A DNA stretch of 64,000 nt from contig ONUF01000001.1 in NCBI GenBank assembly GCA_900321005.1, positions 120,293 through 184,292 of the forward strand. The letters run 5' to 3'. Origin of the DNA: an uncultured Bacteroidales bacterium. GTDB lineage: Bacteria > Bacteroidota > Bacteroidia > Bacteroidales > Paludibacteraceae. Of the stretch, positions 1 through 64,000 are shown in pieces. The position numbers and the translations under genes were made by a program. Within the stretch, counting starts at the first letter, position 1. Each line of letters begins with the position of its first letter. Under the pieces are notes generated by a model. The model was not told the DNA's origin and did not search any database. It saw only the letters and a program-made list of their open reading frames with translations.

Positions 1-1747
1 GTCCTTCCACCCATTCGAGGGCCGTGAGGCTGTTCTCGCCCTTGCCGCCGTAGAACATATTGGCAAGGCTGCGGAGGCTTGCTTTCTTGAACGACTTGTC
101 AATCACCGCTTTCTTCACTTTGTTGGCATAGCCCTCAAAACGCACGGTGCCGCCGTTCAGAGGCTTGTAGAGCTCTGCTATGGACGTCTGCTCGCGGTCG
201 TGACGAAGATCGTCGTAATAGTAGGTCAGGATGCCCGTGGACTCGTCGAAGGCGGTGTAAGCCTCTCTTACCTTGGCCGTGAAGTAACCCTTCGCGCCTT
301 CTTCCGTGTCCGGAAGGGCGTACGAGTTGTCGATATTGTCCTGACCGTTGCACTCGGTGCCGAATTCACCGACCAGCGAAACGCAGTCGTAGAACATCTC
401 TGACGAGTTGGCAGGGCTTATGCTCCAGTCCTGGTTGCAATAGATAGCGCTCAGAGACTCGCAACCTGCGAACATCGAGGACATGTCGATGACACCGGAG
501 ATGTTGAAACTGGTCAGGTTCAGTTCTGTCAATGACGAGCAGCCGTAGAACATTTGGCTCAGGTCTTTTACATTGGCAGTCAGGGCAAGAGGAGTAACAT
601 CCAGCTCCTCAAGCGACGAGCAGCCGAGGAACATGCCGGACAGGTCGGTCACGTTCTCGTAATGGAGCATTTCCAAACCTTCAATCTCCTTCAGGTTCTT
701 GAGAATACCTCGCGGACTGGAACCGTAGAACATATTGGCAAGAGTGCGACGGTGAGCGTCTTGCATCGACGGGTACATGATGGCTTTCTTCACCTTCTCG
801 GCATAGCCCTCGAAGCGCACATAGCCTTCGACATCCTCGGCGGGATAGAGCTCTTCTATGCCATCGTGCGTGCCGCGCAGGTGATCATAATGATATTCGA
901 GCGTACCCGTCGCTTCGTCGAACACGGTGTAGGTCTCCGTGATGGGAGAGAAATAACCCGGCTCGCTGCTGCCCAAGTCGATGCGGGCGTAGGTCTTGTC
1001 GATGTTGTTCTCGCCGTCGCACGCGGTCCCGGAGACACCAACCAACGAATGACATTCTTTGAACAGATTATGGGATTCCGTCAACGTCTCGCTTGCGCTC
1101 CAGTTGTTGTTGCAATAGATGGTCTTCAGGTCAAAACAGCCGTAGAACATGTCTTGCACCGTCGTCGCCTTGACCATGTCAAAGTTGCGGAGGTTAATCT
1201 CTTTGAGTGCGTGGCAGTCTTTGAACATGGCGTACATGCTCTTCACTTTCCGGGTGTCGAAACTGCTCAGGTTGAGAGACGTGAGCGATTGACAACTGAA
1301 GAACATAGCGTACATATCTGTTACATTCTTCGTGTTGAACCTGCTCAGGTCAACATCCTTCAGTGCGGAACACTGATAGAACATACCATTCATCGATTCC
1401 ACTTTGTCCGTGACGAGGTTGCTCATGCCCTCGATGGAAGCCATTTTCCGGAGTCCTTCGAACATTCTGTACATCGAAGTGAGCCCTGCATCTTTCATCG
1501 AAGCGTCAATGACGGCCTTTGTCACTTGGTCTTTATAGTCCTTGAAACGTTTGGCATCCGGATCGTTCACCGGATCATAGATCTCGGTGATTTCGCCCGA
1601 AGCCGTACGCGATTCACGCTTGTCGTCATAGTAATAGGTAAGCGTACCTTTTGACTCATTGAAGGAGGTGTAGACCTCTTTGGCTCCGGCCTTGGCGCCA
1701 ATACTCAGCAGCACCGCTGCCATCAGTAAGAATAATTTGTTTCGCAT
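1..1747 (-). CDS. BspA-like (DUF285) surface protein, C-terminus cut by window edge
   Basis: The frame is open from an ATG at 1745-1747 through the left edge (at least 582 residues), so the C-terminus is not seen. The start gives a clear signal peptide (MRNKLFLLMAAVLLSIGAKA). Three large units follow, each opening with a beta-hairpin-like stretch of the form YTxFDExTGTLxYYYDD (about residues 23, 270 and 495) and continuing with short repeats of the type MxxMFxxCxSLxxLxLSxF typical of DUF285/BspA leucine-rich repeats. Such proteins are cell-surface exposed and often adhesive in Bacteroidales; that function is inferred from the family. A promoter lies at 1789-1820. The plus-strand frame at 554-1654 is only its shadow. 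Confidence 0.85.
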   Translation of the reverse strand, partial: MRNKLFLLMAAVLLSIGAKAGAKEVYTSFNESKGTLTYYYDDKRESRTASGEITEIYDPVNDPDAKRFKDYKDQVTKAVIDASMKDAGLTSMYRMFEGLRKMASIEGMSNLVTDKVESMNGMFYQCSALKDVDLSRFNTKNVTDMYAMFFSCQSLTSLNLSSFDTRKVKSMYAMFKDCHALKEINLRNFDMVKATTVQDMFYGCFDLKTIYCNNNWSASETLTESHNLFKECHSLVGVSGTACDGENNIDKTYARIDLGSSEPGYFSPITETYTVFDEATGTLEYHYDHLRGTHDGIEELYPAEDVEGYVRFEGYAEKVKKAIMYPSMQDAHRRTLANMFYGSSPRGILKNLKEIEGLEMLHYENVTDLSGMFLGCSSLEELDVTPLALTANVKDLSQMFYGCSSLTELNLTSFNISGVIDMSSMFAGCESLSAIYCNQDWSISPANSSEMFYDCVSLVGEFGTECNGQDNIDNSYALPDTEEGAKGYFTAKVREAYTAFDESTGILTYYYDDLRHDREQTSIAELYKPLNGGTVRFEGYANKVKKAVIDKSFKKASLRSLANMFYGGKGENSLTALEWVEG

Positions 1748-1788
1748 AATGTTTGATTTATTTATATTTGCATCCAATTTTGCCACTG

Positions 1789-1820
1789 CAAAATTACAAA
1801 TATTTATTGATATATGCAAA
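1789..1820 (-). promoter_or_regulatory. promoter of the BspA-like gene
   Basis: On the minus strand: -33 TTTG (1817-1820), 20-nt spacer beginning CATATATCAAT, -7 TAATTTTG (1789-1796). The leader to the ATG would be about 35 nt. A weaker copy (CTTG at 1900-1903, TAATTTTT at 1872-1879) lies upstream and may be a tandem promoter. Confidence 0.75.
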
Positions 1821-1920
1821 TAATCTTTTAAAAATAAGCGAAACAATCACAAAAAGTGGCCGTAGAGCACAAAAAATTACAATAATTTTTCGACATACGC
1901 AAGAAAAAGATACACAAATA

Positions 1921-1952
1921 TTTGCACATGTCAAAAAAAAGCAGTACCTTTG
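1921..1952 (+). promoter_or_regulatory. promoter of tRNA-Leu
   Basis: TTTG (1921-1924), 20-nt spacer starting CACATGTCAAA, then TACCTTTG (1945-1952). Initiation about 7 nt later falls shortly before the tRNA 5' end at 1976. Confidence 0.8.
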
Positions 1953-2010
1953 CAGCCGATTTTGATGAAAATCGAGCCGCGATGGTGGAATCGGTAGACA
2001 CGAAGGACTT

Positions 2011-2564
2011 TAGCGAAACAGTTTTTGTTTATGTCTAAACGAAAATGGACTGATCAAGATTTTGTTGAAGCGGTGCGTACAAGTTTCTCTTACGCGCAAG
2101 TAATTGCGAAATTACATTTACGCGTAGCGGGCAGCAACTACGATACCGTCAAACGCAAAATTGAAGAGTTACACCTTTGCTCCGCGAAGGCGTGAAACAG
2201 CGTAAATGTGAGTGCTGCGGATTGACAGAATGGCAAGGTCAACCTATAGCGTTGGAGTTACATCACATCAATGCTATTCGCGATGACCAGCGATTGGAAA
2301 ACCTCCAATTGCTATGCCCCAATTGTCATGCCCTTACTACCAACTATCGAGGTAAGAACAAAGGTAAAGAGTGCTCAGGTCGAAAGGCCTGAAGTAGAAG
2401 TGGGCTAATTCGGAGAATGTAGCAGCCTTTAAATGCTAAGAACGCCGAGCTAAGTGGCGGAAACGCCTAAATGTGTAGAGACTATATACCCACAACCTAC
2501 CTCCTTAGGGACACGGTTAAGACATAGTCCAAGCAGACGCTGAGTGATCGACAGCGAATGTACG
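2011..2564 (+). ncRNA. group I intron in the tRNA-Leu anticodon loop
   Basis: A 554-nt insert starts after U of the anticodon and ends with a G (2564), as group I introns do. Core elements are visible near the 3' end: an R-type segment GTAGAGACTATA (2475-2486) and an S-type segment AAGACATAGTCC (2519-2530), whose GACTAT (2480-2485) and ATAGTC (2524-2529) can form P7. A broken HNH reading frame fills 2031-2392, ahead of the core. The R and S sequences look like those of phage-type introns by eye; the subgroup was not determined, and the internal guide for P1 was not located with confidence. Confidence 0.85.
2031..2392 (+). pseudogene. intron-encoded HNH endonuclease, frameshifted and internally deleted
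   Basis: Frame one starts at ATG 2031 and reads the N-terminal part of a small HNH homing-type nuclease (MSKRKWTDQDFVEAV, later YDTVKRKIEEL) before a TGA at 2193-2195. A second frame (about 2177-2392) continues with the catalytic half: CxxC of a zinc knuckle (CECCGLTEW), then LELHHINAI and LLCPNCHALT, i.e. the HNH motif. Family members normally have about 40 more residues between the two halves. The junction near 2175 therefore looks like a deletion that also shifted the frame. An alternative is a separately translated catalytic fragment from the TTG at 2177. Homing activity is probably lost. Confidence 0.75.
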
Positions 2565-2626
2565 AAAATCCTTTGGCCAGTGATGGCTGTGTGGGTTCAA
2601 GTCCCACTCGCGGTACGAATTTTCTT

Positions 2627-3967
2627 ATGCTGCCCGTTGAATTCATAGAGAGTATGCGACAGCAGCTGGGCAATGAAGCAGAACTGCTGTTACGGGCGCT
2701 GGAAACGGCGCCCGTAACGTCTATACGCCTCAATTCCAAACTGGATGTCCTGACTTTCGAATGCGACACCGATGAGGTGCCGTGGCATATCGACGGCTAT
2801 TATCTTTCCGAGCGGCCGCAGTTCACCCTTGACCCGCTTTTCCATGCCGGTTGTTACTATGTACAGGAAGCCAGTTCGATGTTCATCCAGCAGGCGCTCG
2901 AGCAGTATGTCGATCCTTCCTCAATAGTGCTCGACCTCTGTGCCGCGCCGGGCGGCAAATCGACCCTCATCAGTGAATACCTCGGCGAAGACGGACTGCT
3001 GCTGAGCAACGAAGTAGTGCGTCAGCGCGTGTTTATCCTCAGCGAGAACATCCAGAAATGGGGCAACGGCAACACCGTCGTCACGCATAACACCGCCGCC
3101 GAATACGGCGAACGCTGCAAGCATATCTTCGATTGTATATTGGTCGATGCCCCGTGTTCGGGCGAAGGTATGTTCCGAAAAGACGAACAGGCCCGCAGCG
3201 AATGGAGTAAGCAAGCCGTGCGTCAGTGCGCGGAGCGTCAACGTGCCATCCTGATGGACGTATGGGATGCCCTCAAACCCGGTGGAGTGTTGCTCTATTC
3301 CACCTGCACCTTCAACGAGGAGGAGAACGAGAAGAATGTCGAATGGCTCGCCGACAGTCTGGGTGCCGAAGTGCTGCCGATAGACTATGACCCGTCGTGG
3401 GGCATCGTCGAAGGTACGGTGGGCTATCATTTCTACCCGCACAAGACCAAAGGCGAAGGATTCTATCTCTGCGCGCTGCGTAAGAACGACGAACTGCTCG
3501 ATCCGGCGAAGATCAAAGCGCCGAAGAAAGAAAACGCCATGCCGCACCCCGAATACATGCCGGTGATGCGCTCGTGGCTCCAACATCCCGATAACTGGGC
3601 TATCCGTTACTCCGACCGCTTCGCGACCGCCTATCCGCTCAAATACAAAGAGATCATCGATTGGTTCTCCACCCAACTGACCTGTATCTCCACCGGTTTC
3701 GGTCTTGGCGAGGAACGCGGCAAAGGTATCGCTCCGCAGCATAGCTTGAGTATGACGAAAGACTTCCGTAAGGAAGCCTTCCCATCTGTTGCTTTGACCC
3801 GCGAACAGGCCCTGGCTTATCTGCGTACCGAGGCGTTGAATCTTACCGACGTCCCCCTCGGTTTGCTCCTTTTGACTTATGAGGGTGTCCCCCTCGGTTT
3901 CGCGAAAAACGTCGGGAACCGCCAGAACAACCTTTACCCGAACGAATGGCGTATTCGTCATCTTTAG
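2627..3967 (+). CDS. RsmB/NOP2/Sun-family rRNA (cytosine-C5) methyltransferase, RsmF-like
   Basis: This 446-residue protein transfers a methyl group from S-adenosylmethionine to C5 of a cytosine in 16S rRNA. Visible are the SAM-binding motif DLCAAPGGKS (about 103-112), the motif IV cysteine in DAPCSGEG (174-181) and the catalytic motif VI STCTF (225-229). The C-terminal part ends NLYPNEWRIRHL, as in RsmF-like proteins with a PUA-like tail. The ATG at 2627 is chosen because an earlier in-frame start at 2558 lies inside the tRNA. It starts 11 nt after the tRNA-Leu 3' end. Its last 125 nt overlap, tail to tail, the helicase gene on the other strand. The exact target base cannot be told. Confidence 0.9.
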   Translation: MLPVEFIESMRQQLGNEAELLLRALETAPVTSIRLNSKLDVLTFECDTDEVPWHIDGYYLSERPQFTLDPLFHAGCYYVQEASSMFIQQALEQYVDPSSIVLDLCAAPGGKSTLISEYLGEDGLLLSNEVVRQRVFILSENIQKWGNGNTVVTHNTAAEYGERCKHIFDCILVDAPCSGEGMFRKDEQARSEWSKQAVRQCAERQRAILMDVWDALKPGGVLLYSTCTFNEEENEKNVEWLADSLGAEVLPIDYDPSWGIVEGTVGYHFYPHKTKGEGFYLCALRKNDELLDPAKIKAPKKENAMPHPEYMPVMRSWLQHPDNWAIRYSDRFATAYPLKYKEIIDWFSTQLTCISTGFGLGEERGKGIAPQHSLSMTKDFRKEAFPSVALTREQALAYLRTEALNLTDVPLGLLLLTYEGVPLGFAKNVGNRQNNLYPNEWRIRHL

Positions 3968-5108
3968 GTCCTTCGCCTAAGGCTTGTGGCAGCGGAAGGA
4001 TTTCTATCTCTTTTTTCAGGAATTGCTCAATGCGGTGCCAGTAACGCGCATCGTCCGGAGAGACCAGTGTGATGGCTTCGCCGCTGTTCTCTGCGCGCGC
4101 CGTGCGTCCGATACGATGGACATAGTCTTCCGCGTCATGCGGCACATCGTAGTTGATGACCAGCGGCACATCCGTCACGTCGATACCGCGCGACACCACA
4201 TCCGTCGCCACCAGCACATCCACTTTGCCGTTTCGGAAATCAAGCATCACCTGGTCGCGTTCGTTCTGCTCGAGATCGCTATGCATCGCCCGCGCGTCTA
4301 TCTTCAAGGTACGCAACGCCCGCGCGAGGTCTTTGACGCGTTGTTTCTTGCCGGCGAAGATGATCACTTTCTTGAGGTTCTTGCCCTGCAGCGCCAGTTG
4401 GATAAATCCGGGTTTCTGCGCCTCAAAGACATGCGCGCACATCTGGTGGATAGTCTCTGGCGGACGGGAAACAGCTATCTGGACTTCTACCGGATCATGC
4501 ATGATGGCTTTCGCCATCTGACGTATCTTCGGCGGCATAGTGGCGGAGAACATGATGGTCTGGCGATCGGGAGGTAGCCGCTTAACAATCGTCATAATAT
4601 CGTCGTAGAAACCCATATCGAGCATGCGGTCCGCTTCGTCCAGAATGAAGTACTTGACGCCGGAAAAATCAACGTTATAGATATTCATCTGGCTGAGTAG
4701 TCGACCCGGCGTAGCAATGACGATATCCGCGCCTTTCTGCAAACCGCTCACTTGGTTTCCCCACGAACCGTTGGTATCTTTTCCGCCGTAGATAGCGACC
4801 GACGAGAAGGGCACATAGAACCCGAATCCCTCCATTTGCTGGTCAATCTGTTGCGCTAACTCGCGCGTCGGCGCCATGATGATAGCGTTCAGTTTGTTCG
4901 GGTCGTGGTCATCGTACGCAAGGTTCGTCAGCAGCGGTAAGATATACGCCGCGGTCTTGCCGGTACCTGTCTGCGCACACGAAATCACATCGCGGCGATC
5001 CAAGATCACCGGTATCGTTTCTGCCTGTACAGGCGTGCATTCATCAAAATGCATGTCCCATAAGGCATCCAACACCTCGTCCGATAAAGCTAACTCGTCA
5101 AAATACAT
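3843..5108 (-). CDS. DEAD-box ATP-dependent RNA helicase
   Basis: A 421-residue RhlE/DbpA-like helicase that unwinds RNA duplexes, probably in ribosome assembly or mRNA turnover. Motifs in order: Q motif with TPVQAETIP (about 25-33), Walker A AQTGTGKT (45-52), PTRELA (80-85), TPGR (133-136), DEAD (157-160), SAT (188-190), then ARGID-like VSRGID and HRIGRTAR. The C-terminus is a basic Gly/Arg/Ser tail (GGSRRFSRNRGG), probably a nonspecific RNA contact. The last 125 nt overlap the methyltransferase tail to tail. It is the last gene of a likely minus-strand operon starting at 8844. Confidence 0.93.
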   Translation of the reverse strand: MYFDELALSDEVLDALWDMHFDECTPVQAETIPVILDRRDVISCAQTGTGKTAAYILPLLTNLAYDDHDPNKLNAIIMAPTRELAQQIDQQMEGFGFYVPFSSVAIYGGKDTNGSWGNQVSGLQKGADIVIATPGRLLSQMNIYNVDFSGVKYFILDEADRMLDMGFYDDIMTIVKRLPPDRQTIMFSATMPPKIRQMAKAIMHDPVEVQIAVSRPPETIHQMCAHVFEAQKPGFIQLALQGKNLKKVIIFAGKKQRVKDLARALRTLKIDARAMHSDLEQNERDQVMLDFRNGKVDVLVATDVVSRGIDVTDVPLVINYDVPHDAEDYVHRIGRTARAENSGEAITLVSPDDARYWHRIEQFLKKEIEILPLPQALGEGPKDDEYAIRSGKGCSGGSRRFSRNRGGHPHKSKGANRGGRR

Positions 5109-5112
5109 TGTA

Positions 5113-5147
5113 AGGGCTAAGGGCTAATGGTTATTGGCTAATGGTTC
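5113..5147. repeat. heptamer array, 5 units
   Basis: Units AGGGCTA, AGGGCTA, ATGGTTA, TTGGCTA, ATGGTTC between the helicase start and the oxidoreductase stop. Confidence 0.85.
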
Positions 5148-5194
5148 GGTGCGTTTACTGCGTAGGCCGGAGATAAGTGATGCCACTACATCTA

Positions 5195-6742
5195 TTATTT
5201 CTCCCAGCCTTCGAATACTTCGGGTCCGAAGACATTGTCTTCGTCGGCATCGTGCAGCGGTGCCCACAGTTGCGCGAAGAACGGGTTCTGCTTTGCCACG
5301 CGGTCCCAGTGCCACGGCACTTGTTTCTCTTTGGGCTCAAAGGCGTACGGGTACGGCATGTCGAAAGGACTCCAGTGACCGCCGAGCAGAATCAGACGAC
5401 GACCGGCTTTGAAGGTATTGCCGTTCGCGTCCTGCCAGGTGTCGTTGCCCAAGTACTTGCCTCCGCGGAAGGCTGCGGCTTTGTTCAGTTCGGCATCGGT
5501 GAGTGTATCCACGTCTTTGGATTCATCGTAACCATGGTCCAACAAGACGGCCTCTTCGCTGTTATGACTTACATCGAAATGCTTCCAATCGGGAATGGCT
5601 TTGTATGCCTCCATCGAACCGTAATACGCATGAACGCGTTGCATCGCCTTGTCCCTTTCGACGTTCGTCCCTTCGCCATTCGCCTTTTTGATCCACCATT
5701 GGGTGCCGTGCTCTTTGCTGTTGGCCATGAACCACATGGCGGCTTTCACGCAATGTGGGAAGAGTTTAGCGATATGCGTCTTGGCGGCGAATTTGATACC
5801 GCCCGGCAGGGACTTGGCTTGTGCCATCTGCTTAAAATATTCCTTCACCGGCACATTCGCGCGGAAGTGCAGGAAGTCCTCCAGTTTATCTCCGTCGATG
5901 TACCACATGCCGTGGAAATTGCGGGTGGTGAACCAGTTGGCATTGAAGATCTTCTCGGGTTTCGGACATCCGATCGCATCGAGCAGCAACACTTCGAACT
6001 CGTAGTTCGACAGGCGGTACTCGGCACCCGAACCGATGTTATAGTAGTTGCGCCAGAATGCTTCCGGCACTTCGGGACGGCATACGCGCTCCAGAAGGCG
6101 TCCGCTGTCCTCTACCGTCGCCCATTCCAACACGCCGCGAATCGGCACATGGAACATGATCGGGTCGTAGTTCTTCAGAATGGCCGGGTATAAAATACCC
6201 GATTGACGAAGGGATGCCCATTTCTTAATACCTGAGTCGGTGATGATGCGTTCCGCCAAGGCTTTAGTCAGTCCGTAATGATCATACGCCGACACGCATA
6301 TCGGATCGCCCGCGCGACCCCAATGGAGTGGTTCGCGTCGGTCGCCCATCTGGGCTACCGAACCGATATAGACTACTTTCGGCTGCTTGTCTTCGGGCTG
6401 CGCCAACACCGCTTTGGTGATAAACTCTGCCGCGGTGATGTTCGTGCGTAAGGTTGCTTTCGGGCGATAGTCCGCCTGCGGCGAAACCATACCGCCTACA
6501 TGCAGCACGATATCTGCGCCCGTGACACCTTTCAGCACATCTTCGTATTTGGTGAGGTCACCCCAGATGATGTTTAATGTAGAATGTTGAATGTTTAAGG
6601 GGGTGAGTAACTCTTTGTTCTTCTTACTCGGCCGAGCGAGAATACGCAGTTCATACTGATCGGGGTACTTCAGGATTTCCATCATTCCTGCATACCCCAT
6701 GGTGCCTGTCGCACCGGTGAGGAAAACAATAGTTTTTGCCAT
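5195..6742 (-). CDS. NAD(P)-dependent epimerase/dehydratase-like oxidoreductase with C-terminal extension
   Basis: The 515-residue product opens with a Rossmann fold of the extended SDR type: TGATGTMG (9-16) binds the nucleotide and YDHYGLTK (153-160) contains the Y156xxxK160 catalytic pair. The N-terminal 300 residues resemble sugar-nucleotide epimerases. The last 200 residues are an extension without a motif that I recognise. The ATG at 6742 is chosen because it directly precedes the Rossmann strand (AKTIVFLTG). Residues about 46-58 (LTPLNIQHSTLNI) are encoded by a heptamer array. Substrate unknown. It lies between the helicase and antiporter genes, probably in one operon. Confidence 0.8.
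   Translation of the reverse strand: MAKTIVFLTGATGTMGYAGMMEILKYPDQYELRILARPSKKNKELLTPLNIQHSTLNIIWGDLTKYEDVLKGVTGADIVLHVGGMVSPQADYRPKATLRTNITAAEFITKAVLAQPEDKQPKVVYIGSVAQMGDRREPLHWGRAGDPICVSAYDHYGLTKALAERIITDSGIKKWASLRQSGILYPAILKNYDPIMFHVPIRGVLEWATVEDSGRLLERVCRPEVPEAFWRNYYNIGSGAEYRLSNYEFEVLLLDAIGCPKPEKIFNANWFTTRNFHGMWYIDGDKLEDFLHFRANVPVKEYFKQMAQAKSLPGGIKFAAKTHIAKLFPHCVKAAMWFMANSKEHGTQWWIKKANGEGTNVERDKAMQRVHAYYGSMEAYKAIPDWKHFDVSHNSEEAVLLDHGYDESKDVDTLTDAELNKAAAFRGGKYLGNDTWQDANGNTFKAGRRLILLGGHWSPFDMPYPYAFEPKEKQVPWHWDRVAKQNPFFAQLWAPLHDADEDNVFGPEVFEGWEK
6572..6599. repeat. heptamer array inside the oxidoreductase gene
   Basis: Units GTTTAAT, GTAGAAT, GTTGAAT, GTTTAAG, read on the minus strand as LNIQHSTLNI in a surface loop after the first Rossmann unit. 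Confidence 0.85.
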
Positions 6743-6778
6743 ATCAATTATCAATCATCAATTATCAATTATCAATCA
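6743..6778. repeat. heptamer array, 5 units
   Basis: Alternating ATCAATT and ATCAATC units fill nearly the whole gap between the antiporter stop and the oxidoreductase start. Confidence 0.88.
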
Positions 6779-8389
6779 TTTCTTTCGCATCCACTGGGTC
6801 GCGCGGAGCCAGCGTGCTTTCGCTTTCTGCTTCATCTCTGCCCGCCAGAGCGCTTCCTCTTCCGCCTCGTTGGTCATCTGTTTGAACGATGCCTCCGCGT
6901 CTTTGTCGCGGATGACGAGTAACTGGTCACCCACTTCGAGCATACTTGCGCCGGTGGGAATGAAGAAGTCTTCACCCCGGCGCACCATGATGATGAGCGT
7001 GCGCGGCGGGATAGGTATGTCGCGCAGCGTATTCCCTTTGTCTAAAAATTTCTCCGTCACCTCCACTTCGCGGGCCGAAGACTGAATCTCGTCTGGCAGG
7101 TCCATGTCAAAATGTTCCAATGTACGTGTTTCCTCCGGCGGGGTGTCCAACTTCAGTTTCTTCGCTACGAGCGTGATCGTCGTTCCTTGAACGAGCAACG
7201 AGATAAGGGTGCAGAGGAAGACGACATTAAAGAGCAGGTCTGCATAAGGTACTCCGCTCGCTTTGCACATCACGGCGAAGATGATCGGCACGGCACCTTT
7301 GAGTCCTACCCAACTGAGCATGATCCTATCCCGCTGACGATACCGGCGGAAAGGCATCATGCAGAGCCATACTGCCAGAGGACGGGAGATGAAGATCATC
7401 ACGATGCTGATGATCAGGCACGGCAGCCATACATGATAATCCAGCAGCTCTTTCGGCGCCACCATCAGACCTAACATGAGGAACATCATCAACTGACTGA
7501 GCCAGGTCAGACCGTTGAAGAACGATTTCGTTTGACGCTTACGCGTGAACTTATTGTTTCCGATCACCAGGCCGCCCACATACACCGCGAGGTAGGTATT
7601 ACCTTGCAGGTAATAAGTGATGGCGAAGATGAAGATACACGCCGTGAGTACCATGATAGGGTACAGCGCTTCATTGCCTAATTTCACGCGGCGCATCAGG
7701 GCTACCAGTCCCAAACCGAACGCCAAACCGATGACCGTACCCATGACGAGTTGGATCACAATCGTCTGGACGATAGGCAAGGCTTCGACGGGTTCTACCA
7801 GACCGATGATGGTCTGCAGTTTGAGCACCACACCGATGAGGGTCGTTGTCAACACATAGGCCATAGGATCGTTCGCGCCGGACTCCAACTCCAGCAGCGG
7901 CCGCAGGTCATGTTTCAAGCCGATGCCGTGCGTGCGTAAGATGGAGAACACACTCGCGCTGTCGGTACTCGACATGGTCGCCGCCATCAGCAATGCGAAC
8001 CATATGGAGACGGAAGTGACCGCCTGAATCCAACCGAAGATATAATAGATGAGGATACCCGTGACGGCGCAGGTGATGAGCACGCCTAAGGTGGCTAAGG
8101 TGATACCCGGCGCGAGCACCGATTTGATATCACTCAACTTCGTATCCATACCGCCCGAGAAGAGGATGATACACATCGCCAAGGTACTCAGTGCGGATGC
8201 CGTACTCGTCTTGATGACAATACCGCCCGGGTCACCGAAGAGCGATCCGATGCCGTGCGGGCCGAAAAGCATACCGACGACAAGGAACAGCAACAAGGCC
8301 GGAACGCCATACCGGTAACCGATCTTGTCGGCAAAGATGCTAATGAAGAAAAGCAGTGATAATATGAGTAATACGAGTTCTACCTGCAT
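6776..8389 (-). CDS. nhaP2: K+/H+ antiporter of the CPA1 family with RCK_C domain
   Basis: This 537-residue inner-membrane protein probably exchanges K+ (or Na+) for protons. About 12 hydrophobic segments occupy residues 1-400, starting LVLLILSLLFFISIFADKIG. The ion-binding region is in the segment SSTDSASVFSILR and the following LLELESGANDPMAYVLT. Residues about 430-510 form a TrkA-C (RCK_C) ligand domain (FIPTGASMLEVGDQLLVI), as in NhaP2/CvrA. It starts 2 nt after the thioredoxin stop, so translation is probably coupled. Confidence 0.9.
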   Translation of the reverse strand: MQVELVLLILSLLFFISIFADKIGYRYGVPALLLFLVVGMLFGPHGIGSLFGDPGGIVIKTSTASALSTLAMCIILFSGGMDTKLSDIKSVLAPGITLATLGVLITCAVTGILIYYIFGWIQAVTSVSIWFALLMAATMSSTDSASVFSILRTHGIGLKHDLRPLLELESGANDPMAYVLTTTLIGVVLKLQTIIGLVEPVEALPIVQTIVIQLVMGTVIGLAFGLGLVALMRRVKLGNEALYPIMVLTACIFIFAITYYLQGNTYLAVYVGGLVIGNNKFTRKRQTKSFFNGLTWLSQLMMFLMLGLMVAPKELLDYHVWLPCLIISIVMIFISRPLAVWLCMMPFRRYRQRDRIMLSWVGLKGAVPIIFAVMCKASGVPYADLLFNVVFLCTLISLLVQGTTITLVAKKLKLDTPPEETRTLEHFDMDLPDEIQSSAREVEVTEKFLDKGNTLRDIPIPPRTLIIMVRRGEDFFIPTGASMLEVGDQLLVIRDKDAEASFKQMTNEAEEEALWRAEMKQKAKARWLRATQWMRKK

Positions 8390-8391
8390 CG

Positions 8392-8844
8392 TTACTTCGT
8401 CTCTTTTTTACCCAATAAAAACTCCTCGATAATCTTCTCAATCTCATCCTTCGGGTAGAGTCCCTTGAGCAACATCGGTTTGCCCTCCACGGGGATGTAT
8501 AGCACCTGCGGAATGGAGTTGATACCGAACACGTACGCCAACTCGCGTTCGCGCTCCGTGTCGGCTTTGTAGAACACCACTTGGTCGCAGTATTTCTGGC
8601 TCAGCTCTTCCATGATCGGCGCCAGGCGTTTGCAGGGACCGCACCAGGTGGTATAGAAATCAATCACGCAGGGTTTGTCACCCTTGAATTTCCAATCTCT
8701 CTCGGTCTTGTAATCAAAGATCCTCGTTTTGAACTGCTCGGTGGTCAAGTACACGACATCTTCTGCCATCAGCGGCATCGCAAAAAGCATCCAGAGACCA
8801 ATCATCCACATGCGCTTAGCAGTGCTATTTTTCGTACAATACAT
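8392..8844 (-). CDS. exported thioredoxin-like protein
   Basis: The 150-residue protein has a hydrophobic N-terminal segment (WMIGLWMLFAMPLMA), then a thioredoxin fold with the redox motif WCGPC (67-71) and the cis-proline loop SIPQV. It probably works in the periplasm in disulfide or thiol exchange. The start at 8844 is preferred over an upstream in-frame ATG at 8961, because the promoter at 8869-8899 lies between the two and would leave an 18-nt leader. First gene of a likely operon with the antiporter, oxidoreductase and helicase genes. Confidence 0.85.
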   Translation of the reverse strand: MYCTKNSTAKRMWMIGLWMLFAMPLMAEDVVYLTTEQFKTRIFDYKTERDWKFKGDKPCVIDFYTTWCGPCKRLAPIMEELSQKYCDQVVFYKADTERERELAYVFGINSIPQVLYIPVEGKPMLLKGLYPKDEIEKIIEEFLLGKKETK

Positions 8845-8868
8845 ATTACGCCAAATTAAAATCGGGTA

Positions 8869-8899
8869 CAAAGGTAATACTTTTTTTGCACAAAACAAA
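8869..8899 (-). promoter_or_regulatory. promoter of the thioredoxin-like gene
   Basis: Minus strand TTTG (8896-8899), 19-nt spacer, TACCTTTG (8869-8876). It is back to back with the mdh promoter. Confidence 0.75.
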
Positions 8900-8926
8900 G
8901 AAAAAAATGCAATTATTCTTAAAAAA

Positions 8927-8958
8927 CTTGCATAAATCCAAAAAAAGTTGTACCTTTG
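8927..8958 (+). promoter_or_regulatory. promoter of mdh
   Basis: CTTG (8927-8930), 20-nt spacer starting CATAAATCCAA, TACCTTTG (8951-8958), about 70 nt before the mdh start. Confidence 0.78.
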
Positions 8959-9035
8959 CACGCTTTTTACTAAAAGATTTAGTAAATTAAGTCAAATAAC
9001 GCATAACGAACAATCATCTAAAATTCTATACAATT

Positions 9036-9977
9036 ATGTCTAAAGTTACAGTTGTAGGCGCAGGAAACGTAGGTGCTACGTGCGCCAATGTGTTGGCTGT
9101 CAATGAGGTAGCCAACGAGGTATGTCTTATCGACATCAAAGAGGGCTTTGCAGAGGGCAAGGCGATGGACATCATGCAAACGGCTCAGTTGATGGGTTTT
9201 GACACCATCGTAGAGGGTGTTACCAATGACTATAGCCGTACCGCCGGTTCGGACGTAGTGATCATCACTTCCGGTCTGCCCCGTAAACCGGGTATGACCC
9301 GTGAGGAGTTGATTGGCGTCAACGCCGGTATCGTGAAGTCTGTTTGCGACCAAGTGCTCAAATACAGCCCGAACGCTATTCTGGTGGTTGTTTCCAACCC
9401 GATGGACACGATGGCTTATCTGACGCTGCACGCACTCAAGTTGCCGCGCAACCGCGTGATCGGTATGGGTGGTGCGTTGGATAGCGCGCGTCTGAAATAC
9501 TTCCTCAGCCAGGCTTTGAAGTGCAACGCCAATGATGTGGACGGCTTCGTGATCGGTGGTCACGGCGACACGACGATGATTCCGTTGACGAGCTACACGA
9601 CTTACAAGGGTATCAACGTATCGGAGTTCCTGAGCCCCGAGGAGTTGGAGAATGTCGTTAAATCGACCATGGTCGGTGGTGCTACGCTGACCGGTCTGCT
9701 CGGTACGAGCGCATGGATGGCTCCGGGTGCTGCGGCTGCTTCGGTAGCTGAGGCGATCATCAAGGACCAGAAGAAGATGATTCCTTGCTCCGCTGCCCTC
9801 GAGGGTGAGTACGGCATGAAGGACATCACCATCGGTGTGCCCTGTATCATCGGTAAGAACGGTATTGAGAAGATTCTTGAGCTCAACATCAGCGAAGAAG
9901 AGCGCGCTAAACTGCATGAGTCCGAGGCTGCCGTTCGTAAGACTACTGCGATCCTCAAGGACCTCAATGTCCTGTAA
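9036..9977 (+). CDS. mdh: malate dehydrogenase
   Basis: This 313-residue cytosolic enzyme interconverts malate and oxaloacetate with NAD+. It has the Rossmann motif GAGNVGA (8-14), the NAD-selecting acidic residue in LIDIKEG, the substrate arginine in LPRKPGMTR, a second substrate arginine around PRNRVIGMGG, and the catalytic histidine in GGHGDTTMIP. It is of the LDH-like MDH class usual in Bacteroidota. The gene has its own promoter and may read through into the next gene across a heptamer array. Confidence 0.96.
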   Translation: MSKVTVVGAGNVGATCANVLAVNEVANEVCLIDIKEGFAEGKAMDIMQTAQLMGFDTIVEGVTNDYSRTAGSDVVIITSGLPRKPGMTREELIGVNAGIVKSVCDQVLKYSPNAILVVVSNPMDTMAYLTLHALKLPRNRVIGMGGALDSARLKYFLSQALKCNANDVDGFVIGGHGDTTMIPLTSYTTYKGINVSEFLSPEELENVVKSTMVGGATLTGLLGTSAWMAPGAAAASVAEAIIKDQKKMIPCSAALEGEYGMKDITIGVPCIIGKNGIEKILELNISEEERAKLHESEAAVRKTTAILKDLNVL

Positions 9978-10004
9978 AATCATACATCATAAATCATAAA
10001 TCAT
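9977..10004. repeat. heptamer array, 4 units
   Basis: AAATCAT, ACATCAT, AAATCAT, AAATCAT start right at the mdh stop codon and precede the serine palmitoyltransferase start. Confidence 0.88.
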
Positions 10005-10015
10005 CAATTGATTTT

Positions 10016-11200
10016 ATGGACCTTTTCGAAAAATGCGACCATTTTGAGACCCTCAAGTATGTTCGCAAATTAGGGATCTATCCTTATTTCCACGAGTTGG
10101 AGAGCCGTCAGGCGCCGATCGTGCAAATGGAGAACCACCGCGTGATCATGCTCGGTAGTAACAACTACCTGGGCTTCACGGAGAACGAAGCGGTTATCAA
10201 GGCCGGTCACGAAGCGCTGGATAAATACGGCACGGGTGTGAGCGGTAGCCGCTTCCTCAACGGTACGCTGGATCTGCACTTGCAACTCGAGCGCGAGATA
10301 GCTGCCTTCACGGGTTACGAGGAGGCGATGACCGTTTCGACGGGTTTCCAGACCAACCTCGCCATTATCTCTGCGATCGCCGGTAAGGATGACTATATCC
10401 TCAATGACCGAGAGAACCACGCGTCGATCTATGATGCATGCCGTTTGAGTTATGCGAAGGTGCTTCGCTACCGTCACTCGGACATGGAGGACCTCGAGCG
10501 TCAACTCAAGTCTATTCCGGAGAATGCCGGTAAACTGATCATCACGGACGGTGTGTTCTCCATGCGCGGCGACATCTGTAAGTTGCCGGAGATATGCAAG
10601 TTGGCCGAGAAATATGGTGCCCGCGTAATGGTGGACGATGCGCACGGTTTCGGTGTACTCGGCCCGGGCGGTCGCGGTACGGCGGCGCACTTCGGTCTGA
10701 CCGACAAAGTGGACATCACCATGCTCACCTTCTCCAAATCGCTCGCGTCCATCGGAGGATGTATGCTGACTTCTCACCGCGTAGCCGACTGGCTGCGTCA
10801 CGTGAGCCGTCCGTTCATCTTCTCCGCATCCATCACGCCCTGTTCGGCCGCTACGGCACTCGAGGCGCTGCATCAGCTCATCCTCGATCCGAAACGTCCC
10901 GAGCGCTTGATGAATATCGCGAAGTATTTCCAGAAACAACTCATCAAAGCCGGTGTGAAGATCATCGAGGCTCCGACGCCTATCGTGCCGATCTTCACCT
11001 ATAAGACACTCGACACCCTCTATTACGGCAAGAAACTGTTCGACGAGGGCGTGTATGTCAATCCGGTGATGGCGCCGGCGTGCGTAGAAGGCGAGTGCCT
11101 GCTGCGTACCACGCTCATGGCTACCCATACCGAACCGGTCATTGATGAGGCAGTGGAGATCATCGCTCGCGTGCTGCGCGAAGGTGCACCGGAGATGTAA
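10016..11200 (+). CDS. spt: serine palmitoyltransferase (alpha-oxoamine synthase family)
   Basis: The 394-residue PLP enzyme probably condenses L-serine with a fatty acyl-CoA, the first step of sphingolipid synthesis in Bacteroidales. Visible: YGTGVSGSRFLNG (71-83), H135 in the NHASIYD strand, the PLP-ring residues D207 and H210 in DDAHGFG, and the PLP-lysine K241 in TFSKSLASIGG. The stretch SRPFIFSASITP after the lysine is typical of serine palmitoyltransferases. Glycine C-acetyltransferase (Kbl) and BioF are homologous alternatives; no biotin or threonine genes are nearby. LD-carboxypeptidase starts 3 nt after its stop. Confidence 0.82.
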   Translation: MDLFEKCDHFETLKYVRKLGIYPYFHELESRQAPIVQMENHRVIMLGSNNYLGFTENEAVIKAGHEALDKYGTGVSGSRFLNGTLDLHLQLEREIAAFTGYEEAMTVSTGFQTNLAIISAIAGKDDYILNDRENHASIYDACRLSYAKVLRYRHSDMEDLERQLKSIPENAGKLIITDGVFSMRGDICKLPEICKLAEKYGARVMVDDAHGFGVLGPGGRGTAAHFGLTDKVDITMLTFSKSLASIGGCMLTSHRVADWLRHVSRPFIFSASITPCSAATALEALHQLILDPKRPERLMNIAKYFQKQLIKAGVKIIEAPTPIVPIFTYKTLDTLYYGKKLFDEGVYVNPVMAPACVEGECLLRTTLMATHTEPVIDEAVEIIARVLREGAPEM

Positions 11201-11203
11201 GGA

Positions 11204-12073
11204 ATGACCCATATCCGAATTATATCCCCTTCAGGTGTGATAGACCCCTCGTATATCGACGGGGCTATCAACCGCCTGCGCGCGTGGGGATATATAGTGA
11301 GCGAGGGCGCGCACGCGCGTGATACGTGGGGACGGTTTGCCGGAACAGATGACGATCGTCTGTCGGACCTCGTCATGGCGCTTCAAGACCCATCCGTCGA
11401 TGCCATCCTCTGCTCACGCGGCGGGTACGGACTCCAACGTATCATCGACCGTATACCTCCTGTCACCAAACCCGTCATCGGCTTCAGCGACATTACGGCG
11501 CTGCATCAGGCGGCGGGACTCGCCCGGCAGCCTTCGCTGCACGGCATCATGTGCAAGCATATCGCTACGCTGCCGGAAGAGAGCGAAGAGATTCAACTCT
11601 TTCGCCAAGCCCTCGCGGGCGAACCGCTCGAGTACCGCCTGCCGAACCATCCGCTCAACCGTTTCGGCGAAGCGTATGCACCTATCGTCGGCGGTAACCT
11701 CTCCGTCCTCTACGGCCTGCAAGGCACACCCTTCGGACTGTCCAAGTTCAGTTACCAGTTTCCTATTCTCTTAATCGAAGATATCGGCGAACGCCATTAT
11801 CATATCGACCGTATGATGCGCAACCTGCGGATGAGCGGGGTGTTGGCGCACCTGAGCGGACTTATCGTCGGACAATTCACCGACTGCGAAGACGATCCAC
11901 TCATGCAGCAGACGGTCTATGAGACAATAAAAGAGGCAGTCGCGGACTGCGACTACCCCGTTATCTTCGATGCGCCTTTCGGCCATGTGGCGCACAACCT
12001 GCCCTTATGGCAACATCGTCATGCGTCCATCTACTGCGGCGCGGATGGTGTCCTGCTCACGAACGGCCTCTAA
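11204..12073 (+). CDS. LD-carboxypeptidase (peptidase family S66)
   Basis: This 289-residue cytoplasmic enzyme probably removes the terminal D-alanine from tetrapeptides during murein recycling. It shows the RGGYG loop (72-76), the nucleophile-elbow serine in GFSDIT (93-98) followed by SLHG, the acidic residue in LIEDIGE and the histidine in FGHVAHNLPLWQH. It begins 3 nt after the serine palmitoyltransferase stop, suggesting coupling. Its last 69 nt overlap the minus-strand lipoprotein gene tail to tail. Confidence 0.88.
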   Translation: MTHIRIISPSGVIDPSYIDGAINRLRAWGYIVSEGAHARDTWGRFAGTDDDRLSDLVMALQDPSVDAILCSRGGYGLQRIIDRIPPVTKPVIGFSDITALHQAAGLARQPSLHGIMCKHIATLPEESEEIQLFRQALAGEPLEYRLPNHPLNRFGEAYAPIVGGNLSVLYGLQGTPFGLSKFSYQFPILLIEDIGERHYHIDRMMRNLRMSGVLAHLSGLIVGQFTDCEDDPLMQQTVYETIKEAVADCDYPVIFDAPFGHVAHNLPLWQHRHASIYCGADGVLLTNGL

Positions 12074-12742
12074 GTACAAATCCCGGATTTTTAATTCGCT
12101 GTTCCAGTATTCCACATAGCGCGTCAAGGCGTCCATGTGGTCTGTTCCGCCGGATAAGTAATCGCTGGTAGCTACGGTGTACAACGCTGCCGGATTAACC
12201 GGTTTGCCCGCCACTTGTACGTCCGCCAACTTCCCGTCAACGGTCTTCACGCGCATACCCGCCACACCCTGTCCGCCGTAGCGGGCGAAGGACTCGCACA
12301 GCGCGATGATGTCGCTGCCCTTGAGCGTCAGTACCACCAGCATATTGTCGAACGGCATGAGTTCGAACACGCTGCCTTTGGTGATCGGACCCGCCGGCCA
12401 CTCGCAACGCATACCGCCCATATTCACAATCGCGATATCAACGCGACCGTCATACACTTTCTTCGCCGCCTCCCAGAGGGCATCACTCGCCCAGTTGAGC
12501 ATCGGGCATTCGGGTTCGCGCACCCATAAGCGCTCGGGCGCAAAACCGATCTGCACATTCATCTCACGCTCCAAGGCTTCTTTCGCCGGAGCTAACTGCG
12601 CCAAGTAGTCGGTGTCCTGGATGGGATCCAGCGAAGCATCAATAGACAAGGCTTCCGTGGTGGCAGAAACGACATGTACAGTAGGGCGCTGACAAGCGCA
12701 TAAAACGAGTACTGCAAACAAAAAGAAGAAACTTTTTCGCAT
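12005..12742 (-). CDS. lipoprotein with 5'-nucleotidase C-terminal domain
   Basis: The 245-residue product starts with a lipoprotein signal ending LVLCACQRP, with Cys17 as the likely lipidated residue. The rest matches the substrate-binding C-terminal domain of UshA-type 5'-nucleotidases: VDIAIVNMGGMR, then FELMPFDNMLVVLTLKG and YTVATSDYLSGGTDHM. The metallophosphatase domain is absent and no separate gene for it lies next door, although in Bacteroidales such a half is often encoded adjacently. The start at 12742 fits the promoter at 12764-12795. Its 3' end overlaps the LD-carboxypeptidase gene. Confidence 0.8.
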   Translation of the reverse strand: MRKSFFFLFAVLVLCACQRPTVHVVSATTEALSIDASLDPIQDTDYLAQLAPAKEALEREMNVQIGFAPERLWVREPECPMLNWASDALWEAAKKVYDGRVDIAIVNMGGMRCEWPAGPITKGSVFELMPFDNMLVVLTLKGSDIIALCESFARYGGQGVAGMRVKTVDGKLADVQVAGKPVNPAALYTVATSDYLSGGTDHMDALTRYVEYWNSELKIRDLYLEAVREQDTIRAAVDGRMTMLP

Positions 12743-12763
12743 GGTATTTATCATTTTACGAGG

Positions 12764-12795
12764 CAAAGGTACGCTTTTTTTTTGATATATGCAAA
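12764..12795 (-). promoter_or_regulatory. promoter of the 5'-nucleotidase-like lipoprotein gene
   Basis: Minus strand TTTG (12792-12795), spacer CATATATCAAA plus A tract, TACCTTTG (12764-12771). It physically overlaps the opposite promoter at 12781-12811. Confidence 0.82.
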
Positions 12796-12811
12796 AAAAG
12801 TTGTAACTTTG
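12781..12811 (+). promoter_or_regulatory. promoter of the MATE exporter gene
   Basis: TTTG (12781-12784), 19-nt spacer starting ATATATGCAAA, TAACTTTG (12804-12811). Its -33 box lies in the spacer of the minus-strand promoter and the reverse, so the two cannot be occupied together. Confidence 0.8.
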
Positions 12812-12825
12812 TGCCAAATTTTAAA

Positions 12826-12848
12826 ATCACCAATCACCAATCACCAAT
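12826..12848. repeat. heptamer array, 3 units
   Basis: ATCACCA repeated three times exactly in the leader of the MATE gene, directly before its GTG start. Confidence 0.9.
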
Positions 12849-12853
12849 AAAAC

Positions 12854-14260
12854 GTGTACACGTTTTCTGCATATTGGCCCTACTACAAGCGCAATCTTAA
12901 GGTGGCGTTTCCTGTCATGCTGACCCAGTTCGGTGCGGCATTGGTGGGTTTGGCGGATTCGATCATGGTGGGTCATTACAGCACGGCGGACCTGGCGGCG
13001 GTCTCGTTCTCGAATGCTATCTTCTTCACCGTGATGGTCTTCTCTATGGGTGCAGTTATGGGTATCACGCCGTTGGTGGGACATGTGCACGGGCGTTTGG
13101 AGCGACTGCTCGCGGAGGGCACGACCGAAGAAGAGATCGCGCATAAGCATGAGCAGATCGCGTCGTTTCTCATCAACGGTCTGGTCTTCACCGGATTGGT
13201 GTGCATATTGTCCTTAGCCATCCTCGCGCCCTGTATCCCGTACCTCGATCAGTTCGGTCAGGAACCCGAGGTAGTCACGTGCGCGCGCCCGTACTATATA
13301 TTAATAGTGCTCTCCATCATCCCGTTTCTGCTATTCTGTTTCTCCAAGCAGTTCCTTGAGGGACTCGGTAATACCTTCGTGGCGATGATGATCACGGTGG
13401 GCTGTAACCTGCTCAATATCGGTCTGAACTGGGTACTCATCTACGGTCACTGGGGCTTCCAACCGATGGGTGCCGAGGGCGCAGGATGGGCGACGCTGAT
13501 CGCGCGAACCCTCATGCCGATATGTTTCTTTATCGCGATAGCATATAAGACCGAATGGCGCAGGTATTTGGTTATCGCCCGCCGATGGATGATCACGCGG
13601 CGCGAGGTGGAGCACCTGATCGCTACCGGTACGCCAATCGGTTTGCAGTCCTTTGCGGAAGCATTCCTTTTCACGGCTTCCTTCGTCATCATCGGCTGGA
13701 TCAGCAAAGAGGCATTGGCGGCGCATCATATCGCCAATCAGATGTGCGACCTGACGTTCATGCTCGCCCTCGGTATCGGTTCGGCGACGACTATCCGCGT
13801 CTCGCATCAGTTGGGCAAAGGTGACCTCCAGGCCGTGCGCATGGCGAGTCGTGCCTCTATTCATCTATGCCTGTTGATGAACACCATCGGTGCGGCTATC
13901 ATGATCTTCGGACGAAACTATATCCCGTATATCTTCACCGACGACCCCGAAGTTATTCCTATCGCTTCGACGCTCTTACTCATCGGCGGTCTGTTCCAAT
14001 ACGCGGACGGACTGCAGTGCATCGGTGCGGCGATGTTACGCGGCATACAAGACGTGCGCGTACCGATGCGTATTGCCCTCTTCTCGTATATCGGCATCGC
14101 GCTGCCGCTGGGACTGGCACTCACCTTCTATTTCGAACTCGGCGCCAAAGGAATGTGGCTGGCGTTTATCATCGCCCTCGCCATACCGGCGGTGCTTTTC
14201 CACATACGATTTAATAGACAACTAAAACGATTAAGATATGAACACCCAGAGAGTTTTTGA
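12854..14260 (+). CDS. MATE-family multidrug/Na+ antiporter (NorM-like)
   Basis: A 468-residue inner-membrane exporter with about 12 hydrophobic segments. The N-terminal signature is FPVMLTQFGAALVGLADSIMVGHYS (family feature LADxxMVG); the second half repeats it (GTPIGLQSFAEAFLFTASFVIIGWIS). The start is a GTG at 12854, right after a heptamer array; no better ATG precedes the first membrane helix. The last 23 nt overlap the pepD start. Substrates cannot be predicted. Confidence 0.9.
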   Translation: MYTFSAYWPYYKRNLKVAFPVMLTQFGAALVGLADSIMVGHYSTADLAAVSFSNAIFFTVMVFSMGAVMGITPLVGHVHGRLERLLAEGTTEEEIAHKHEQIASFLINGLVFTGLVCILSLAILAPCIPYLDQFGQEPEVVTCARPYYILIVLSIIPFLLFCFSKQFLEGLGNTFVAMMITVGCNLLNIGLNWVLIYGHWGFQPMGAEGAGWATLIARTLMPICFFIAIAYKTEWRRYLVIARRWMITRREVEHLIATGTPIGLQSFAEAFLFTASFVIIGWISKEALAAHHIANQMCDLTFMLALGIGSATTIRVSHQLGKGDLQAVRMASRASIHLCLLMNTIGAAIMIFGRNYIPYIFTDDPEVIPIASTLLLIGGLFQYADGLQCIGAAMLRGIQDVRVPMRIALFSYIGIALPLGLALTFYFELGAKGMWLAFIIALAIPAVLFHIRFNRQLKRLRYEHPESF

Positions 14261-15674
14261 CATCTTCGCGGAGATCTGTAAGGTTCCGCGCCCCTCTAAA
14301 CACGAGGAACAAATCAGTAAATGGCTGTGCGATTTCGCGGCTGCTCACGGTATCGAGTGTGTGGCCGACGAGGCCATGAACGTCATCATGCGCGTACCTC
14401 CTACGCCGGGCTACGAGGACCATGAAGGCGTCATTCTGCAAGCCCACATGGACATGGTCGCTGAGAAAGACGGACACGTGCAGCACGACTTCCTCAAAGA
14501 TCCTATCCAGACATGGATTGACGGCGAATGGCTGAAAGCAAAGGGTACCACCCTCGGCGCAGACGATGGTATAGGTATCAGTATGGCCCTTGCCGCTATC
14601 ACCGACCCGGACTTGCAACACCCCGCTATCGAGTGCCTCTTCACTGTCGATGAAGAGACAGGACTCACCGGCGCGATGAAGCTGCAAGACGGTATGCTGA
14701 AGTCCAAACGACTCATCAATCTCGACTCCGAAGACGACGGCCAGATCTTCATCGGTTGTGCCGGCGGTATCGACACCCTCGCGAAGATGCACTACGAGCA
14801 ATCACAAATCATCAATCATCAATCATCAATCGGAGTCCGCTTGTCGGTAAGCGGACTCACGGGCGGTCACTCGGGGGATGACATCAACAAAGGACGTGCG
14901 AACGCGAACCAGTTCATCGTGTGGTTCCTGGCGCGTATTTGGCCGCAGACGGAAGTGCAACTGGCGTCTATCAACGGCGGAAACCTTCGCAACGCGATCG
15001 CCCGCGAAGCGGAAGCTGTCATTGCTATCCCGATGGACTACAAAGAGCAGATTCGTATCGAGTGGAATCATTTCGTAGCCCAGATGGAAGGCGTCTTCGG
15101 AGAGGTAGAGAAGGATATGCGTCTGGAACTCGAGACCTGCGACCTGCCGGACTTCTTCATTCCTGCCGATAAAGCCTACCGACTCATCATGGCACTCTGC
15201 GAATGTCCGCACGGCATGATCGCTATGTCGAAAGAGATGCCGGGACTCGTGGAGACCAGTACCAACCTCGCGTCGATTAAGATGCGCGAGGGTTATATAG
15301 AGGTGAACACCTCGCAGCGTTCGTCCAAAGAACCCGCCAAGCATCACCTGAAGTGGGCGGTGGAGCAAGCGCTCTCGTTGGCTTGCGACGAGGTGACGCA
15401 CGGCGACGGTTATCCGGGTTGGGCACCGAACCCCAACTCGCCGCTGCTCGAAGTAGTGAAGAAAGCGTATGTGAACCTCTTTAAGGCAGAACCGAAAGTG
15501 CTGGCCATCCATGCCGGTCTGGAGTGCGGTCTGTTCCTCGAGAAATACCCGTACCTCGACATGATCTCCATTGGTCCGCAAATGGTCGGTGTCCACTCTC
15601 CGCAGGAGCGCCTCTCCATTCCTTCCACCGACCGCTGCTATAAATGGCTCTGCCAGACATTAAAATCACTATAA
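14238..15674 (+). CDS. pepD: cytosolic non-specific dipeptidase (aminoacyl-histidine dipeptidase)
   Basis: This 478-residue M20-family zinc peptidase hydrolyses dipeptides such as Xaa-His. Metal ligands and catalytic residues are visible: HMD in LQAHMDMVAEKD, D in GADDGIG, the general base pair EE in TVDEETGLTG, and a distal histidine near the C-terminus (MVGVHSPQERLS). Residues about 188-198 (SQIINHQSSIG) are encoded by a heptamer array. They sit between the catalytic half and the lid domain (VRLSVSGLTGGHSGDDI). The start overlaps the MATE gene by 23 nt. Confidence 0.94.
   Translation: MNTQRVFDIFAEICKVPRPSKHEEQISKWLCDFAAAHGIECVADEAMNVIMRVPPTPGYEDHEGVILQAHMDMVAEKDGHVQHDFLKDPIQTWIDGEWLKAKGTTLGADDGIGISMALAAITDPDLQHPAIECLFTVDEETGLTGAMKLQDGMLKSKRLINLDSEDDGQIFIGCAGGIDTLAKMHYEQSQIINHQSSIGVRLSVSGLTGGHSGDDINKGRANANQFIVWFLARIWPQTEVQLASINGGNLRNAIAREAEAVIAIPMDYKEQIRIEWNHFVAQMEGVFGEVEKDMRLELETCDLPDFFIPADKAYRLIMALCECPHGMIAMSKEMPGLVETSTNLASIKMREGYIEVNTSQRSSKEPAKHHLKWAVEQALSLACDEVTHGDGYPGWAPNPNSPLLEVVKKAYVNLFKAEPKVLAIHAGLECGLFLEKYPYLDMISIGPQMVGVHSPQERLSIPSTDRCYKWLCQTLKSL
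14801..14831. repeat. heptamer array inside pepD
   Basis: ATCACAA followed by three ATCATCA units and a partial unit, in frame, encoding SQIINHQSSI. Confidence 0.9.
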
Positions 15675-15680
15675 ATAGGG

Positions 15681-15712
15681 ATTGCGTATATCAAAAAATA
15701 GCAGTAATTTTG
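15681..15712 (+). promoter_or_regulatory. promoter of feoB
   Basis: ATTG (15681-15684), 20-nt spacer starting CGTATATCAAA, TAATTTTG (15705-15712), just after the pepD stop. Confidence 0.8.
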
Positions 15713-15730
15713 CAGCCGAATTAGAATTGA

Positions 15731-15758
15731 GTGCTGAATACTGAAAACTGAATGCTGA
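15731..15758. repeat. heptamer array carrying the feoB start codon
   Basis: GTGCTGA, ATACTGA, AAACTGA, ATGCTGA. The last unit is the ATG CTG A of feoB. Confidence 0.88.
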
Positions 15759-17422
15759 CCACTCATAAAATAGCCGTCATTGGTCTGCCGCAGAGCGGAA
15801 AGAGTTCGTTGACGAAGGCGCTGCAGGCCTTGGCCAAACCGCATGCCATTGAGTTTGTCGAGGTACATCACCCCGACGAACTGCACGGGCATACCTATGA
15901 TGTGGTGCTGCAGGTCGTGGACGCGACGCGCCTCGAGGAGTCGCTTCTCCTCACGCCGCATATCATCGACGAGCAGGAGAAGATCGTGCTGGCGATAGGT
16001 CGCTATGACTTGCTGCAAGCCACCGACCACTCGCTCGACATCCCCAAACTGGAGCAACTGATCGGCGTACCCACCTGCCGTGTGTCGGTTCGCTTGAACT
16101 ACGGTCTGCCGGAGTGTCTGGAGATCATCGAGCGCACGATCCACAAGCCCGCTTCGACGGCGCACCCGATTTATCACTTGCGCGACCAGGAGGATGAAGA
16201 CACCTATCGCGCGTACGTGCACGGTATCTTGACGGAGACGCTCACGCACGCGAAGGACGACAAACATCAGACGCGCCTCGAACGCATTGATAAAGTTCTC
16301 ACGAACCCCTGGCTCGGCTTCCCGATCATGATGGCGATTCTCTATTTCGTCTTCTGGTGCACCTTCACCCTCGGCGCGTATCCGCAGGAGTGGATAGAAG
16401 AGGGAATCGGGTTAATGAGTGAATGGCTGAGGGGACTGATGGATCCCAGCTGGTGGTCTTCCTTACTGATAGACGGTGTGTTGGCGGGCGTCGGCGCGGT
16501 GTTGGCATTCCTGCCGAACATCATCATCTTGTTTTTCTTTATCTCCCTTATGGAGGACTCGGGTTATATGGCCCGCGAGGCGTATATCATGGATGCCATC
16601 ATGCACCGGATCGGCCTGCACGGCCGCAGTTTCGTGCCGATGTTGATGGGGTTCGGCTGTAATGTGCCTGCTATCATGGCAGCGCGGGATATCCAGAATC
16701 CGAAGGACCGCGTGTTGACGATGCTCATGGTGCCGTTCATGTCGTGCTCGGCGCGCCTGCCGGTGTACATGCTCTTCGTGAGCGCCTTCTTTGCGGACCA
16801 CAAAGCGCTCGTGATGATCTCGCTCTACGCGATCGGCATATGCTTGTCGGTGCTCTTCGCATTGGTGATGAAGCGCACGAAATGGTTCAAGCAGGAGGAG
16901 GACGACACGGTCAACGAGTTGCCGGTCTTTAAACTGCCGAAGTTACACATCGCCGTAGCGCATATTTGGGAGAAAGTGGCGGATTATCTGCAGAAGATCT
17001 GCACGGTCATTCTCTGGGCATCCGTCATCATTTGGGCATTGGAATATTTCCCGACGCAAGACCTGAATGACTTAGAGCACTCCTATCTCGCATCGATCGG
17101 TCAGTTTGTCTCGCCGGCGCTCGCGCCCTTAGGTTTTGACTGGAAGATGTCTGTCTGCCTCATCACCGGTCTGCCGGCGAAGGAAGCGATCGTCTCCACG
17201 CTCGCGATTCTCTACGGCGGCGACATCTCTGCAGCAGGATTTACTCCCTTGACAGCCTTTACCTTCATGCTCTTCGTGCTGCTGTACTTCCCCTGCGTAG
17301 CCACCATTATGACGCTGCGCCGCGAGGCCGGAAGAGGCTGGGCATGGTTCACCGTATTCCACAGCCTGTTCTTGGCTTGGTTTATATCGTTTATCGTTTA
17401 TCAAATAGGAATGTTAGTATGA
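15752..17422 (+). CDS. feoB: FeoB-like Fe(II) transporter with eroded GTPase domain
   Basis: The 556-residue protein has the complete FeoB permease core (two Gate regions: GLHGRSFVPMLMGFGCNVPAI and, later, ITGLPAKEAIVSTLAILYG, with the conserved cysteines of GFGCNVP and FMSCSARLP), so ferrous iron uptake at the inner membrane is likely. The N-terminal G domain is short, about 130 residues. A P-loop (GLPQSGKSS, 11-19) and VVDAT survive. The switch I threonine and the G3 DxxG motif (normally DLPGTYSL) are missing, and G4 NxxD reads GRYD. GTP hydrolysis is therefore doubtful. The next gene overlaps its stop (ATGA). Confidence 0.87.
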   Translation: MLTTHKIAVIGLPQSGKSSLTKALQALAKPHAIEFVEVHHPDELHGHTYDVVLQVVDATRLEESLLLTPHIIDEQEKIVLAIGRYDLLQATDHSLDIPKLEQLIGVPTCRVSVRLNYGLPECLEIIERTIHKPASTAHPIYHLRDQEDEDTYRAYVHGILTETLTHAKDDKHQTRLERIDKVLTNPWLGFPIMMAILYFVFWCTFTLGAYPQEWIEEGIGLMSEWLRGLMDPSWWSSLLIDGVLAGVGAVLAFLPNIIILFFFISLMEDSGYMAREAYIMDAIMHRIGLHGRSFVPMLMGFGCNVPAIMAARDIQNPKDRVLTMLMVPFMSCSARLPVYMLFVSAFFADHKALVMISLYAIGICLSVLFALVMKRTKWFKQEEDDTVNELPVFKLPKLHIAVAHIWEKVADYLQKICTVILWASVIIWALEYFPTQDLNDLEHSYLASIGQFVSPALAPLGFDWKMSVCLITGLPAKEAIVSTLAILYGGDISAAGFTPLTAFTFMLFVLLYFPCVATIMTLRREAGRGWAWFTVFHSLFLAWFISFIVYQIGMLV

Positions 17423-17805
17423 GAGATCAGTTATCAGTATTCAGAAATCAGATTATAGGAGTTTTACTCCTTGCGCTTTGTTCGTTGTTCTTTGTTCAAC
17501 CGGCTTTCGCCGCGAAGGCAGACAAGCAAGTGGTGGTGCTTTCCTGCGACCTGCATTGTCAGGGTTGCTGCGATAAAATCATGAAGAATATTGCCTTCGA
17601 GAAAGGCGTGAAGGATATCGTGTGTGACCTGAAGACGAAGACCGTCACCGTCACCTACGATGCCAACAAGACCGATGTGCCGACGCTGCTCAAAGCTTTT
17701 GATAAGATTGGCAAACCCGCGAAGGTGAAAGAGCAAGCCGAAGCGCAAAAACCGAAAGAGGCGAGTAGCACAGACGCCAACACCGGTGCTTCACAATTAC
17801 AATAA
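17419..17805 (+). CDS. exported HMA-domain metal-binding protein
   Basis: The 128-residue protein has a signal peptide (IIGVLLLALCSLFFVQPAFA) and a ferredoxin-like heavy-metal-associated domain (residues about 36-97), with the metal site in LHCQGCCDKI and the typical strand VKDIVCDLKTKTVTVTYD. A Lys/Glu/Ala-rich tail follows. The start codon overlaps the feoB stop, so the two are translationally coupled; a role as a periplasmic metal shuttle is inference. Residues 2-13 (RDQLSVFRNQII) are encoded by a heptamer array that extends the signal peptide n-region. Confidence 0.85.
   Translation: MRDQLSVFRNQIIGVLLLALCSLFFVQPAFAAKADKQVVVLSCDLHCQGCCDKIMKNIAFEKGVKDIVCDLKTKTVTVTYDANKTDVPTLLKAFDKIGKPAKVKEQAEAQKPKEASSTDANTGASQLQ
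17425..17455. repeat. heptamer array inside the HMA gene
   Basis: GATCAGT, TATCAGT, ATTCAGA, AATCAGA encode the first residues after the start methionine. Confidence 0.85.
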
Positions 17806-17841
17806 CAAAAAAACAGACGCCCGTCGGACGTCTGTTTTTTT
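17806..17841. terminator. bidirectional rho-independent terminator
   Basis: Stem ACAGACG (17813-17819) with CGTCTGT (17829-17835), flanked by an A run on the left and a T run on the right. It ends the feoB-HMA unit and faces the gapA stop on the other strand. Confidence 0.9.
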
Positions 17842-17868
17842 AGCCTTTTAGCCTTTAGCCATTCGCCA
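17840..17868. repeat. heptamer-like array between terminator and gapA stop
   Basis: Units of the TTTAGCC / ATTCGCC type, one with an extra T, running up to the gapA stop codon. Confidence 0.8.
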
Positions 17869-18936
17869 TTAACGAAGCTCTGCGAGGTACTTGATTGTAC
17901 GAACCATCTGGCTGGTGTAGCTGTTCTCGTTGTCGTACCAGCTAACAACCTGAACCTGGAAGGTATCCTCGTCGATCTTAGCAACCATGGTCTGGGTAGC
18001 ATCGAAGAGCGAACCGAACTTCATACCGATAACATCGCTCGATACGATCTCATCCTCAGTGTAACCGAAGGACTCGGTCTGAGCAGCCTTCATAGCTGCG
18101 TTGATACCCTCTTTGGTGATGTCTTTACCCTTCACAACAGCTACCAGGATAGTGGTCGAACCCGTAGGAGTCGGAACGCGCTGTGCGCTACCGATGAGCT
18201 TACCGTTCAGCTCAGGAATTACCAAACCGATAGCCTTTGCTGCACCGGTGCTGTTCGGAACGATGTTCTGTGCACCTGCACGGCTACGACGGAGGTCTCC
18301 CTTACGTTGCGGACCGTCGAGAATCATCTGGTCGCCCGTGTAAGCGTGGATCGTGCTCATGATACCGCTCTGGATCGGAGCGTATTTGTGCAGAGCAGCG
18401 GCCATAGGAGCGAGACAGTTGGTCGTACAAGAAGCTGCGGAGATAACCTTATCTGCCGGAGTCAGAGTCTTGTGGTTTACGTTGTAAACGATGGTCGGAA
18501 GGTCGTTACCTGCCGGAGCGGAGATAACTACTTTCTTTGCACCTGCCTGGATATGAGCCTCAGCTTTAGCTTTGCTGGTGTAGAAACCGGTGCACTCGAG
18601 AACTACGTCGATACCGAGCTCACCCCAAGGAAGCTCAGCTGCGTTCGGCTTAGCGTAGATAGTGATCTCCTTGCCGTCAACAGTGATCGAACCCGGAGTA
18701 ACAACCGTCTTACCGTCCTCTGCGAGAACAGCATCCTTGAAAGCTACAGTGTGCTTGCCCTCACCGAACTTGCCTGCGAAACCACCCTGAGCGGTGTCGT
18801 ACTTCAGAAGGTGTGCCAACATCTTCGGGCTGGTCAAGTCGTTGATTGCAACTACCTCGTAACCCTCAGCTTCGAACATCTGGCGGAAAGCCAGACGACC
18901 AATACGGCCAAAGCCGTTAATTGCTACTTTTGTCAT
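17869..18936 (-). CDS. gapA: glyceraldehyde-3-phosphate dehydrogenase
   Basis: This 355-residue glycolytic enzyme oxidises glyceraldehyde 3-phosphate with NAD+. It shows NGFGRIGR (7-14), the catalytic cysteine in [12 protein letters not shown], the phosphate-binding HAYTGDQ and [20 protein letters not shown], and the C-terminal WYDNENSY. The length is slightly above the usual 335. Codon use is noticeably more uniform than in neighbouring genes, as expected for high expression. Its promoter is at 19003-19034; the terminator at 17806-17841 follows. Confidence 0.97.
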
Positions 18937-19002
18937 AATTGTAATTAGATAGATTTAAATGTTTATTATGTGTTGTTTGTTGTCTTTCAACCTTTGCGGC
19001 TG

Positions 19003-19034
19003 CAAAGGTACTATATTTTTTTGAAATACGAAAA
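19003..19034 (-). promoter_or_regulatory. promoter of gapA
   Basis: Minus strand TACCTTTG (19003-19010) preceded by a 20-nt spacer starting CGTATTTCAAA; the -33 box is TTTT rather than TTTG. Confidence 0.7.
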
Positions 19035-19087
19035 TAATTCGTCAAAAAATCTTAATTTTGTCACTTGTCTTTGGCAAAACAGGCCAC

Positions 19088-19115
19088 TTTAGCCATTCGC
19101 CATTCACCTTTCGCC
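19088..19115. repeat. heptamer array, 4 units
   Basis: TTTAGCC, ATTCGCC, ATTCACC, TTTCGCC, ending 1 nt from the RNase H stop. The same unit type as at 17840-17868. Confidence 0.85.
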
Positions 19116-19116
19116 T

Positions 19117-19530
19117 TTATTTCCTTCCGAAGTCCGCAGGAATCTCACCCCAAGCCTTGGTGTCCCATTTATAGATAGGGGTGGTCCAGGTGTTATCGTG
19201 CAACCACATCTCTGCTTTGCGGACCATATGGAACAGGTCTTGGTTCTTGGCGTTCCATTCGATTTTGGTCTTGCATCGTTTCTCGCGCACCCATGCGAGG
19301 GCGGTGACGCTGTCGGTATAAATGACCCAGGGTAAGTTATACTTCTTGATATACGCCAGGCCTAACACGAGTGCGAGAAACTCGCCGATGTTATTCGTGC
19401 CTTCTACAAACGGTCCGCGGTGGAAGACCTGCGTACCTGTATCGGCAATCACCCCGCGAAATTCCATCACGCCGGGATTGCCGCTGCAGGCTGCATCGAC
19501 CGCCAAAGCGGGTAAGATCGGTTTACTCAT
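19117..19530 (-). CDS. RNase H family protein
   Basis: The 137-residue protein fits ribonuclease HI, which cuts RNA in RNA-DNA hybrids. The four acidic active-site residues can be placed: D in AVDAACSGNPG, E in NNIGEFLAL, D in VIYTDSVTAL, and a C-terminal D in IPADFGR. It lacks the N-terminal hybrid-binding domain found in many Bacteroidetes RNase H proteins. It overlaps the stop of the 1620-residue secreted protein by 8 nt and is probably the last gene of that operon. Confidence 0.88.
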   Translation of the reverse strand: MSKPILPALAVDAACSGNPGVMEFRGVIADTGTQVFHRGPFVEGTNNIGEFLALVLGLAYIKKYNLPWVIYTDSVTALAWVREKRCKTKIEWNAKNQDLFHMVRKAEMWLHDNTWTTPIYKWDTKAWGEIPADFGRK

Positions 19531-22500
19531 GAATCGTTATTTTGCGGGTTCGTATCTCGCCGTTCTCCAGTTCTTCGACTACGATATAAATGCCGTAGTG
19601 CGGTGTACCTTTGATGACACGACCCATACTGTCGTACAGCGTCGTCGCCTTCACATTGGCCGGCGTGGTATCCACGGTGCGGCTCGGTGTCACATCGTCG
19701 AAGGTCTGCGGGCAGGTATATAACGTCTTGCCGTCGGTCGTTGTCACGCGGCAGTGGTACACGATGTTCGAACCGCTCAGACCGTTCGGGTCATAGAGGC
19801 GTTGCAGGGTCTCGCCCGTCATCGCTACGCCGTCCGCGAACCACTGGTAAGTGGTGAACAAACCCTCTTTGTTGCTCACGAAGAGCACATCGGTCCACTT
19901 GCTATATACATAGTCCGAGAGGGCAATGGTGAAGTTGATATCCACTTCGGTCGTACAGCTCAGACCGGTTGTGCCTACCGTCACTTGCGCTGCATAGTCG
20001 CCTGCCTTCATAGCAGCCGGTGCGAAGGTGAAGGCGGTGTCGGTGCCGACGATATCCAGCGTGGCAGTGAGATGACTGTCTCCGATAGCGACACCGATGC
20101 TGTCCGGTTGACCTTTCACTACCGAGAACGGAACACGTACCACATTCGCATCGTCGCAAGTCATCGCAATAGTTCCGACGGTGATGGTGGGTATTTCTTT
20201 AACGAACAGATAGAGCGAATCGGTGCCGTCCGCAAATTGGTTCTCACCTACATCACCGGTGCGCGGTTGTCCGTGCCAATCATAACTGTCGCCTTCGCAG
20301 ATGGTGAAGGTGTCGCGAATACAGGTCTCGCGTGCCGGCGGGAAATACGAATAATCCTTCTTGCAATCCGGTGCATCCGCGAACGCTATATAGATGGTAT
20401 TCTCTGTGCCGGTAGCGGTATTATAGAGGGTCAGGTTATACGGGAAGGCTGTCACATCGATCGGTTCTGTCGTTTTAGTATTGCAAAGTGAGTCATACGT
20501 GATTACGATCTGCTTGCCGGCGGGGATAGGCGTATAAAGGGAAGTGAAGTTCACTCCAATCGTATAATCTTTCGCATCGCATGCTATGCTTGTCGGCATA
20601 CCCGTGACAGTGATCTTATCAATGACCGGCGAGAACGGAGCAGTTGGTAAGACGTAATCCTTGATACAACTGTTCGGTCCGTCAAAGGAGATATGCAGCA
20701 CATGATTGTTCTTGCCGTCCGCCGGGATCCCCGGAATCGTAAGTGTTTTGAGTGTATCCGATGTGCTCTTGGCTTTGTTATAGGTTGCCGTCTGCTTATC
20801 TAAACCGTCCACCCAATAAGTAAACGTTCCTTTCTGGTTGGTATAGGCGAGGTCGAAGGTCAGCGTGGTTGTCGAGTCACAGTCGGGTCTCGGATCGCTG
20901 AAGACGAAATTCTTTGCCTCAATAGTCGGAACCACCGGCGCATCGAACGGCTTGGACAATACCTCGCAAGCAGTTGTGGCACTGCCGGTAAACCATGCCT
21001 TGAGTTCCATGCCCGTGCCTGCGCTGTCCACACCGTTAATTAGGAAATTAGCCGATGTACTGCCTGCAGCCACCGTGATAGTCTGGCTCTTCGAACCATC
21101 CAACAATGCAACGACTAACTTGCCGTCCGGCATGTCATAGTTGACCGTGCCCGACAGGTTGTAATTGAGGACGCCGCAAGCCGTCTCGCTGACAGTGACA
21201 TCAAACAGCGGTGTGATACGTGCCAGTGTCGGCGGGTTGTAATTAGCCGACTTGGTACATGCGGAAGCCTCTGCCAATGCCGCTATGATAGTCTGTCCGG
21301 CAGCGCCGTCCATGTTATGCAGCGTCAGCGGGATAGTGATGACACTTCCCGTAGCGGCTACGGTCTTGCTTTGCAGGGTACCATTGTCGTCGTAGTTAAG
21401 TACGATATTATGTCCGGTAGCGTCATAATGAGTGGTCACTTTGACTGTGATGTCATAGCTCGTCGTGCTGCACGGCAACTTGCCGGTCGGCACACCGTTA
21501 ATCTCTACTGTGTCAATGACAGGCGAGAACGGCACTGCCGGTAATACGAAGTCCTTGACACAACTGTTCGGTCCGTCGAAGGAGACATGTAGCACGTGGT
21601 TGCTCTTACCGTCTGCCTTGATACCTGCAACGCTCAGATCCGGCAAGGTCAGTTTGCTCTTGTCCTGCTGTGTGTAGGCAGTCGTTTGGACATCCAAGTC
21701 ATCTACCCAGTAGGTCAGTTTGCCTTGCTGGTAGGTGTAGTCCAAATCGAAGTTTAGCGTAGCCGTCAGGTCTGTACATGTCAACGGATTGAACTGCACA
21801 TTCAGCGTGTCTATAGCCGGTGTGATCGGCGCTTCCGGGATCGCGTGATTGATGATAGCGCACCCGTGTGAACCGTCGAAGTTGACATTGAGTTTGTGCC
21901 CGGTCAGACCGTCCGCTGTGATACCCGGTATGACGAGTGTCACTTGCAGGGTGTCGTCGCTCTCTATGGTGTAGGTGGCTAGGTTCGCCGGCTTACCGTC
22001 CACGTCTGCGGTGAGGGTGCCGTTCTGGTTGGTGTAGTTGATGACTGCGGTCAAAGTAACGGTCGGCACGTCGCAGGCTACCGTACCCCATGTCAGACTG
22101 GCCACACTGATTTCCGGTATGTTCTTCGCATTGTATTTGTACGTCGTCGGCGCATCCGTCTTCACATTTCCGTCGTCGAAATAAACGGTCAGCACGTGAT
22201 CTTTATTGTCCAGCGGCTGGTTCTTTATCACGCCCGTGTAGGAAGAGGTCTCATCGCCTATCTCCGAATGCAGGACATGCGCCAGAAGGGTTGTGCCTTC
22301 GTAGATATACAGATCGCCGCGCGGGTGGGTGAAGTTCACCTTGAAGTCCACGTCAGCTACTGCCGTGCCGCATCCAACCGGTTGACGTTGGTCAAAGGTA
22401 GCGGAGTTGATGACGCACTTGAGGTATCTGACAGGGAAACTCTCATATCCGGCGATATAGGACGAGTTGGGAGTGATAGCTTCAAAGCGGATATCATCCA

Positions 22501-24385
22501 AAGCGAAGTCATTGCCGAGATTCACCGTACTCTTGTTATGGTTGATGACACGCAAAGCGACGTTCGTACTCGATAAGGTTGGCGTGACGAGGGATGACAT
22601 TCCGTGCCAACGGTTGTCTTTGAAGTTACTTAAGTCAATCACTCCTCCGAGGTTGTTCCATGTGCTACCACCGTTGTAACTGATCTGGAACTGCAGGCGC
22701 GCGCCGTTATCCATCTGATAGAAGGCATTGACATTGGCCACCCAGAAGGAGAAGAGGTAGCTGACACCTTTGTGCACTTTCAGTTTCGGGTTCGTGCTAC
22801 CACTGCGTGCTATCCATGCCGCTTGGTCCTTTCCGTCGGTGATCTTCGAGTCGAAAAGTCCGAAATAGGTGCCTTTATGCGGAGTTACCTCATTATAGGA
22901 AGGGTAGAAATCATGGGAGTTCTTGGTAAGCGTGTATCCACCGGATTTCTCTGCTTCTGTCTTGGAAGGATCGTCATAGGTCGGGAAATGATGAATATCG
23001 ATGCCCCAGTAGGTGTAACTGCTGGAGAAATTACCGTTATACTCCATGTCGCCGTTGGAGATCAGGTTGCCTTCCGGGGCCTCCGGGTCATTGGTGGCTA
23101 GGAAGTAATAGGTGATCGTTTGTTCTTCCGTCGGGGCGGTGAAGGTATGATTGCGTTCGCCGGTAGTGACGGTGTCCAAATTAGCGGTATTGGTCCACAT
23201 GAAATAGGTGGAAGTCTGCGTATTCGGCGTCAACTTCACATCTTCTTCCGTAAAACGGGTCAGACGCAAGTCTTCTGCTGTTCCGGTAGTCGTATGTGCT
23301 GTCGGAGTAGCCGACGGAGGTGTCACTTTGACTTGACAGGTGGCCTCGCAGCCGTCGCCGCTCAGGAACTTCGCATGCAGCGTGTAGTTTTTGGCCGAAG
23401 ACGCATCGAAGCCGTGTAACGTAAAGGTCTGCGGCGTCTGTATATCTGCGTTTTCAATCGTGACGGTGTCTATCCCCGTGCACCAGATTTGTAACTGACC
23501 GGCACCTTGCTTGTCGTCGAATGCTACCACACCGTTGATGGTGGTCTTCTTATCCGTCACATTCGCTTCGGTCGCTACCGCCGCGAAAGAGGTGATGGTA
23601 CAAGCGCCCTTCGAGCAATCCTGGTTAGGACGTACGCGAATGAGACGGCACATCGTCGGGCGGGCACATTGCAGGAAATAGAACACATCCGAATAGGCTG
23701 CACCCAGCGTCACCGGATGAGCGATATGCAAACGGTCCTCTGTGGTGTACCACTCACTCTGGTCCAGGCGCGTCCACACGCCGGATTCGTACTTGAACCA
23801 GGAGTGGGCGTAGGTGTTCTCGTAGTCGTAGTTCTTCGCTTGCAGAACGTATTCGGTGCCCGCAGCGTCGGTACATATCTGCTCATCTTCATAGGCCAAC
23901 GGCCATGTGGCGGGATTGCCTTCCGGAGCAGGGGCTACGTATTCCCAATCGGCTTTTTCTTTGTTGTCTCCGTAATAGAAGTTCTTTATGTAGTTCTGCT
24001 GACGTATTTTAAGTTCGTCGCCATCATAGTAATAGAGCCAGATATTGCCGGTTTGGGTGATCTTGTTGTCCCATGAAGCATTCGCGGACGAGTGGCGCGT
24101 GAGGATGACGTACTCCCAGTCGCCGGCAGGCGCTTCTACGTACCACACCGTACCCTGGTATTGCTTGACCTGACTACTCCATGCGCCGTTGGTCCCTCTG
24201 TAGAAATAGGCGTAGTTGTAGTTACTCATGGTGGAATACCAACCATACTGCAGGTCGCCTCCGGCTTCTTTCACACTCTGCGCTTCCATGTTGATATAGA
24301 AGCGCTCACCGGCATCGAACACACGTGCGCTGAGGCTCAGCGTCACACTCATCAGGAGTCCTACTATAAACAGTCGTGTTTTCAT
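19523..24385 (-). CDS. 1620-residue secreted multi-repeat protein with T9SS-like C-terminus
   Basis: A signal peptide (MKTRLFIVGLLMSVTLSLSA) is followed by an N-terminal region rich in aromatic residues, a jelly-roll-like domain around 445-660 (GNDFALDDIRFEAI), and then at least seven diverged immunoglobulin-like repeats of about 95 residues. Each contains a stretch like NHVLHVSFDGPNSCVKD and ends near PVIDTVEINGVPTG. The C-terminus (TLYDSMGRVIKG, then GIYIVVEELENG and KITIHE) resembles a type IX secretion type A sorting domain. It starts 12 nt after the OmpA-barrel gene, so barrel and secreted protein form a pair. Likely surface adhesin or structural protein; binding partner unknown. Confidence 0.78.
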   Translation of the reverse strand: MKTRLFIVGLLMSVTLSLSARVFDAGERFYINMEAQSVKEAGGDLQYGWYSTMSNYNYAYFYRGTNGAWSSQVKQYQGTVWYVEAPAGDWEYVILTRHSSANASWDNKITQTGNIWLYYYDGDELKIRQQNYIKNFYYGDNKEKADWEYVAPAPEGNPATWPLAYEDEQICTDAAGTEYVLQAKNYDYENTYAHSWFKYESGVWTRLDQSEWYTTEDRLHIAHPVTLGAAYSDVFYFLQCARPTMCRLIRVRPNQDCSKGACTITSFAAVATEANVTDKKTTINGVVAFDDKQGAGQLQIWCTGIDTVTIENADIQTPQTFTLHGFDASSAKNYTLHAKFLSGDGCEATCQVKVTPPSATPTAHTTTGTAEDLRLTRFTEEDVKLTPNTQTSTYFMWTNTANLDTVTTGERNHTFTAPTEEQTITYYFLATNDPEAPEGNLISNGDMEYNGNFSSSYTYWGIDIHHFPTYDDPSKTEAEKSGGYTLTKNSHDFYPSYNEVTPHKGTYFGLFDSKITDGKDQAAWIARSGSTNPKLKVHKGVSYLFSFWVANVNAFYQMDNGARLQFQISYNGGSTWNNLGGVIDLSNFKDNRWHGMSSLVTPTLSSTNVALRVINHNKSTVNLGNDFALDDIRFEAITPNSSYIAGYESFPVRYLKCVINSATFDQRQPVGCGTAVADVDFKVNFTHPRGDLYIYEGTTLLAHVLHSEIGDETSSYTGVIKNQPLDNKDHVLTVYFDDGNVKTDAPTTYKYNAKNIPEISVASLTWGTVACDVPTVTLTAVINYTNQNGTLTADVDGKPANLATYTIESDDTLQVTLVIPGITADGLTGHKLNVNFDGSHGCAIINHAIPEAPITPAIDTLNVQFNPLTCTDLTATLNFDLDYTYQQGKLTYWVDDLDVQTTAYTQQDKSKLTLPDLSVAGIKADGKSNHVLHVSFDGPNSCVKDFVLPAVPFSPVIDTVEINGVPTGKLPCSTTSYDITVKVTTHYDATGHNIVLNYDDNGTLQSKTVAATGSVITIPLTLHNMDGAAGQTIIAALAEASACTKSANYNPPTLARITPLFDVTVSETACGVLNYNLSGTVNYDMPDGKLVVALLDGSKSQTITVAAGSTSANFLINGVDSAGTGMELKAWFTGSATTACEVLSKPFDAPVVPTIEAKNFVFSDPRPDCDSTTTLTFDLAYTNQKGTFTYWVDGLDKQTATYNKAKSTSDTLKTLTIPGIPADGKNNHVLHISFDGPNSCIKDYVLPTAPFSPVIDKITVTGMPTSIACDAKDYTIGVNFTSLYTPIPAGKQIVITYDSLCNTKTTEPIDVTAFPYNLTLYNTATGTENTIYIAFADAPDCKKDYSYFPPARETCIRDTFTICEGDSYDWHGQPRTGDVGENQFADGTDSLYLFVKEIPTITVGTIAMTCDDANVVRVPFSVVKGQPDSIGVAIGDSHLTATLDIVGTDTAFTFAPAAMKAGDYAAQVTVGTTGLSCTTEVDINFTIALSDYVYSKWTDVLFVSNKEGLFTTYQWFADGVAMTGETLQRLYDPNGLSGSNIVYHCRVTTTDGKTLYTCPQTFDDVTPSRTVDTTPANVKATTLYDSMGRVIKGTPHYGIYIVVEELENGEIRTRKITIHE

Positions 24386-24397
24386 ATCTTTGCCTCC

Positions 24398-25936
24398 TTA
24401 TTTGCTTTCATTTTGTTCACGAATCACTTTCACTTCTACACGGCGGTCGCGCTTGAGTTCCTCCCGATCGGTCTCTTCGTTCGGGATACGCGAACCGTGA
24501 CCGAGTACTACGACGCGGTCGGACTTCAAGCCCGCACGGAGCAGATAGCGATATACCGAGTTCGCACGGTTCTTCGACAGGATGTCGTTGTGCGTCACGT
24601 CGCCTTCAACCGATGCGTGACCGTCGATAGCGATCTTCGCATCCGGCGCGTCATTCAGGATCCGCACGATAGAGGACAGATAGCGTTTGGCTTTGTTGGT
24701 CAGTTCGTAACTGTCGAACGCGAAGTAGATCTTGTTCAGTTTCTCTACCTCTTCCGCCACTTCTTCAAGCTTCTTCATCCGTGCCACCGGCTCGGGCACA
24801 ACGGTGTCCACCGGCTCCGGGATGATGGTGTCGATATGCTCCGTGATGATGGTGTCCTGACGCGGCACGTACGCTATCGTCGTGTCCTGACGGGTGAAGT
24901 ACTCGAAGTAATCGACGGTCTCATGCTTGTCCGGCTTGATATAATGCCAGTGGATACCGACTTTCACACCCACTTCGAAGGGATGCGAAGCCGAAGCGTT
25001 CGTCGTGGCGTATGCGCCTGCGTACTGATCCATGAAGTCGAAGCGCGTGTCGCGCCAGCCTATGTCGCGGCGGGCGGAACTGTTCGCATCATTCGCTACC
25101 ACGTTGAAGTATCCGCCTACGAACAGGTCTATCTGCTTGGTCACCGGCAGCAAGGCTCCGAAGTCCGCGAAGACAGCTACCTGCGGACGCACGCTCAGTT
25201 TGCCTTTCGACTCCGGCGCATTGCGGTAGTCGCGTGTGACGAACTCGTGCATGTTATCCAGCGTCAGGTCCCAAGCGGGGTAGTACGCCGAGTGCGCTAT
25301 CTCGCCGTCCAGCACGCGGTATTTCTTCGATACCGAGAACGAAGGAGCGATACCTACGGCCGCGAAGATGCGGGCTTTCCAGTCGGGTTTCTCGTATTGG
25401 AACTGCAACGAGACAGGAATGCCGATGTTATGCAGCGTCTCGCGCTCGCGCCACTTATGCACCGACGCGGTGTGGTGGTAGTTCTGCTCGGTATCCGAGT
25501 CCACCAGCGGGTTGCCGTTCTTGTACTGCGTCCACACGTAGTCACCGCCGATATGCGCTATCGAGGTGTAGTTCGTGAACCATACGCCGGCACCGACGCC
25601 CCAGTTCTTGTGGAAGAAATACGCGTACTGCAGTTGCAGCAAGCCGCTGAACGAACCGTTCACGCGATTCTCGGCGCCGCTCAGCGAGTAACCCAGGCTA
25701 CCGTAACCCAAACCGAGGTGCGCCTCGATGTAATGTCTGCGGCGGTCGGTGGAGTCGGTCTTGATGATCTCCTCGCGCTGTTTGGCTACGCTGTCCGGCA
25801 CCGCCTCGATGGTGACTACTGTGTCGGTCACCGGGCGGATCACCGTGTCATACGAATGACGGATAATCAGATCGTCTTGTGCGACCAACGGCATAGAAAA
25901 GAGCAATGCCAATAAGAAAACCCATGTGTGTCTCAT
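24398..25936 (-). CDS. OmpA-family outer-membrane barrel with peptidoglycan-binding domain
   Basis: The 512-residue protein has a signal peptide (MRHTWVFLLALLFSMPLVA), an N-terminal beta-barrel (about 60-340, starting HYIEAHLGLGYGSLGYSLSG) and a C-terminal OmpA domain (about 395-510: IYFAFDSYELTNKAKRYL, IDGHASVEGDVTHNDILSKNRA, RRVEV). A repeated Val/Pro/Asp linker (EHIDTIIPEPVDTVVPEPV) joins them. The ATG at 25936 gives the best signal peptide. The barrel is homologous to those at 28358 and 41383, which lack the OmpA domain. It is followed after 12 nt by the 1620-residue protein. Confidence 0.88.
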   Translation of the reverse strand: MRHTWVFLLALLFSMPLVAQDDLIIRHSYDTVIRPVTDTVVTIEAVPDSVAKQREEIIKTDSTDRRRHYIEAHLGLGYGSLGYSLSGAENRVNGSFSGLLQLQYAYFFHKNWGVGAGVWFTNYTSIAHIGGDYVWTQYKNGNPLVDSDTEQNYHHTASVHKWRERETLHNIGIPVSLQFQYEKPDWKARIFAAVGIAPSFSVSKKYRVLDGEIAHSAYYPAWDLTLDNMHEFVTRDYRNAPESKGKLSVRPQVAVFADFGALLPVTKQIDLFVGGYFNVVANDANSSARRDIGWRDTRFDFMDQYAGAYATTNASASHPFEVGVKVGIHWHYIKPDKHETVDYFEYFTRQDTTIAYVPRQDTIITEHIDTIIPEPVDTVVPEPVARMKKLEEVAEEVEKLNKIYFAFDSYELTNKAKRYLSSIVRILNDAPDAKIAIDGHASVEGDVTHNDILSKNRANSVYRYLLRAGLKSDRVVVLGHGSRIPNEETDREELKRDRRVEVKVIREQNESK

Positions 25937-25973
25937 GTTATAATTGTTTGTTATTTTCGTGTCTTTCTTGTAG

Positions 25974-26045
25974 TAGCCCAACCGGGAATCGAACCCGGAT
26001 CTGGAGTTTAGGAAACTCTTATTCTATCCGTTGAACTATCGGGCC
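25974..26045 (-). tRNA. tRNA-Arg(CCU)
   Basis: 72-nt cloverleaf on the minus strand: acceptor GGCCCGA/TTGGGCT, anticodon loop TTCCTAA (anticodon CCU), T arm CCGGG TTCGATT CCCGG, discriminator A at 25974, no encoded CCA. The top pair of the anticodon stem is A-C. It lies between the DUF2461 and OmpA genes on the same strand. Confidence 0.93.
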
Positions 26046-26059
26046 TTTCTTCGTCTTTT

Positions 26060-26079
26060 CTCGCGCATCATTGCGCGAG
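26060..26079. repeat. repeated palindrome, copy 1
   Basis: CTCGCGCA, loop TCAT, TGCGCGAG. The inner 18 nt (TCGCGCATCATTGCGCGA) are identical to the copy at 34982-35001. It sits 5 nt after the DUF2461 stop on the minus strand. Confidence 0.8.
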
Positions 26080-26084
26080 CTCAC

Positions 26085-26798
26085 CTAGCAGCACCTGCTC
26101 GGGAACTCTCCGTACTCCTCGAAGGTGTAGTTCAAAAAGTCATTCATCGGCTTGCCGGCTGCGGCTATCTCGGTGATGCGGTCGAGGAAGTCCGGCGCAC
26201 TCACCTGCTTGTCCGTCAGCGGCGTGGAGAAGGTGAAGGTCTTGTGCTTCAACCACTCGGCATGCACGAAGTTCGGGTCAAACCCGGCCGGCACTTTCTT
26301 CAGCACACCCCAGTACGGGTCGAAGTCCTGGTCGAAGTATTTCTGCCAGGACGGCGCCGCCATGATAGCCTCCACCTCTTCGTAGTTCGCCTCTATCTCT
26401 TTGCGCAGGGCGTCCAACAGTTCCTTGCCCGGGTCCCAGATACCGCCGGCGAACATACACTGTCCGGGTTGGATATGTACGTAGTACCCGCCGCGCATGG
26501 ATTTCTTGCCCCAGGTCTTTGGTTTGCCCGGCACGCCGGCTGCGGGGAACACCCCGAACCACTCTTTGTACGGCCGTTTGTCATGCGAGAAGCGTGTGTC
26601 GCGGTAGATGCGCCAGATACAGTCCTTGGGTTGCAGCACCGCCAGACTCGGGTCGAGTTCCGCCAGGCGCTTGATATACTCCGCACTGAACTCCACGAAG
26701 CGGGCATGGCACTCCTGGTACCACGCTTTGTTCTCGGCAAACCACTCGCGGTTATTGTTCACCGACAACTCGCCCAAAAATTTAAGTATCTCCTTCAA
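26085..26798 (-). CDS. DUF2461 family protein
   Basis: The 237-residue protein matches the DUF2461/TIGR02453 family: N-terminal FLGELSVNNNREWFAENKAWYQE, then IWRIYRDTRFSHDKRPYKEWFGV, then GGYYVHIQPGQCMFAGGIWDP. No signal peptide, so cytoplasmic. The biochemical function of the family is unknown to me. It follows rfbD by 16 nt and is probably cotranscribed with rfbC and rfbD. A short palindrome follows its stop, then the tRNA-Arg gene. Confidence 0.88.
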   Translation of the reverse strand: MKEILKFLGELSVNNNREWFAENKAWYQECHARFVEFSAEYIKRLAELDPSLAVLQPKDCIWRIYRDTRFSHDKRPYKEWFGVFPAAGVPGKPKTWGKKSMRGGYYVHIQPGQCMFAGGIWDPGKELLDALRKEIEANYEEVEAIMAAPSWQKYFDQDFDPYWGVLKKVPAGFDPNFVHAEWLKHKTFTFSTPLTDKQVSAPDFLDRITEIAAAGKPMNDFLNYTFEEYGEFPSRCC

Positions 26799-26814
26799 TG
26801 TACTTTATCTATGT

Positions 26815-27684
26815 TTATTTACTATTCGATAACTTGGCAATGCACCTCCGTAGCCCATCCAGCCAATGAGGTATTTCTACATTAAAGGTCTTTTTGAATT
26901 TCGACTTGTCGAGTACGCTGTAGTGCGGCCGCGGGGTCTTGTACTGGTACTCTTCCGACAGGATCGGTAGCACTTTGCAGTTCTTGATACCCGCCAACTC
27001 ATGAATAGCGAGCGTGAAGTCGAACCACGAGCACACCCCTTCGTTGGTGAAGTGGTAGATGCCGGGTTGCCATACATGATGCTCGATGACGGTGAAGATT
27101 GCCCGGGCCAAGTCGGCCGCGTAGGTCGGTGTGCCGATCTGGTCAAAGACCACGCCTAATTGCTCTTTCTCTTTGCCCAACCGGATCATCGTCTTCACGA
27201 AGTTATTGCCGAAGGACGAGTAGAGCCATGCCGTGCGGAGGATGACCGCCTCCGGACAAGCCGCCAGCAGTCGTTTCTCCCCTTCGTATTTGGTGGCACC
27301 ATAGACGGTGCGCGGGGCTACGGGATCGGTCTCGCGGCAGGGCAGGTGTTCGTCACCCGAGAAGACATAATCGGTGCTGACATGAATGACTTTCACGCCC
27401 TGATTGCCCAACACGCCCAAGGCCTCCGCGTTGATCTTTTTTGCGGTCACCTCGTCCTCTTCGGCCTTATCGACATTCGTGTACGCCGCGCAGTTGACGA
27501 TCAGGTCAATGCCGTTCGCCTCCACGAACGCACTCACCGCTTTCGCGTCGGTGATGTCCAGGGCCTGCGCACCGTCCAAGGCCGCTACGTCGGTGAAGAA
27601 ATAGCGATGCTTCGGGTGCTCCGCGCTCAGTACGCGCATCTCATTCCCCAACTGTCCGTTCGCGCCGGTAATAAGTATCTTCAT
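26815..27684 (-). CDS. rfbD: dTDP-4-dehydrorhamnose reductase
   Basis: The 289-residue SDR enzyme makes dTDP-L-rhamnose, the last step of the pathway for surface polysaccharide. It shows GANGQLGNEM (7-16) for NAD(P)H, HVSTDYVFSGD, the catalytic YGATKYEGE and AWLYSSFGNNFVKTM. It lies downstream of rfbC with a heptamer array between. RfbA and RfbB are not in the window. Confidence 0.95.
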   Translation of the reverse strand: MKILITGANGQLGNEMRVLSAEHPKHRYFFTDVAALDGAQALDITDAKAVSAFVEANGIDLIVNCAAYTNVDKAEEDEVTAKKINAEALGVLGNQGVKVIHVSTDYVFSGDEHLPCRETDPVAPRTVYGATKYEGEKRLLAACPEAVILRTAWLYSSFGNNFVKTMIRLGKEKEQLGVVFDQIGTPTYAADLARAIFTVIEHHVWQPGIYHFTNEGVCSWFDFTLAIHELAGIKNCKVLPILSEEYQYKTPRPHYSVLDKSKFKKTFNVEIPHWLDGLRRCIAKLSNSK

Positions 27685-27685
27685 A

Positions 27686-27724
27686 AATCACAAATCATCA
27701 ATTATCAATCATCAATCATCAATG
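27686..27724. repeat. heptamer array spanning the rfbC stop
   Basis: Units AATCACA, AATCATC, AATTATC, AATCATC, AATCATC. The rfbC C-terminus reads SIDD and its TGA inside this array. Confidence 0.9.
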
Positions 27725-28272
27725 CTGAACGGATTCTCCAAATCCTTCAGCAACGGGTGTTTGGTATCTTTCTCGCTGAGGATGCGCAGTTCCTCGGGCA
27801 CTTGCCAGTCGATCGCCAGGTCCGGGTCGTTGAGCAGGATACCGCCGTCCGCCTCGGGATGGTAGGGGTTGTCGCACTTGTAGGTGAAGATCGCCTGATC
27901 GCTCAGCACCGAGAACCCGTGCGCGAACCCGCGCGGAACAAAAAACTGCCGTTTGTTCTCTTCGTTCAACTCCACGCCGAACCACTGTCCGAAGGTAGGA
28001 CTGCCTTTGCGCAGATCGACGGCTACATCCAGCACGCGGCCTACCGTGCAGCACACCAGTTTCGCCTGCGTGTACGGGGGGCGTTGGAAGTGCAGTCCGC
28101 GCACTACGCCGTAGCTGGAGCAGGACTGGTTATCCTGCACAAAATGCGCTTCTATACCGGCCTCGCGGTAGCGTTGTTCGTTGTATGTCTCTACGAAATA
28201 TCCGCGCGCATCGCGGAAGACCTTCGGCTCCAAAATCAGCAGCCCCTCAATCGGTGTTTTGATAACTTCCAT
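27712..28272 (-). CDS. rfbC: dTDP-4-dehydrorhamnose 3,5-epimerase
   Basis: The 186-residue cupin enzyme epimerises dTDP-4-keto-6-deoxyglucose at C3 and C5. It has EPKVFRDARGYFVETYN, FVQDNQSCSSYGVVRGLHFQ with the catalytic His region, RVLDVAVDLRKGSPTFGQW, and the PRGFAHGFSVLSD strand. The final residues (SIDD) and the stop come from a heptamer array. Promoter at 28296-28327. Confidence 0.95.
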   Translation of the reverse strand: MEVIKTPIEGLLILEPKVFRDARGYFVETYNEQRYREAGIEAHFVQDNQSCSSYGVVRGLHFQRPPYTQAKLVCCTVGRVLDVAVDLRKGSPTFGQWFGVELNEENKRQFFVPRGFAHGFSVLSDQAIFTYKCDNPYHPEADGGILLNDPDLAIDWQVPEELRILSEKDTKHPLLKDLENPFSIDD

Positions 28273-28295
28273 AACACAATTTCACATTCAGCCCG

Positions 28296-28327
28296 CAAAG
28301 ATACTGCTTTTTTCTGACATATGCAAA
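28296..28327 (-). promoter_or_regulatory. promoter of rfbC-rfbD
   Basis: Minus strand TTTG (28324-28327), 20-nt spacer starting CATATGTCAGA, TATCTTTG (28296-28303). Confidence 0.82.
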
Positions 28328-28357
28328 TAAATCGCTATTAAATCACTATTTTCTATA

Positions 28358-29311
28358 TCATTCCATCATCGAGCACATGCATCGCCTGCGTTGGACGGTA
28401 GTCTGGCCGGGCCAAAGAGAGATCGCCACTTTTACCCCTGCCGACCACGGCCGGACGGCACTGGTCTTATCCGTTCCGACCAAGCCTTGATATTCACTCA
28501 TGAAGGTATAGTGATTGCGCTCGGTAGCAAAGCCGATAGGAATATGTTTGCCCGATTTCATCGATGCAAAATCCATCGGCATCCATTGTACATAAGCTGC
28601 CACCACCAGCTGTGCTCTCTCGCTTAAACGCATGATTATACCTGCTTCCGCATACGCCGAGAAACCCATCGGACGGATCCTGGAACCGAACGAAGCCTCA
28701 TGGCGGGGATAGTTCTCTGTCTCGAACCGTCCGGGCAGGTCATGGAGCAGCAATCGCCATTGTTCATACCATCCCGTATGGGTCACTTCGCCTGAGAGGA
28801 GGGTATAAGTGGATCGCAGCGGGACAGAGAGCAATGCACCTACTGCCGCATGTAGCCCGTAGCGGGCGTTCGTACTGGCGAAATGGCGGAAACGCAGACC
28901 TATCGGTATCTGCAACAACCACATCTGCTCACGCTCCTTCCAATCGTTGAAGGATGCCCGGTGGGTGTATTCTTCGCCCATGTAGTCTCGCAGCCTCCCG
29001 TCGTCCGCAGCCGTGCGCCATTCCATCGGCTCGGTCAGCATGGCGGTGGTGGCGATACGCGTGAGCCGGACTCCTGTCTGCAGACCCGCTATCGGAAGGA
29101 AGAACCATGTATAACCTGCGCCGAAAGAGAACGAAGGAGCTACATACGTCCTTCCGCCGTCCAACTCATAGCCCAGACCGCCTATGCCGCCACCGACCTC
29201 TATGTCGATATAATGACTAGGAGAGAACGCGTTTTGCGACCATGCCATACCCCCTCCTACCAGAAGAAAGAGGACCCACACCCAGACCTTATGCCTTGCG
29301 CGAATTTTCAT
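28358..29311 (-). CDS. outer-membrane beta-barrel protein, paralogue of the OmpA barrel
   Basis: The 317-residue protein has a signal peptide (VWVLFLLVGGGMAWS) and a barrel of alternating amphipathic strands. It aligns by eye with the N-terminal barrel at 24398-25936: HYIDIEVGGGIGGLGYELDG, HRASFNDWKEREQMWLLQIP, YTLLSGEVTHTGWYEQW and VGTDKTSAVRPWSAGVKVAI each have a counterpart. It lacks the OmpA peptidoglycan domain. It starts 9 nt after the GLUG protein stop and closes the four-gene unit 38331-28358. Possible assembly or anchoring partner of those secreted proteins (inference). Confidence 0.78.
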   Translation of the reverse strand: MKIRARHKVWVWVLFLLVGGGMAWSQNAFSPSHYIDIEVGGGIGGLGYELDGGRTYVAPSFSFGAGYTWFFLPIAGLQTGVRLTRIATTAMLTEPMEWRTAADDGRLRDYMGEEYTHRASFNDWKEREQMWLLQIPIGLRFRHFASTNARYGLHAAVGALLSVPLRSTYTLLSGEVTHTGWYEQWRLLLHDLPGRFETENYPRHEASFGSRIRPMGFSAYAEAGIIMRLSERAQLVVAAYVQWMPMDFASMKSGKHIPIGFATERNHYTFMSEYQGLVGTDKTSAVRPWSAGVKVAISLWPGQTTVQRRRCMCSMME

Positions 29312-29320
29312 CGGTTATAC

Positions 29321-32300
29321 CTATTGTATCTTTTGCCCCGTAGCCGTATATCGTTGATCGCCTACCACCAGCACTAATTGCCCATTCTCGACGATTTTTC
29401 TACATTTCCTTTCGCTTTCTACCTCTTCTACTCCCTGCCTGGGGTACATCGCGTAGAGACAACTGCGATAAACCGTTCCGTCTGCTGTCGTCATCTCCAC
29501 CTGATAGATCCCGTCCAGTGAAGGGTTCTCGTGGAGAAACTGGTCGGTCTCACCGCTTAGCATCACCCCGTCGCGATACCACTGATACGCTACGAAAGTA
29601 AGTTCGCCTTCGGTGTGCATACCACTGTTATCGACATAGACCACGTCCTCGCCCTTACGCCGCACGTAGCCGTCCAGGTTGATACTAAACCTCATCTTCT
29701 GCGGCTTCGCCTGCTTGCATTTGTCCGGCACGTCTTCATCGGTATAAAAGCGGATTGTCACCTCCTGCGGACCTAATGGCACACGCTTCGGCATGGGGAC
29801 TTCGATAATACCCTCTTCTGACAGAAAACCACCGATGGAATCGCGAAAACCCGCTTCTTTGGAGGCTTGTGGGAAATAGAGGTCGAAGCGTTCCGGCGCA
29901 CCGCTGATAACCGTGTAGCCGATCTTCAGACTGTTCTCCGTTTCGCATACAGATACCTCCGGCGCTACCTCTACCGCCGGCACCGGCAGCACCTCGCTCA
30001 CCAGTGTCACCTCCATCGGGCAGCCTTCGTGAGTCTCATCCGTCGCCACAAACCGCTCTTTGTCTCCCGCAAAACGGAAGGTCTGCGTATGTCCGTCTGC
30101 GAACGTATAGGTGTACTCGTACGGCAGATCACCGGCGCAGATAACAATCCGCTCTGTCTTCTTCTCTGCTCTGCCGAAGCGCCACGAGGCTTTGCCCTCC
30201 GACACCTGCCATTCGCCCTCGCAAAGAATATTCTTCACCGCCCTCTGTACGAAGATACTCACCGGCGCCGTCAGGTGGTACTTTCCTAACGGGATCGTTT
30301 TGTTCAACGTCGGCGCATCTACATGAAGCGTGTCTATCAGCTTCGTGTCCGTACTGCCGCGATAGACCAGCCAGCAATACTGGAACAAGCTACCCGCCTC
30401 TCCTTGCGCAGGCTCTTCTTCGCCAATACGGGCGGTTATCTCGTCCGGCACGCCGGCGTCCGAACAAACCTGCAGGTCAAACGGCTCAATACTTCCGGCG
30501 CTGTATCCGCCGTAAACGGTGATACGCACACTGCCCCTTGAGGTGAGCCAGTCCATCAGACCCGTGTCGTCCTTCACTTGCCGCGTGAAGACATACGTAT
30601 TGCCCGCTTCCATCGGTATGTTTCCCACCGGCAGGAAGGTCGTGTCGCTCTCAGGAATCTCCTCTCCGTTGCAGAGCCATCGGTAGGAATAAATCCCGTT
30701 TCCGCCGGAGACAGTGTCTGTCTCATGGATCGTGTCCGTGCATTCCGGGGTACATAGATTGCGGCTGAAACTCTCGATGGAACCGGGATTTATTGCTTCA
30801 AAAACCACCACTACATGCGGGTTTCTGGACTCGGTCATACTGGCCTTGCACGCCTCTTCCCTTACGCTTCGCGTGAAGGTGTACATACCGGTCTTTTCAA
30901 AGCTATAGGTCACCGAAGGAGTCTCTACCTGTTCTCCGTTGATATACAACGGATTACGGGTGTCGTCCGGCATGGGTTTCCAACTCCTTTCTTCTACGAC
31001 CCACTCGCTCCTCTTAAGTACCCATTTATAGTGAAACACCTCTCCGCCTCCGGATGCGTCTTGGATACTATGGATGGTCGCCGTCATCGGCAGAATGCCG
31101 TAGAGCGTGTCGGGCTTCTCGGCTAACTCTCCCGGGTCGAACTCCTTTCGCACTTTCAGGAACAACCTCCCCTGCGACCGCGTCCACTCGGTCTTGCATT
31201 GCGCGTCATGTACATCGCGGCGGAAGGCGTAATCGCCCGGCACGTCGGTCGGCATAGCCCAGGTGTTGTACTCCTCCTGACACAGCCAAATAGTGTCCAT
31301 TGGCAGATAGGTCTTCGAGCCGTCTTCCGCGGTGATCACCGTGTCGCGGAAGAGACGATATTGGTAACTGCTCTGCGGGTTCTTCTGCTCGTCGTCTTTA
31401 CCGCCCGTGGCCTCCTTGCCGTTGTTGTTCTTCTCTTTAAACTTTACCTCCTCCTCATTCCAGCAGGCGGAATATTCGCCGCTCAAAAAGCCGGCGTCGA
31501 AAGCCTCGTACCCCTTCACAATCGTATATACTTGCTTCACCGCCGGACCGCAGCTGATTGTAAGGATCACCTCCTGGTTGCCGCAAGGTCTTCTCACGCC
31601 GGCCGATGCTCCCTTGGGATTTGAAATGATGATTACGTCCGGACTCGGCGAGAACCATTCTCCCATACCAAACGCACTGCTACTCAGCCTCTCCAGACCG
31701 ATAGAGTTACGGGGTGTGTTCCCTTCTTCCGGTGCACCAACGCCCTCGGCACGCATGATCGGTACGGTCTCTGCATCCAGCAAAACGGTCTTGACGGAAA
31801 GCTCCGAGGCGATGTGGTTGCCAAAACAAACCAACTGCGGATGGCTGTCATAACCTCCGGCACTGCAACGCCACTCATTCTCCGGAGTCTCATAATAAGG
31901 ACTGAATTCACCGATGAAATCGGACGATTTGGCGATGGCGTACCGGGTGTTGTCCGTGAGAATCGGGTCCGAACCTCCGTAACCGGTAGCGTACATGCGC
32001 GTCAGCTGTTGGTCGAAATAAACCATCGTCAGATTCGTCTCCGGCGCTTCGTTCTTGCCGAATAGCGCGCCTACATGGTCGGTGCCCTTGCAATACCCCA
32101 TGTTATAACAGTTGTTCAGAACCGCTGAGGCTTTGTTAAACCCCACCAATCCGCCTACATGATTATTGCCGTCGGTGATGATGCCGGCGTTGTACGAGAA
32201 GCTAATCCCGCCGTAATTAGTACCCGCCAGACCACCGATATTATCGCCGTTGTGCGCGATGATCTGCGCCATGTTAAAGCAATGATGTATCTGCCCGCGG

Positions 32301-32776
32301 TTGACTCCTACCAGGCATCCTACGTTACTCGCTGCATCCGTCATGATCTGCCCTTGCGCGATACCCAGATGGTGAACGACCGCCGCGCTTCCGCTTTCGG
32401 CAATCAACCCTGCACCGGCGGGGAGGAGCGAAGAGAGTATATATAGATTGTAAATCACATGGTTGCCTCCGTCTAACTCGCCCTGAAACGGCATGGCGGC
32501 ACTGCCTATCGGTTGCCAACTCGACGGGGTGGCTCCGTTGCCGCCTAAATCAAGATCCGCAGCCAGACGAACGGTCTTTCCCGCAAAATCATCCGTACGG
32601 CTCGCAGAGGCGATCCAGGCTAACTCTTCTGCCGTCTGGATGGTGTATATTTCCCCGTTGAAATCGGGCATTTGTGTACCTCCGCTCCATGGAGTCAAAC
32701 TCTGCGCAGAGGTATGGGGCGCCCCTAATACCATGCTTATCAGCACAGTATTTATCCACATAAATACGCGTGTCAT
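29321..32776 (-). CDS. 1151-residue secreted GLUG-repeat protein with short conserved tail
   Basis: A signal peptide (WINTVLISMVLGAPHTSAQS) is followed by a beta-helix-like region with GLUG-type motifs (NVGCLVGVNRGQIHHCFNMA, NIGGLAGTNYGGISFSYNAG, HVGGLVGFNKASAVLNNCYN; about 140-250). Many Ig-like/SprB-like segments with Cys-rich openings follow. The C-terminal 25 residues (IVENGQLVLVVGDQRYTATG and QKIQ) match the tail of three other proteins in this block. Probably surface exposed. It starts 10 nt after the LRR gene upstream. Confidence 0.78.
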   Translation of the reverse strand: MTRVFMWINTVLISMVLGAPHTSAQSLTPWSGGTQMPDFNGEIYTIQTAEELAWIASASRTDDFAGKTVRLAADLDLGGNGATPSSWQPIGSAAMPFQGELDGGNHVIYNLYILSSLLPAGAGLIAESGSAAVVHHLGIAQGQIMTDAASNVGCLVGVNRGQIHHCFNMAQIIAHNGDNIGGLAGTNYGGISFSYNAGIITDGNNHVGGLVGFNKASAVLNNCYNMGYCKGTDHVGALFGKNEAPETNLTMVYFDQQLTRMYATGYGGSDPILTDNTRYAIAKSSDFIGEFSPYYETPENEWRCSAGGYDSHPQLVCFGNHIASELSVKTVLLDAETVPIMRAEGVGAPEEGNTPRNSIGLERLSSSAFGMGEWFSPSPDVIIISNPKGASAGVRRPCGNQEVILTISCGPAVKQVYTIVKGYEAFDAGFLSGEYSACWNEEEVKFKEKNNNGKEATGGKDDEQKNPQSSYQYRLFRDTVITAEDGSKTYLPMDTIWLCQEEYNTWAMPTDVPGDYAFRRDVHDAQCKTEWTRSQGRLFLKVRKEFDPGELAEKPDTLYGILPMTATIHSIQDASGGGEVFHYKWVLKRSEWVVEERSWKPMPDDTRNPLYINGEQVETPSVTYSFEKTGMYTFTRSVREEACKASMTESRNPHVVVVFEAINPGSIESFSRNLCTPECTDTIHETDTVSGGNGIYSYRWLCNGEEIPESDTTFLPVGNIPMEAGNTYVFTRQVKDDTGLMDWLTSRGSVRITVYGGYSAGSIEPFDLQVCSDAGVPDEITARIGEEEPAQGEAGSLFQYCWLVYRGSTDTKLIDTLHVDAPTLNKTIPLGKYHLTAPVSIFVQRAVKNILCEGEWQVSEGKASWRFGRAEKKTERIVICAGDLPYEYTYTFADGHTQTFRFAGDKERFVATDETHEGCPMEVTLVSEVLPVPAVEVAPEVSVCETENSLKIGYTVISGAPERFDLYFPQASKEAGFRDSIGGFLSEEGIIEVPMPKRVPLGPQEVTIRFYTDEDVPDKCKQAKPQKMRFSINLDGYVRRKGEDVVYVDNSGMHTEGELTFVAYQWYRDGVMLSGETDQFLHENPSLDGIYQVEMTTADGTVYRSCLYAMYPRQGVEEVESERKCRKIVENGQLVLVVGDQRYTATGQKIQ

Positions 32777-32786
32777 AAAATCTTGC

Positions 32787-34931
32787 TTACTCGATGCGTT
32801 TTCCGGTTATATCATAGATACCTTGCGGTGTAATAAAGAGAAGTCTTCCTTCAATAATGGCTTTTTTCTCTGCCTCCTCCGAACCGGTTTCCTCGATTCC
32901 CTCCGTGTCATCTTTTGCCTCCGGATTGCGCGGAATAACCGGCGGTGTCGGAATGACTTCATATCCGTCCCATAATAGATCACCGATAAAGCCCCGGGTG
33001 GCAAAATCGCCGAAATACACATGTATCGGTTTGCCGGTCTTGTCGAGCGCCGAGAGCACATAGTTATACCGCGAAGCAACTTCCAAACCGGTCACCATAA
33101 AACTCAGGGAATATGGAAGCTCGCTGTCAGCATTGTCCATCGAGGCGTTCCTGCCGGGCGCAAAGGAAATGCCGAGCAAACGGCCTCGGGAGTCCAGCGT
33201 GAGCGAACAGAATTTCGGACCGTCTTTGTAAATATCTATCTGGTACGAAGATGCTGTGCTGTCTGTCGGCCAGATGAAATTTGCCGTCGTCTCCTCCGCA
33301 TCTACCGTCACGTAATTGATTTCCTCTTCTTTCGGCATCCGGAATCGTCCCCAAACAGGATCCTCCGCATAAGCGGCAATACTCTGAACCGGCACGAAAA
33401 GCCAGGCGCTATCCGGCACACCCGAAAAAGTGCTACTCTCTACCAACGGCGGGTACGCCGCACGGCTACGGATCTCTATGAGCATACTATCGTTCTTGAA
33501 GGCTTCGGCATCAATCATCGCTGTCTTTTTGCCGAAGACCACTTTGCTTAACCCCGAACAACCTTCAAAGGCGTTGCTCTTGATCTGGCGCACCTCGTCG
33601 GGAATGACTATTTCGGTCAGTTTCTTTTGGTTCAGAAAAGCTCCGGTGCCAATCAAGGTCAGTTCTGATGGCAGAACCAAGGTGTCCAACGAGCAGTCTT
33701 GAAAAGCCCTGGCTTCAATAATACGGACACTGTTAGGTATATTCACCTCCCGCAGCGCGCTACAGTTTGCGAACATATATTCGCTGATGCTCGTCACTCC
33801 TTCGGGAAGCGTGATTGATTTGAGCGAGGTGCAGTTGCGGAATACACTCTTGCCGACACTTTTCAACCCTTCCGGCAAATTGATATCCTGCAAAGCACTG
33901 CAATCCCCAAAGGCATAGTCATCGATAAACTTGATTCCGGAAGGAAGGGTAATATGCGGCAGTGCAAGGCATAGACTGAAAGCACTGGACTGGATAGTAT
34001 CCAGTGTGGAGGGAAGAACCACATCAGTCAACTTTTGGCAGTAAATAAAGGTATTTATGGGAAGGACGGAGATCCCTTCCGGAATCCTGATAGAGGATAA
34101 CTGCTCACAATGAAAAAATACCCCTTGTCCCATGTGACTTAAAGAAGAGGGCATTTTTACATACTTTAACTTGTTGTTCGAGGCAAAGGCTTGTAATCCG
34201 ATGGAATCTACACTTTCAGGCAGTATAATCGTGTCGCAATAGGTGGCGTAGCAAAGCTGGTCAGGGATAGATACCACCTGCTCTCCAAATACAATCTTCG
34301 AAAAGCAATATAGCGGCGCTCCCCAGCCTTTATTTTCATGAATATGCTTGCAGCTTCTGGCGTTCCAGATGGCTGTGAGGTCGCGTGCCTTGGACGAGTA
34401 AACACCAAATGCAGCGTTTCCTAAATATTTCAAACTTTCAGGAAAAACGATGGTTCCTTGTAATGAAGTGTTCTCCATAAATGCATCGTAACCTATATAT
34501 TCAAGGCCATCATTCAGTTCCAGTCTTTCCAAAGAAGAGCAATGTATAAAGGCGGAGTCACCGATACTCTTCAATCTTTTGCCGCAATGCACCTCTTTAA
34601 TGCTTATGCAGGATTGAAAAGCCATCTTCCCTATTGAAACCACGCTGTCCGGCAGCGTCACCGACTCCAACGCAGGACAACCACTAAAGGCTCTGCCATA
34701 AACGGATGTCATTCCCTCGGGAAAAACAATGTGCTTGATATAAACACGCGAAGCGTAATCTCCGAACGTCCAACCCGACATGTCTCCGCGCCCGCTGATG
34801 ACCAGAGTGCTGTCCTCGGAATTCAGTGTCCACGTCAGATGCTCTCCGCACACGCCGTTATACACCGTCGCATAGGCGCTGCTTGCCATCATCGTCAGGC
34901 AAACAAGAATAATAGATACTTTCGCTTTCAT
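32787..34931 (-). CDS. 714-residue BspA-type leucine-rich repeat protein
   Basis: A signal peptide (MKAKVSIILVCLTMMASSAYA) is followed by a cap (TVYNGVCGEHLTWTLNSEDS) and about 18 LRR_5 repeats of 23 residues (LExVTLPDSVxSIGxxAFxxC; about 65-490). Then comes a fibronectin III-like domain (ETTANFIWPTDSTASSYQID, about 545-650) and the short tail RLLFITPQGIYDITGKRIE. The last 170 residues are nearly duplicated in the protein at 39316-41331. Likely a surface adhesin; ligand unknown. Confidence 0.85.
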   Translation of the reverse strand: MKAKVSIILVCLTMMASSAYATVYNGVCGEHLTWTLNSEDSTLVISGRGDMSGWTFGDYASRVYIKHIVFPEGMTSVYGRAFSGCPALESVTLPDSVVSIGKMAFQSCISIKEVHCGKRLKSIGDSAFIHCSSLERLELNDGLEYIGYDAFMENTSLQGTIVFPESLKYLGNAAFGVYSSKARDLTAIWNARSCKHIHENKGWGAPLYCFSKIVFGEQVVSIPDQLCYATYCDTIILPESVDSIGLQAFASNNKLKYVKMPSSLSHMGQGVFFHCEQLSSIRIPEGISVLPINTFIYCQKLTDVVLPSTLDTIQSSAFSLCLALPHITLPSGIKFIDDYAFGDCSALQDINLPEGLKSVGKSVFRNCTSLKSITLPEGVTSISEYMFANCSALREVNIPNSVRIIEARAFQDCSLDTLVLPSELTLIGTGAFLNQKKLTEIVIPDEVRQIKSNAFEGCSGLSKVVFGKKTAMIDAEAFKNDSMLIEIRSRAAYPPLVESSTFSGVPDSAWLFVPVQSIAAYAEDPVWGRFRMPKEEEINYVTVDAEETTANFIWPTDSTASSYQIDIYKDGPKFCSLTLDSRGRLLGISFAPGRNASMDNADSELPYSLSFMVTGLEVASRYNYVLSALDKTGKPIHVYFGDFATRGFIGDLLWDGYEVIPTPPVIPRNPEAKDDTEGIEETGSEEAEKKAIIEGRLLFITPQGIYDITGKRIE

Positions 34932-34981
34932 ATAACTAATTATTAATTATATAAATCTTTTATATAAATCTCCGTGCATTT

Positions 34982-35001
34982 TTCGCGCATCATTGCGCGA
35001 A
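34982..35001. repeat. repeated palindrome, copy 2
   Basis: TTCGCGCA, loop TCAT, TGCGCGAA, 9 nt after the stop of the YD-repeat gene on the minus strand. Same 18-nt core as at 26060-26079. Confidence 0.8.
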
Positions 35002-35005
35002 CCAT

Positions 35006-35033
35006 AACTATCAATTTTCAATTATCAACTGTC
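35006..35033. repeat. heptamer array spanning the stop of the YD-repeat gene
   Basis: AACTATC, AATTTTC, AATTATC, AACTGTC, encoding the final QLIIEN and stop on the minus strand. Confidence 0.75.
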
Positions 35034-38000
35034 CGCGTACATCGTACATCCGTCCTTCGTAAATCAGATAGATTTGTCCGTCTCTCAGGAACTTGTGTAC
35101 ATTTTCTTTTTCCCCGATGAAATCGATATCTTCTGTACCTTCACTCGTCCCTTTTGTGCGGAACGAACCGTGGGTGGTATCTAAGAGCAGTCCCACTTCG
35201 TCATACGCCTCCAGCGTGTACCAGTATCGCGTTCCGGCGAGCAGGTTCTCGATCGTTGTGTTCAACACCGGTGCAGCCCAATAGGCAGCCGGCGCGCGGC
35301 GCGGAGCCTTGGAGAAATCTATCTCAAGCAGCGTTCCGTCCGCCGCTAGTTGCAAGGTGCATACTTTCTCCGTGCGCTCTTTGTTCGCCCATATGATCAA
35401 AGTATATGAAGCGCCACCGCTGACTGCCGGCCATGTAAAGGTCACTTCCGTTTCTTGTGGCTCTACCTCCACCCCTTCATCCAACTCGGTCTTCGGGGTG
35501 TCCACTTCTTCGCGGAGCTGCGTATAATAGAAATGCGCCATGTAATAGTTATTGGTTAGGGAGAAAGCACTCTTCGAAAGTCCCTTATGGTGAATGGTCA
35601 GGATACGTGAGGCGGGTTGAACGCCGTTAAGAGCCGTGAAGAGGTCAGCCTCGTCCTGAATACCGAAGACGGAGGGTTGCAAAACCGGATAGTCATCCAA
35701 TGCCGCTCCGTAGGTGCAATGCCATGTCATTCCATTCTGCTCCTCACGGCTGATCAGATTGCCTTTTTCATCCAGATGGTAAATACCTTGTTCTTTTGCC
35801 GAACGCGAAGTAATACCCTGTGATTCCCATGCGCTCTCCTCTGTATTCCACTTGAAATTCTCTTTGCGAATCCAGTCGGTTTCATCGCCCTCATAGTCGA
35901 ACAAGTTGCGCTCTTTGGGAGTCAGCACAAGCCCAGTGCTGTCGGTGGAATAATAGATATTCTCCAGCGTTCTGCCCTGCTCGTCCGTACGCACATAGCC
36001 CAAACCGCTTTGCGTCAGTCCCGCCTTGTTCGTCCAAAGACCGTCTCCTTTGTAGTCCTGCCATGTATAGCAGGGGAAACGTGTGCCGTCCTCATGATAG
36101 AAATAGTGGTATTTCTGCATCGGCTCGTTGCTCTTCACACCGTTGTTGTACTGGCGGTATTTGATGCAATCGGTCATCTGTCCCGCGTCGTTGTAGGTAT
36201 ATCGGTAATAAATCACCGTGTCGCACACAAGGGCATTTCCGTCCCATGAATAGGCATGTTTCTCTATGAAATTGCCGTATTCATCGAAGGCATTGAATGT
36301 TTGCGTTGCCTTCTCCGCGTTGGTGTAACCCAGTACCGGATTGCCGTCCTCGTCACGGTCGTAACGCTGCCATATAGCCTGCACGGCGGTGTTGGGTTCA
36401 GGGAAATAGATGTATTTGTACGCCCATGAGAAATCCCATGTCTGCGTCGAATCGGTATAGTAATAATGGTACTCATATTCCTTGCGTCCCTGTTCGTCAT
36501 AGGCATCCTGTCTCAAATCCCCCACTTTCTTTCCGTCCCAAGTATATCGTTCTCCTATGTTTGTGCCGTCCGGAAGGAAGAATGTCTCGTCGTAGGGTTT
36601 GGTGGTCTCTCTGCGGATATAGCATTGCAGATTTGCATCATAGGAAAACCCGTAACTCTTGGTCGGGTTCCAGCTCAACCCTCCGTCCGGACTGGTCAGT
36701 TCCATCGCAGACATGGGAGTGCCCTCATCGGTAAACAGCGTTTTGTACTCTTTGCACCACCATAGATCCCATTCGCCTGTGCCCATATTAAGCTGCTCCA
36801 CCTTCTCGTAGGTGTCGAAACCGTTGTGATAGACACGGTTTGTGCTGCGCAAGCCCTGGGTCCAATTGATCGTCATAGTTTCTGTATATTTATCCCCGAC
36901 GCTCATCTCATAGTTGGTGAACCATCCGCCCATACCTTCGTTAATATGCCTCCTGCGCTCCAAAGTCAGTTTCCCGTCTTGGTACTCCCTGCGGATGCAC
37001 TCCCAAGAAGAGTAAAGCGTCGAGTCATAGTTCAGTGTCTCACGACCAAGGCTGTCATACTCAATCACGTGGTGGGTCACTTCTTCGCCGTTGCTGTTGA
37101 ACTTGAACTGATGCAGCACGCGGTACTCTTTGCCGCCCTCGACCTTGGGCACCAGCATCCATTCCATATCGCTGTCTGTCACCCATTTTCCGCTGTCCCA
37201 ATGACTGTATTTTTGACGGTAAGCCAATCGTGTTCCGGCATCATAATCGTTTTCATAACGACTAAGACCCGTCAGTTCTCCTGCTTCATTATAGGTATAG
37301 GTATCTGTGATGTCAAAGACCGTGTCCGTCAGATAATATCCTCCGCCGTAGTTGTACGCAGGCCAGAAGAGGTGCTGCACCGTCTTTTTCTGCAGCACGC
37401 CTGTGGAGTCATACGCATAGGTGCGCTTGTCCGTCGTAGTGGATTGCTCCACGCCTGCTTTGTATGCCTTGACCTCCGAGGTAAAGGAGAGCGAATCACC
37501 GTTCGTGTTCCAGCTCTCGCTGATTGTTCCGGACTCCGTTTGCACACCTAATCTATTATAACGCGCGTAGGCGACATTATGCGTGGCTGGCTTGCCGTTG
37601 GCATGCCATGTATAGGCATTCTTCGTCTCTTTGTAGGACAGACGATGATCGGTGTAGCGACAGTAGAGGGACTTGCTGAGTTGCGGCACCCAAGCCGAGT
37701 CGGTGTCATAGTTGTAATAATAAACTTTCTCCATAGACGACTCGTCATCTTCCTGCCTGATATAGCGTGAGTCCTCATACCAAATGACGGTGCCATCATC
37801 TAAGCTTTTCTCTTCCTCATACGAGATATAGTCATAGTTGCGTATCTGGCGCAGCAGATGGCCTTCTTCGTCGTACACGTTGCGGTAGTCGTTCCGGAAA
37901 TAGAGTTCACGGGTGTTCGGCGAGTGGAATTGAATATTCTTTAGCGAGTCCATGGAATTGTAATACTTGCCGGAGCGCGTAAACTCTTTCAGGTACAAGC

Positions 38001-38331
38001 CGCTGTCGGCATGGATATATGCCGTTTTCTGCGGCCAAAAGATATAGGTGGAGTCCTTCCATGTGTCGCGCTCCACGCTGATAACTTCAAGCGTGTCGTC
38101 CTTGTACCTGTAAGCCGTGTAATGGTCCGGACGCACCTCCTCCGGGTCATCTTCCAACGTATAGGTTGGATAGGTATACACCACACTGTCCAACCGCCAT
38201 GCGTAACGATCGGATAAATCCTCCTGCGCGTGGGCGCACGTTCCTTTTATTACTAACGCTGCAAAGAGCAGAACGAAAAACGTGATTTTTTCCTTAGCCG
38301 CAAGGGCACGATTTAGTAAAAACTTTTTCAT
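35011..38331 (-). CDS. 1106-residue secreted YD/RHS-like repeat protein with short conserved tail
   Basis: After a signal peptide (FFVLLFAALVIKGTCAHA), the chain consists of many short units of the form YDExGxLxxxxxY (for example YNEAGELTGLSRYENDYD, YDEQGRKEYEYHYYY, YNDAGQMTDCIKYRQY), like the YD repeats that build RHS shells. No RHS core-associated domain or toxin domain is present. A fibronectin III-like domain follows (ETEVTFTWPAVSGGASYTL, about 940-1050), then the tail RDGQIYLIYEGRMYDVRGQL. It is the first gene of a unit with the LRR, GLUG and barrel genes. Tyr and Trp are very abundant. Function unknown; cell-surface location inferred. Confidence 0.75.
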   Translation of the reverse strand: MKKFLLNRALAAKEKITFFVLLFAALVIKGTCAHAQEDLSDRYAWRLDSVVYTYPTYTLEDDPEEVRPDHYTAYRYKDDTLEVISVERDTWKDSTYIFWPQKTAYIHADSGLYLKEFTRSGKYYNSMDSLKNIQFHSPNTRELYFRNDYRNVYDEEGHLLRQIRNYDYISYEEEKSLDDGTVIWYEDSRYIRQEDDESSMEKVYYYNYDTDSAWVPQLSKSLYCRYTDHRLSYKETKNAYTWHANGKPATHNVAYARYNRLGVQTESGTISESWNTNGDSLSFTSEVKAYKAGVEQSTTTDKRTYAYDSTGVLQKKTVQHLFWPAYNYGGGYYLTDTVFDITDTYTYNEAGELTGLSRYENDYDAGTRLAYRQKYSHWDSGKWVTDSDMEWMLVPKVEGGKEYRVLHQFKFNSNGEEVTHHVIEYDSLGRETLNYDSTLYSSWECIRREYQDGKLTLERRRHINEGMGGWFTNYEMSVGDKYTETMTINWTQGLRSTNRVYHNGFDTYEKVEQLNMGTGEWDLWWCKEYKTLFTDEGTPMSAMELTSPDGGLSWNPTKSYGFSYDANLQCYIRRETTKPYDETFFLPDGTNIGERYTWDGKKVGDLRQDAYDEQGRKEYEYHYYYTDSTQTWDFSWAYKYIYFPEPNTAVQAIWQRYDRDEDGNPVLGYTNAEKATQTFNAFDEYGNFIEKHAYSWDGNALVCDTVIYYRYTYNDAGQMTDCIKYRQYNNGVKSNEPMQKYHYFYHEDGTRFPCYTWQDYKGDGLWTNKAGLTQSGLGYVRTDEQGRTLENIYYSTDSTGLVLTPKERNLFDYEGDETDWIRKENFKWNTEESAWESQGITSRSAKEQGIYHLDEKGNLISREEQNGMTWHCTYGAALDDYPVLQPSVFGIQDEADLFTALNGVQPASRILTIHHKGLSKSAFSLTNNYYMAHFYYTQLREEVDTPKTELDEGVEVEPQETEVTFTWPAVSGGASYTLIIWANKERTEKVCTLQLAADGTLLEIDFSKAPRRAPAAYWAAPVLNTTIENLLAGTRYWYTLEAYDEVGLLLDTTHGSFRTKGTSEGTEDIDFIGEKENVHKFLRDGQIYLIYEGRMYDVRGQLIIEN

Positions 38332-38357
38332 GCGATTTTAAGTTTTAAAATTCGATG

Positions 38358-38389
38358 CAAAATTACTGCTTTTTTTCGACATGTGCAAA
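38358..38389 (-). promoter_or_regulatory. promoter of the YD-repeat operon, inside the upstream gene's end
   Basis: Minus strand TTTG (38386-38389), 20-nt spacer starting CACATGTCGAA, TAATTTTG (38358-38365). TAA of the -7 box is the stop codon of the 233-residue gene. Upstream sequence 38378-38406 matches 44157-44185. Confidence 0.83.
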
Positions 38390-39064
38390 TTTGGCAGTTG
38401 TACGAGAAAAATTCGGCGGGTCTGTAACTACCTGAATATCAGGAGGTTGCAAATTTATATTCTGAAAACAGTTGTACGCCCTCCTTAACGGACTTTCAAA
38501 CGCTTGCAATCTTGGCTGAAAATCGATAGGCTCGAAGGTGATGTCCTCTATTTCGACCTCTTCTTCCTTCTCCTTCTGAGCCGCCGCCTTCAATTCCCGG
38601 TAAATAGCTACATACGTATACTGATAAAACCGCGAATAGGCCTTAAATCCCTCTTCCGGCTTGCCGCCGCCCTTGAATACCCGGAAATAGTGCATCAAAA
38701 ACCGAACCCTCCATTCCAGACCTTCCGGCGTACAGTCCTTCTCCAATGCATGCGCACGCCGCTGCGCCTCCTTGATGATCTCCCTGTTTTCCACGCATGC
38801 CGCGGACCAATGCTTCGGGAAGTGGTATGTATATAACTCAAACAATCCGTCCCTAAAACGCGCAGGACGAACGACGATCCGCTTTCTATACTTCCGCCCC
38901 TCTTTCTCCTCGTCCATAGCACCCATCAGAAAGTTAATACTCAAATTGCAACGGCAATAGTGCACACCCCTTTTATGAGGTGTGGAACCCTTTGGAAGAG
39001 CCTCGAACGTAAACCCGGCCCCCTTCAACCACTCAATTACCTGTGTCTTTAAGTGTTTTCCCAT
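38363..39064 (-). CDS. uncharacterised 233-residue protein
   Basis: I do not recognise this protein. It has no signal peptide or membrane segment, is basic in the first half (KEGRKYRKRIVVRPARFRDG) and has an acidic patch (EKEEEVEIEDITFEP, about 170-185), with several aromatic residues (FKAYSRFYQYTYVAIYRELK). Its last nine codons lie in the promoter of the next gene and its stop codon is the TAA of that -7 box. It has its own promoter (39281-39312) with a leader of about 210 nt. A DNA- or RNA-binding role is only suggested by charge. Confidence 0.7.
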   Translation of the reverse strand: MGKHLKTQVIEWLKGAGFTFEALPKGSTPHKRGVHYCRCNLSINFLMGAMDEEKEGRKYRKRIVVRPARFRDGLFELYTYHFPKHWSAACVENREIIKEAQRRAHALEKDCTPEGLEWRVRFLMHYFRVFKGGGKPEEGFKAYSRFYQYTYVAIYRELKAAAQKEKEEEVEIEDITFEPIDFQPRLQAFESPLRRAYNCFQNINLQPPDIQVVTDPPNFSRTTAKFAHVEKKQ

Positions 39065-39280
39065 TTTATCTGTTTAGCTGTTTGACTTTCTGTTGTTTGT
39101 TGTTTGGGCTTTTTTTAACTGTTTTTCCCATCGTTGTAGTTTCAAAATCAGGCCTAAACACTCCCCTGAAACAGACTGGAGACTATGAATCCTAGACTTT
39201 ATTCATTACTACATCCTTCTAACTACCTTATATTCAGCAACATACACGCAAAAAAATGCAGACGAAATTAAATTCACCTG

Positions 39281-39312
39281 CAAAGATACAACAAATATTT
39301 GATATATGCAAA
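39281..39312 (-). promoter_or_regulatory. promoter of the 233-residue gene
   Basis: Minus strand TTTG (39309-39312), 20-nt spacer starting CATATATCAAA, TATCTTTG (39281-39288). The -33 box begins 3 nt after the stop of the upstream LRR gene. Nothing else was recognised in the leader region 39065-39280. Confidence 0.82.
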
Positions 39313-39315
39313 TTT

Positions 39316-41331
39316 TTATTTTACCTCCTGCCCCGTGAGCGTATAGATCTTGTCTCCGCAGATAATGAGCAGCTGGCCGTTCACCATCTTGAGCCTGCCT
39401 TTCCCGGCGCGCACTTCTTCTATACCCTCCGGGTCGTCTTTTGCTTCCGGATTGCGCGGAATTACCGGCGGTGTCGGAATAACCTCAAAACCTTCTAAAA
39501 TGACTACCCCCGGAAAACCGATGGTAGCGAAAGCACCTATATACACATGCAGTGGTTTGCCGGTCTTGTCCAGCGCCGACAGCACGTAGTTATACCGCGA
39601 GGCGACATTCAAACCGGTGACCATAAAACTCAAGGTATAGGGCAAGTCGCTTGTTTTTTGCTCATTGCTTCCCTTTGCAAAAGCAATTCCGAGAAGTTGC
39701 CCTTTGGGCCCGAGCGTCAACTTACAGAACACCGCCCCATCCTTGTAAATATCAATCTGGTAGGAAGAAGCAGCACTGTCCGTCGGCCAAGTGAAGTTCG
39801 CCGTTGTCTCACCGGGATCCACGATCACAGTACGTTGAATCATCGCCGAGTCGGGCTCTTCGTTCATGCGGAAACGTCCCCAGTAAGGGTGTTGGCGGTA
39901 CAACTTACGGCTATCCGGTAGCACACTCAACCAGGCGCTGTCCGGGATGTCCGCCAAAGTTCCTTCGGACACCGCCGGCGGGTTAACGGCCCAGACTGTG
40001 ATATGCGTAATAGCGCTGTCGCCCTTGAAAGCATTGTCGCCGATCAGCACGACGTTTTTGCCGATAGATAACTCCTTGAGCGACGACCAGTTCTCAAACG
40101 CGTTCGTGCCGATAGACACCACTTTGTCGGGAATGACGAGCGAATCTTGTAACTTGATGCCCGAGAACGCACTGCCGCCGATCATCGTCAGTTCTTTCGG
40201 CAACACAATCGAGTCCAAGTTCGGACAACCGGAAAATGCGTTGTCTCCTATCGTACTGACACCGTCGGGCATCTCCACCCGCGTAAGCGCCGTACAACCG
40301 TTGAAAGTGGACGAGTTGATAGCGGTTACTTTCTCCGGTATAGCGATGTGCTTTATTTTCGAGCAACCCTTAAATGCTTCCTGGTGAATAGCCGTCAAGG
40401 TCGAAGGCAAAATGACTGTATCCAGACTATTGTTTGAAGCAAACGCCCCGGCGCCGATATACTTGCAACCTTCAGGCAGCACAACTTTCTTCATGCGCAC
40501 CTGTTGGCATAGTTTGGCCGGCACAAACTCTACATCCGGCCCGAAGATAAAATCGCCGTTCCAATAACTGTACAAATTATAGAATACCGACGAAGACGTC
40601 GGCGGGTTCTTGGCATTCCAAACAATAACAGGGCTATAGTGAATACACCACGATATCTGTTTGCTCGAGCGGAACGTTGCCGGGAAGAACAGCGTGTCCC
40701 GAAGAGGAATAGTGGCAACACCGTTCTGGTCGTATTCCGCATAATTGGGTTCGCCGTCAAAAATACTGCCGTCAATCACCTCCAAGCAGTCCGACCAGCG
40801 AACAGAGTTCAAGGAATAGCAGTTCATGAACGCCATTTGCCCGATATACTTGACCCCTTTGCCCAAATCGCACTTCACCATCGTTGTGCAGTTTGCGAAG
40901 GCGTATTGACCTACCGTGTCCACCGAGTTAGGCAACTTGACCTCTTTCAGTTTGTAGCATTTCTCAAATAGATTCGCCGGGATCTTCGTCACACCATCCG
41001 GAATCTCGCACGCCGTCAGGTTCCACCAGTCCCTGAATGTCGCGCCGCTGAAACCTGTTAACCCTTCCGGCAAACTAATCGTCTTGCAGGAATTATAGGG
41101 ATAATAGGTCTTGTAACTCGTTGCCCACGACGAAGCTTGTATCACCTGCTTGTTCCACCATAAACTATCTACGGTGTTCTTCAGCACCCCGTAACCCTCA
41201 ATGGTCATGTGCGCCGTCTCCGTGTCATAACTCCATGTCAGGTGTTCGCCGCACACACCCTCATACACGGTTGCATACGTACTGCCTGCTAACAGCAGCG
41301 TAGCCATCAAGAAAGAAAATCTGTTTTTCAT
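39316..41331 (-). CDS. 671-residue BspA-type leucine-rich repeat protein
   Basis: Signal peptide (MKNRFSFLMATLLLAGSTYA), cap (TVYEGVCGEHLTWSYDTETA), about 14 LRR_5 repeats (for example LKEVKLPNSVDTVGQYAFANC; about 85-475), a fibronectin III-like domain (ETTANFTWPTDSAASSYQID) and the tail RLKMVNGQLLIICGDKIYTL plus TGQEVK. It is a paralogue of 32787-34931; the last 170 residues are close to identical in places. It has its own promoter (41351-41382). Confidence 0.87.
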   Translation of the reverse strand: MKNRFSFLMATLLLAGSTYATVYEGVCGEHLTWSYDTETAHMTIEGYGVLKNTVDSLWWNKQVIQASSWATSYKTYYPYNSCKTISLPEGLTGFSGATFRDWWNLTACEIPDGVTKIPANLFEKCYKLKEVKLPNSVDTVGQYAFANCTTMVKCDLGKGVKYIGQMAFMNCYSLNSVRWSDCLEVIDGSIFDGEPNYAEYDQNGVATIPLRDTLFFPATFRSSKQISWCIHYSPVIVWNAKNPPTSSSVFYNLYSYWNGDFIFGPDVEFVPAKLCQQVRMKKVVLPEGCKYIGAGAFASNNSLDTVILPSTLTAIHQEAFKGCSKIKHIAIPEKVTAINSSTFNGCTALTRVEMPDGVSTIGDNAFSGCPNLDSIVLPKELTMIGGSAFSGIKLQDSLVIPDKVVSIGTNAFENWSSLKELSIGKNVVLIGDNAFKGDSAITHITVWAVNPPAVSEGTLADIPDSAWLSVLPDSRKLYRQHPYWGRFRMNEEPDSAMIQRTVIVDPGETTANFTWPTDSAASSYQIDIYKDGAVFCKLTLGPKGQLLGIAFAKGSNEQKTSDLPYTLSFMVTGLNVASRYNYVLSALDKTGKPLHVYIGAFATIGFPGVVILEGFEVIPTPPVIPRNPEAKDDPEGIEEVRAGKGRLKMVNGQLLIICGDKIYTLTGQEVK

Positions 41332-41350
41332 ACGATTTAGAATTTGTTTG

Positions 41351-41382
41351 CAAAATTACTATATTTTTTTGATATATGCAAA
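41351..41382 (-). promoter_or_regulatory. promoter of the LRR gene 39316-41331
   Basis: Minus strand TTTG (41379-41382), 20-nt spacer starting CATATATCAAA, TAATTTTG (41351-41358). The TAA stop of the upstream barrel gene directly touches the -33 box. Confidence 0.84.
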
Positions 41383-42297
41383 TTAAAAATAGCCTTTTTC
41401 ATAACACCGGCAGGGATAAACGGTTCGTTCTCGAGAATTATTCGGTGCAATTCGATACGAGAGCTTAATTCCGAAATCCAGAGGCCTCCAAGACGAGACA
41501 AGTCGTTTCCCTTGTCGTTGAGCCGCCACAACAGGCGTCAGAATACGGTGAAGCGGCAAACCGTCCAGTGTATCCGAAAGCATAAGAAGCGATATGCGCT
41601 CGGACGGCTCCGCAGCGATGCTCGACAGACAATAATCTACATACACGCCGATAGATAAAAAGGATATCGTACGCGCGCCGGTGTGGATGCGAATGTCGTA
41701 CCCTAACTCCGCAGCCAACCAAAACTGCACTTTCGGCGATATGTGCATACTGCCATTCTGTGCTTCGCGGAAAGAAGGCGAAGCCGCAAGCGGATAGGAG
41801 TCATACACCCGGTTGTCTCGAAGGGGATAATACACCGAAAGCGCCGCATTTTCGGCTGTCTCGCTCCATTGACTCTGAACAGGAAACACCATTTTAGGTC
41901 CGCAGTAGAGATAGAAATTCTTTCCGGCGAGTGCCAACTGGACCGGTATACCAACCGACCAAGTGGTGTACCGCTCATTTAACCGACCAATCGTGTAATC
42001 CACCTGCATCTCCTCATTCTCCACATCGATCACCGAATAACTGTCCGTATAATCCATCTTGCTAAAACCGGCCTGGCTGCGATCCACGGTAGCTGCTACC
42101 CGCACACCCACCACGTACGGAGAATGGTAGGCATAACTCAACAGCACGCCGCCGTGTATTCCCGCAACAGGCGAGACATAATGGCATTGCGCGTTATAAC
42201 CCGCCATGCCGGCGCGAAGCCCGACTTCGAACAGGTGCTCCGCGTGTGCCGCAAGAGGCACAAGCAAGAAGACGATAATCAGTTTAAAAGCTTTCAC
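41383..42297 (-). CDS. outer-membrane beta-barrel protein
   Basis: The 304-residue protein has a signal peptide (VKAFKLIIVFLLVPLAAHA) and barrel-type alternating strands (HLFEVGLRAGMAGYN, WSVGIPVQLALAGKNFYLYCGPKM, FWLAAELGYDIRIHTG, PLDFGIKLSYRI). The layout resembles the barrels at 24398 and 28358. The chosen start is the GTG at 42295-42297, which overlaps the TGA of the upstream secreted protein as GTGA; a TTG or other start 27 nt upstream would also be open. Coupling suggests the pair acts together. Confidence 0.75.
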   Translation of the reverse strand: MKAFKLIIVFLLVPLAAHAEHLFEVGLRAGMAGYNAQCHYVSPVAGIHGGVLLSYAYHSPYVVGVRVAATVDRSQAGFSKMDYTDSYSVIDVENEEMQVDYTIGRLNERYTTWSVGIPVQLALAGKNFYLYCGPKMVFPVQSQWSETAENAALSVYYPLRDNRVYDSYPLAASPSFREAQNGSMHISPKVQFWLAAELGYDIRIHTGARTISFLSIGVYVDYCLSSIAAEPSERISLLMLSDTLDGLPLHRILTPVVAAQRQGKRLVSSWRPLDFGIKLSYRIAPNNSRERTVYPCRCYEKGYF

Positions 42298-44084
42298 GGT
42301 ATCAGTCTTTTTTGAGTCCAACAATGTTCTCCTTGTTCATAGCGATAGAGGAAAAAAACATGCGTCACTTGGTTCTCATCTACTTCCTCTCCGCGGCTGT
42401 TATAGATGCGTACGCGAATCGGAATTTCCTCGATGGAATCGACGATTTCTATGATGTTTGACCAAATAACTTCTTCGTGGTCTAAAGTAACGCGTAACTG
42501 AAAAACGCCGCATAATTCATTCCGCTCGGCATAGTCGTCTATCGTGGCGCCGGGAATAGCTTCGTTGTTTTTAAACCATTGAAAGCCCATAACCGTCCGA
42601 TCCGGGAAAAGGCGCCGCAATGCCACATTGTCGCAAAGTAACTGCCAGTTATACTTATTGACAATGATCGGATACAAGCATTCCTTGACCGTTAGATGAA
42701 ACGGCTCACTCATCGCGCGGCAATGTTGCTCGGTCTCCACATCAATGCCGGCAGAAGTGACGCAAAGCCGATACCATCCTTCGTGGCGCTTTTGAACGGA
42801 CTCAAAAGCAAGGCGTTCGCCTAACACCACATTTGTCCAACCTTCGTCATTAAAATCCAAACTGTCCGGTGCATATTGCCAGAGGTAATTATACGGATGC
42901 TGAAAACCACCGTCGGCTGTGACAGAAGCATCAAAAACATACGGTGTGTTCATGCACGCCTCATGCTCGGAAAGGATATCCACCTCAGGCTTGCAGAGTC
43001 GTATTTCAATGTCGTCCATCGCAAAATCATTGCCACCGGAATTCGATTCGTCGTTAAAAATAGACAGCCGAATGGAACTTACTCCTGCAGGTACATGAAA
43101 CGATGCGCCGACAAGATGCCAAGGAGCGGACATCGTTGTCGGAATGCCATACTGTCGGTAATAGGACGGCGCAGGCTCGATAATTCCCGAAGACTGTTCC
43201 CAGAGTGTATCATTGGTTAACTCGTCCTGAATAAGAAAACGCACTTTGGGACGGGCAAAGTCATGCCCGGGTTCCAACACGTTCGCCACGTATGCAGAGA
43301 AAGAGAGATCCAACTCATGACATACAGGAAAGGTAGTGGTGTAAAAGGCCTCATTTCCTCCGCGTCCATCAACCTCTAACACATACCCGCGCGTGTAATC
43401 ATTTAAATAGGTGTGGTCGTCTTGAATAAACCACTGAGAATACATACAGTCTGTAGTGCTGGGCTGAAGACTGTTCTGCCAACCGTATTTTGCTACGATA
43501 AAACTACCACTGGCTGGACTGGTGCGTTGCACGTCGAAGACTTGCCGATATTTCGAACTCATCGTAGCCAAGGGCGTCGGACTGGTGATCGGATCGGAAG
43601 GATCATTGCCTCCGAAGTCCTCGCGGAATAGAATAGTTCCGTGCGGACAGACATTTTCGGAAATCTCATCCGGCCAAGTAAAGCGATAAGGCGTACAACC
43701 GCCTTCTATCTTCTCCATATACACCGGTTCGCTCACGATCCACCTGTCCGGCTTGTCCAACTCATCTTCTCGGGCCACCAGCACACGATACCAACCTTCC
43801 TGTAAGTTGATTGGACGTTGGGAATAACCCCATGTGGGCGAGCTTTGAGAGTATGCCAAACGAGTCCAGGTGACACCATCCGCAGAATACTCGTACATAA
43901 AGCGGTGAGAATTACCGAAATAACCGTCATCGGTAAAGTCCTGTGCGAAGGTGATGAAAGGATTCGCTGTACACAGCGCGTCAGCACTCGGACGCAGCAC
44001 AACGGTTGACTCGGCATGTAAAATGCCACTCAATGCACCTAAAATGCACAAAATCGCAAGAATATGAACGTTAAATTTGCACAT
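42294..44084 (-). CDS. 596-residue secreted protein with jelly-roll domain
   Basis: After a signal peptide (ILAILCILGALSGILHA), the chain has Ig-like segments, a carbohydrate-binding-like jelly-roll (about 165-365; ends NSGGNDFAMDDIEIRLC, as in the 1620-residue protein), another Ig-like segment (CMNTPYVFDASVTADGG) and a C-terminus (VRIYNSRGEEV, VFFLYRYEQGEH, KRLIP) resembling a type IX type A sorting signal. The ATG lies within the -33 region of the opposite promoter. It is coupled to the barrel gene downstream. Likely a surface lectin or adhesin. Confidence 0.75.
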   Translation of the reverse strand: MCKFNVHILAILCILGALSGILHAESTVVLRPSADALCTANPFITFAQDFTDDGYFGNSHRFMYEYSADGVTWTRLAYSQSSPTWGYSQRPINLQEGWYRVLVAREDELDKPDRWIVSEPVYMEKIEGGCTPYRFTWPDEISENVCPHGTILFREDFGGNDPSDPITSPTPLATMSSKYRQVFDVQRTSPASGSFIVAKYGWQNSLQPSTTDCMYSQWFIQDDHTYLNDYTRGYVLEVDGRGGNEAFYTTTFPVCHELDLSFSAYVANVLEPGHDFARPKVRFLIQDELTNDTLWEQSSGIIEPAPSYYRQYGIPTTMSAPWHLVGASFHVPAGVSSIRLSIFNDESNSGGNDFAMDDIEIRLCKPEVDILSEHEACMNTPYVFDASVTADGGFQHPYNYLWQYAPDSLDFNDEGWTNVVLGERLAFESVQKRHEGWYRLCVTSAGIDVETEQHCRAMSEPFHLTVKECLYPIIVNKYNWQLLCDNVALRRLFPDRTVMGFQWFKNNEAIPGATIDDYAERNELCGVFQLRVTLDHEEVIWSNIIEIVDSIEEIPIRVRIYNSRGEEVDENQVTHVFFLYRYEQGEHCWTQKRLIP

Positions 44085-44107
44085 ATGGAAAAATAGTGTT
44101 AATTTTG
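44076..44107 (+). promoter_or_regulatory. promoter of the TPR/HTH regulator gene
   Basis: TTTG (44076-44079), 20-nt spacer starting CACATATGGAA, TAATTTTG (44100-44107). It faces the minus-strand promoter at 44137-44168, and its -33 region covers the start codon of the 596-residue protein. Confidence 0.8.
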
Positions 44108-44136
44108 CAGCGTAAATTGGGTTCTGATTTCGAGTG

Positions 44137-44168
44137 CAAAGGTACAGCTTTTATTTGACATGTACAAA
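44137..44168 (-). promoter_or_regulatory. promoter of the jelly-roll protein and barrel genes
   Basis: Minus strand TTTG (44165-44168), 20-nt spacer starting TACATGTCAAA, TACCTTTG (44137-44144). Positions 44157-44185 match 38378-38406 at 27 of 29 bases. Confidence 0.82.
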
Positions 44169-44238
44169 TTTAGCAGTTGTACGAGCCCTGTCTTTTAGAT
44201 ACCGAAACACACTGAAAATCAATAACTTATAAATCGAC

Positions 44239-45687
44239 ATGAAAAAATTAGTTGTACGCGTAGAATTTTTACTCCTTTTGGGCTTGACTTTTTGTGCGCA
44301 GAGTTGCCGTTTTAACGCTCAAAACACCCAAAATCGACTACAAGAGGCGGAAGAATTATATCGTCAGGGAAGTTCTTCGAATCACACAAGCCAGTATGAG
44401 TCTTCGGCTACCTATTTTAAGCAGGCCGAAGAGATCTTGGTTGCTTTGCCCGAATCGCCCCAACGAAATCAATTATTGGGCTTGACGTGGTTTCGCTTAG
44501 GCAACACCTCCGAAAGTGATATGCTGTATGACATCGCGCAAAATTACTATCGGAAAGCCATTCCAATGCTCAACCCTGACAGCAATGCCCTCTTTCTGTC
44601 ATGCCTATACCGTGACATCGCGCGAACCATGGTCATTACCGGTAATGGGGAGCGCGATAGCGTGTTTTGGTACTTTTCCCAAGCGGAAGAGTTTGCGCGA
44701 GCAGCACAGAGTGAGATCCTGCTACTCGATATCGATGCCTATCGCTACCAACTCTGCTATCCGGATAGTGTGGCGCACCGCCTTGCGGTTTGCAAGCAGT
44801 TGGCGGAAGAGTATGGTGTCCCTTCGCGTAATTCAGAGATCGTAGAACTACTCTTAGCGCAGCATGCCACCGACTCGGCTGCCTATTATTTGGAGCACTT
44901 ACAACCCACCGACTCAGCTTACACCTATTGGTTTGAGCAAAGCTACGCCTACCTGAATAGCAAAATTCTCTGTCAACGCGGACAAGCGGATAGTGCCTAT
45001 GCCATCCTATTAGACTTATACGACCGTAAGATAGATGAACTCCAGCGCGATGCGGGCGCGCGCACCTACGCGCTATCCTTACATTACGATGTCGCGCGCG
45101 AACAGCAACTGGCGCAAGAAGCGCAACGTGAACGGCAGTGGCAACAGAAAATATCAGTAGTATTGGTTCTGTTATCGGCCGTTTTGGTACTGTTACTCCT
45201 TGTTTCGTGGCGCTATTGGGTACACAGGCGTCGTGAACAAACCATGCAGTTGGAAGCCCTCCGAAATAAATACGTGCAGCAACTACAACTGGCACTCGAG
45301 CGGTTACAACAGAAAGTGAACCTCACCCGCGAAATCGAAATGCAGCGAATGAGGGGAAACGAAGTGGAATTCCCGAAATGGTTACAGACTTACCGCGATG
45401 AGCAGTTAACAATGAACAAAGAGAGTCTGGATGAATTAATCGCTTCGATTGACAAAGCCTTGGACGGCGCTATCAGTCGTCTCCGTGCAGAATACCCGGA
45501 ACTGACCGAATCGGATATGCAGTTTGCCATCCTTTCTATCATCGGCGCTTCTGACAATGATATGTCTATCGTACTGAACGTCCAAAAGCAAACGATCTAC
45601 CATAGAAGGCAAATCGTTCGTAAACACGTCAATCCGGACATCGACGACATCGATGCTTGGCTCCGCCAATATGTCTTAAGCGTGTAG
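44239..45687 (+). CDS. membrane-tethered regulator: TPR sensor, one helix, coiled coil, HTH
   Basis: The 482-residue protein has an N-terminal signal (EFLLLLGLTFCAQSC, possibly a lipobox), a periplasmic part with tetratricopeptide-like helices (about 30-290; ATYFKQAEEILVALPES, IAQNYYRKAIPMLNPDS), one membrane helix (about 302-324, ISVVLVLLSAVLVLLLLVSW), a basic cytoplasmic coiled coil, and a C-terminal LuxR-like helix-turn-helix (LTESDMQFAILSIIGASDND followed by VLNVQKQTIYHRRQIV; about 420-462). Such TPR-TM-HTH proteins are a known Bacteroidota class of one-component regulator. It is divergent from the surface-protein genes and probably controls them (inference). Its last 12 nt overlap recX. 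Confidence 0.82.
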   Translation: MKKLVVRVEFLLLLGLTFCAQSCRFNAQNTQNRLQEAEELYRQGSSSNHTSQYESSATYFKQAEEILVALPESPQRNQLLGLTWFRLGNTSESDMLYDIAQNYYRKAIPMLNPDSNALFLSCLYRDIARTMVITGNGERDSVFWYFSQAEEFARAAQSEILLLDIDAYRYQLCYPDSVAHRLAVCKQLAEEYGVPSRNSEIVELLLAQHATDSAAYYLEHLQPTDSAYTYWFEQSYAYLNSKILCQRGQADSAYAILLDLYDRKIDELQRDAGARTYALSLHYDVAREQQLAQEAQRERQWQQKISVVLVLLSAVLVLLLLVSWRYWVHRRREQTMQLEALRNKYVQQLQLALERLQQKVNLTREIEMQRMRGNEVEFPKWLQTYRDEQLTMNKESLDELIASIDKALDGAISRLRAEYPELTESDMQFAILSIIGASDNDMSIVLNVQKQTIYHRRQIVRKHVNPDIDDIDAWLRQYVLSV

Positions 45688-46122
45688 AGCGCGCTTAATC
45701 TCGTCCATCGTAAAACCACGCTGCGCGAGAAAGCGCAAACGTTTCTCTTCGGAGTCGGCGCGGCGCTCCTGAATGAGTTTGCGGAGGTTGGAGAAATAGC
45801 ATTTTTCCTCGATGGAATCGAGCGCTTTGGCTATTTCGGATTCGGGCAGTAGTAATGCGCGCAAACCTGCTTGGATCTTAAGACGTCCCCAGCGCTGGTA
45901 CTCCACCTTATCATGCACATACGCATTGCAGAAACGGGCGTCATTCAGGAAGTCCCGTTCGTACAGAATTTCCTCGATGGATTCGGCGATTTCTGCGGGT
46001 GCGCCCCACTCGTATAACTTACGGCGTACATCCGCTGCGCAGTGCTCCGATCGGGCACAATACGCCTCGCATTTATCCAACCATTCGTGCTTCGATAATT
46101 CGTGCTTTTCCATAGATGTCAT
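45676..46122 (-). CDS. recX: regulatory protein RecX
   Basis: The 148-residue all-helical protein modulates RecA filaments. Three-helix repeats are visible: CARSEHCAADVRRKLYEWG, LYERDFLNDARFCNAYVHDK, RWGRLKIQAGLRALLLPES, and the C-terminal EEKRLRFLAQRGFTMDEIKRAL. The start may be at 46122 or at the next methionine (46113). It overlaps prmC by 41-50 nt and is probably coupled to it. Confidence 0.9.
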   Translation of the reverse strand: MTSMEKHELSKHEWLDKCEAYCARSEHCAADVRRKLYEWGAPAEIAESIEEILYERDFLNDARFCNAYVHDKVEYQRWGRLKIQAGLRALLLPESEIAKALDSIEEKCYFSNLRKLIQERRADSEEKRLRFLAQRGFTMDEIKRALHA

Positions 46123-46996
46123 TCGTGATGAGTATATCCGTATAACCTAAACCGGCGAGTAAGTCTCTCATTTCTTCGCCAAAAGCTTCGTTGATCTCGA
46201 AGAAGAGGTGGGATGATTGATGATTGATGATTCTTCCGATCTGCTGTCGCCGTATGGATGATTGATGATTTTTTAAGAGTTCAGCAATTCTTCTGTAGAA
46301 ACGGAGCGGGTCGGAGTCGGGGACAAAGAGGGCGGAGTGCGGTTCGAAATCCAGTACGTTCGGGCGCATGGAGGATTTCTCGCTTTCCCGAATGTATGGC
46401 GGATTGGAGACGACGATATTTACCATTTGGTCATTTACCATGTACCATTTATTGAGATATTTGGTCATTTGGTCAGAGAAGATATCAGCGACCTGAAAGT
46501 TGACATCGACCTTATTGCGGCGGGCATTCTCGCGAGCGACGGCGATCGCTTCGGGAGAGATGTCGATACCCGTCACTTGCCATTCCGGATGCGCTTTTTT
46601 GAGGGCGAGAGCGATGCAGCCGCTTCCTGTTCCTACGTCCAGAACACGGATTGCTGATTGCTGATTGCTGATTGCTGATTGCTGATTGATTCTCTCGACC
46701 AGTTCTGCTGTCTCAGGTCTCGGAATGAGGGTGGCGGGAGTGACGCGGAGGTCCAGACCACACCATTCGGTGTGGCCGAAAATGTACTGAATCGGCTCAA
46801 AATGCAATAATCTGTCTATCACCTCTTGCACATGTGCAAAATTTTTTGTAATTTTGCAGCCGCTTAGGATTTGAGAGCGAGAGAGACCTGTTTCTTCTTC
46901 GACAATCCACCAAGCCAAGGCCTTCGCCTCATCCTTTTGGTAGGCGGATTTCAACTGGGATTGGATATTGGAGATTGTAGATTGGATATCGGTCAT
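46073..46996 (-). CDS. prmC: peptide chain release factor N5-glutamine methyltransferase
   Basis: This 307-residue enzyme methylates the GGQ glutamine of release factors. It has the N-terminal helical domain, PRPETAELVE (92-101), SAM motif LDVGTGSGCIAL (119-130) and the catalytic NPPY (198-201). Five heptamer arrays within it encode low-complexity segments at residues about 2-15, 103-117, 174-192 and 242-262 (two arrays). These sit at the N-terminus, before motif I, before NPPY, and in the loop before LFFEINEAFG, all loop positions in the family fold. The ATG at 46996 is chosen because the promoter at 47014-47045 excludes the longer frame starting at 47044. Confidence 0.94.
   Translation of the reverse strand: MTDIQSTISNIQSQLKSAYQKDEAKALAWWIVEEETGLSRSQILSGCKITKNFAHVQEVIDRLLHFEPIQYIFGHTEWCGLDLRVTPATLIPRPETAELVERINQQSAISNQQSAIRVLDVGTGSGCIALALKKAHPEWQVTGIDISPEAIAVARENARRNKVDVNFQVADIFSDQMTKYLNKWYMVNDQMVNIVVSNPPYIRESEKSSMRPNVLDFEPHSALFVPDSDPLRFYRRIAELLKNHQSSIRRQQIGRIINHQSSHLFFEINEAFGEEMRDLLAGLGYTDILITNDIYGKARIIEARMVG
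46212..46232. repeat. heptamer array inside prmC
   Basis: Three GATGATT units, read on the minus strand within IINHQSS before LFFEINEAFG. Confidence 0.88.
46257..46270. repeat. short heptamer array inside prmC
   Basis: Two GATGATT units 24 nt from the previous array, read as NHQSS on the minus strand. Confidence 0.75.
46420..46475. repeat. heptamer-like array inside prmC
   Basis: Units built from ATTTACC and ATTTGGTC, imperfect, encoding about SDQMTKYLNKWYMVNDQMV just before the NPPY motif. Confidence 0.75.
46649..46690. repeat. heptamer array inside prmC, 6 units
   Basis: Five exact GATTGCT units and one GATTGAT, encoding INQQSAISNQQSAI directly before SAM motif I. Confidence 0.93.
46825..46856 (+). 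promoter_or_regulatory. probable ribD promoter inside prmC
   Basis: CTTG (46825-46828), 20-nt spacer starting CACATGTGCAA, TAATTTTG (46849-46856). It lies antisense in the prmC coding region, about 170 nt before ribD. Confidence 0.68.
46957..46991. repeat. heptamer array at the prmC N-terminus
   Basis: GGGATTG, GATATTG, GAGATTG, TAGATTG, GATATCG encode DIQSTISNIQSQ right after the start methionine. Confidence 0.85.
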
Positions 46997-47013
46997 TGCT
47001 TTCAAATTTGCTG

Positions 47014-47045
47014 CAAAGATACTACAAAAAAATGGAATACGCAAA
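47014..47045 (-). promoter_or_regulatory. prmC promoter overlapping the ribD start
   Basis: Minus strand TTTG (47042-47045), 20-nt spacer starting CGTATTCCATT, TATCTTTG (47014-47021). It covers the first codons of ribD. Confidence 0.75.
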
Positions 47046-48072
47046 TTTTATTGCACGATGTATTGAAATAGCCCGCCGCGGGGAGTATTTCGTAGCGCCC
47101 AATCCGATGGTGGGAGCGGTGCTGGTGCGCAACAGCGACGAACAGATTCTTGCGGAGGGTTGGCATGAGCGGTATGGCGAAGGACATGCGGAAGTGAACT
47201 GTTTCAAGCATTTCGAGAATACAGAATACAGAGTACAGAATACAGACCTATCTACATGCACTTTGTTTGTAAGTCTTGAACCATGCTCGCATTACGGGAA
47301 GACGCCGCCATGCGCGAAGTTGATCATAGAGAAAGGCGTGGGGCGCGTGGTGGTAGGAATGTTGGACCCAAATCCGCTGGTTGCCGGCAAAGGCGTGCAG
47401 ATGTTACGGGACGCGGGTATCGAAGTGGTGGTCGGTGTGTTAGAGAACGAATGCCGCGAGTTGAACAAACGCTTCCTGTGCCTGCATGAGAAGAAACGGC
47501 CGTATGTGATACTGAAATGGGCAGAGACTGCCGACGGATTCCTTGACCGAAACCGTCGGATTGAAGATTTAAGATTGAAGATTGAAGATTTGCACCTGAA
47601 CGGTGCGTTAGCGATCTCGACGCCGGAGACGAAGAAGATCGTGCATCGTATGCGGGCGGAGAATATGGCGATCATGGTGGGCACGAACACGGTGCTGCTC
47701 GATAATCCCCGTTTGCTCAACACCCACTGGGAGGGACGCAACCCCATCCGCGTGACCTTGGACAGGCACAACCGGATACCTGCCGACGCCCGGATTTTTT
47801 CCGATGGAATCGAGACAATCGTGTATCGCGAGCGTACGGACTGGCCGTATGTGCTGTCGGACCTGGCGAGCCGGAATATCCACTCGATACTCGTAGAAGG
47901 CGGAGCGACGCTGCTGAACCATATTCTCGAGGCCGGAATATGGGATGAGATACACGTGGAGGTGGCGCCGGAGATCACGATAGGCGAGGGTGTGGCGGCG
48001 CCGAAAATAGCGTTGCCGGAGGCGTTTGAGACCGTCGATGGACATCGGTTGTACACGATTGTAAGAAAATAA
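47032..48072 (+). CDS. ribD: riboflavin biosynthesis deaminase/reductase
   Basis: This 346-residue bifunctional enzyme carries out the second and third steps of riboflavin synthesis. The N-terminal deaminase shows the zinc ligands HAE (52-54) and PCSHYGKTPPC (84-94); the C-terminal reductase shows LKWAETADGF, NTVLLDNPRL and VEGGATLLNHIL. Two heptamer arrays encode insertions at residues about 62-72 (ENTEYRVQNTD, between the zinc motifs) and 174-188 (RRIEDLRLKIEDLHL, in the reductase after ADGFLDR). Start at the ATG 47032 gives the standard N-terminus (EYANFIARCIEIA). Confidence 0.95.
   Translation: MEYANFIARCIEIARRGEYFVAPNPMVGAVLVRNSDEQILAEGWHERYGEGHAEVNCFKHFENTEYRVQNTDLSTCTLFVSLEPCSHYGKTPPCAKLIIEKGVGRVVVGMLDPNPLVAGKGVQMLRDAGIEVVVGVLENECRELNKRFLCLHEKKRPYVILKWAETADGFLDRNRRIEDLRLKIEDLHLNGALAISTPETKKIVHRMRAENMAIMVGTNTVLLDNPRLLNTHWEGRNPIRVTLDRHNRIPADARIFSDGIETIVYRERTDWPYVLSDLASRNIHSILVEGGATLLNHILEAGIWDEIHVEVAPEITIGEGVAAPKIALPEAFETVDGHRLYTIVRK
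47217..47247. repeat. heptamer array inside ribD (deaminase part)
   Basis: GAATACA, GAATACA, GAGTACA, GAATACA, in frame, encoding ENTEYRVQNTD. Confidence 0.92.
47559..47593. repeat. heptamer array inside ribD (reductase part)
   Basis: GATTGAA, GATTTAA, GATTGAA, GATTGAA, GATTTGC, in frame, encoding RIEDLRLKIEDLH. Confidence 0.92.
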
Positions 48073-48073
48073 A

Positions 48074-48105
48074 TTTGCGTAATTCAAAATTATTTTGTAA
48101 TTTTG
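48074..48105 (+). promoter_or_regulatory. promoter of the envelope-biogenesis operon
   Basis: TTTG (48074-48077), 20-nt spacer starting CGTAATTCAAA, TAATTTTG (48098-48105). The ribD stop is 1 nt before the -33 box. Confidence 0.83.
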
Positions 48106-48125
48106 CACCCGCTAACAAAAACGAT

Positions 48126-48959
48126 ATGAAAAGAACTTGGATTATAGTTGCCGCGTTGGCATGTTTGTTGCTCTACGGATGTCAGGCGTTTGAGAAGAAA
48201 CAGCAGTCCGGCGCAGCGGTGGAGTTGAACGGGCATTATCTATACCGCTCGACCTTGGATTCGCTGACTTTAGGAATGAACAGCGAAGACAGTCTGCGTG
48301 CGGCGCAGTTGTTTATACGGCAGTGGGCGCAGGATATATTGCTGTACGACGCGACGATGTCGCATACGAATGCGCAGATAGAGACCATGGTAGAGGACTA
48401 TCGCCGGACGCTCTATGCGCAGGCGTACGAGGAGCGATTGGTGGAGAGCCGGATGTCGAAGACGATCACGGACAGTACGGTGAATGCGCTATACCAACAG
48501 ATGCCCGAGCGGTTTAAGTTAGACGAGAGCATCATGAAGGGAATGCTGGTGGTCGTTCCGTCTGATGCGCCGAACATCCAGAAATTACGCCAATGGATGG
48601 CTGCGCAGTCGCTGGACAAGTTCGAGAAATACGTCTATCAGAACGCAAGCGGCTATGAGCTGTTTGTGGACCAATGGAAGACGACCACGGAGATCATCCG
48701 GTTGGTGCCTATCGAGCGCGCAGACTTGGAGAGTCGCCTGAAGGGGTCGAACCACATAGAAGTGGCGGATTCATCGAAGATTTATCTGCTGCAGATCACA
48801 GAGAAAAGCATGCGCGGCGAGGCGATGCCGGTGGAGTACGCCCGTCCGCAGATAGAGAAGATCATCCTCAATGCCCGTCGGGTGGAGTTCATGCGCAAGG
48901 AGCGCGAGCGACTCTACAACGAGGCGATACAAAAACGAAAAATACATTTCTATGAATAA
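48126..48959 (+). CDS. periplasmic chaperone/PPIase-like lipoprotein
   Basis: The 277-residue protein has a lipoprotein signal (WIIVAALACLLLYGC, Cys19) and a long helical body (QAYEERLVESRMSKTITDST, then LYQQMPERFKLDESIMKGMLV) that resembles the N-terminal chaperone part of SurA/PpiD-type proteins, without a clear rotamase core. First gene of the operon with surA and the OstA-like gene, so a role in outer-membrane protein assembly is likely. The surA start overlaps its end by 8 nt. The start at 48126 fits the promoter; an earlier in-frame ATG at 48075 lies in the promoter. Confidence 0.78.
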   Translation: MKRTWIIVAALACLLLYGCQAFEKKQQSGAAVELNGHYLYRSTLDSLTLGMNSEDSLRAAQLFIRQWAQDILLYDATMSHTNAQIETMVEDYRRTLYAQAYEERLVESRMSKTITDSTVNALYQQMPERFKLDESIMKGMLVVVPSDAPNIQKLRQWMAAQSLDKFEKYVYQNASGYELFVDQWKTTTEIIRLVPIERADLESRLKGSNHIEVADSSKIYLLQITEKSMRGEAMPVEYARPQIEKIILNARRVEFMRKERERLYNEAIQKRKIHFYE

Positions 48960-50295
48960 GATAAAGGCAATAGTGTTATTCGCCCTCTTTGCTCTCACGG
49001 CGCAAGCGCAGGGAGTGATAGACGAGGTGATATGGGTAGTAGGCGACGAGGCGATCTTGCGCAGCGAAGTGGAAGAGGAGCGTCTGCGTGCGCAGTACGA
49101 AGGACAGCAAATCGCGGGCGATCCGTATTGCGTGATTCCCGAGCAGCTCGCCGTACAGAAACTCTACCTGCACCAGGCGGAGTTAGACTCCATCGAGGCG
49201 AGTGAGTCGTCAGTGAGTCACCAGGTAGACATGCGTATGAACTACTACATCAACCAGATTGGATCGAAGGAGAAGATGGAGGAGTATTTCCGCAAGTCGA
49301 GCAGTGAGATCCGCGAGGAGATGATGACGGCGGTGCGCAATCAGATGATTATCCAACAGATGCAGCAGAAGTTGACGTCGAACATCAAACCGACGCCGGC
49401 GGATGTGCGCCGTTATTACAACACCCTGCCTTTGGATTCGCTCCCGATGATGCCGGCGCAGGTGGAGGTACAGATACTGAGTTTTGAGCCCGCCGTGCCG
49501 ACGGAAGAGACGGAGCGCGTGAAGCAGCGTCTGCGTGAGTTCACGGAGCGCGTGCAGAGTGGGAGAGCCGATTTCAGCATGTTAGCGCGCCTCTATTCGG
49601 AGGACACGGAGAGTGCGAAACGTGGTGGAGAGTTGGGCTTTGTCGGCAAGGGCCAGTTGGTGCCGGAGTTCGCGGAGGTGGCGTTTAACATGAACGACCC
49701 CAAGCGCGTGAGCCGCATCGTGAAGACCGAGTACGGCTATCATATCATCCAACTCATAGAGAAAAAAGGAGACCGCATCAACTGCCGTCATATATTGCTT
49801 CGTCCCCGCATCAGCGCGAGCGACAAGGTGAAAGCGATAGAGCGTCTGGACAGTATTCGTCAGCAGATATTGGCGGACAGTATGCAGTTCGAGCAGGCGG
49901 TGCTGCGCTTCTCGGAAGACAAGAACACAGTGATGAACGCCGGTCTGATGATCAACCCCAATACGGGCGGCAGTAAGTTCGAGTACCAGGATCTGGCGCC
50001 GGAGATAGCGAAGCAGATATACGCGATGCAGGAAGGCGAAGTGTCGCAGCCGTTCGTGATGATGGACCAGTCGAAGAACCGCGAGGTATGCGCTATCGTG
50101 CGGCTGAAGAAGAAGACCGACGTGCACCGCGCGAACCTGACCGATGACTTCCAGACGATCAAGTCGATGTTGGAAGCCCAGAAAGGCCAGGAGTTGCTGC
50201 GCGACTGGATCCTGAAAAAACAAAAGACGACATTTGTGCAGATCAGCCCCGAGTGGCAAGGCTGCGACTTTGAATATCCCGGGTGGCTACACTGA
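48952..50295 (+). CDS. surA: periplasmic peptidyl-prolyl isomerase/chaperone SurA
   Basis: The 447-residue protein has a signal peptide (IKAIVLFALFALTAQA), a SurA_N helical domain (GVIDEVIWVVGDEAILRSEV) and two parvulin-type rotamase domains: about 170-285 (LARLYSEDTESAKRGGELGFVG, YGYHIIQLIEK) and 290-400 (INCRHILLRP, LRFSEDKNTVMNAG). It folds outer-membrane proteins in the periplasm. The overlap with the genes on both sides (8 and 13 nt) supports an operon. Confidence 0.92.
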   Translation: MNKIKAIVLFALFALTAQAQGVIDEVIWVVGDEAILRSEVEEERLRAQYEGQQIAGDPYCVIPEQLAVQKLYLHQAELDSIEASESSVSHQVDMRMNYYINQIGSKEKMEEYFRKSSSEIREEMMTAVRNQMIIQQMQQKLTSNIKPTPADVRRYYNTLPLDSLPMMPAQVEVQILSFEPAVPTEETERVKQRLREFTERVQSGRADFSMLARLYSEDTESAKRGGELGFVGKGQLVPEFAEVAFNMNDPKRVSRIVKTEYGYHIIQLIEKKGDRINCRHILLRPRISASDKVKAIERLDSIRQQILADSMQFEQAVLRFSEDKNTVMNAGLMINPNTGGSKFEYQDLAPEIAKQIYAMQEGEVSQPFVMMDQSKNREVCAIVRLKKKTDVHRANLTDDFQTIKSMLEAQKGQELLRDWILKKQKTTFVQISPEWQGCDFEYPGWLH

Positions 50296-51803
50296 TCTTC
50301 ATATTACTGCAGACGATGGTGTATCTGGAGCGGTCGGAGACGCTGAGTTTTGACCAGGATCGCATCGCCGACGCACAGATTCTTCGGGGAAACGTGCGCT
50401 TCCGGCATGACGATGCGCTTATGTTCTGCGACAGCGCGTATTTCTACGAGACGACCAACTCGCTGGATGCGTTCGGGCATGTGCGTTTCGAGCAAGGCGA
50501 CACCTTACAGGGTTTCTGCGACCGGTTGTACTACAACGGCAACACCAAGCTCGCGCGTATGCGCCGGCATGTACGGATGGTACACGGGCGGGAGCAGGAG
50601 AACCCCACGGTGCTGACGACCGACAGTCTGAACTACGACCGTGCGCGGGGCGTGGCGTATTACTACTCGGGCGGCGTCATTCAGGACTCGCTCAACACCC
50701 TCACTTCCGTTCGCGGGCAGTACGTGCCGAACACCAAACAGGCGCTATTCCGGCAAGAGGTGCACCTGACGAACCCCAATTTCGTGCTGACGAGTGACAC
50801 GCTGATCTACCATACGGATACGAAGGTGGCGAATATCGTCAGTCCGACGACGATCCTGTACGAAGAGAAGACGACGATCACTACTTCGCGCGGGTGGTAC
50901 AACACGGACAGCGAGCAGTCGATGCTGCTGGACCGGTCGCTGGTGAAGCATAAAGACGGCAAGTCGATGACGGGTGACACGATCTATTACGACAAGAAGA
51001 TCGGTTTTGGCAAGGTGTTGGGCCGCATGGAGATGCGCGACACGGCGCAGCGGGCGACGCTCTACGGCGAGTACGGACAGATGTACGAAGAATACAGCCG
51101 CGGCTATGCGACCGACAGTGCGTTGATGGTGGACTGGTCCGACAGCGTACATGTGGCGTATATACACGCCGACACGTTGTTCACGGAAGAGTTGCATTTT
51201 GCGGACTCAGCCCTGGCGGACAGCACTTACCGGCGCGTGCGCGCTCACCACAAGGCGCGTATATATAGAGATGACATGCAGATGGTGTGCGACTCGATGG
51301 TGTATCTGGGTTCGGACTCGACGATCCACCTCTACACGACACCTATCTGCTGGAACAACAACCAACAGATCGCGGCGGATAGTATCGTGGTGTATATCGT
51401 CAACGGGGCAGTGGATCATGCGGTAGGTGCACCGAACGCGATATGCGTGCTGCAGGACACACTCGATATCTTCGACCAGATGAGCGGCAAGGAGATCACG
51501 GCGTACCTGACCGACGGCGAGGTGCATACGATAGACGTGAGCGGCAATGCGTTGACGATCTACTATCCGAGGGATGAAGAAGACGGCAGTTATGTGGGGA
51601 TGAACACGACGGAGAGCAGTTATATCCGCGCGTATGTGCGAAACCGGAATATCTACCGCCTGCGGTTCACCAAAGAGACCACGGGAATCCTCTTCCCGCT
51701 CGACCAGATTCCCGGCGGCGCCGATCGACTGGCGGATTTCTTCTGGGCGGAAGACATACGACCGATCAGTCCGGAGGATGTATTCCGTAAGATTGATGAT
51801 TGA
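50283..51803 (+). CDS. OstA/LptA-like organic solvent tolerance protein
   Basis: The 506-residue protein consists of LptA/OstA-type beta-jelly-roll units (ILRGNVRFRHDDALMFCDSA, DSLDAFGHVRFEQGDTLQG, TSDTLIYHTDTKVANIV, TGDTIYYDKKIGFGKVLGRM). Such proteins bridge lipopolysaccharide transport in the periplasm. The start is a GTG at 50283 inside the surA end; the leader MATLIFILLQTMVYL is a weak signal peptide. The last codons (RKIDD, stop) come from a heptamer array. Bacteroidetes often have such a long multi-unit OstA protein. Confidence 0.85.
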   Translation: MATLIFILLQTMVYLERSETLSFDQDRIADAQILRGNVRFRHDDALMFCDSAYFYETTNSLDAFGHVRFEQGDTLQGFCDRLYYNGNTKLARMRRHVRMVHGREQENPTVLTTDSLNYDRARGVAYYYSGGVIQDSLNTLTSVRGQYVPNTKQALFRQEVHLTNPNFVLTSDTLIYHTDTKVANIVSPTTILYEEKTTITTSRGWYNTDSEQSMLLDRSLVKHKDGKSMTGDTIYYDKKIGFGKVLGRMEMRDTAQRATLYGEYGQMYEEYSRGYATDSALMVDWSDSVHVAYIHADTLFTEELHFADSALADSTYRRVRAHHKARIYRDDMQMVCDSMVYLGSDSTIHLYTTPICWNNNQQIAADSIVVYIVNGAVDHAVGAPNAICVLQDTLDIFDQMSGKEITAYLTDGEVHTIDVSGNALTIYYPRDEEDGSYVGMNTTESSYIRAYVRNRNIYRLRFTKETTGILFPLDQIPGGADRLADFFWAEDIRPISPEDVFRKIDD

Positions 51804-51815
51804 TAATTGATGATT
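51791..51815. repeat. heptamer array spanning the OstA-like stop
   Basis: GATT, then GATGATT, GATAATT, GATGATT. The reading frame ends KIDD-stop inside the array, the same ending as rfbC (SIDD-stop). Confidence 0.88.
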
Positions 51816-51823
51816 TTATAGAT

Positions 51824-52576
51824 ATGAAAAAGAGTTTTGTAACATTGATGATGGTAGTGATGGCGGCGAGTGCGTTCGCTGTGGACCTGCCCAAACAAGG
51901 ATTCGGTGTGCAGGTAGGTTGGGCCCAACCGATACTGCGACTGAACAGTCCGGACTCCAAAGAGGCATTGGCGAACACCGTGAAGCTGAACGGTTTCAAG
52001 GTCGGCCTCGTGTATGACGCCAGTTTTATTGCGGGCTTTGGTAGTTCGATCGGTTTGAACTATTCCTTTGGTATGTCGAACAGCAAGTGGAGTTCGGTGT
52101 CTGCGATTAATGACTATCCGAAAACCCGCATGCTTATCACCTATCACCAGTTGGAGTTGTATGTGGATTGGCAGTACAAGTTCGAGGTGGCGAAAGAGAC
52201 CTACCTGATTCTCTATACCGGTCCGTCGCTGCAATGCGGTTTGGATTTTACCATGCGCATTGACAAGCAGGTTGAGGATCCTCCTATGTCCGGAGATATA
52301 CGGATAGAGTACGGTCAGCGTTTCAGTGCCTATAATATAGGCGACGACGATATGGACCCGACCCATAATACGTCCGATAATGCCTTGAAGCGTCTGAATG
52401 TGACCTGGGGTGTCGGTGCGGGATTCCAGTACAAGCGTTATTACCTGCGTGGTGGATATGACTTCGGTCTGATCAACCCGTACAAGAACGCGGACTTCTC
52501 GACCGGCAACCATACCCGCGGACGTTTGGACCAGTGGAACATCAAACTCGGCGTTTATTTCTGGTATAAAGACTAA
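51824..52576 (+). CDS. outer-membrane beta-barrel protein
   Basis: The 250-residue protein has a signal peptide (MKKSFVTLMMVVMAASAFA) and about eight to ten amphipathic strands (GFGVQVGWAQPIL, SIGLNYSFGMSNSKW, WGVGAGFQYKRYYLRGGYDFG, WNIKLGVYFWYKD), ending with an aromatic C-terminal strand as barrels do. It belongs to the OMP_b-brl family. Position in the surA/OstA operon suggests a cargo or helper of envelope assembly; specific role unknown. Confidence 0.82.
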   Translation: MKKSFVTLMMVVMAASAFAVDLPKQGFGVQVGWAQPILRLNSPDSKEALANTVKLNGFKVGLVYDASFIAGFGSSIGLNYSFGMSNSKWSSVSAINDYPKTRMLITYHQLELYVDWQYKFEVAKETYLILYTGPSLQCGLDFTMRIDKQVEDPPMSGDIRIEYGQRFSAYNIGDDDMDPTHNTSDNALKRLNVTWGVGAGFQYKRYYLRGGYDFGLINPYKNADFSTGNHTRGRLDQWNIKLGVYFWYKD

Positions 52577-52577
52577 G

Positions 52578-54569
52578 ATGATTCCTCGCGAAACCATAGA
52601 ACGCATCTACGCTGCGGCGAAGATTGAAGAGGTCGTCAGCGATTATGTCACGCTTCGCAAGCGCGGCGCGAACCTCATCGGGCTCTGTCCTTTCCACAAC
52701 GAGAAGACGGGTTCGTTCACCGTCAGTCCGTCGAAAGGTATCTATAAATGCTTCGGATGCGGCGCGAGCGGTCATGCCGTCGGTTTCATCATGGAGATCG
52801 AGCAGTGCTCGTATGTGGATGCGCTCAAGCAACTCGGCAAGAAATACCACATCGAGATCGAGGAACGCGAGATGACGGCCGAGGAACAGCAGCGACAGGA
52901 CAACCGCGAGTCGATGTTCATCGTCAATGAGTTTGCGAACCAATGGTTTCAGGACCAGTTATGGGAGACGCCCGAAGGTCAGGCGATCGGTCTGAGTTAT
53001 TTCCGCGAACGCGGACTGAGGGACGATATCATCCGTAAGTACCAACTCGGTTACTCGCCGGAGAAAGGCAGTCCCTTGGCGGCGGCCCTGAAGAAGAAAG
53101 GCTTCAAAGAGGAGTTCATCACCAATGACGTGGATACGAAGATCGGTGTCGGTGTGGTGGGTAAGAGTGAAGACGGCCGGCTCTACGACCGCTTCCGCGA
53201 CCGCGTCATCTTCCCTATCTTCACCGTCAGCGGCAAACCCGTCGCTTTCGCAGGGCGTATTCTGAAGAAGAAAGACAATGTAGGCAAGTACGTCAACTCG
53301 CCGGACAGTCTGATCTATTCGAAGACCAACGAGTTGTACGGTCTCTTCCAAGCCAAACAAGCTATCGCGCGGGCGGACATGTGCTACCTGGTGGAAGGTC
53401 AGATGGACGTGATCTCCATGCATCAGTCGGGTATAGAGAATGTAGTGGCGAGCGGTGGTACGGCGCTGACGAAACCCCAGATACGACTTATCCAGCGCTT
53501 CACGAGTAATATCACGGTGCTGTATGACGGCGATGCGGCGGGTATCCACGCGGCGCTGCGCGGTATCGACATGTTCCTGGAGGAGGGCTTTAATGTGAAG
53601 GTGGTGCTGCTGCCCGACGGCGAAGACCCCGACAGCTATGCGCAGACCCACGACTCGACGGAGTTTATTCGGTATATAGAGGAAAACCAGACGGACTTCA
53701 TCCGTTTCAAGTCGGCGCTCTTGAGCAAGGATGCCGGCGACGACCCGCAGAAACGCGCGGCGCTCATCAAAGATATCACGTCGTCTATCGCCATCATTCC
53801 GGACCTGATCACACGGCAGGTGTATATCAAAGACAGCGCGGAGCGACTCCATATGAGTGAGAAAGTGCTGACGATGGAGGTGATGAACCTGCGCCGCAAG
53901 AAAGCCGAAGAACGCGCGAAGGCGAAGGAGCACGCGGAACAGGAGCAGGCGACTACGATAACACCGGCGGAAAATCAGAGTACTCCGAATAATCAGAGTA
54001 TTCCGAGTACTTCGAAGACTCAGACTGCGCCGATAGCGCCGAAGAAACCCAAGACGGCGCTGGAGCAGAATTATTATAACTTGCTGCAGCTGGTGGTTCG
54101 CTACGGCGAGCGGTTGATGGAGGTGGAGGGTACGATATACACGATCGGCGAGATCATCATCTACACCCTCGAGGGCGATGAGATCCAGCCGCCACAACCG
54201 GTGTATCAGACTGTCATTGACGAGTTCAAACGGCACTGCAAGGACGCAGATTTCAAGGCGGAGACGTTCTATAAGTTCCATCCCGATCCTGCGGTCAGTG
54301 CACTTGCTGTCGATATGATTGCCGAGCAATACCAGGCGGATGCGCCGAAAGACGAGGCGCGCTTGGGCGAACTGGTGACACAGTTGCTCTACGAGATCAA
54401 ACTGACGGTTATCAATATGCAGATCGCGGATTTGGAGGCAGACCTCAAAGAGGCGCAAGCCAAGAACGATGTCGATCGCCAGATGCTGCTGTTGCAACAC
54501 CATCCGCAACTGCTCGCGCAGCGCAATGAGATATGCAAACTGCTCGGCAACCGCATTATCAACCTCTGA
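52578..54569 (+). CDS. dnaG: DNA primase
   Basis: The 663-residue protein makes RNA primers for replication. The zinc-binding domain has C37, H40, C58 and C61 (CPFHNEKTGSF, KCFGCGASG). The catalytic Toprim part has VEGQMDVISMHQSG and LYDGDAAG (about 270-320). The C-terminal region is long and poorly conserved. A linker at residues about 465-483 (ENQSTPNNQSIPSTSKTQT) is encoded by a 9-bp repeat array. It starts 1 nt after the barrel gene stop. Confidence 0.95.
   Translation: MIPRETIERIYAAAKIEEVVSDYVTLRKRGANLIGLCPFHNEKTGSFTVSPSKGIYKCFGCGASGHAVGFIMEIEQCSYVDALKQLGKKYHIEIEEREMTAEEQQRQDNRESMFIVNEFANQWFQDQLWETPEGQAIGLSYFRERGLRDDIIRKYQLGYSPEKGSPLAAALKKKGFKEEFITNDVDTKIGVGVVGKSEDGRLYDRFRDRVIFPIFTVSGKPVAFAGRILKKKDNVGKYVNSPDSLIYSKTNELYGLFQAKQAIARADMCYLVEGQMDVISMHQSGIENVVASGGTALTKPQIRLIQRFTSNITVLYDGDAAGIHAALRGIDMFLEEGFNVKVVLLPDGEDPDSYAQTHDSTEFIRYIEENQTDFIRFKSALLSKDAGDDPQKRAALIKDITSSIAIIPDLITRQVYIKDSAERLHMSEKVLTMEVMNLRRKKAEERAKAKEHAEQEQATTITPAENQSTPNNQSIPSTSKTQTAPIAPKKPKTALEQNYYNLLQLVVRYGERLMEVEGTIYTIGEIIIYTLEGDEIQPPQPVYQTVIDEFKRHCKDADFKAETFYKFHPDPAVSALAVDMIAEQYQADAPKDEARLGELVTQLLYEIKLTVINMQIADLEADLKEAQAKNDVDRQMLLLQHHPQLLAQRNEICKLLGNRIINL
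53973..54026. repeat. 9-bp repeat array inside dnaG
   Basis: Six nonamers of the types AATCAGAGT and ACTCCGAAT, in frame, in the linker before the helicase-binding end. The same units occur at 55931-55975. Confidence 0.88.
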
Positions 54570-54593
54570 TTACTGAATACTGACGACTGAATG
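54566..54593. repeat. heptamer array bridging dnaG stop and next start
   Basis: CTGATTA, CTGAATA, CTGACGA, CTGAATG. The first unit contains the dnaG TGA; the last supplies the ATG of the radical SAM gene. Confidence 0.9.
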
Positions 54594-55358
54594 CTCTTCA
54601 AAGAAATCGCATACGGACCTATTCACAGCCGCCGCTTGGGCGTCAGTCTCGGCATGGAGATCATGCCGCTGGAGCATAAACTGTGCACCTTTAACTGCGT
54701 GTATTGCGAATGCGGGTGGAATGAATCGGTGTCGCATCCGCAACTGCCGACGCGCGAGGAGGTAAAGGCGGCATTGGAAGAGAAGCTCTCAACACTCAGT
54801 TCTCAACATTCAGCCTTAGATGTGATCACTTTCTCGGGAAACGGAGAACCAACCTTGCATCCGGATTTCTTGGGTATCATCGAGGATACCTGCGCGATGC
54901 GCGACAGGTATTTCCCGAAGGCGAAGGTGTCAGTGCTGTCCAACTCCACGCAGTTGGGTCGGCCGGAGGTGGTGAAGGCGCTGCGGCTGTGCGACAATCG
55001 TATCCTCAAACTGGATGCGGCGACCGATGAGATGATGCGGCGCATTGACTTGCCGGTGAACGAGCACCTGCGGGTGCAGACGGTGATGGAGTGGTTGGCG
55101 CAGTTTGACGGGGATTTTATTCTGCAGACCTGCTTCCTGCGCGGCGAACATAATGGTCAACCGATTGACAACACCACGCCCGAGGAGTTGGCGGCGTGGT
55201 ATAAGGCAGTGGAGACGCTGCGGCCCAAGCAGATCATGATCTACGTCATCGACCGCAAGACCCCCGAAGAACACTTGTATAAGATTCCCCGCGAGCAGAT
55301 GGAAGCGATTGCGGCGCCGCTGATCGCCAAGGGATTTGATGTCTCTATCTCTGCATGA
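54591..55358 (+). CDS. radical SAM protein
   Basis: The 255-residue protein has the 4Fe-4S motif CTFNCVYC (about 32-39) and a GNGEPTLHP motif typical of the small archaeal-like radical SAM group (family COG0731-like), with VLSNSTQL and ILKLDAATDEMMRRID strands. The reaction is unknown; relatives are annotated as wyosine-type or uncharacterised enzymes. A heptamer array encodes residues about 66-74 (STLSSQHSA). Its stop overlaps the next start (ATGA). Confidence 0.87.
   Translation: MLFKEIAYGPIHSRRLGVSLGMEIMPLEHKLCTFNCVYCECGWNESVSHPQLPTREEVKAALEEKLSTLSSQHSALDVITFSGNGEPTLHPDFLGIIEDTCAMRDRYFPKAKVSVLSNSTQLGRPEVVKALRLCDNRILKLDAATDEMMRRIDLPVNEHLRVQTVMEWLAQFDGDFILQTCFLRGEHNGQPIDNTTPEELAAWYKAVETLRPKQIMIYVIDRKTPEEHLYKIPREQMEAIAAPLIAKGFDVSISA
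54786..54813. repeat. heptamer array inside the radical SAM gene
   Basis: CTCTCAA, CACTCAG, TTCTCAA, CATTCAG, in frame, encoding LSTLSSQHSA. Confidence 0.85.
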
Positions 55359-56362
55359 AGATTCTCGTTGCACCACTGAACTGGGGGCTGGGACATGCCA
55401 GCCGTTGTGTGCCGCTGGTGCACCGTTTTTTGGAGCAAGGCCATGAAGTCATCTTAGGAGGTGACGGCGAGAGTCTGACACTACTTCGCAAGCATTTTCC
55501 AAAACTGAGATATGTCTATCTGGCACCGCTTAACCTGCGGTACAGCAAAGGTTCCCGTCAAGTGGGCGCGATGCTTTGTGCCATGCCTAAACTGCTTTGG
55601 TGGGCGGTCAAAGACCATGCGATTCTTAAGGCGGTTCTAAAAGAGGAACACATCGACCGGATTTTATCGGATAATCGCTTTGGGCTATACACCAATCACC
55701 AATGTGACTGCGTCTATCTGACGCATCAGTTGCATATCATGCTGCCGAAGGGTTGGCGGTGGTTGGAACCGCTTGCTGCGCGCCTGCACGCACGTATATA
55801 TACGCGATATAATAAGGTGTGGGTGCCGGATTATGAGGAACCGGAAAAGAGTCTTGCGGGCGAGTTGAGTCATCCGACAGTAATCAGTAATCAGCATTCA
55901 GTGATCAGTTATATCGATCCGCTGAGCCGATTTGATCAGAGGATTCCGAATAATCAGAGTACTCCGAGTGCCCCGAAATATGAGGTGGTGGCGGTACTGA
56001 GTGGATTGGAACCGCAGCGTACGATGCTGGAGAAAGAGTTGTTGGCGCGGTATCAGGACACCGAGCAGTCGGTGCTGATAGTACAGGGTCTGATGTATCG
56101 GCCGAACACCCGTCTCAAGCGGGGAAAAATAAGCATTGTGCCGCATATGGACGACGCGGAACTGACGGCGGCTTTGATGGGTGCAAAACACATCATCGTT
56201 CGCTCCGGATACTCGACGATTATGGACCTGAATGCCTTGGGTTTGTTGGATGCAGAAAAGGGAAACAGCAAGGTGCAGATAGAGCTCCTTCCGACGCCCG
56301 GACAGCCCGAGCAGGAGTACTTGGCAGCGAGATTTTTAGAAAAAAACGCAGAAAAGTGCTAA
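55355..56362 (+). CDS. MurG-like glycosyltransferase
   Basis: The 335-residue protein shows a GT-B fold: N-terminal MKILVAPLNWGLGHASRCVP, a central VLSGLEPQRTMLEKELL, and the C-terminal nucleotide-sugar site MGAKHIIVRSGYSTIMDLNALG (like the MurG/GT28 acceptor). Substrate unknown; surface or lipid-linked glycan is likely. Two arrays lie in its middle: heptamers at residues about 175-186 (TVISNQHSVISY) and nonamers at 192-207 (FDQRIPNNQSTPSAP), between the two Rossmann lobes. Confidence 0.83.
   Translation: MKILVAPLNWGLGHASRCVPLVHRFLEQGHEVILGGDGESLTLLRKHFPKLRYVYLAPLNLRYSKGSRQVGAMLCAMPKLLWWAVKDHAILKAVLKEEHIDRILSDNRFGLYTNHQCDCVYLTHQLHIMLPKGWRWLEPLAARLHARIYTRYNKVWVPDYEEPEKSLAGELSHPTVISNQHSVISYIDPLSRFDQRIPNNQSTPSAPKYEVVAVLSGLEPQRTMLEKELLARYQDTEQSVLIVQGLMYRPNTRLKRGKISIVPHMDDAELTAALMGAKHIIVRSGYSTIMDLNALGLLDAEKGNSKVQIELLPTPGQPEQEYLAARFLEKNAEKC
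55878..55912. repeat. heptamer array inside the glycosyltransferase gene
   Basis: CAGTAAT, CAGTAAT, CAGCATT, CAGTGAT, CAGTTAT, in frame, encoding VISNQHSVISY. Confidence 0.92.
55931..55975. repeat. 9-bp repeat array inside the glycosyltransferase gene
   Basis: TTTGATCAG, AGGATTCCG, AATAATCAG, AGTACTCCG, AGTGCCCCG, in frame. Shares exact units with the dnaG array. Confidence 0.85.
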
Positions 56363-56366
56363 AAAA

Positions 56367-56398
56367 TTTGGTCAATTAAAAAAAAAGCAGTACCTTTG
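56367..56398 (+). promoter_or_regulatory. promoter of tRNA-Glu (and rpsT)
   Basis: TTTG (56367-56370), 20-nt A-rich spacer, TACCTTTG (56391-56398), 20 nt before the tRNA. Confidence 0.83.
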
Positions 56399-56417
56399 CA
56401 CCCGCTTTTCGTCGGAC

Positions 56418-56489
56418 GGTGCCATCGTATAACGGTTAGTACTCAAGATTTTCATTCTTGCAATAGGGGTTCGATTCCCCTTGGCACTA
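56418..56489 (+). tRNA. tRNA-Glu(UUC)
   Basis: 72 nt: acceptor GGTGCCA/TGGCACT, anticodon stem-loop CAAGA TTTTCAT TCTTG (anticodon UUC), T arm GGGG TTCGATT CCCC, discriminator A at 56489, no encoded CCA. It lies 99 nt before rpsT with no terminator between, so cotranscription is likely. Confidence 0.95.
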
Positions 56490-56556
56490 CAAAAGACCTT
56501 CCCTAAAGTCAAGTCCTGAGGCCGATCCTCTCAAGGCTAAAGGATATTACTAAATC

Positions 56557-56571
56557 GTCCGCGAGTCGGAC
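56557..56571 (+). promoter_or_regulatory. small hairpin in the rpsT leader
   Basis: GTCCG, loop CGAGT, CGGAC, 17 nt before the rpsT ATG. It may be a translational control element for S20; only the pairing is seen. Confidence 0.35.
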
Positions 56572-56588
56572 AAAAAACGAAAACAAAG

Positions 56589-56843
56589 ATGGCAAATCAC
56601 AAAAGCTCTTTGAAGCGTATTCGCCAAACGGCAGCGCGCAAAGCACACAACCACTACTACGCAAAAACCGCACGTAATGCTGTGCGCGACCTGCGCAAGA
56701 CTACTGACAAAGCAGCAGCTGCTGAGGCTCTGCCTAAGGTAAGCTCGATGCTGGACAAATTGGCTAAGCGTCACATCATTCACGACAATAAGGCTGCTAA
56801 CCTCAAGTCGAAGTTGGCTCGCTTCGTGAACAAGCTGGCGTAA
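56589..56843 (+). CDS. rpsT: 30S ribosomal protein S20
   Basis: The 84-residue basic helical protein binds the base of 16S rRNA. The N-terminus [20 protein letters not shown] and the helices [20 protein letters not shown] and [16 protein letters not shown] are typical. Length and start are standard. It is followed by a strong terminator. Confidence 0.97.
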
Positions 56844-56911
56844 GACAGTTTCTTCGTGCCCTTGCGGCTAAGAATAAGCAGCCAGTAATGGCGTACGCAA
56901 TTAGGTCAAAC

Positions 56912-56946
56912 GGAGGAATCACCACGCGGTGATTCTTCTTTTTTTG
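56912..56946 (+). terminator. rho-independent terminator after rpsT
   Basis: Stem GAATCACC (56916-56923) with GGTGATTC (56928-56935), loop ACGC, followed by TTC and a T run to 56945. Confidence 0.9.
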
Positions 56947-57006
56947 TGCGAATAACAAGGCTTCTACGAACAAAATCCAAATAAATTTGATTTTTTTCCT
57001 AAAATC

Positions 57007-57038
57007 CTTGTTTATTTCAAATATTTTTAGTAATTTTG
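57007..57038 (+). promoter_or_regulatory. promoter of gyrB
   Basis: CTTG (57007-57010), 20-nt spacer starting TTTATTTCAAA, TAATTTTG (57031-57038). The leader to the ATG is about 70 nt. Confidence 0.82.
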
Positions 57039-57046
57039 CGGCCTAA

Positions 57047-59643
<2,597 letters not shown>

Positions 59644-59661
59644 CAAATAACACATATTCTT

Positions 59662-60975
59662 ATGAATCTATTTACGGCCAGATTAACCGGCAAAATGCTC
59701 TCTACCGAGCAATTTGAGAAAACCATCTATGACATGCAAGAGCGTGTTAAACGCTGGCGTCAGATTGAGAAATCGCCTGAATTGGCGGAGTACAATGCGT
59801 TGAAGAAGATCGTTGAGAGCAGCGATTTCCAGGCACGCAAGAAAGAACTGGTATCGCGTAAGTACAAGGACACGGATGAGGGTCGCAAGATGACGGCGTA
59901 CCTGCATCTGGAGGGTTCGAGCGCCATCCGCCGGTATAAGAAAGCGCTGGAGGATCCTCAGTTCCAGGAGTTCCTGAAGTTCCGCGAGACGCCGGAGTTC
60001 GCGAAGATCAAGAGCCTGAAGGCGGTCTTGACGGATTCCAAAATCCGTGCGTATAACATGCTGTATTACTCGTCGTATTACAAGAACTACACCAAGGTGC
60101 TCAATTCGGCAGAACTGCGTCAGTTGACGGAGTTGGAGAAAGAGGTGAAGACAGCTGATTTCAAACAGCGTCACGACCTGTGGGCGGACAACAAGCGCTG
60201 GCAGCACTCGGAGGAGTATAAGCAAGAGAAGCGCTACCTGGAGTTGGCCAATTCGGACGATATCAAGTTCTTCTTCGAGTCCCGCAAAGAGAAGATCGAC
60301 TGGGCAGAGCTCTTCCGTCCGGCTTTCGACGACGACATGTCGAGTGCCAAGAACTGGAAACCGGGTTTCGGCTATGCCAATCCGGCGATGAAGGACGGTC
60401 ATTCGCGCACCACGGAACGTCAGGCGTATAATGGCGGCAAGAACACCTTCCATGTAGAAGGTCGTATGGATATCGAGACGCGCGAGGAGAGTAAGATCGC
60501 GGTGGCATGGGACGAGAAGAAAGGCTTCATCGAGCAGGTGTTTGATTTTACCTCCGATGTGATGAATACCAAGGAGGCTTTTGCGCAAGAGAGTGGTCTG
60601 TTCATGGCCAAAGTGCGTAGCCAGGGAGCAGGTCATCATTTCTTCGGTCTGACAACAGGCAAGGTAAAGAGTCCGATCATCGCGCTCTATCATTACAATG
60701 GAAAGAACCACCAGATGGGCCTTGTCAACGGCAAGGACACGAAGATGGCGGATATCAACGGCGTGCTGCGCTCGATGTATCACGTGTATTCCTTCCGCTG
60801 GACGAAGCACGAGTTGATCTGGTACGTCAATAACCTCGAGATCCTTCGTCTGCCGAACCGTCTGCCGAAAGAGGCGATGTTCTTTTTGGCGCAGAGTTGG
60901 CTGCCGAAGAATGAGAAGGGTGGCGAAGGCAAACTGAAAGTGCAGTGGGCACGCGTCTATAAAGCCGTAGACTGA
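59662..60975 (+). CDS. 437-residue protein: helical repeats plus GH16/LamG-like domain
   Basis: No signal peptide is visible. Residues about 15-215 are predicted helical repeats of some 30 residues of the form SxELxEYxxLKKxVExxDFxxRKxEL, rich in Lys, Glu and Tyr. Residues about 220-437 look like a concanavalin-type sandwich (FHVEGRMDIETREESKIAVA, FFGLTTGKVKSPIIALYHYN, YHVYSFRWTKHELIWYVNNL), resembling GH16 or LamG domains. The GH16 catalytic ExDxxE is not obvious. A cytoplasmic protein with such a domain is unusual. Function unknown. Confidence 0.7.
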   Translation: MNLFTARLTGKMLSTEQFEKTIYDMQERVKRWRQIEKSPELAEYNALKKIVESSDFQARKKELVSRKYKDTDEGRKMTAYLHLEGSSAIRRYKKALEDPQFQEFLKFRETPEFAKIKSLKAVLTDSKIRAYNMLYYSSYYKNYTKVLNSAELRQLTELEKEVKTADFKQRHDLWADNKRWQHSEEYKQEKRYLELANSDDIKFFFESRKEKIDWAELFRPAFDDDMSSAKNWKPGFGYANPAMKDGHSRTTERQAYNGGKNTFHVEGRMDIETREESKIAVAWDEKKGFIEQVFDFTSDVMNTKEAFAQESGLFMAKVRSQGAGHHFFGLTTGKVKSPIIALYHYNGKNHQMGLVNGKDTKMADINGVLRSMYHVYSFRWTKHELIWYVNNLEILRLPNRLPKEAMFFLAQSWLPKNEKGGEGKLKVQWARVYKAVD

Positions 60976-61002
60976 TAACTGATTACTGATAACTGAAAGC
61001 TG
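60972..61002. repeat. heptamer array spanning the stop of the GH16-like gene
   Basis: CTGATAA, CTGATTA, CTGATAA, CTGAAAG. The stop TGA (60973-60975) is inside the first unit; kdsA starts 6 nt after the array. Confidence 0.92.
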
Positions 61003-61007
61003 CTCTT

Positions 61008-61790
61008 ATGTTCCTCATCAGCGGCCCGTGTGCGATAGAGAATAGAGATGTTGTGATGCAGACGGCAGAAACGCTGCGGCGTCTATGCTATGACCTCGGT
61101 ATCACGCTCTATTTCAAGTCTTCTTTCGACAAGGCGAACCGTACTTCCGCTTCTGCCCGTGGTGTGGGTATGGACGAAGGACTGCGGATTCTCGAAGAAG
61201 TGAAGACGCAACTGGGGCTGCCTATCCTGACGGATGTGCATGAGAGCGCGCAGTGTGCGCCGGTGGCAGAAGTGGCGGATGTGCTGCAGATACCGGCGTT
61301 CTTAAGTCGCCAGACCGACCTGCTGCAAGCCGCTGCGGCTACGGGTCGGATCGTCAACGTGAAGAAAGGTCAGTTCATGGCGCCTTGGGATCTCGGCGGT
61401 GCGATAGAGAAGATCGAGCAGGTGGCGCCGGGCGCAGCGCGGGAAGGACATGTGTGGTTGACAGAGCGCGGTTCGTCCTTCGGCTACGGCCGACTGGTGG
61501 TCGATATGACCTCGCTGGTGGAGATGCGCCGTTTCGGATGTCCGGTGATCTTCGACGCTACGCATGCCGTGCAGCAACCGTCGAGTTCAGACGGTATCAC
61601 GGGCGGTAATCGTGAGATGGTGCCTTACCTGATGCGCGCCGCCTTGGCGGTCGGTATCGATGGACTGTTCATCGAGACGCATCCCGAACCCGAGAAAGCT
61701 ATCTCCGATGCCGCTAACCAAGTGCGGTTGTCGGACATGCGCAACCTGCTGACGCAGGCGCTGGAGATAGATGCTCTCGTTAATCGTTAA
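61008..61790 (+). CDS. kdsA: 3-deoxy-8-phosphooctulonate synthase
   Basis: The 260-residue enzyme condenses phosphoenolpyruvate and arabinose 5-phosphate to Kdo-8-phosphate for LPS. It shows SGPCAIEN, FKSSFDKANRTS, NVKKGQFMAPWD, TERGSSFGYGRLVVDM and FDATHAVQQP, ending with GLFIETHPEP. The metal-independent type has Asn in the NVKKGQF segment (N at the cysteine position of metal types), consistent here. Its last codons overlap a heptamer array. Confidence 0.95.
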   Translation: MFLISGPCAIENRDVVMQTAETLRRLCYDLGITLYFKSSFDKANRTSASARGVGMDEGLRILEEVKTQLGLPILTDVHESAQCAPVAEVADVLQIPAFLSRQTDLLQAAAATGRIVNVKKGQFMAPWDLGGAIEKIEQVAPGAAREGHVWLTERGSSFGYGRLVVDMTSLVEMRRFGCPVIFDATHAVQQPSSSDGITGGNREMVPYLMRAALAVGIDGLFIETHPEPEKAISDAANQVRLSDMRNLLTQALEIDALVNR

Positions 61791-61810
61791 ACGCTAATTG
61801 CTAATAACTC
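61779..61810. repeat. heptamer array spanning the kdsA stop
   Basis: GTTAATC, GTTAAAC, GCTAATT, GCTAATA, encoding the end LVNR and stop of kdsA, then running to the next start. Confidence 0.85.
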
Positions 61811-61815
61811 ATCAT

Positions 61816-63510
61816 ATGGAGAAGACCATTACCGTTTATTGCAAGAACACGCACACGTATCACGAAGTGCCGCGGGGAATCTCGCTGATTGAACTCAAGG
61901 ACCGCTTGGGTATCCAGTTGAAATATCCGATCATCGCGGCGCTGGTGAATTATCAGGTGGAGAACTTGGATTTCTTGCTCTACAAACCCAAAGATGTGGA
62001 GTTTTTGGATGCCAGTAACCCGGCCGGCATGCGTGCGTATGTGCGTACCCTGAGCATGGTGTTAGGCGCAGCGGTGAATGAGTTATATCCGGAGATGGAC
62101 ATGCGCGTAGAGCACCCGATCAGCAAGGGTTATTACTGCACGCTCCAGTGGCATATGGACAAAGAGACCGATCCGGGAGACGAGAAAGAACCGCCCATTA
62201 TGACGCGTGAGATGGTGAAGGCGATCAAGGAGCGGATGCTGCAGATCATCGCGGAGGACCGGCCTATCATCGAAGAGGAGAAGCAGACAAAAGAGGTGAT
62301 CAAGATGTTCGCTGAGCGCTATAACAACGAGTCATCTATCTTCGAGGCGCTGGGCAACCCCTACTGCCGTTATTTCCGGATGGGCGATTATATCGACTAT
62401 TACACGAATGTGTTGCTGCCCAGTTCGGGCTATATCAATGTATTCGACATTCGCCTCTTCCAGGACGGTCTGTTGGTTCGTATCCCGAATCGTAACAACC
62501 CGACGGTGCTCGAAGATGAGGTGACGCAGGATAAGATGTTCTCCATCTTCCAGGAGTACAACCGCTGGAACAAACTGCTGCGCATCAATAATGTCAGTGA
62601 CTTCAATGTGGCGTGCAAACAGAATAAATCCTTTGAGTTGATCAAATTGGCGGAGGCGCTGCACGAGAAGAAGATCGCGCAGATAGCCGATGCTATTGCT
62701 GAGAAGCGGCCGAAGATTGTCTTTATCTCCGGAGCTTCGTCTTCCGGAAAGACTACTTTCTCCAAACGACTCCAGATACAGTTGCTGGTGGACGGGGTGC
62801 GCCCGGAGGTGCTCTCGATGGATGACTATTTCGTCAACCGTGTGGACACTCCGAAGGACGAGAACGGCGTATGGGACTTCGAGCATGTGGAGGCGGTCGA
62901 TCTGCCGTTCTTCCGTCAGCAGATGCACGACCTGCTGGACGGCAAAGAGGTGGATCTGCCTACGTATGACTTCACCAAGGGTGAGCGGGTGTTCCGGGGC
63001 AATAAACTGAAACTGCAGAAAGACTCTGTGCTGGTGATCGAAGGACTCCATGCCCTCAATCCGTGCATCCTGCCGGATGTGGACAAAGACCTGACCTTTA
63101 AGATTTATGTCTCTGCGCTGACGACTATCAATATTGACAACCATAACTGGATACCGACAACCGACATCCGTCTGCTGCGCCGCGTGGTTCGCGACTACAA
63201 ATACCGCGGTTATTCGGCGCGCGAGACGATTGCCCGTTGTCCGTCTGTCATACGTGGCGAGACGAGGTGGGTCTATCCGTTCCAAGAAGAAGCGGATGTG
63301 ATGTTCAACTCCGCGCTTATCTTCGAGTTCGCCGTCCTCAAGCGGCATGCCGAGCCGATACTGCAAGAAGTACCGAAGTTCTGCGACGAATATACGGAGG
63401 CACACAGGCTGCTTAAGTTCCTGCAATATTTCGTTCCCATACCCGAGCGTGAGATACCGCCTACTTCGTTCCTGCGTGAGTTCGTCGGCGGTTCGTCCTT
63501 CCGCTATTAA
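61816..63510 (+). CDS. uridine-kinase-like protein with TGS and tRNA-synthetase second-additional-like domains
   Basis: The 564-residue protein starts with a TGS domain (ITVYCKNTHTYHEVPRGISL, about 1-65), then a region like the second additional domain of threonyl-tRNA synthetase (MVLGAAVNELYPEMDMRVEH), then a P-loop kinase domain of the uridine/phosphoribulokinase type (Walker A GASSSGKTTFSK, about 303-314; VLSMDDYFVNRVDTPKD; VIEGLHALNP). This fused nucleoside kinase is typical of Bacteroidota and Firmicutes. The phosphate acceptor is not certain. The ATG at 61816 is chosen over 61798 because it starts the TGS domain. Confidence 0.88.
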   Translation: MEKTITVYCKNTHTYHEVPRGISLIELKDRLGIQLKYPIIAALVNYQVENLDFLLYKPKDVEFLDASNPAGMRAYVRTLSMVLGAAVNELYPEMDMRVEHPISKGYYCTLQWHMDKETDPGDEKEPPIMTREMVKAIKERMLQIIAEDRPIIEEEKQTKEVIKMFAERYNNESSIFEALGNPYCRYFRMGDYIDYYTNVLLPSSGYINVFDIRLFQDGLLVRIPNRNNPTVLEDEVTQDKMFSIFQEYNRWNKLLRINNVSDFNVACKQNKSFELIKLAEALHEKKIAQIADAIAEKRPKIVFISGASSSGKTTFSKRLQIQLLVDGVRPEVLSMDDYFVNRVDTPKDENGVWDFEHVEAVDLPFFRQQMHDLLDGKEVDLPTYDFTKGERVFRGNKLKLQKDSVLVIEGLHALNPCILPDVDKDLTFKIYVSALTTINIDNHNWIPTTDIRLLRRVVRDYKYRGYSARETIARCPSVIRGETRWVYPFQEEADVMFNSALIFEFAVLKRHAEPILQEVPKFCDEYTEAHRLLKFLQYFVPIPEREIPPTSFLREFVGGSSFRY

Positions 63511-63521
63511 ACGGCACGATT

Positions 63522-63556
63522 TTTGAAAGTTTAAAGTTAAAAGTTTAAAGTTGAAA
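63522..63556. repeat. heptamer array carrying the TTG start of the SPOR gene
   Basis: TTTGAAA-like flank, then GTTTAAA, GTTAAAA, GTTTAAA, GTTGAAA. The TTG AAA in the last unit is the likely start. Confidence 0.85.
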
Positions 63557-63940
63557 GTACTTTTAGTCATATTACTGACCATCTTCGACTCCATTCCGGG
63601 CGTAGAGTTGGTGCAAGACTCGACGGTAGCGGTGCTACTCGAGCAGGCCATACACGGCGAACGCGAGATGGTGGAGATTGACGGTTACCGCGTACAGATT
63701 TACTCTTCCAACCAGCAGCAGACCGCCAAAAGCGAAGCGTTGGAGTTAGAGGCGCGCATCAAAGAAAAAGTGGACCTGACGGTGTATGTGCAATACTTGC
63801 CGCCGTTCTGGAAAGTGCGCTTGGGTGATTTCCGCACCTACGAGGAGGCGAAAGAATACAAGAAAATCTTTGTGCAGGCCTACCCCAACATGATTGGAGA
63901 TACGTATATCGTGCGTGACAAGATACAAGTGTTGCAATAA
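63551..63940 (+). CDS. SPOR-domain exported protein
   Basis: The 129-residue protein has a short signal-like segment (KVLLVILLTIFDSIPG) and a C-terminal SPOR domain (about 45-125; DGYRVQIYSSNQQQTAKSEA, VYVQYLPPFWKVRLGDFRTY), which binds denuded peptidoglycan. The start is a TTG within a heptamer array; no in-frame ATG exists upstream of the signal segment. The next gene's ATG overlaps its stop (TAATG). Confidence 0.82.
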   Translation: MKVLLVILLTIFDSIPGVELVQDSTVAVLLEQAIHGEREMVEIDGYRVQIYSSNQQQTAKSEALELEARIKEKVDLTVYVQYLPPFWKVRLGDFRTYEEAKEYKKIFVQAYPNMIGDTYIVRDKIQVLQ

Positions 63941-64000
63941 TGGATTTACAAGAATTTCATAGTAACCCCGAAGTCACTGCCGCCATCGAGAAAGCGGTGG
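63940..64000 (+). CDS. start of an unidentified gene, cut by the window edge
   Basis: An ATG overlapping the SPOR gene stop opens a frame for 20 codons (MDLQEFHSNPEVTAAIEKAV) to the edge. Too short to identify. The overlap supports a real, coupled gene. Confidence 0.55.
   Translation, partial: MDLQEFHSNPEVTAAIEKAV

Follow-up and report, generated by a model that had tools for sequence, protein, structure and literature searches.

Degenerate heptanucleotide arrays at gene junctions and within housekeeping-enzyme genes of an uncultured Bacteroidales bacterium and its relatives

Introduction

Heptamer repeats are known from several phyla, with no settled cause for the number seven. In cyanobacteria, the STRR heptamers are degenerate and dispersed, and combine fixed with free positions.

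Seven nucleotides has been described as the most abundant length of long repeat units in most genomes, and an explanation by polymerase-contact slippage has been proposed for heptanucleotide repeats (Mrazek et al. 2007, as cited in PMC4679880 and PMC4692102). Several individual systems have also been reported. The passages on the P6b stem-loop of the Nostoc trnL intron describe a single site at which two heptamer classes, TDNGATT and NNTGAGT, take turns, and infer repeated replacement of one by the other (PMC4476775). Direct repeats of TAACTGA are described from Beggiatoaceae, cyanobacteria and five Bacteroidetes (PMC4679880), and the GGGAATC-type heptamers of Xanthomonas and Nostoc are portrayed as degenerate, for the most part flanked by the same genes in both species compared, and variable in length and sequence (PMC4692102). 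The Geobacter metallireducens genome is reported to carry, at 49 locations, elements that include four heptanucleotides in tandem, some of them intergenic and others intragenic (PMC2700814).

Here, we analyze the heptamer arrays in a 64,000-nucleotide stretch of DNA (the window) from an uncultured Bacteroidales bacterium and compare them with orthologous sites in its relatives.

Occurrence of Seven-Base Arrays

A scan along a 7-bp lag (match +1, mismatch -2, score at least 9) detected 25 seven-base arrays in the window (Table 1), compared with an average of 0.3 across 20 simulations of an order-4 Markov model, and Tandem Repeats Finder, run independently, reported 27 period-7 rows. Heptamer arrays in the window exceed chance, and the family of 26 arrays proposed in a preliminary description of this DNA is real; the same description had reasoned that the family would be spurious if simulated sequence were equally rich in arrays, and the simulations yield almost none. 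In the same scan of the window, each remaining period between 4 and 13 gave 0-3 arrays, the multiples of seven gave 14 (period 14) and 8 (period 21), and the next highest values up to period 30 belonged to periods 30 (5) and 24 (4). In 247 kb from elsewhere in the source genome, 35 period-7 arrays have a score of at least 10, compared with 0-10 for any other period between 4 and 13. Among 703 kb from 12 genomes, the source genome included, there are 175 two-copy exact period-7 tandems and 30 with three or more copies, versus 49 and 0 in three Markov simulations, and at none of the remaining periods between 5 and 20 are there more than two runs of at least three exact copies. Tandem units of exactly 7 nt thus occur above chance, as in heptanucleotide long simple sequence repeats, and the seven-base specificity noted earlier is confirmed. 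That chance, base composition or assembly error produces the arrays is scarcely credible, considering the 0.3 arrays expected by chance, the small size of the window arrays (merely 16-43 bp) and the presence of the pattern in many separate assemblies.

We consider it probable that a 7-nt duplication and expansion process generates the arrays, which would be tolerated at gene junctions and in permissive loops, would turn over, and would be largely neutral, without sequence-specific regulation. Replication slippage is the most likely mechanism, and we infer repeated birth of arrays rather than fast drift.

Table 1. Seven-base arrays detected in the window (positions are those of the whole stretch).
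Position	Strand	Array and context
5111..5144		TAAGGGC-type, intergenic
6576..6595		heptamer array inside gene 5195-6754 (-)
6742..6776		TATCAAT x5, at junction between two minus-strand genes, the upstream one encoding Na/H exchanger family protein
9979..10008		ATCATAA-type, gene junction
12825..12848		AATCACC x3.4, 5 bp ahead of MatE gene; orthologous junction of G006 23 bp shorter and array-free
14800..14831		AATCATC x4.6, in frame; site occupied in G006 by unrelated AGAGGTT-like array
15734..15752		CTGAATA-type, extends into start of FeoB-like gene
17385..17402		TATCGTT, near 3' end of FeoB-like gene
17478..17497		TTGTTCG, gene start
17847..17870		TTTAGCC, gene 3' end
19092..19118		GCCATTC/CCTTTCG, gene 3' end; ~33 bp missing in G006 and G002; missing also in G030
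27681..27723		TCATCAA x6, junction; ~38 bp missing in G035 and G030; array shorter in G002
39091..39106		TGTTGTT x2.3, at score limit
46212..46232	-	GATGATT x3 in prmC (residues 271-278)
46649..46688	-	GATTGCT x5.7 in prmC (residues 119-132)
46960..46984	-	ATTGGAT-type in prmC, near PrmC N-terminus
47216..47246	+	AGAATAC x4.4 in ribD (residues 74-84)
47559..47590	+	GATTGAA x4.6 in ribD (residues 188-199)
51791..51815		GATTGAT x3.6 over stop of OstA/LptA-like gene; G015 shares the unit, G035 has another
54566..54590		CTGATTA-type over dnaG stop
55878..55901	+	CAGTAAT x3, within gene 55355-56362, in frame
59637..59656		CAAATAA over a stop codon
60971..60996		ACTGATA x3.7 (rotation of TAACTGA), junction ahead of DAHP synthase gene
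61777..61805		TCGTTAA-type over stop of DAHP synthase gene
63526..63558		AAAGTTT x4.7, junction

Placement Relative to Genes

Among the 22 window arrays with a score of at least 10, 14 lie at or near gene ends (the array at 17385 being just inside the 3' end of its gene) and 8 inside coding genes, of which 5 were recognized by the gene caller and 3 belong to prmC, which it missed. CDS interiors hold 2.5 array bases per kb, against 23.9 elsewhere, a roughly 9-fold difference, and 50 of 291 short same-strand junctions carry an array, all of these figures treating the missed prmC arrays as non-coding. The caller was home-made (coding density 0.887), overlooked prmC in 6 of 11 stretches in which tblastn finds it and may have overlooked more genes; the main orthologue and stop-word counts were redone with prmC added. 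The preliminary description is borne out both in the enrichment at gene ends and in the in-frame placing within housekeeping proteins (PrmC and RibD, for example), in regions that tolerate it.

Orientation is biased as well. Of 72 same-strand junction arrays, 48 have units with a stop word on the sense strand (24 lack one), compared with 10 of 51 arrays inside genes; on the antisense strand, which served as a control, the counts are 27 of 72 and 30 of 51. Arrays may survive where extra DNA is tolerated, namely in short same-strand gaps, often overlapping a stop codon, whereas in proteins those that keep the frame in mostly stop-free orientations would persist in permissive loops and linkers.

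The block 19130-45676, whose limits were set after the arrays had been seen, contains 2 of the 25 scan arrays versus 16.3 expected from the remaining window (P = 1.3e-5), or 4 of the 27 Tandem Repeats Finder rows (27681, 35009, 35036 and 39091). Seven large proteins of this block were scanned: two are BspA-type leucine-rich-repeat proteins, one belongs to the OmpA family and four have no Pfam match. The surface-protein block is indeed poor in arrays, as had been claimed; phase-variable contingency repeats, in contrast, are concentrated in surface-protein genes.

Insertion and Re-Use of Sites in Related Genomes

The relatives compared are uncultured Paludibacteraceae and other Bacteroidales, largely from ruminants, with 20-40 kb sampled per relative and 87.4% identity in the closest genome pair. 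Junctions with an array are longer than their array-free orthologues by a median of 20 bp (quartiles 6.5 and 38; 91 comparisons; without the added prmC, 18 bp over 128 comparisons), whereas control junctions show a median difference of 0 (164 comparisons). Junction arrays are mostly net insertions. Together with the scarcity of sense stops in in-gene units, this supports the earlier idea of insertion filtered by selection.

Re-use of junction sites is barely above control (36/127 vs 51/215). Enrichment between the stop and the start of same-strand genes, the frequency of sense-strand stop words and the TAACTGA rotation at 60971 would all suit a sequence-specific regulatory element at operon junctions, like the translational role proposed for TAACTGA in Beggiatoaceae, where a post-transcriptional regulator is suggested in the passages concerned (PMC4679880). 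Such an element is quite improbable here: the other 91 of the 127 orthologous junctions are array-free, 20 of the 36 shared ones agree in only 3-4 of 7 letters (5 agree in 7/7), and the same units are also found in frame within genes. Recurring sites with differing units speak against sequence-specific regulation.

Inside genes, orthologous positions also hold an array in 83 of 235 cases versus 44 of 1239 control positions, and 23 of 36 sites recur in other species versus 22 of 393 (63/178 and 19/30 before the prmC correction), although the 30- and 36-site counts and the pair counts are partly dependent, being directed comparisons to which several species contribute the same PrmC or RibD site. 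The 83 comparisons agree in 7/7 letters in 17 cases, 6/7 in 8, 5/7 in 4 and 2-4/7 in 54, and 80% of random unit pairs agree in at most four letters. Over all 119 shared sites, in figures that predate the prmC correction, 7/7 matches reach 18% versus 1.5% in random pairs, 6/7 matches 11% versus 4%, and 5/7 matches 8% versus 15%. In related species, an accepting site is thus often occupied by another unit, which a turnover of arrays under the duplication and expansion process would explain. The median excess over array-free orthologues is at most 1 aa at 9 of 33 in-gene sites, several of which are the same PrmC or RibD site across species and some of which have a single orthologue; simple insertion thus fails to cover all cases, and pure insertion for every in-gene array is contradicted.

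Arrays in PrmC and RibD

In PrmC, the array at 46212 corresponds to a loop of the structure model, and the protein with it is 13 aa longer than six of seven array-free orthologues. The array at 46649 directly precedes the methyltransferase domain, and many relatives have different heptamer arrays at this linker site. Even in the distantly related L112, the PrmC linker (2734-2793) is a heptamer array, with overlapping arrays at 2732-2763 and 2777-2808. The GATTGCT unit itself also occurs in L060 and L037, which are more distant than species without this unit; this, and the identical units of some other species, indicate that inheritance, transfer or convergence contribute too. It had been argued beforehand that array residues shared by distant orthologues would speak against the family, and these residues are absent from distant PrmC orthologues.

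In RibD, the AGAATAC site has other units in G003 and G004. The array at 47559 falls in the lowest-confidence loop or block (51) of the model; its GATTGAA unit is also found in G035, and GGACAAT arrays occupy the site in G026, G002 and G004. Although several arrays lie in model loops, the earlier term "loop-only" is too strong, since the PrmC array at 46960 lies within an N-terminal helix (6-31) of the model.

These model loops, and the similar NQQS-like peptides encoded by many in-gene arrays of the source genome, might suggest that protein-level selection builds linker and loop peptides, the DNA period being a by-product. We regard this as very improbable, because translation runs through all three frames of the heptamers, because junctions contain the same units, in noncoding arrays that already weaken the idea, and because the peptides in a given loop differ among relatives. 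Under the favored duplication and expansion process, heptamer arrays let the loops and linkers of conserved enzymes, PrmC and RibD among them, change rapidly.

Unit Families and Their Recurrence

Many unit families coexist within one genome. The preliminary claim that each locus has its own unit holds only in part: a GATTG core recurs in 8 of the 22 arrays of the window and in 19 of the 57 that were sampled from the source genome. Copies differ from one another mainly at certain positions of the unit, which different loci share: in the GATTG family, variation falls chiefly on position 6 (11 of 19 arrays) and never on position 2. Identical units at unlinked loci account for 39 of 1728 pairs within genomes (32 of the 39 from the source genome alone) versus 61 of 6528 between genomes (label permutation p = 0.0012), and random junction words of the source genome would share a unit 0.15% of the time. 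In addition, 6 of 54 arrays are AATCATC versus 0.09 expected from local junction words. Random seeding of each array by its own local word, as initially supposed, is ruled out by this excess and by the within-genome recurrence. Plain slippage predicts neither a non-random choice of local words nor position-concentrated copy variation.

These observations, together with the excess of 7/7 and 6/7 and the deficit of 5/7 matches at shared sites and the loops that are hardly longer, would fit a self-spreading repeat family, whose units are copied between loci by ectopic conversion, template switching or templated addition and whose active member replaces whole arrays. We consider such a family unlikely, given that many unit families stand side by side in one genome, that junction arrays resemble plain insertions, that most identical within-genome pairs come from one genome and that favorite units could also result from sequence-dependent expansion. 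A shade more doubtful is its minimal form, with one active skeleton per genome (here the GATTG core, usually as GATTGNT, a single position being free) written genome-wide into tolerant sites, including loops of essential enzymes, and overwriting older arrays, sometimes with little change in loop length. Units are genome-specific, and for the duplication and expansion process the recurrence would mean that only some units expand readily, with favorites that differ by genome.

Array Density and Repair Genes

Array density varies strongly among species. Loss of mismatch repair was rejected as a cause, as a MutS domain is present in 60 of 61 genomes (the exception being 54% complete) and MutL in 24 of 25. 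A Y-family polymerase (19 genomes with, 6 without) showed no significant association with density either overall (p = 0.059) or within subclade B (p = 0.60), subclades A and B being set by RibD identity (at least 75% and at most 69%, respectively) and not by a tree. The SbcD nuclease scored above the curated cut-off in only two of 25 genomes (G016 and G023), both array-poor, but other array-poor genomes also lack it, which makes it a weak lead. None of the repair genes tested accounts for the density differences.

Comparison with Known Heptamer Systems

The kind of repeat described here is already known from the heptanucleotide repeats of cyanobacteria, Xanthomonas and Beggiatoaceae. The likeness to cyanobacterial STRR heptamers, noticed at the outset, holds for the GATTG family, which is degenerate and dispersed, with fixed positions and a freely varying sixth one.

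Compared with the heptanucleotide repeats of Mrazek et al. 2007, as far as these are described in the citing papers, the present arrays are degenerate, lie partly inside housekeeping genes and re-occupy sites with new units. Junction placement is common to the TAACTGA repeats, and one window array is that very heptamer in rotation; the passages on them also describe stops in all frames in the sense direction, to be set beside the sense stop words in 48 of 72 same-strand junction units here, and a mostly reverse orientation of in-gene copies. Nevertheless, that study describes one unit with related heptamers rare, whereas here many units occur and orthologous sites differ (PMC4679880). No unit dominates: the commonest, AATCATC, makes up 9 of 141 arrays, and AACTGAT, the canonical form of TAACTGA, 2 of 141. 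The GGGAATC-type heptamers are G-rich with quadruplex potential, whereas the present units are AT-rich (68% A+T) (PMC4692102). The Geobacter metallireducens elements follow one alignable consensus, and the passages on them mention no unit turnover (PMC2700814).

A literature search, with few subscription papers within reach, found no description of in-frame heptamer arrays re-occupying protein loops. The Nostoc trnL P6b site is similar in that differing heptamers alternate at one site, and the GATT core of the GATTG family resembles its class I motif TDNGATT by eye; yet, as described, P6b is one structured RNA loop, whereas the present arrays involve many protein loops and junctions and many unit classes (PMC4476775). 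What is new here is that arrays in housekeeping enzymes retain their site while changing their unit, and dozens of species in one genus, some array-rich and others array-poor, with the same loops refilled by different units, offer a natural experiment on the birth, spread and filtering of repeats.

Period-7 Arrays in the Window and Related Genomes

Scanning of the window along a 7-bp lag (match +1, mismatch -2) revealed 25 arrays, i.e., tandem runs of often degenerate 7-bp units, with a score of at least 9, compared with a mean of 0.3 in 20 simulations and 0-3 arrays at other periods from 4 to 13; periods 14 and 21, as multiples, increase along with 7. Tandem Repeats Finder reported 27 period-7 rows, and the arrays of the preliminary description, which had counted 26, thus exist and are not matched by simulated sequence. 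Other stretches of the same genome (247 kb) contain 35 arrays with a score of at least 10 at period 7 and 0-10 at other periods from 4 to 13. The effect appears most cleanly in exact copies, counted in 703 kb from 12 genomes (the window genome and 11 relatives, with three simulations for the expectation): runs of at least three copies were observed 30 times at period 7 (none simulated) and no more than twice at each of the remaining periods between 5 and 20. Exact two-copy tandems are in excess at period 7 (175 versus 49 simulated), at periods 6 (327 versus 182) and 9 (20 versus 3), where they lie mostly within coding regions, and at periods 8 (33 versus 19), 11 (14 versus 0.7) and 14, a multiple (18 versus 0), while periods 4 and 5 are no higher than expected.

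The named loci nearest by RibD belong to uncultured Paludibacteraceae or Bacteroidales assemblies, whose record titles include several ruminant stomach samples and one horse faeces sample. Subclades were defined by RibD identity to the window genome: eleven genomes with at least 75% identity (subclade A) together have 84 arrays in 400 kb, and thirteen of the same genus with at most 69% (subclade B) have 25, with densities across both ranging from 0 to 0.38 per kb. Three named close relatives (L053, L056 and L057) have no arrays in the 17-21 kb around ribD. In 64 distant loci (1.07 Mb, excluding the extreme L112 and the duplicate L071), 43 arrays were found at period 7, 1 to 9 at periods 5, 8, 10, 11 and 13, and 17, 35 and 31 at periods 6, 9 and 12. 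These counts indicate that the strong period-7 excess is patchy and that a weak one is widespread. In subclade B, among whose loci are L156, L158, L159, L152 and L153, 11-bp arrays are as numerous as 7-bp arrays (25 each in 400 kb), and the favored repeat length may depend on lineage.

Positions of arrays and other repeats in the window and in loci of relatives
Sequence	Position	Site	Feature
Window	12825	Gene junction or end	Array
Window	19092	Gene junction or end	Array
Window	24784-24857	OmpA-family gene	24-bp repeat, about three copies
Window	27681	Gene junction or end	Array
Window	46212	prmC	In-frame array
Window	46418-46441	PrmC residues 202-209 (MVNDQMVN)	Apparent further degenerate heptamer stretch, below detection limit
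Window	46649	prmC	In-frame array
Window	46960	prmC	In-frame array
Window	47216	ribD	In-frame array
Window	47559	ribD	In-frame array
Window	60971	Gene junction or end	Array
L112 (distant Bacteroidetes contig, Loclat_bin-16290)	2376-7590		12 heptamer arrays in 7.7 kb, PrmC linker included; related units AAGGCNC/CCTTGNG
L112	2734-2793	PrmC linker	Heptamer array
L151		PrmC and RibD sites	GC-rich palindrome-like stretches
L154		PrmC site	GC-rich palindrome-like stretch
L058		RibD site	GC-rich palindrome-like stretch

Repeat Units

The units are AT-rich (68%). A common unit is shared by 39 of 1728 array pairs within genomes (32 of the 39 in the window genome) versus 61 of 6528 between genomes (label permutation, p = 0.0012), and only 0.15% of pairs of random junction words of the window genome would agree. 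The units are therefore not random local words, contrary to the proposal that many short words seeded the arrays. The related claim that each locus has its own unit holds in that many different units occur, but a GATTG core is present in 19 of the 57 arrays sampled in the window genome. Among the 66 copies of this family, the sixth position is A in 29, G in 17, C in 12 and T in 8, and varies within 11 of the 19 arrays, whereas the second is A in every copy. This contrast, taken from raw counts, is informative because choosing arrays by their core fixes the consensus and not the variation among copies.

Placement, Orientation and Protein Context

Within the 12-genome set, in which called genes make up 89% of sequence, 51 of 141 arrays with a score of at least 10 are located well within genes (45 before prmC was added). 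Array bases amount to 2.5 per kb in gene interiors versus 23.9 per kb elsewhere, which bears out the described preference for gene ends, and of the 291 junctions between same-strand genes that measure -20 to 80 bp, 50 bear an array. A sense stop word is present in the units of 48 out of 72 arrays at same-strand junctions and of just 10 out of 51 in-gene arrays, compared with 27 and 30, respectively, for antisense stop words (discordant arrays, p = 0.005 for junctions and 0.0008 in genes), as would be expected of selection on stop codons.

In structure models (mean pLDDT 88.3 for PrmC and 88.0 for RibD), confidence falls to 70-76 at two of the PrmC arrays (residues 119-132 and 271-278), both of which are placed between elements of secondary structure. 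An exclusively loop-based placement would fit these two arrays but not the third, which is predicted inside the N-terminal helix (residues 21-29). The first RibD array (residues 74-84) is modeled with good confidence between helix and strand, and the second falls in the least confident block (51). Against solved structures, the second and first RibD arrays face gaps of 15 and 5 residues (2hxv), and the PrmC linker array a gap of just 2 residues (4dzr).

Insertion and Re-Use of Sites

Junctions with an array exceed array-free orthologues by a median of 20 bp (91 comparisons; 0 in 164 control comparisons), and in alignments blocks of ~23, ~33 and ~38 bp at arrays 12825, 19092 and 27681 are missing in relatives. 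Evidence for insertion within genes is mixed: among 48 in-gene arrays, the 33 sites with array-free orthologues show median excesses of -1 to 13 aa, with 1 aa or less at nine of them, and the PrmC linker of several array-bearing relatives is as long as in array-free outgroups.

Orthologous positions of in-gene arrays also carry an array in 83 of 235 cases versus 44 of 1239 random positions, or at 23 of 36 sites versus 22 of 393 controls (63 of 178 positions and 19 of 30 sites in a first count with prmC partly miscalled), and re-use at junctions is near the control rate (36/127 versus 51/215). In window orientation, the PrmC linker unit is GATTGCT in the window, ATTTGAT in two relatives (G003 and G006), and ACCTTTA-like and TTGACGA-like in two others (G015 and G030); the linker of the distant L112 is likewise a heptamer array. 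The stretch of ribD coding for residues 188-199 is built of GATTGAA units in the window genome and G035 and of GGACAAT units in three other relatives (G026, G002 and G004). Of 83 directed in-gene comparisons, 17 have identical units and 54 match at 2-4 of 7 positions; for random unit pairs, 80% match at four positions or fewer and 1.5% at all seven. Judging from these sequences, most unit pairs at shared sites look unrelated, and some arrays are common to species. A simple story of unrelated units is weakened by two more distant loci of the same genus (L060 and L037), whose linker unit CTGATTG is that of the window rotated on the same strand; this sharing is convergence on a favored unit, transfer, or an old state.

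In G022, G007 and UBA4331, the PrmC and RibD loop sites are occupied not by heptamers but by GC-rich palindrome-like stretches (CCCCGACCC...GGGAAGGGAG), another repeat exploiting the same tolerant sites. Rickettsia has in-frame palindromic elements similar in spirit. In subclade A stretches, a strict palindrome pattern gave two matches, both in L151. Judged by eye, sequences with an AGACCG core at the PrmC and RibD loop sites of L140, L142 and L150 may be a third kind of repeat.

Proposed Mechanism

We consider it probable that the arrays arise by duplication with a 7-nt step, probably through replication slippage, which would be active across the genome, with its products sieved by selection and with arrays arising, disappearing and arising again at tolerant sites. 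Such a process would account for period, placement, orientation and changed units. It leaves room for copying of units between loci, since genome-specific favorite units, variable positions shared across arrays, and loops whose length hardly changes are not accounted for by duplication and are in favor of copying. MutS and MutL are present in nearly all of the surveyed genomes, and array density tracks none of the repair or polymerase families examined.

Comparison with Known Heptanucleotide Repeats

Heptanucleotides were reported as the commonest long repeats in most surveyed genomes, and polymerase contact was proposed to explain their abundance (Mrazek et al. 2007, as cited in PMC4679880 and PMC4692102). 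We class the window arrays as the same kind of repeat. The TAACTGA repeats of Beggiatoaceae (PMC4679880) have junction placement in common with the window arrays, as well as an orientation rule that 48 of the 72 same-strand junction arrays of the 12 genomes follow, and array 60971 is this very heptamer rotated; Geobacter has four-heptamer elements at 49 places within and between genes (PMC2700814); and in the Nostoc trnL P6b loop, one heptamer class is inferred to have been repeatedly replaced by another at a single site (PMC4476775). What we regard as new here, and moderately surprising to a specialist, is the presence of arrays in protein loops that keep their site while changing their unit.
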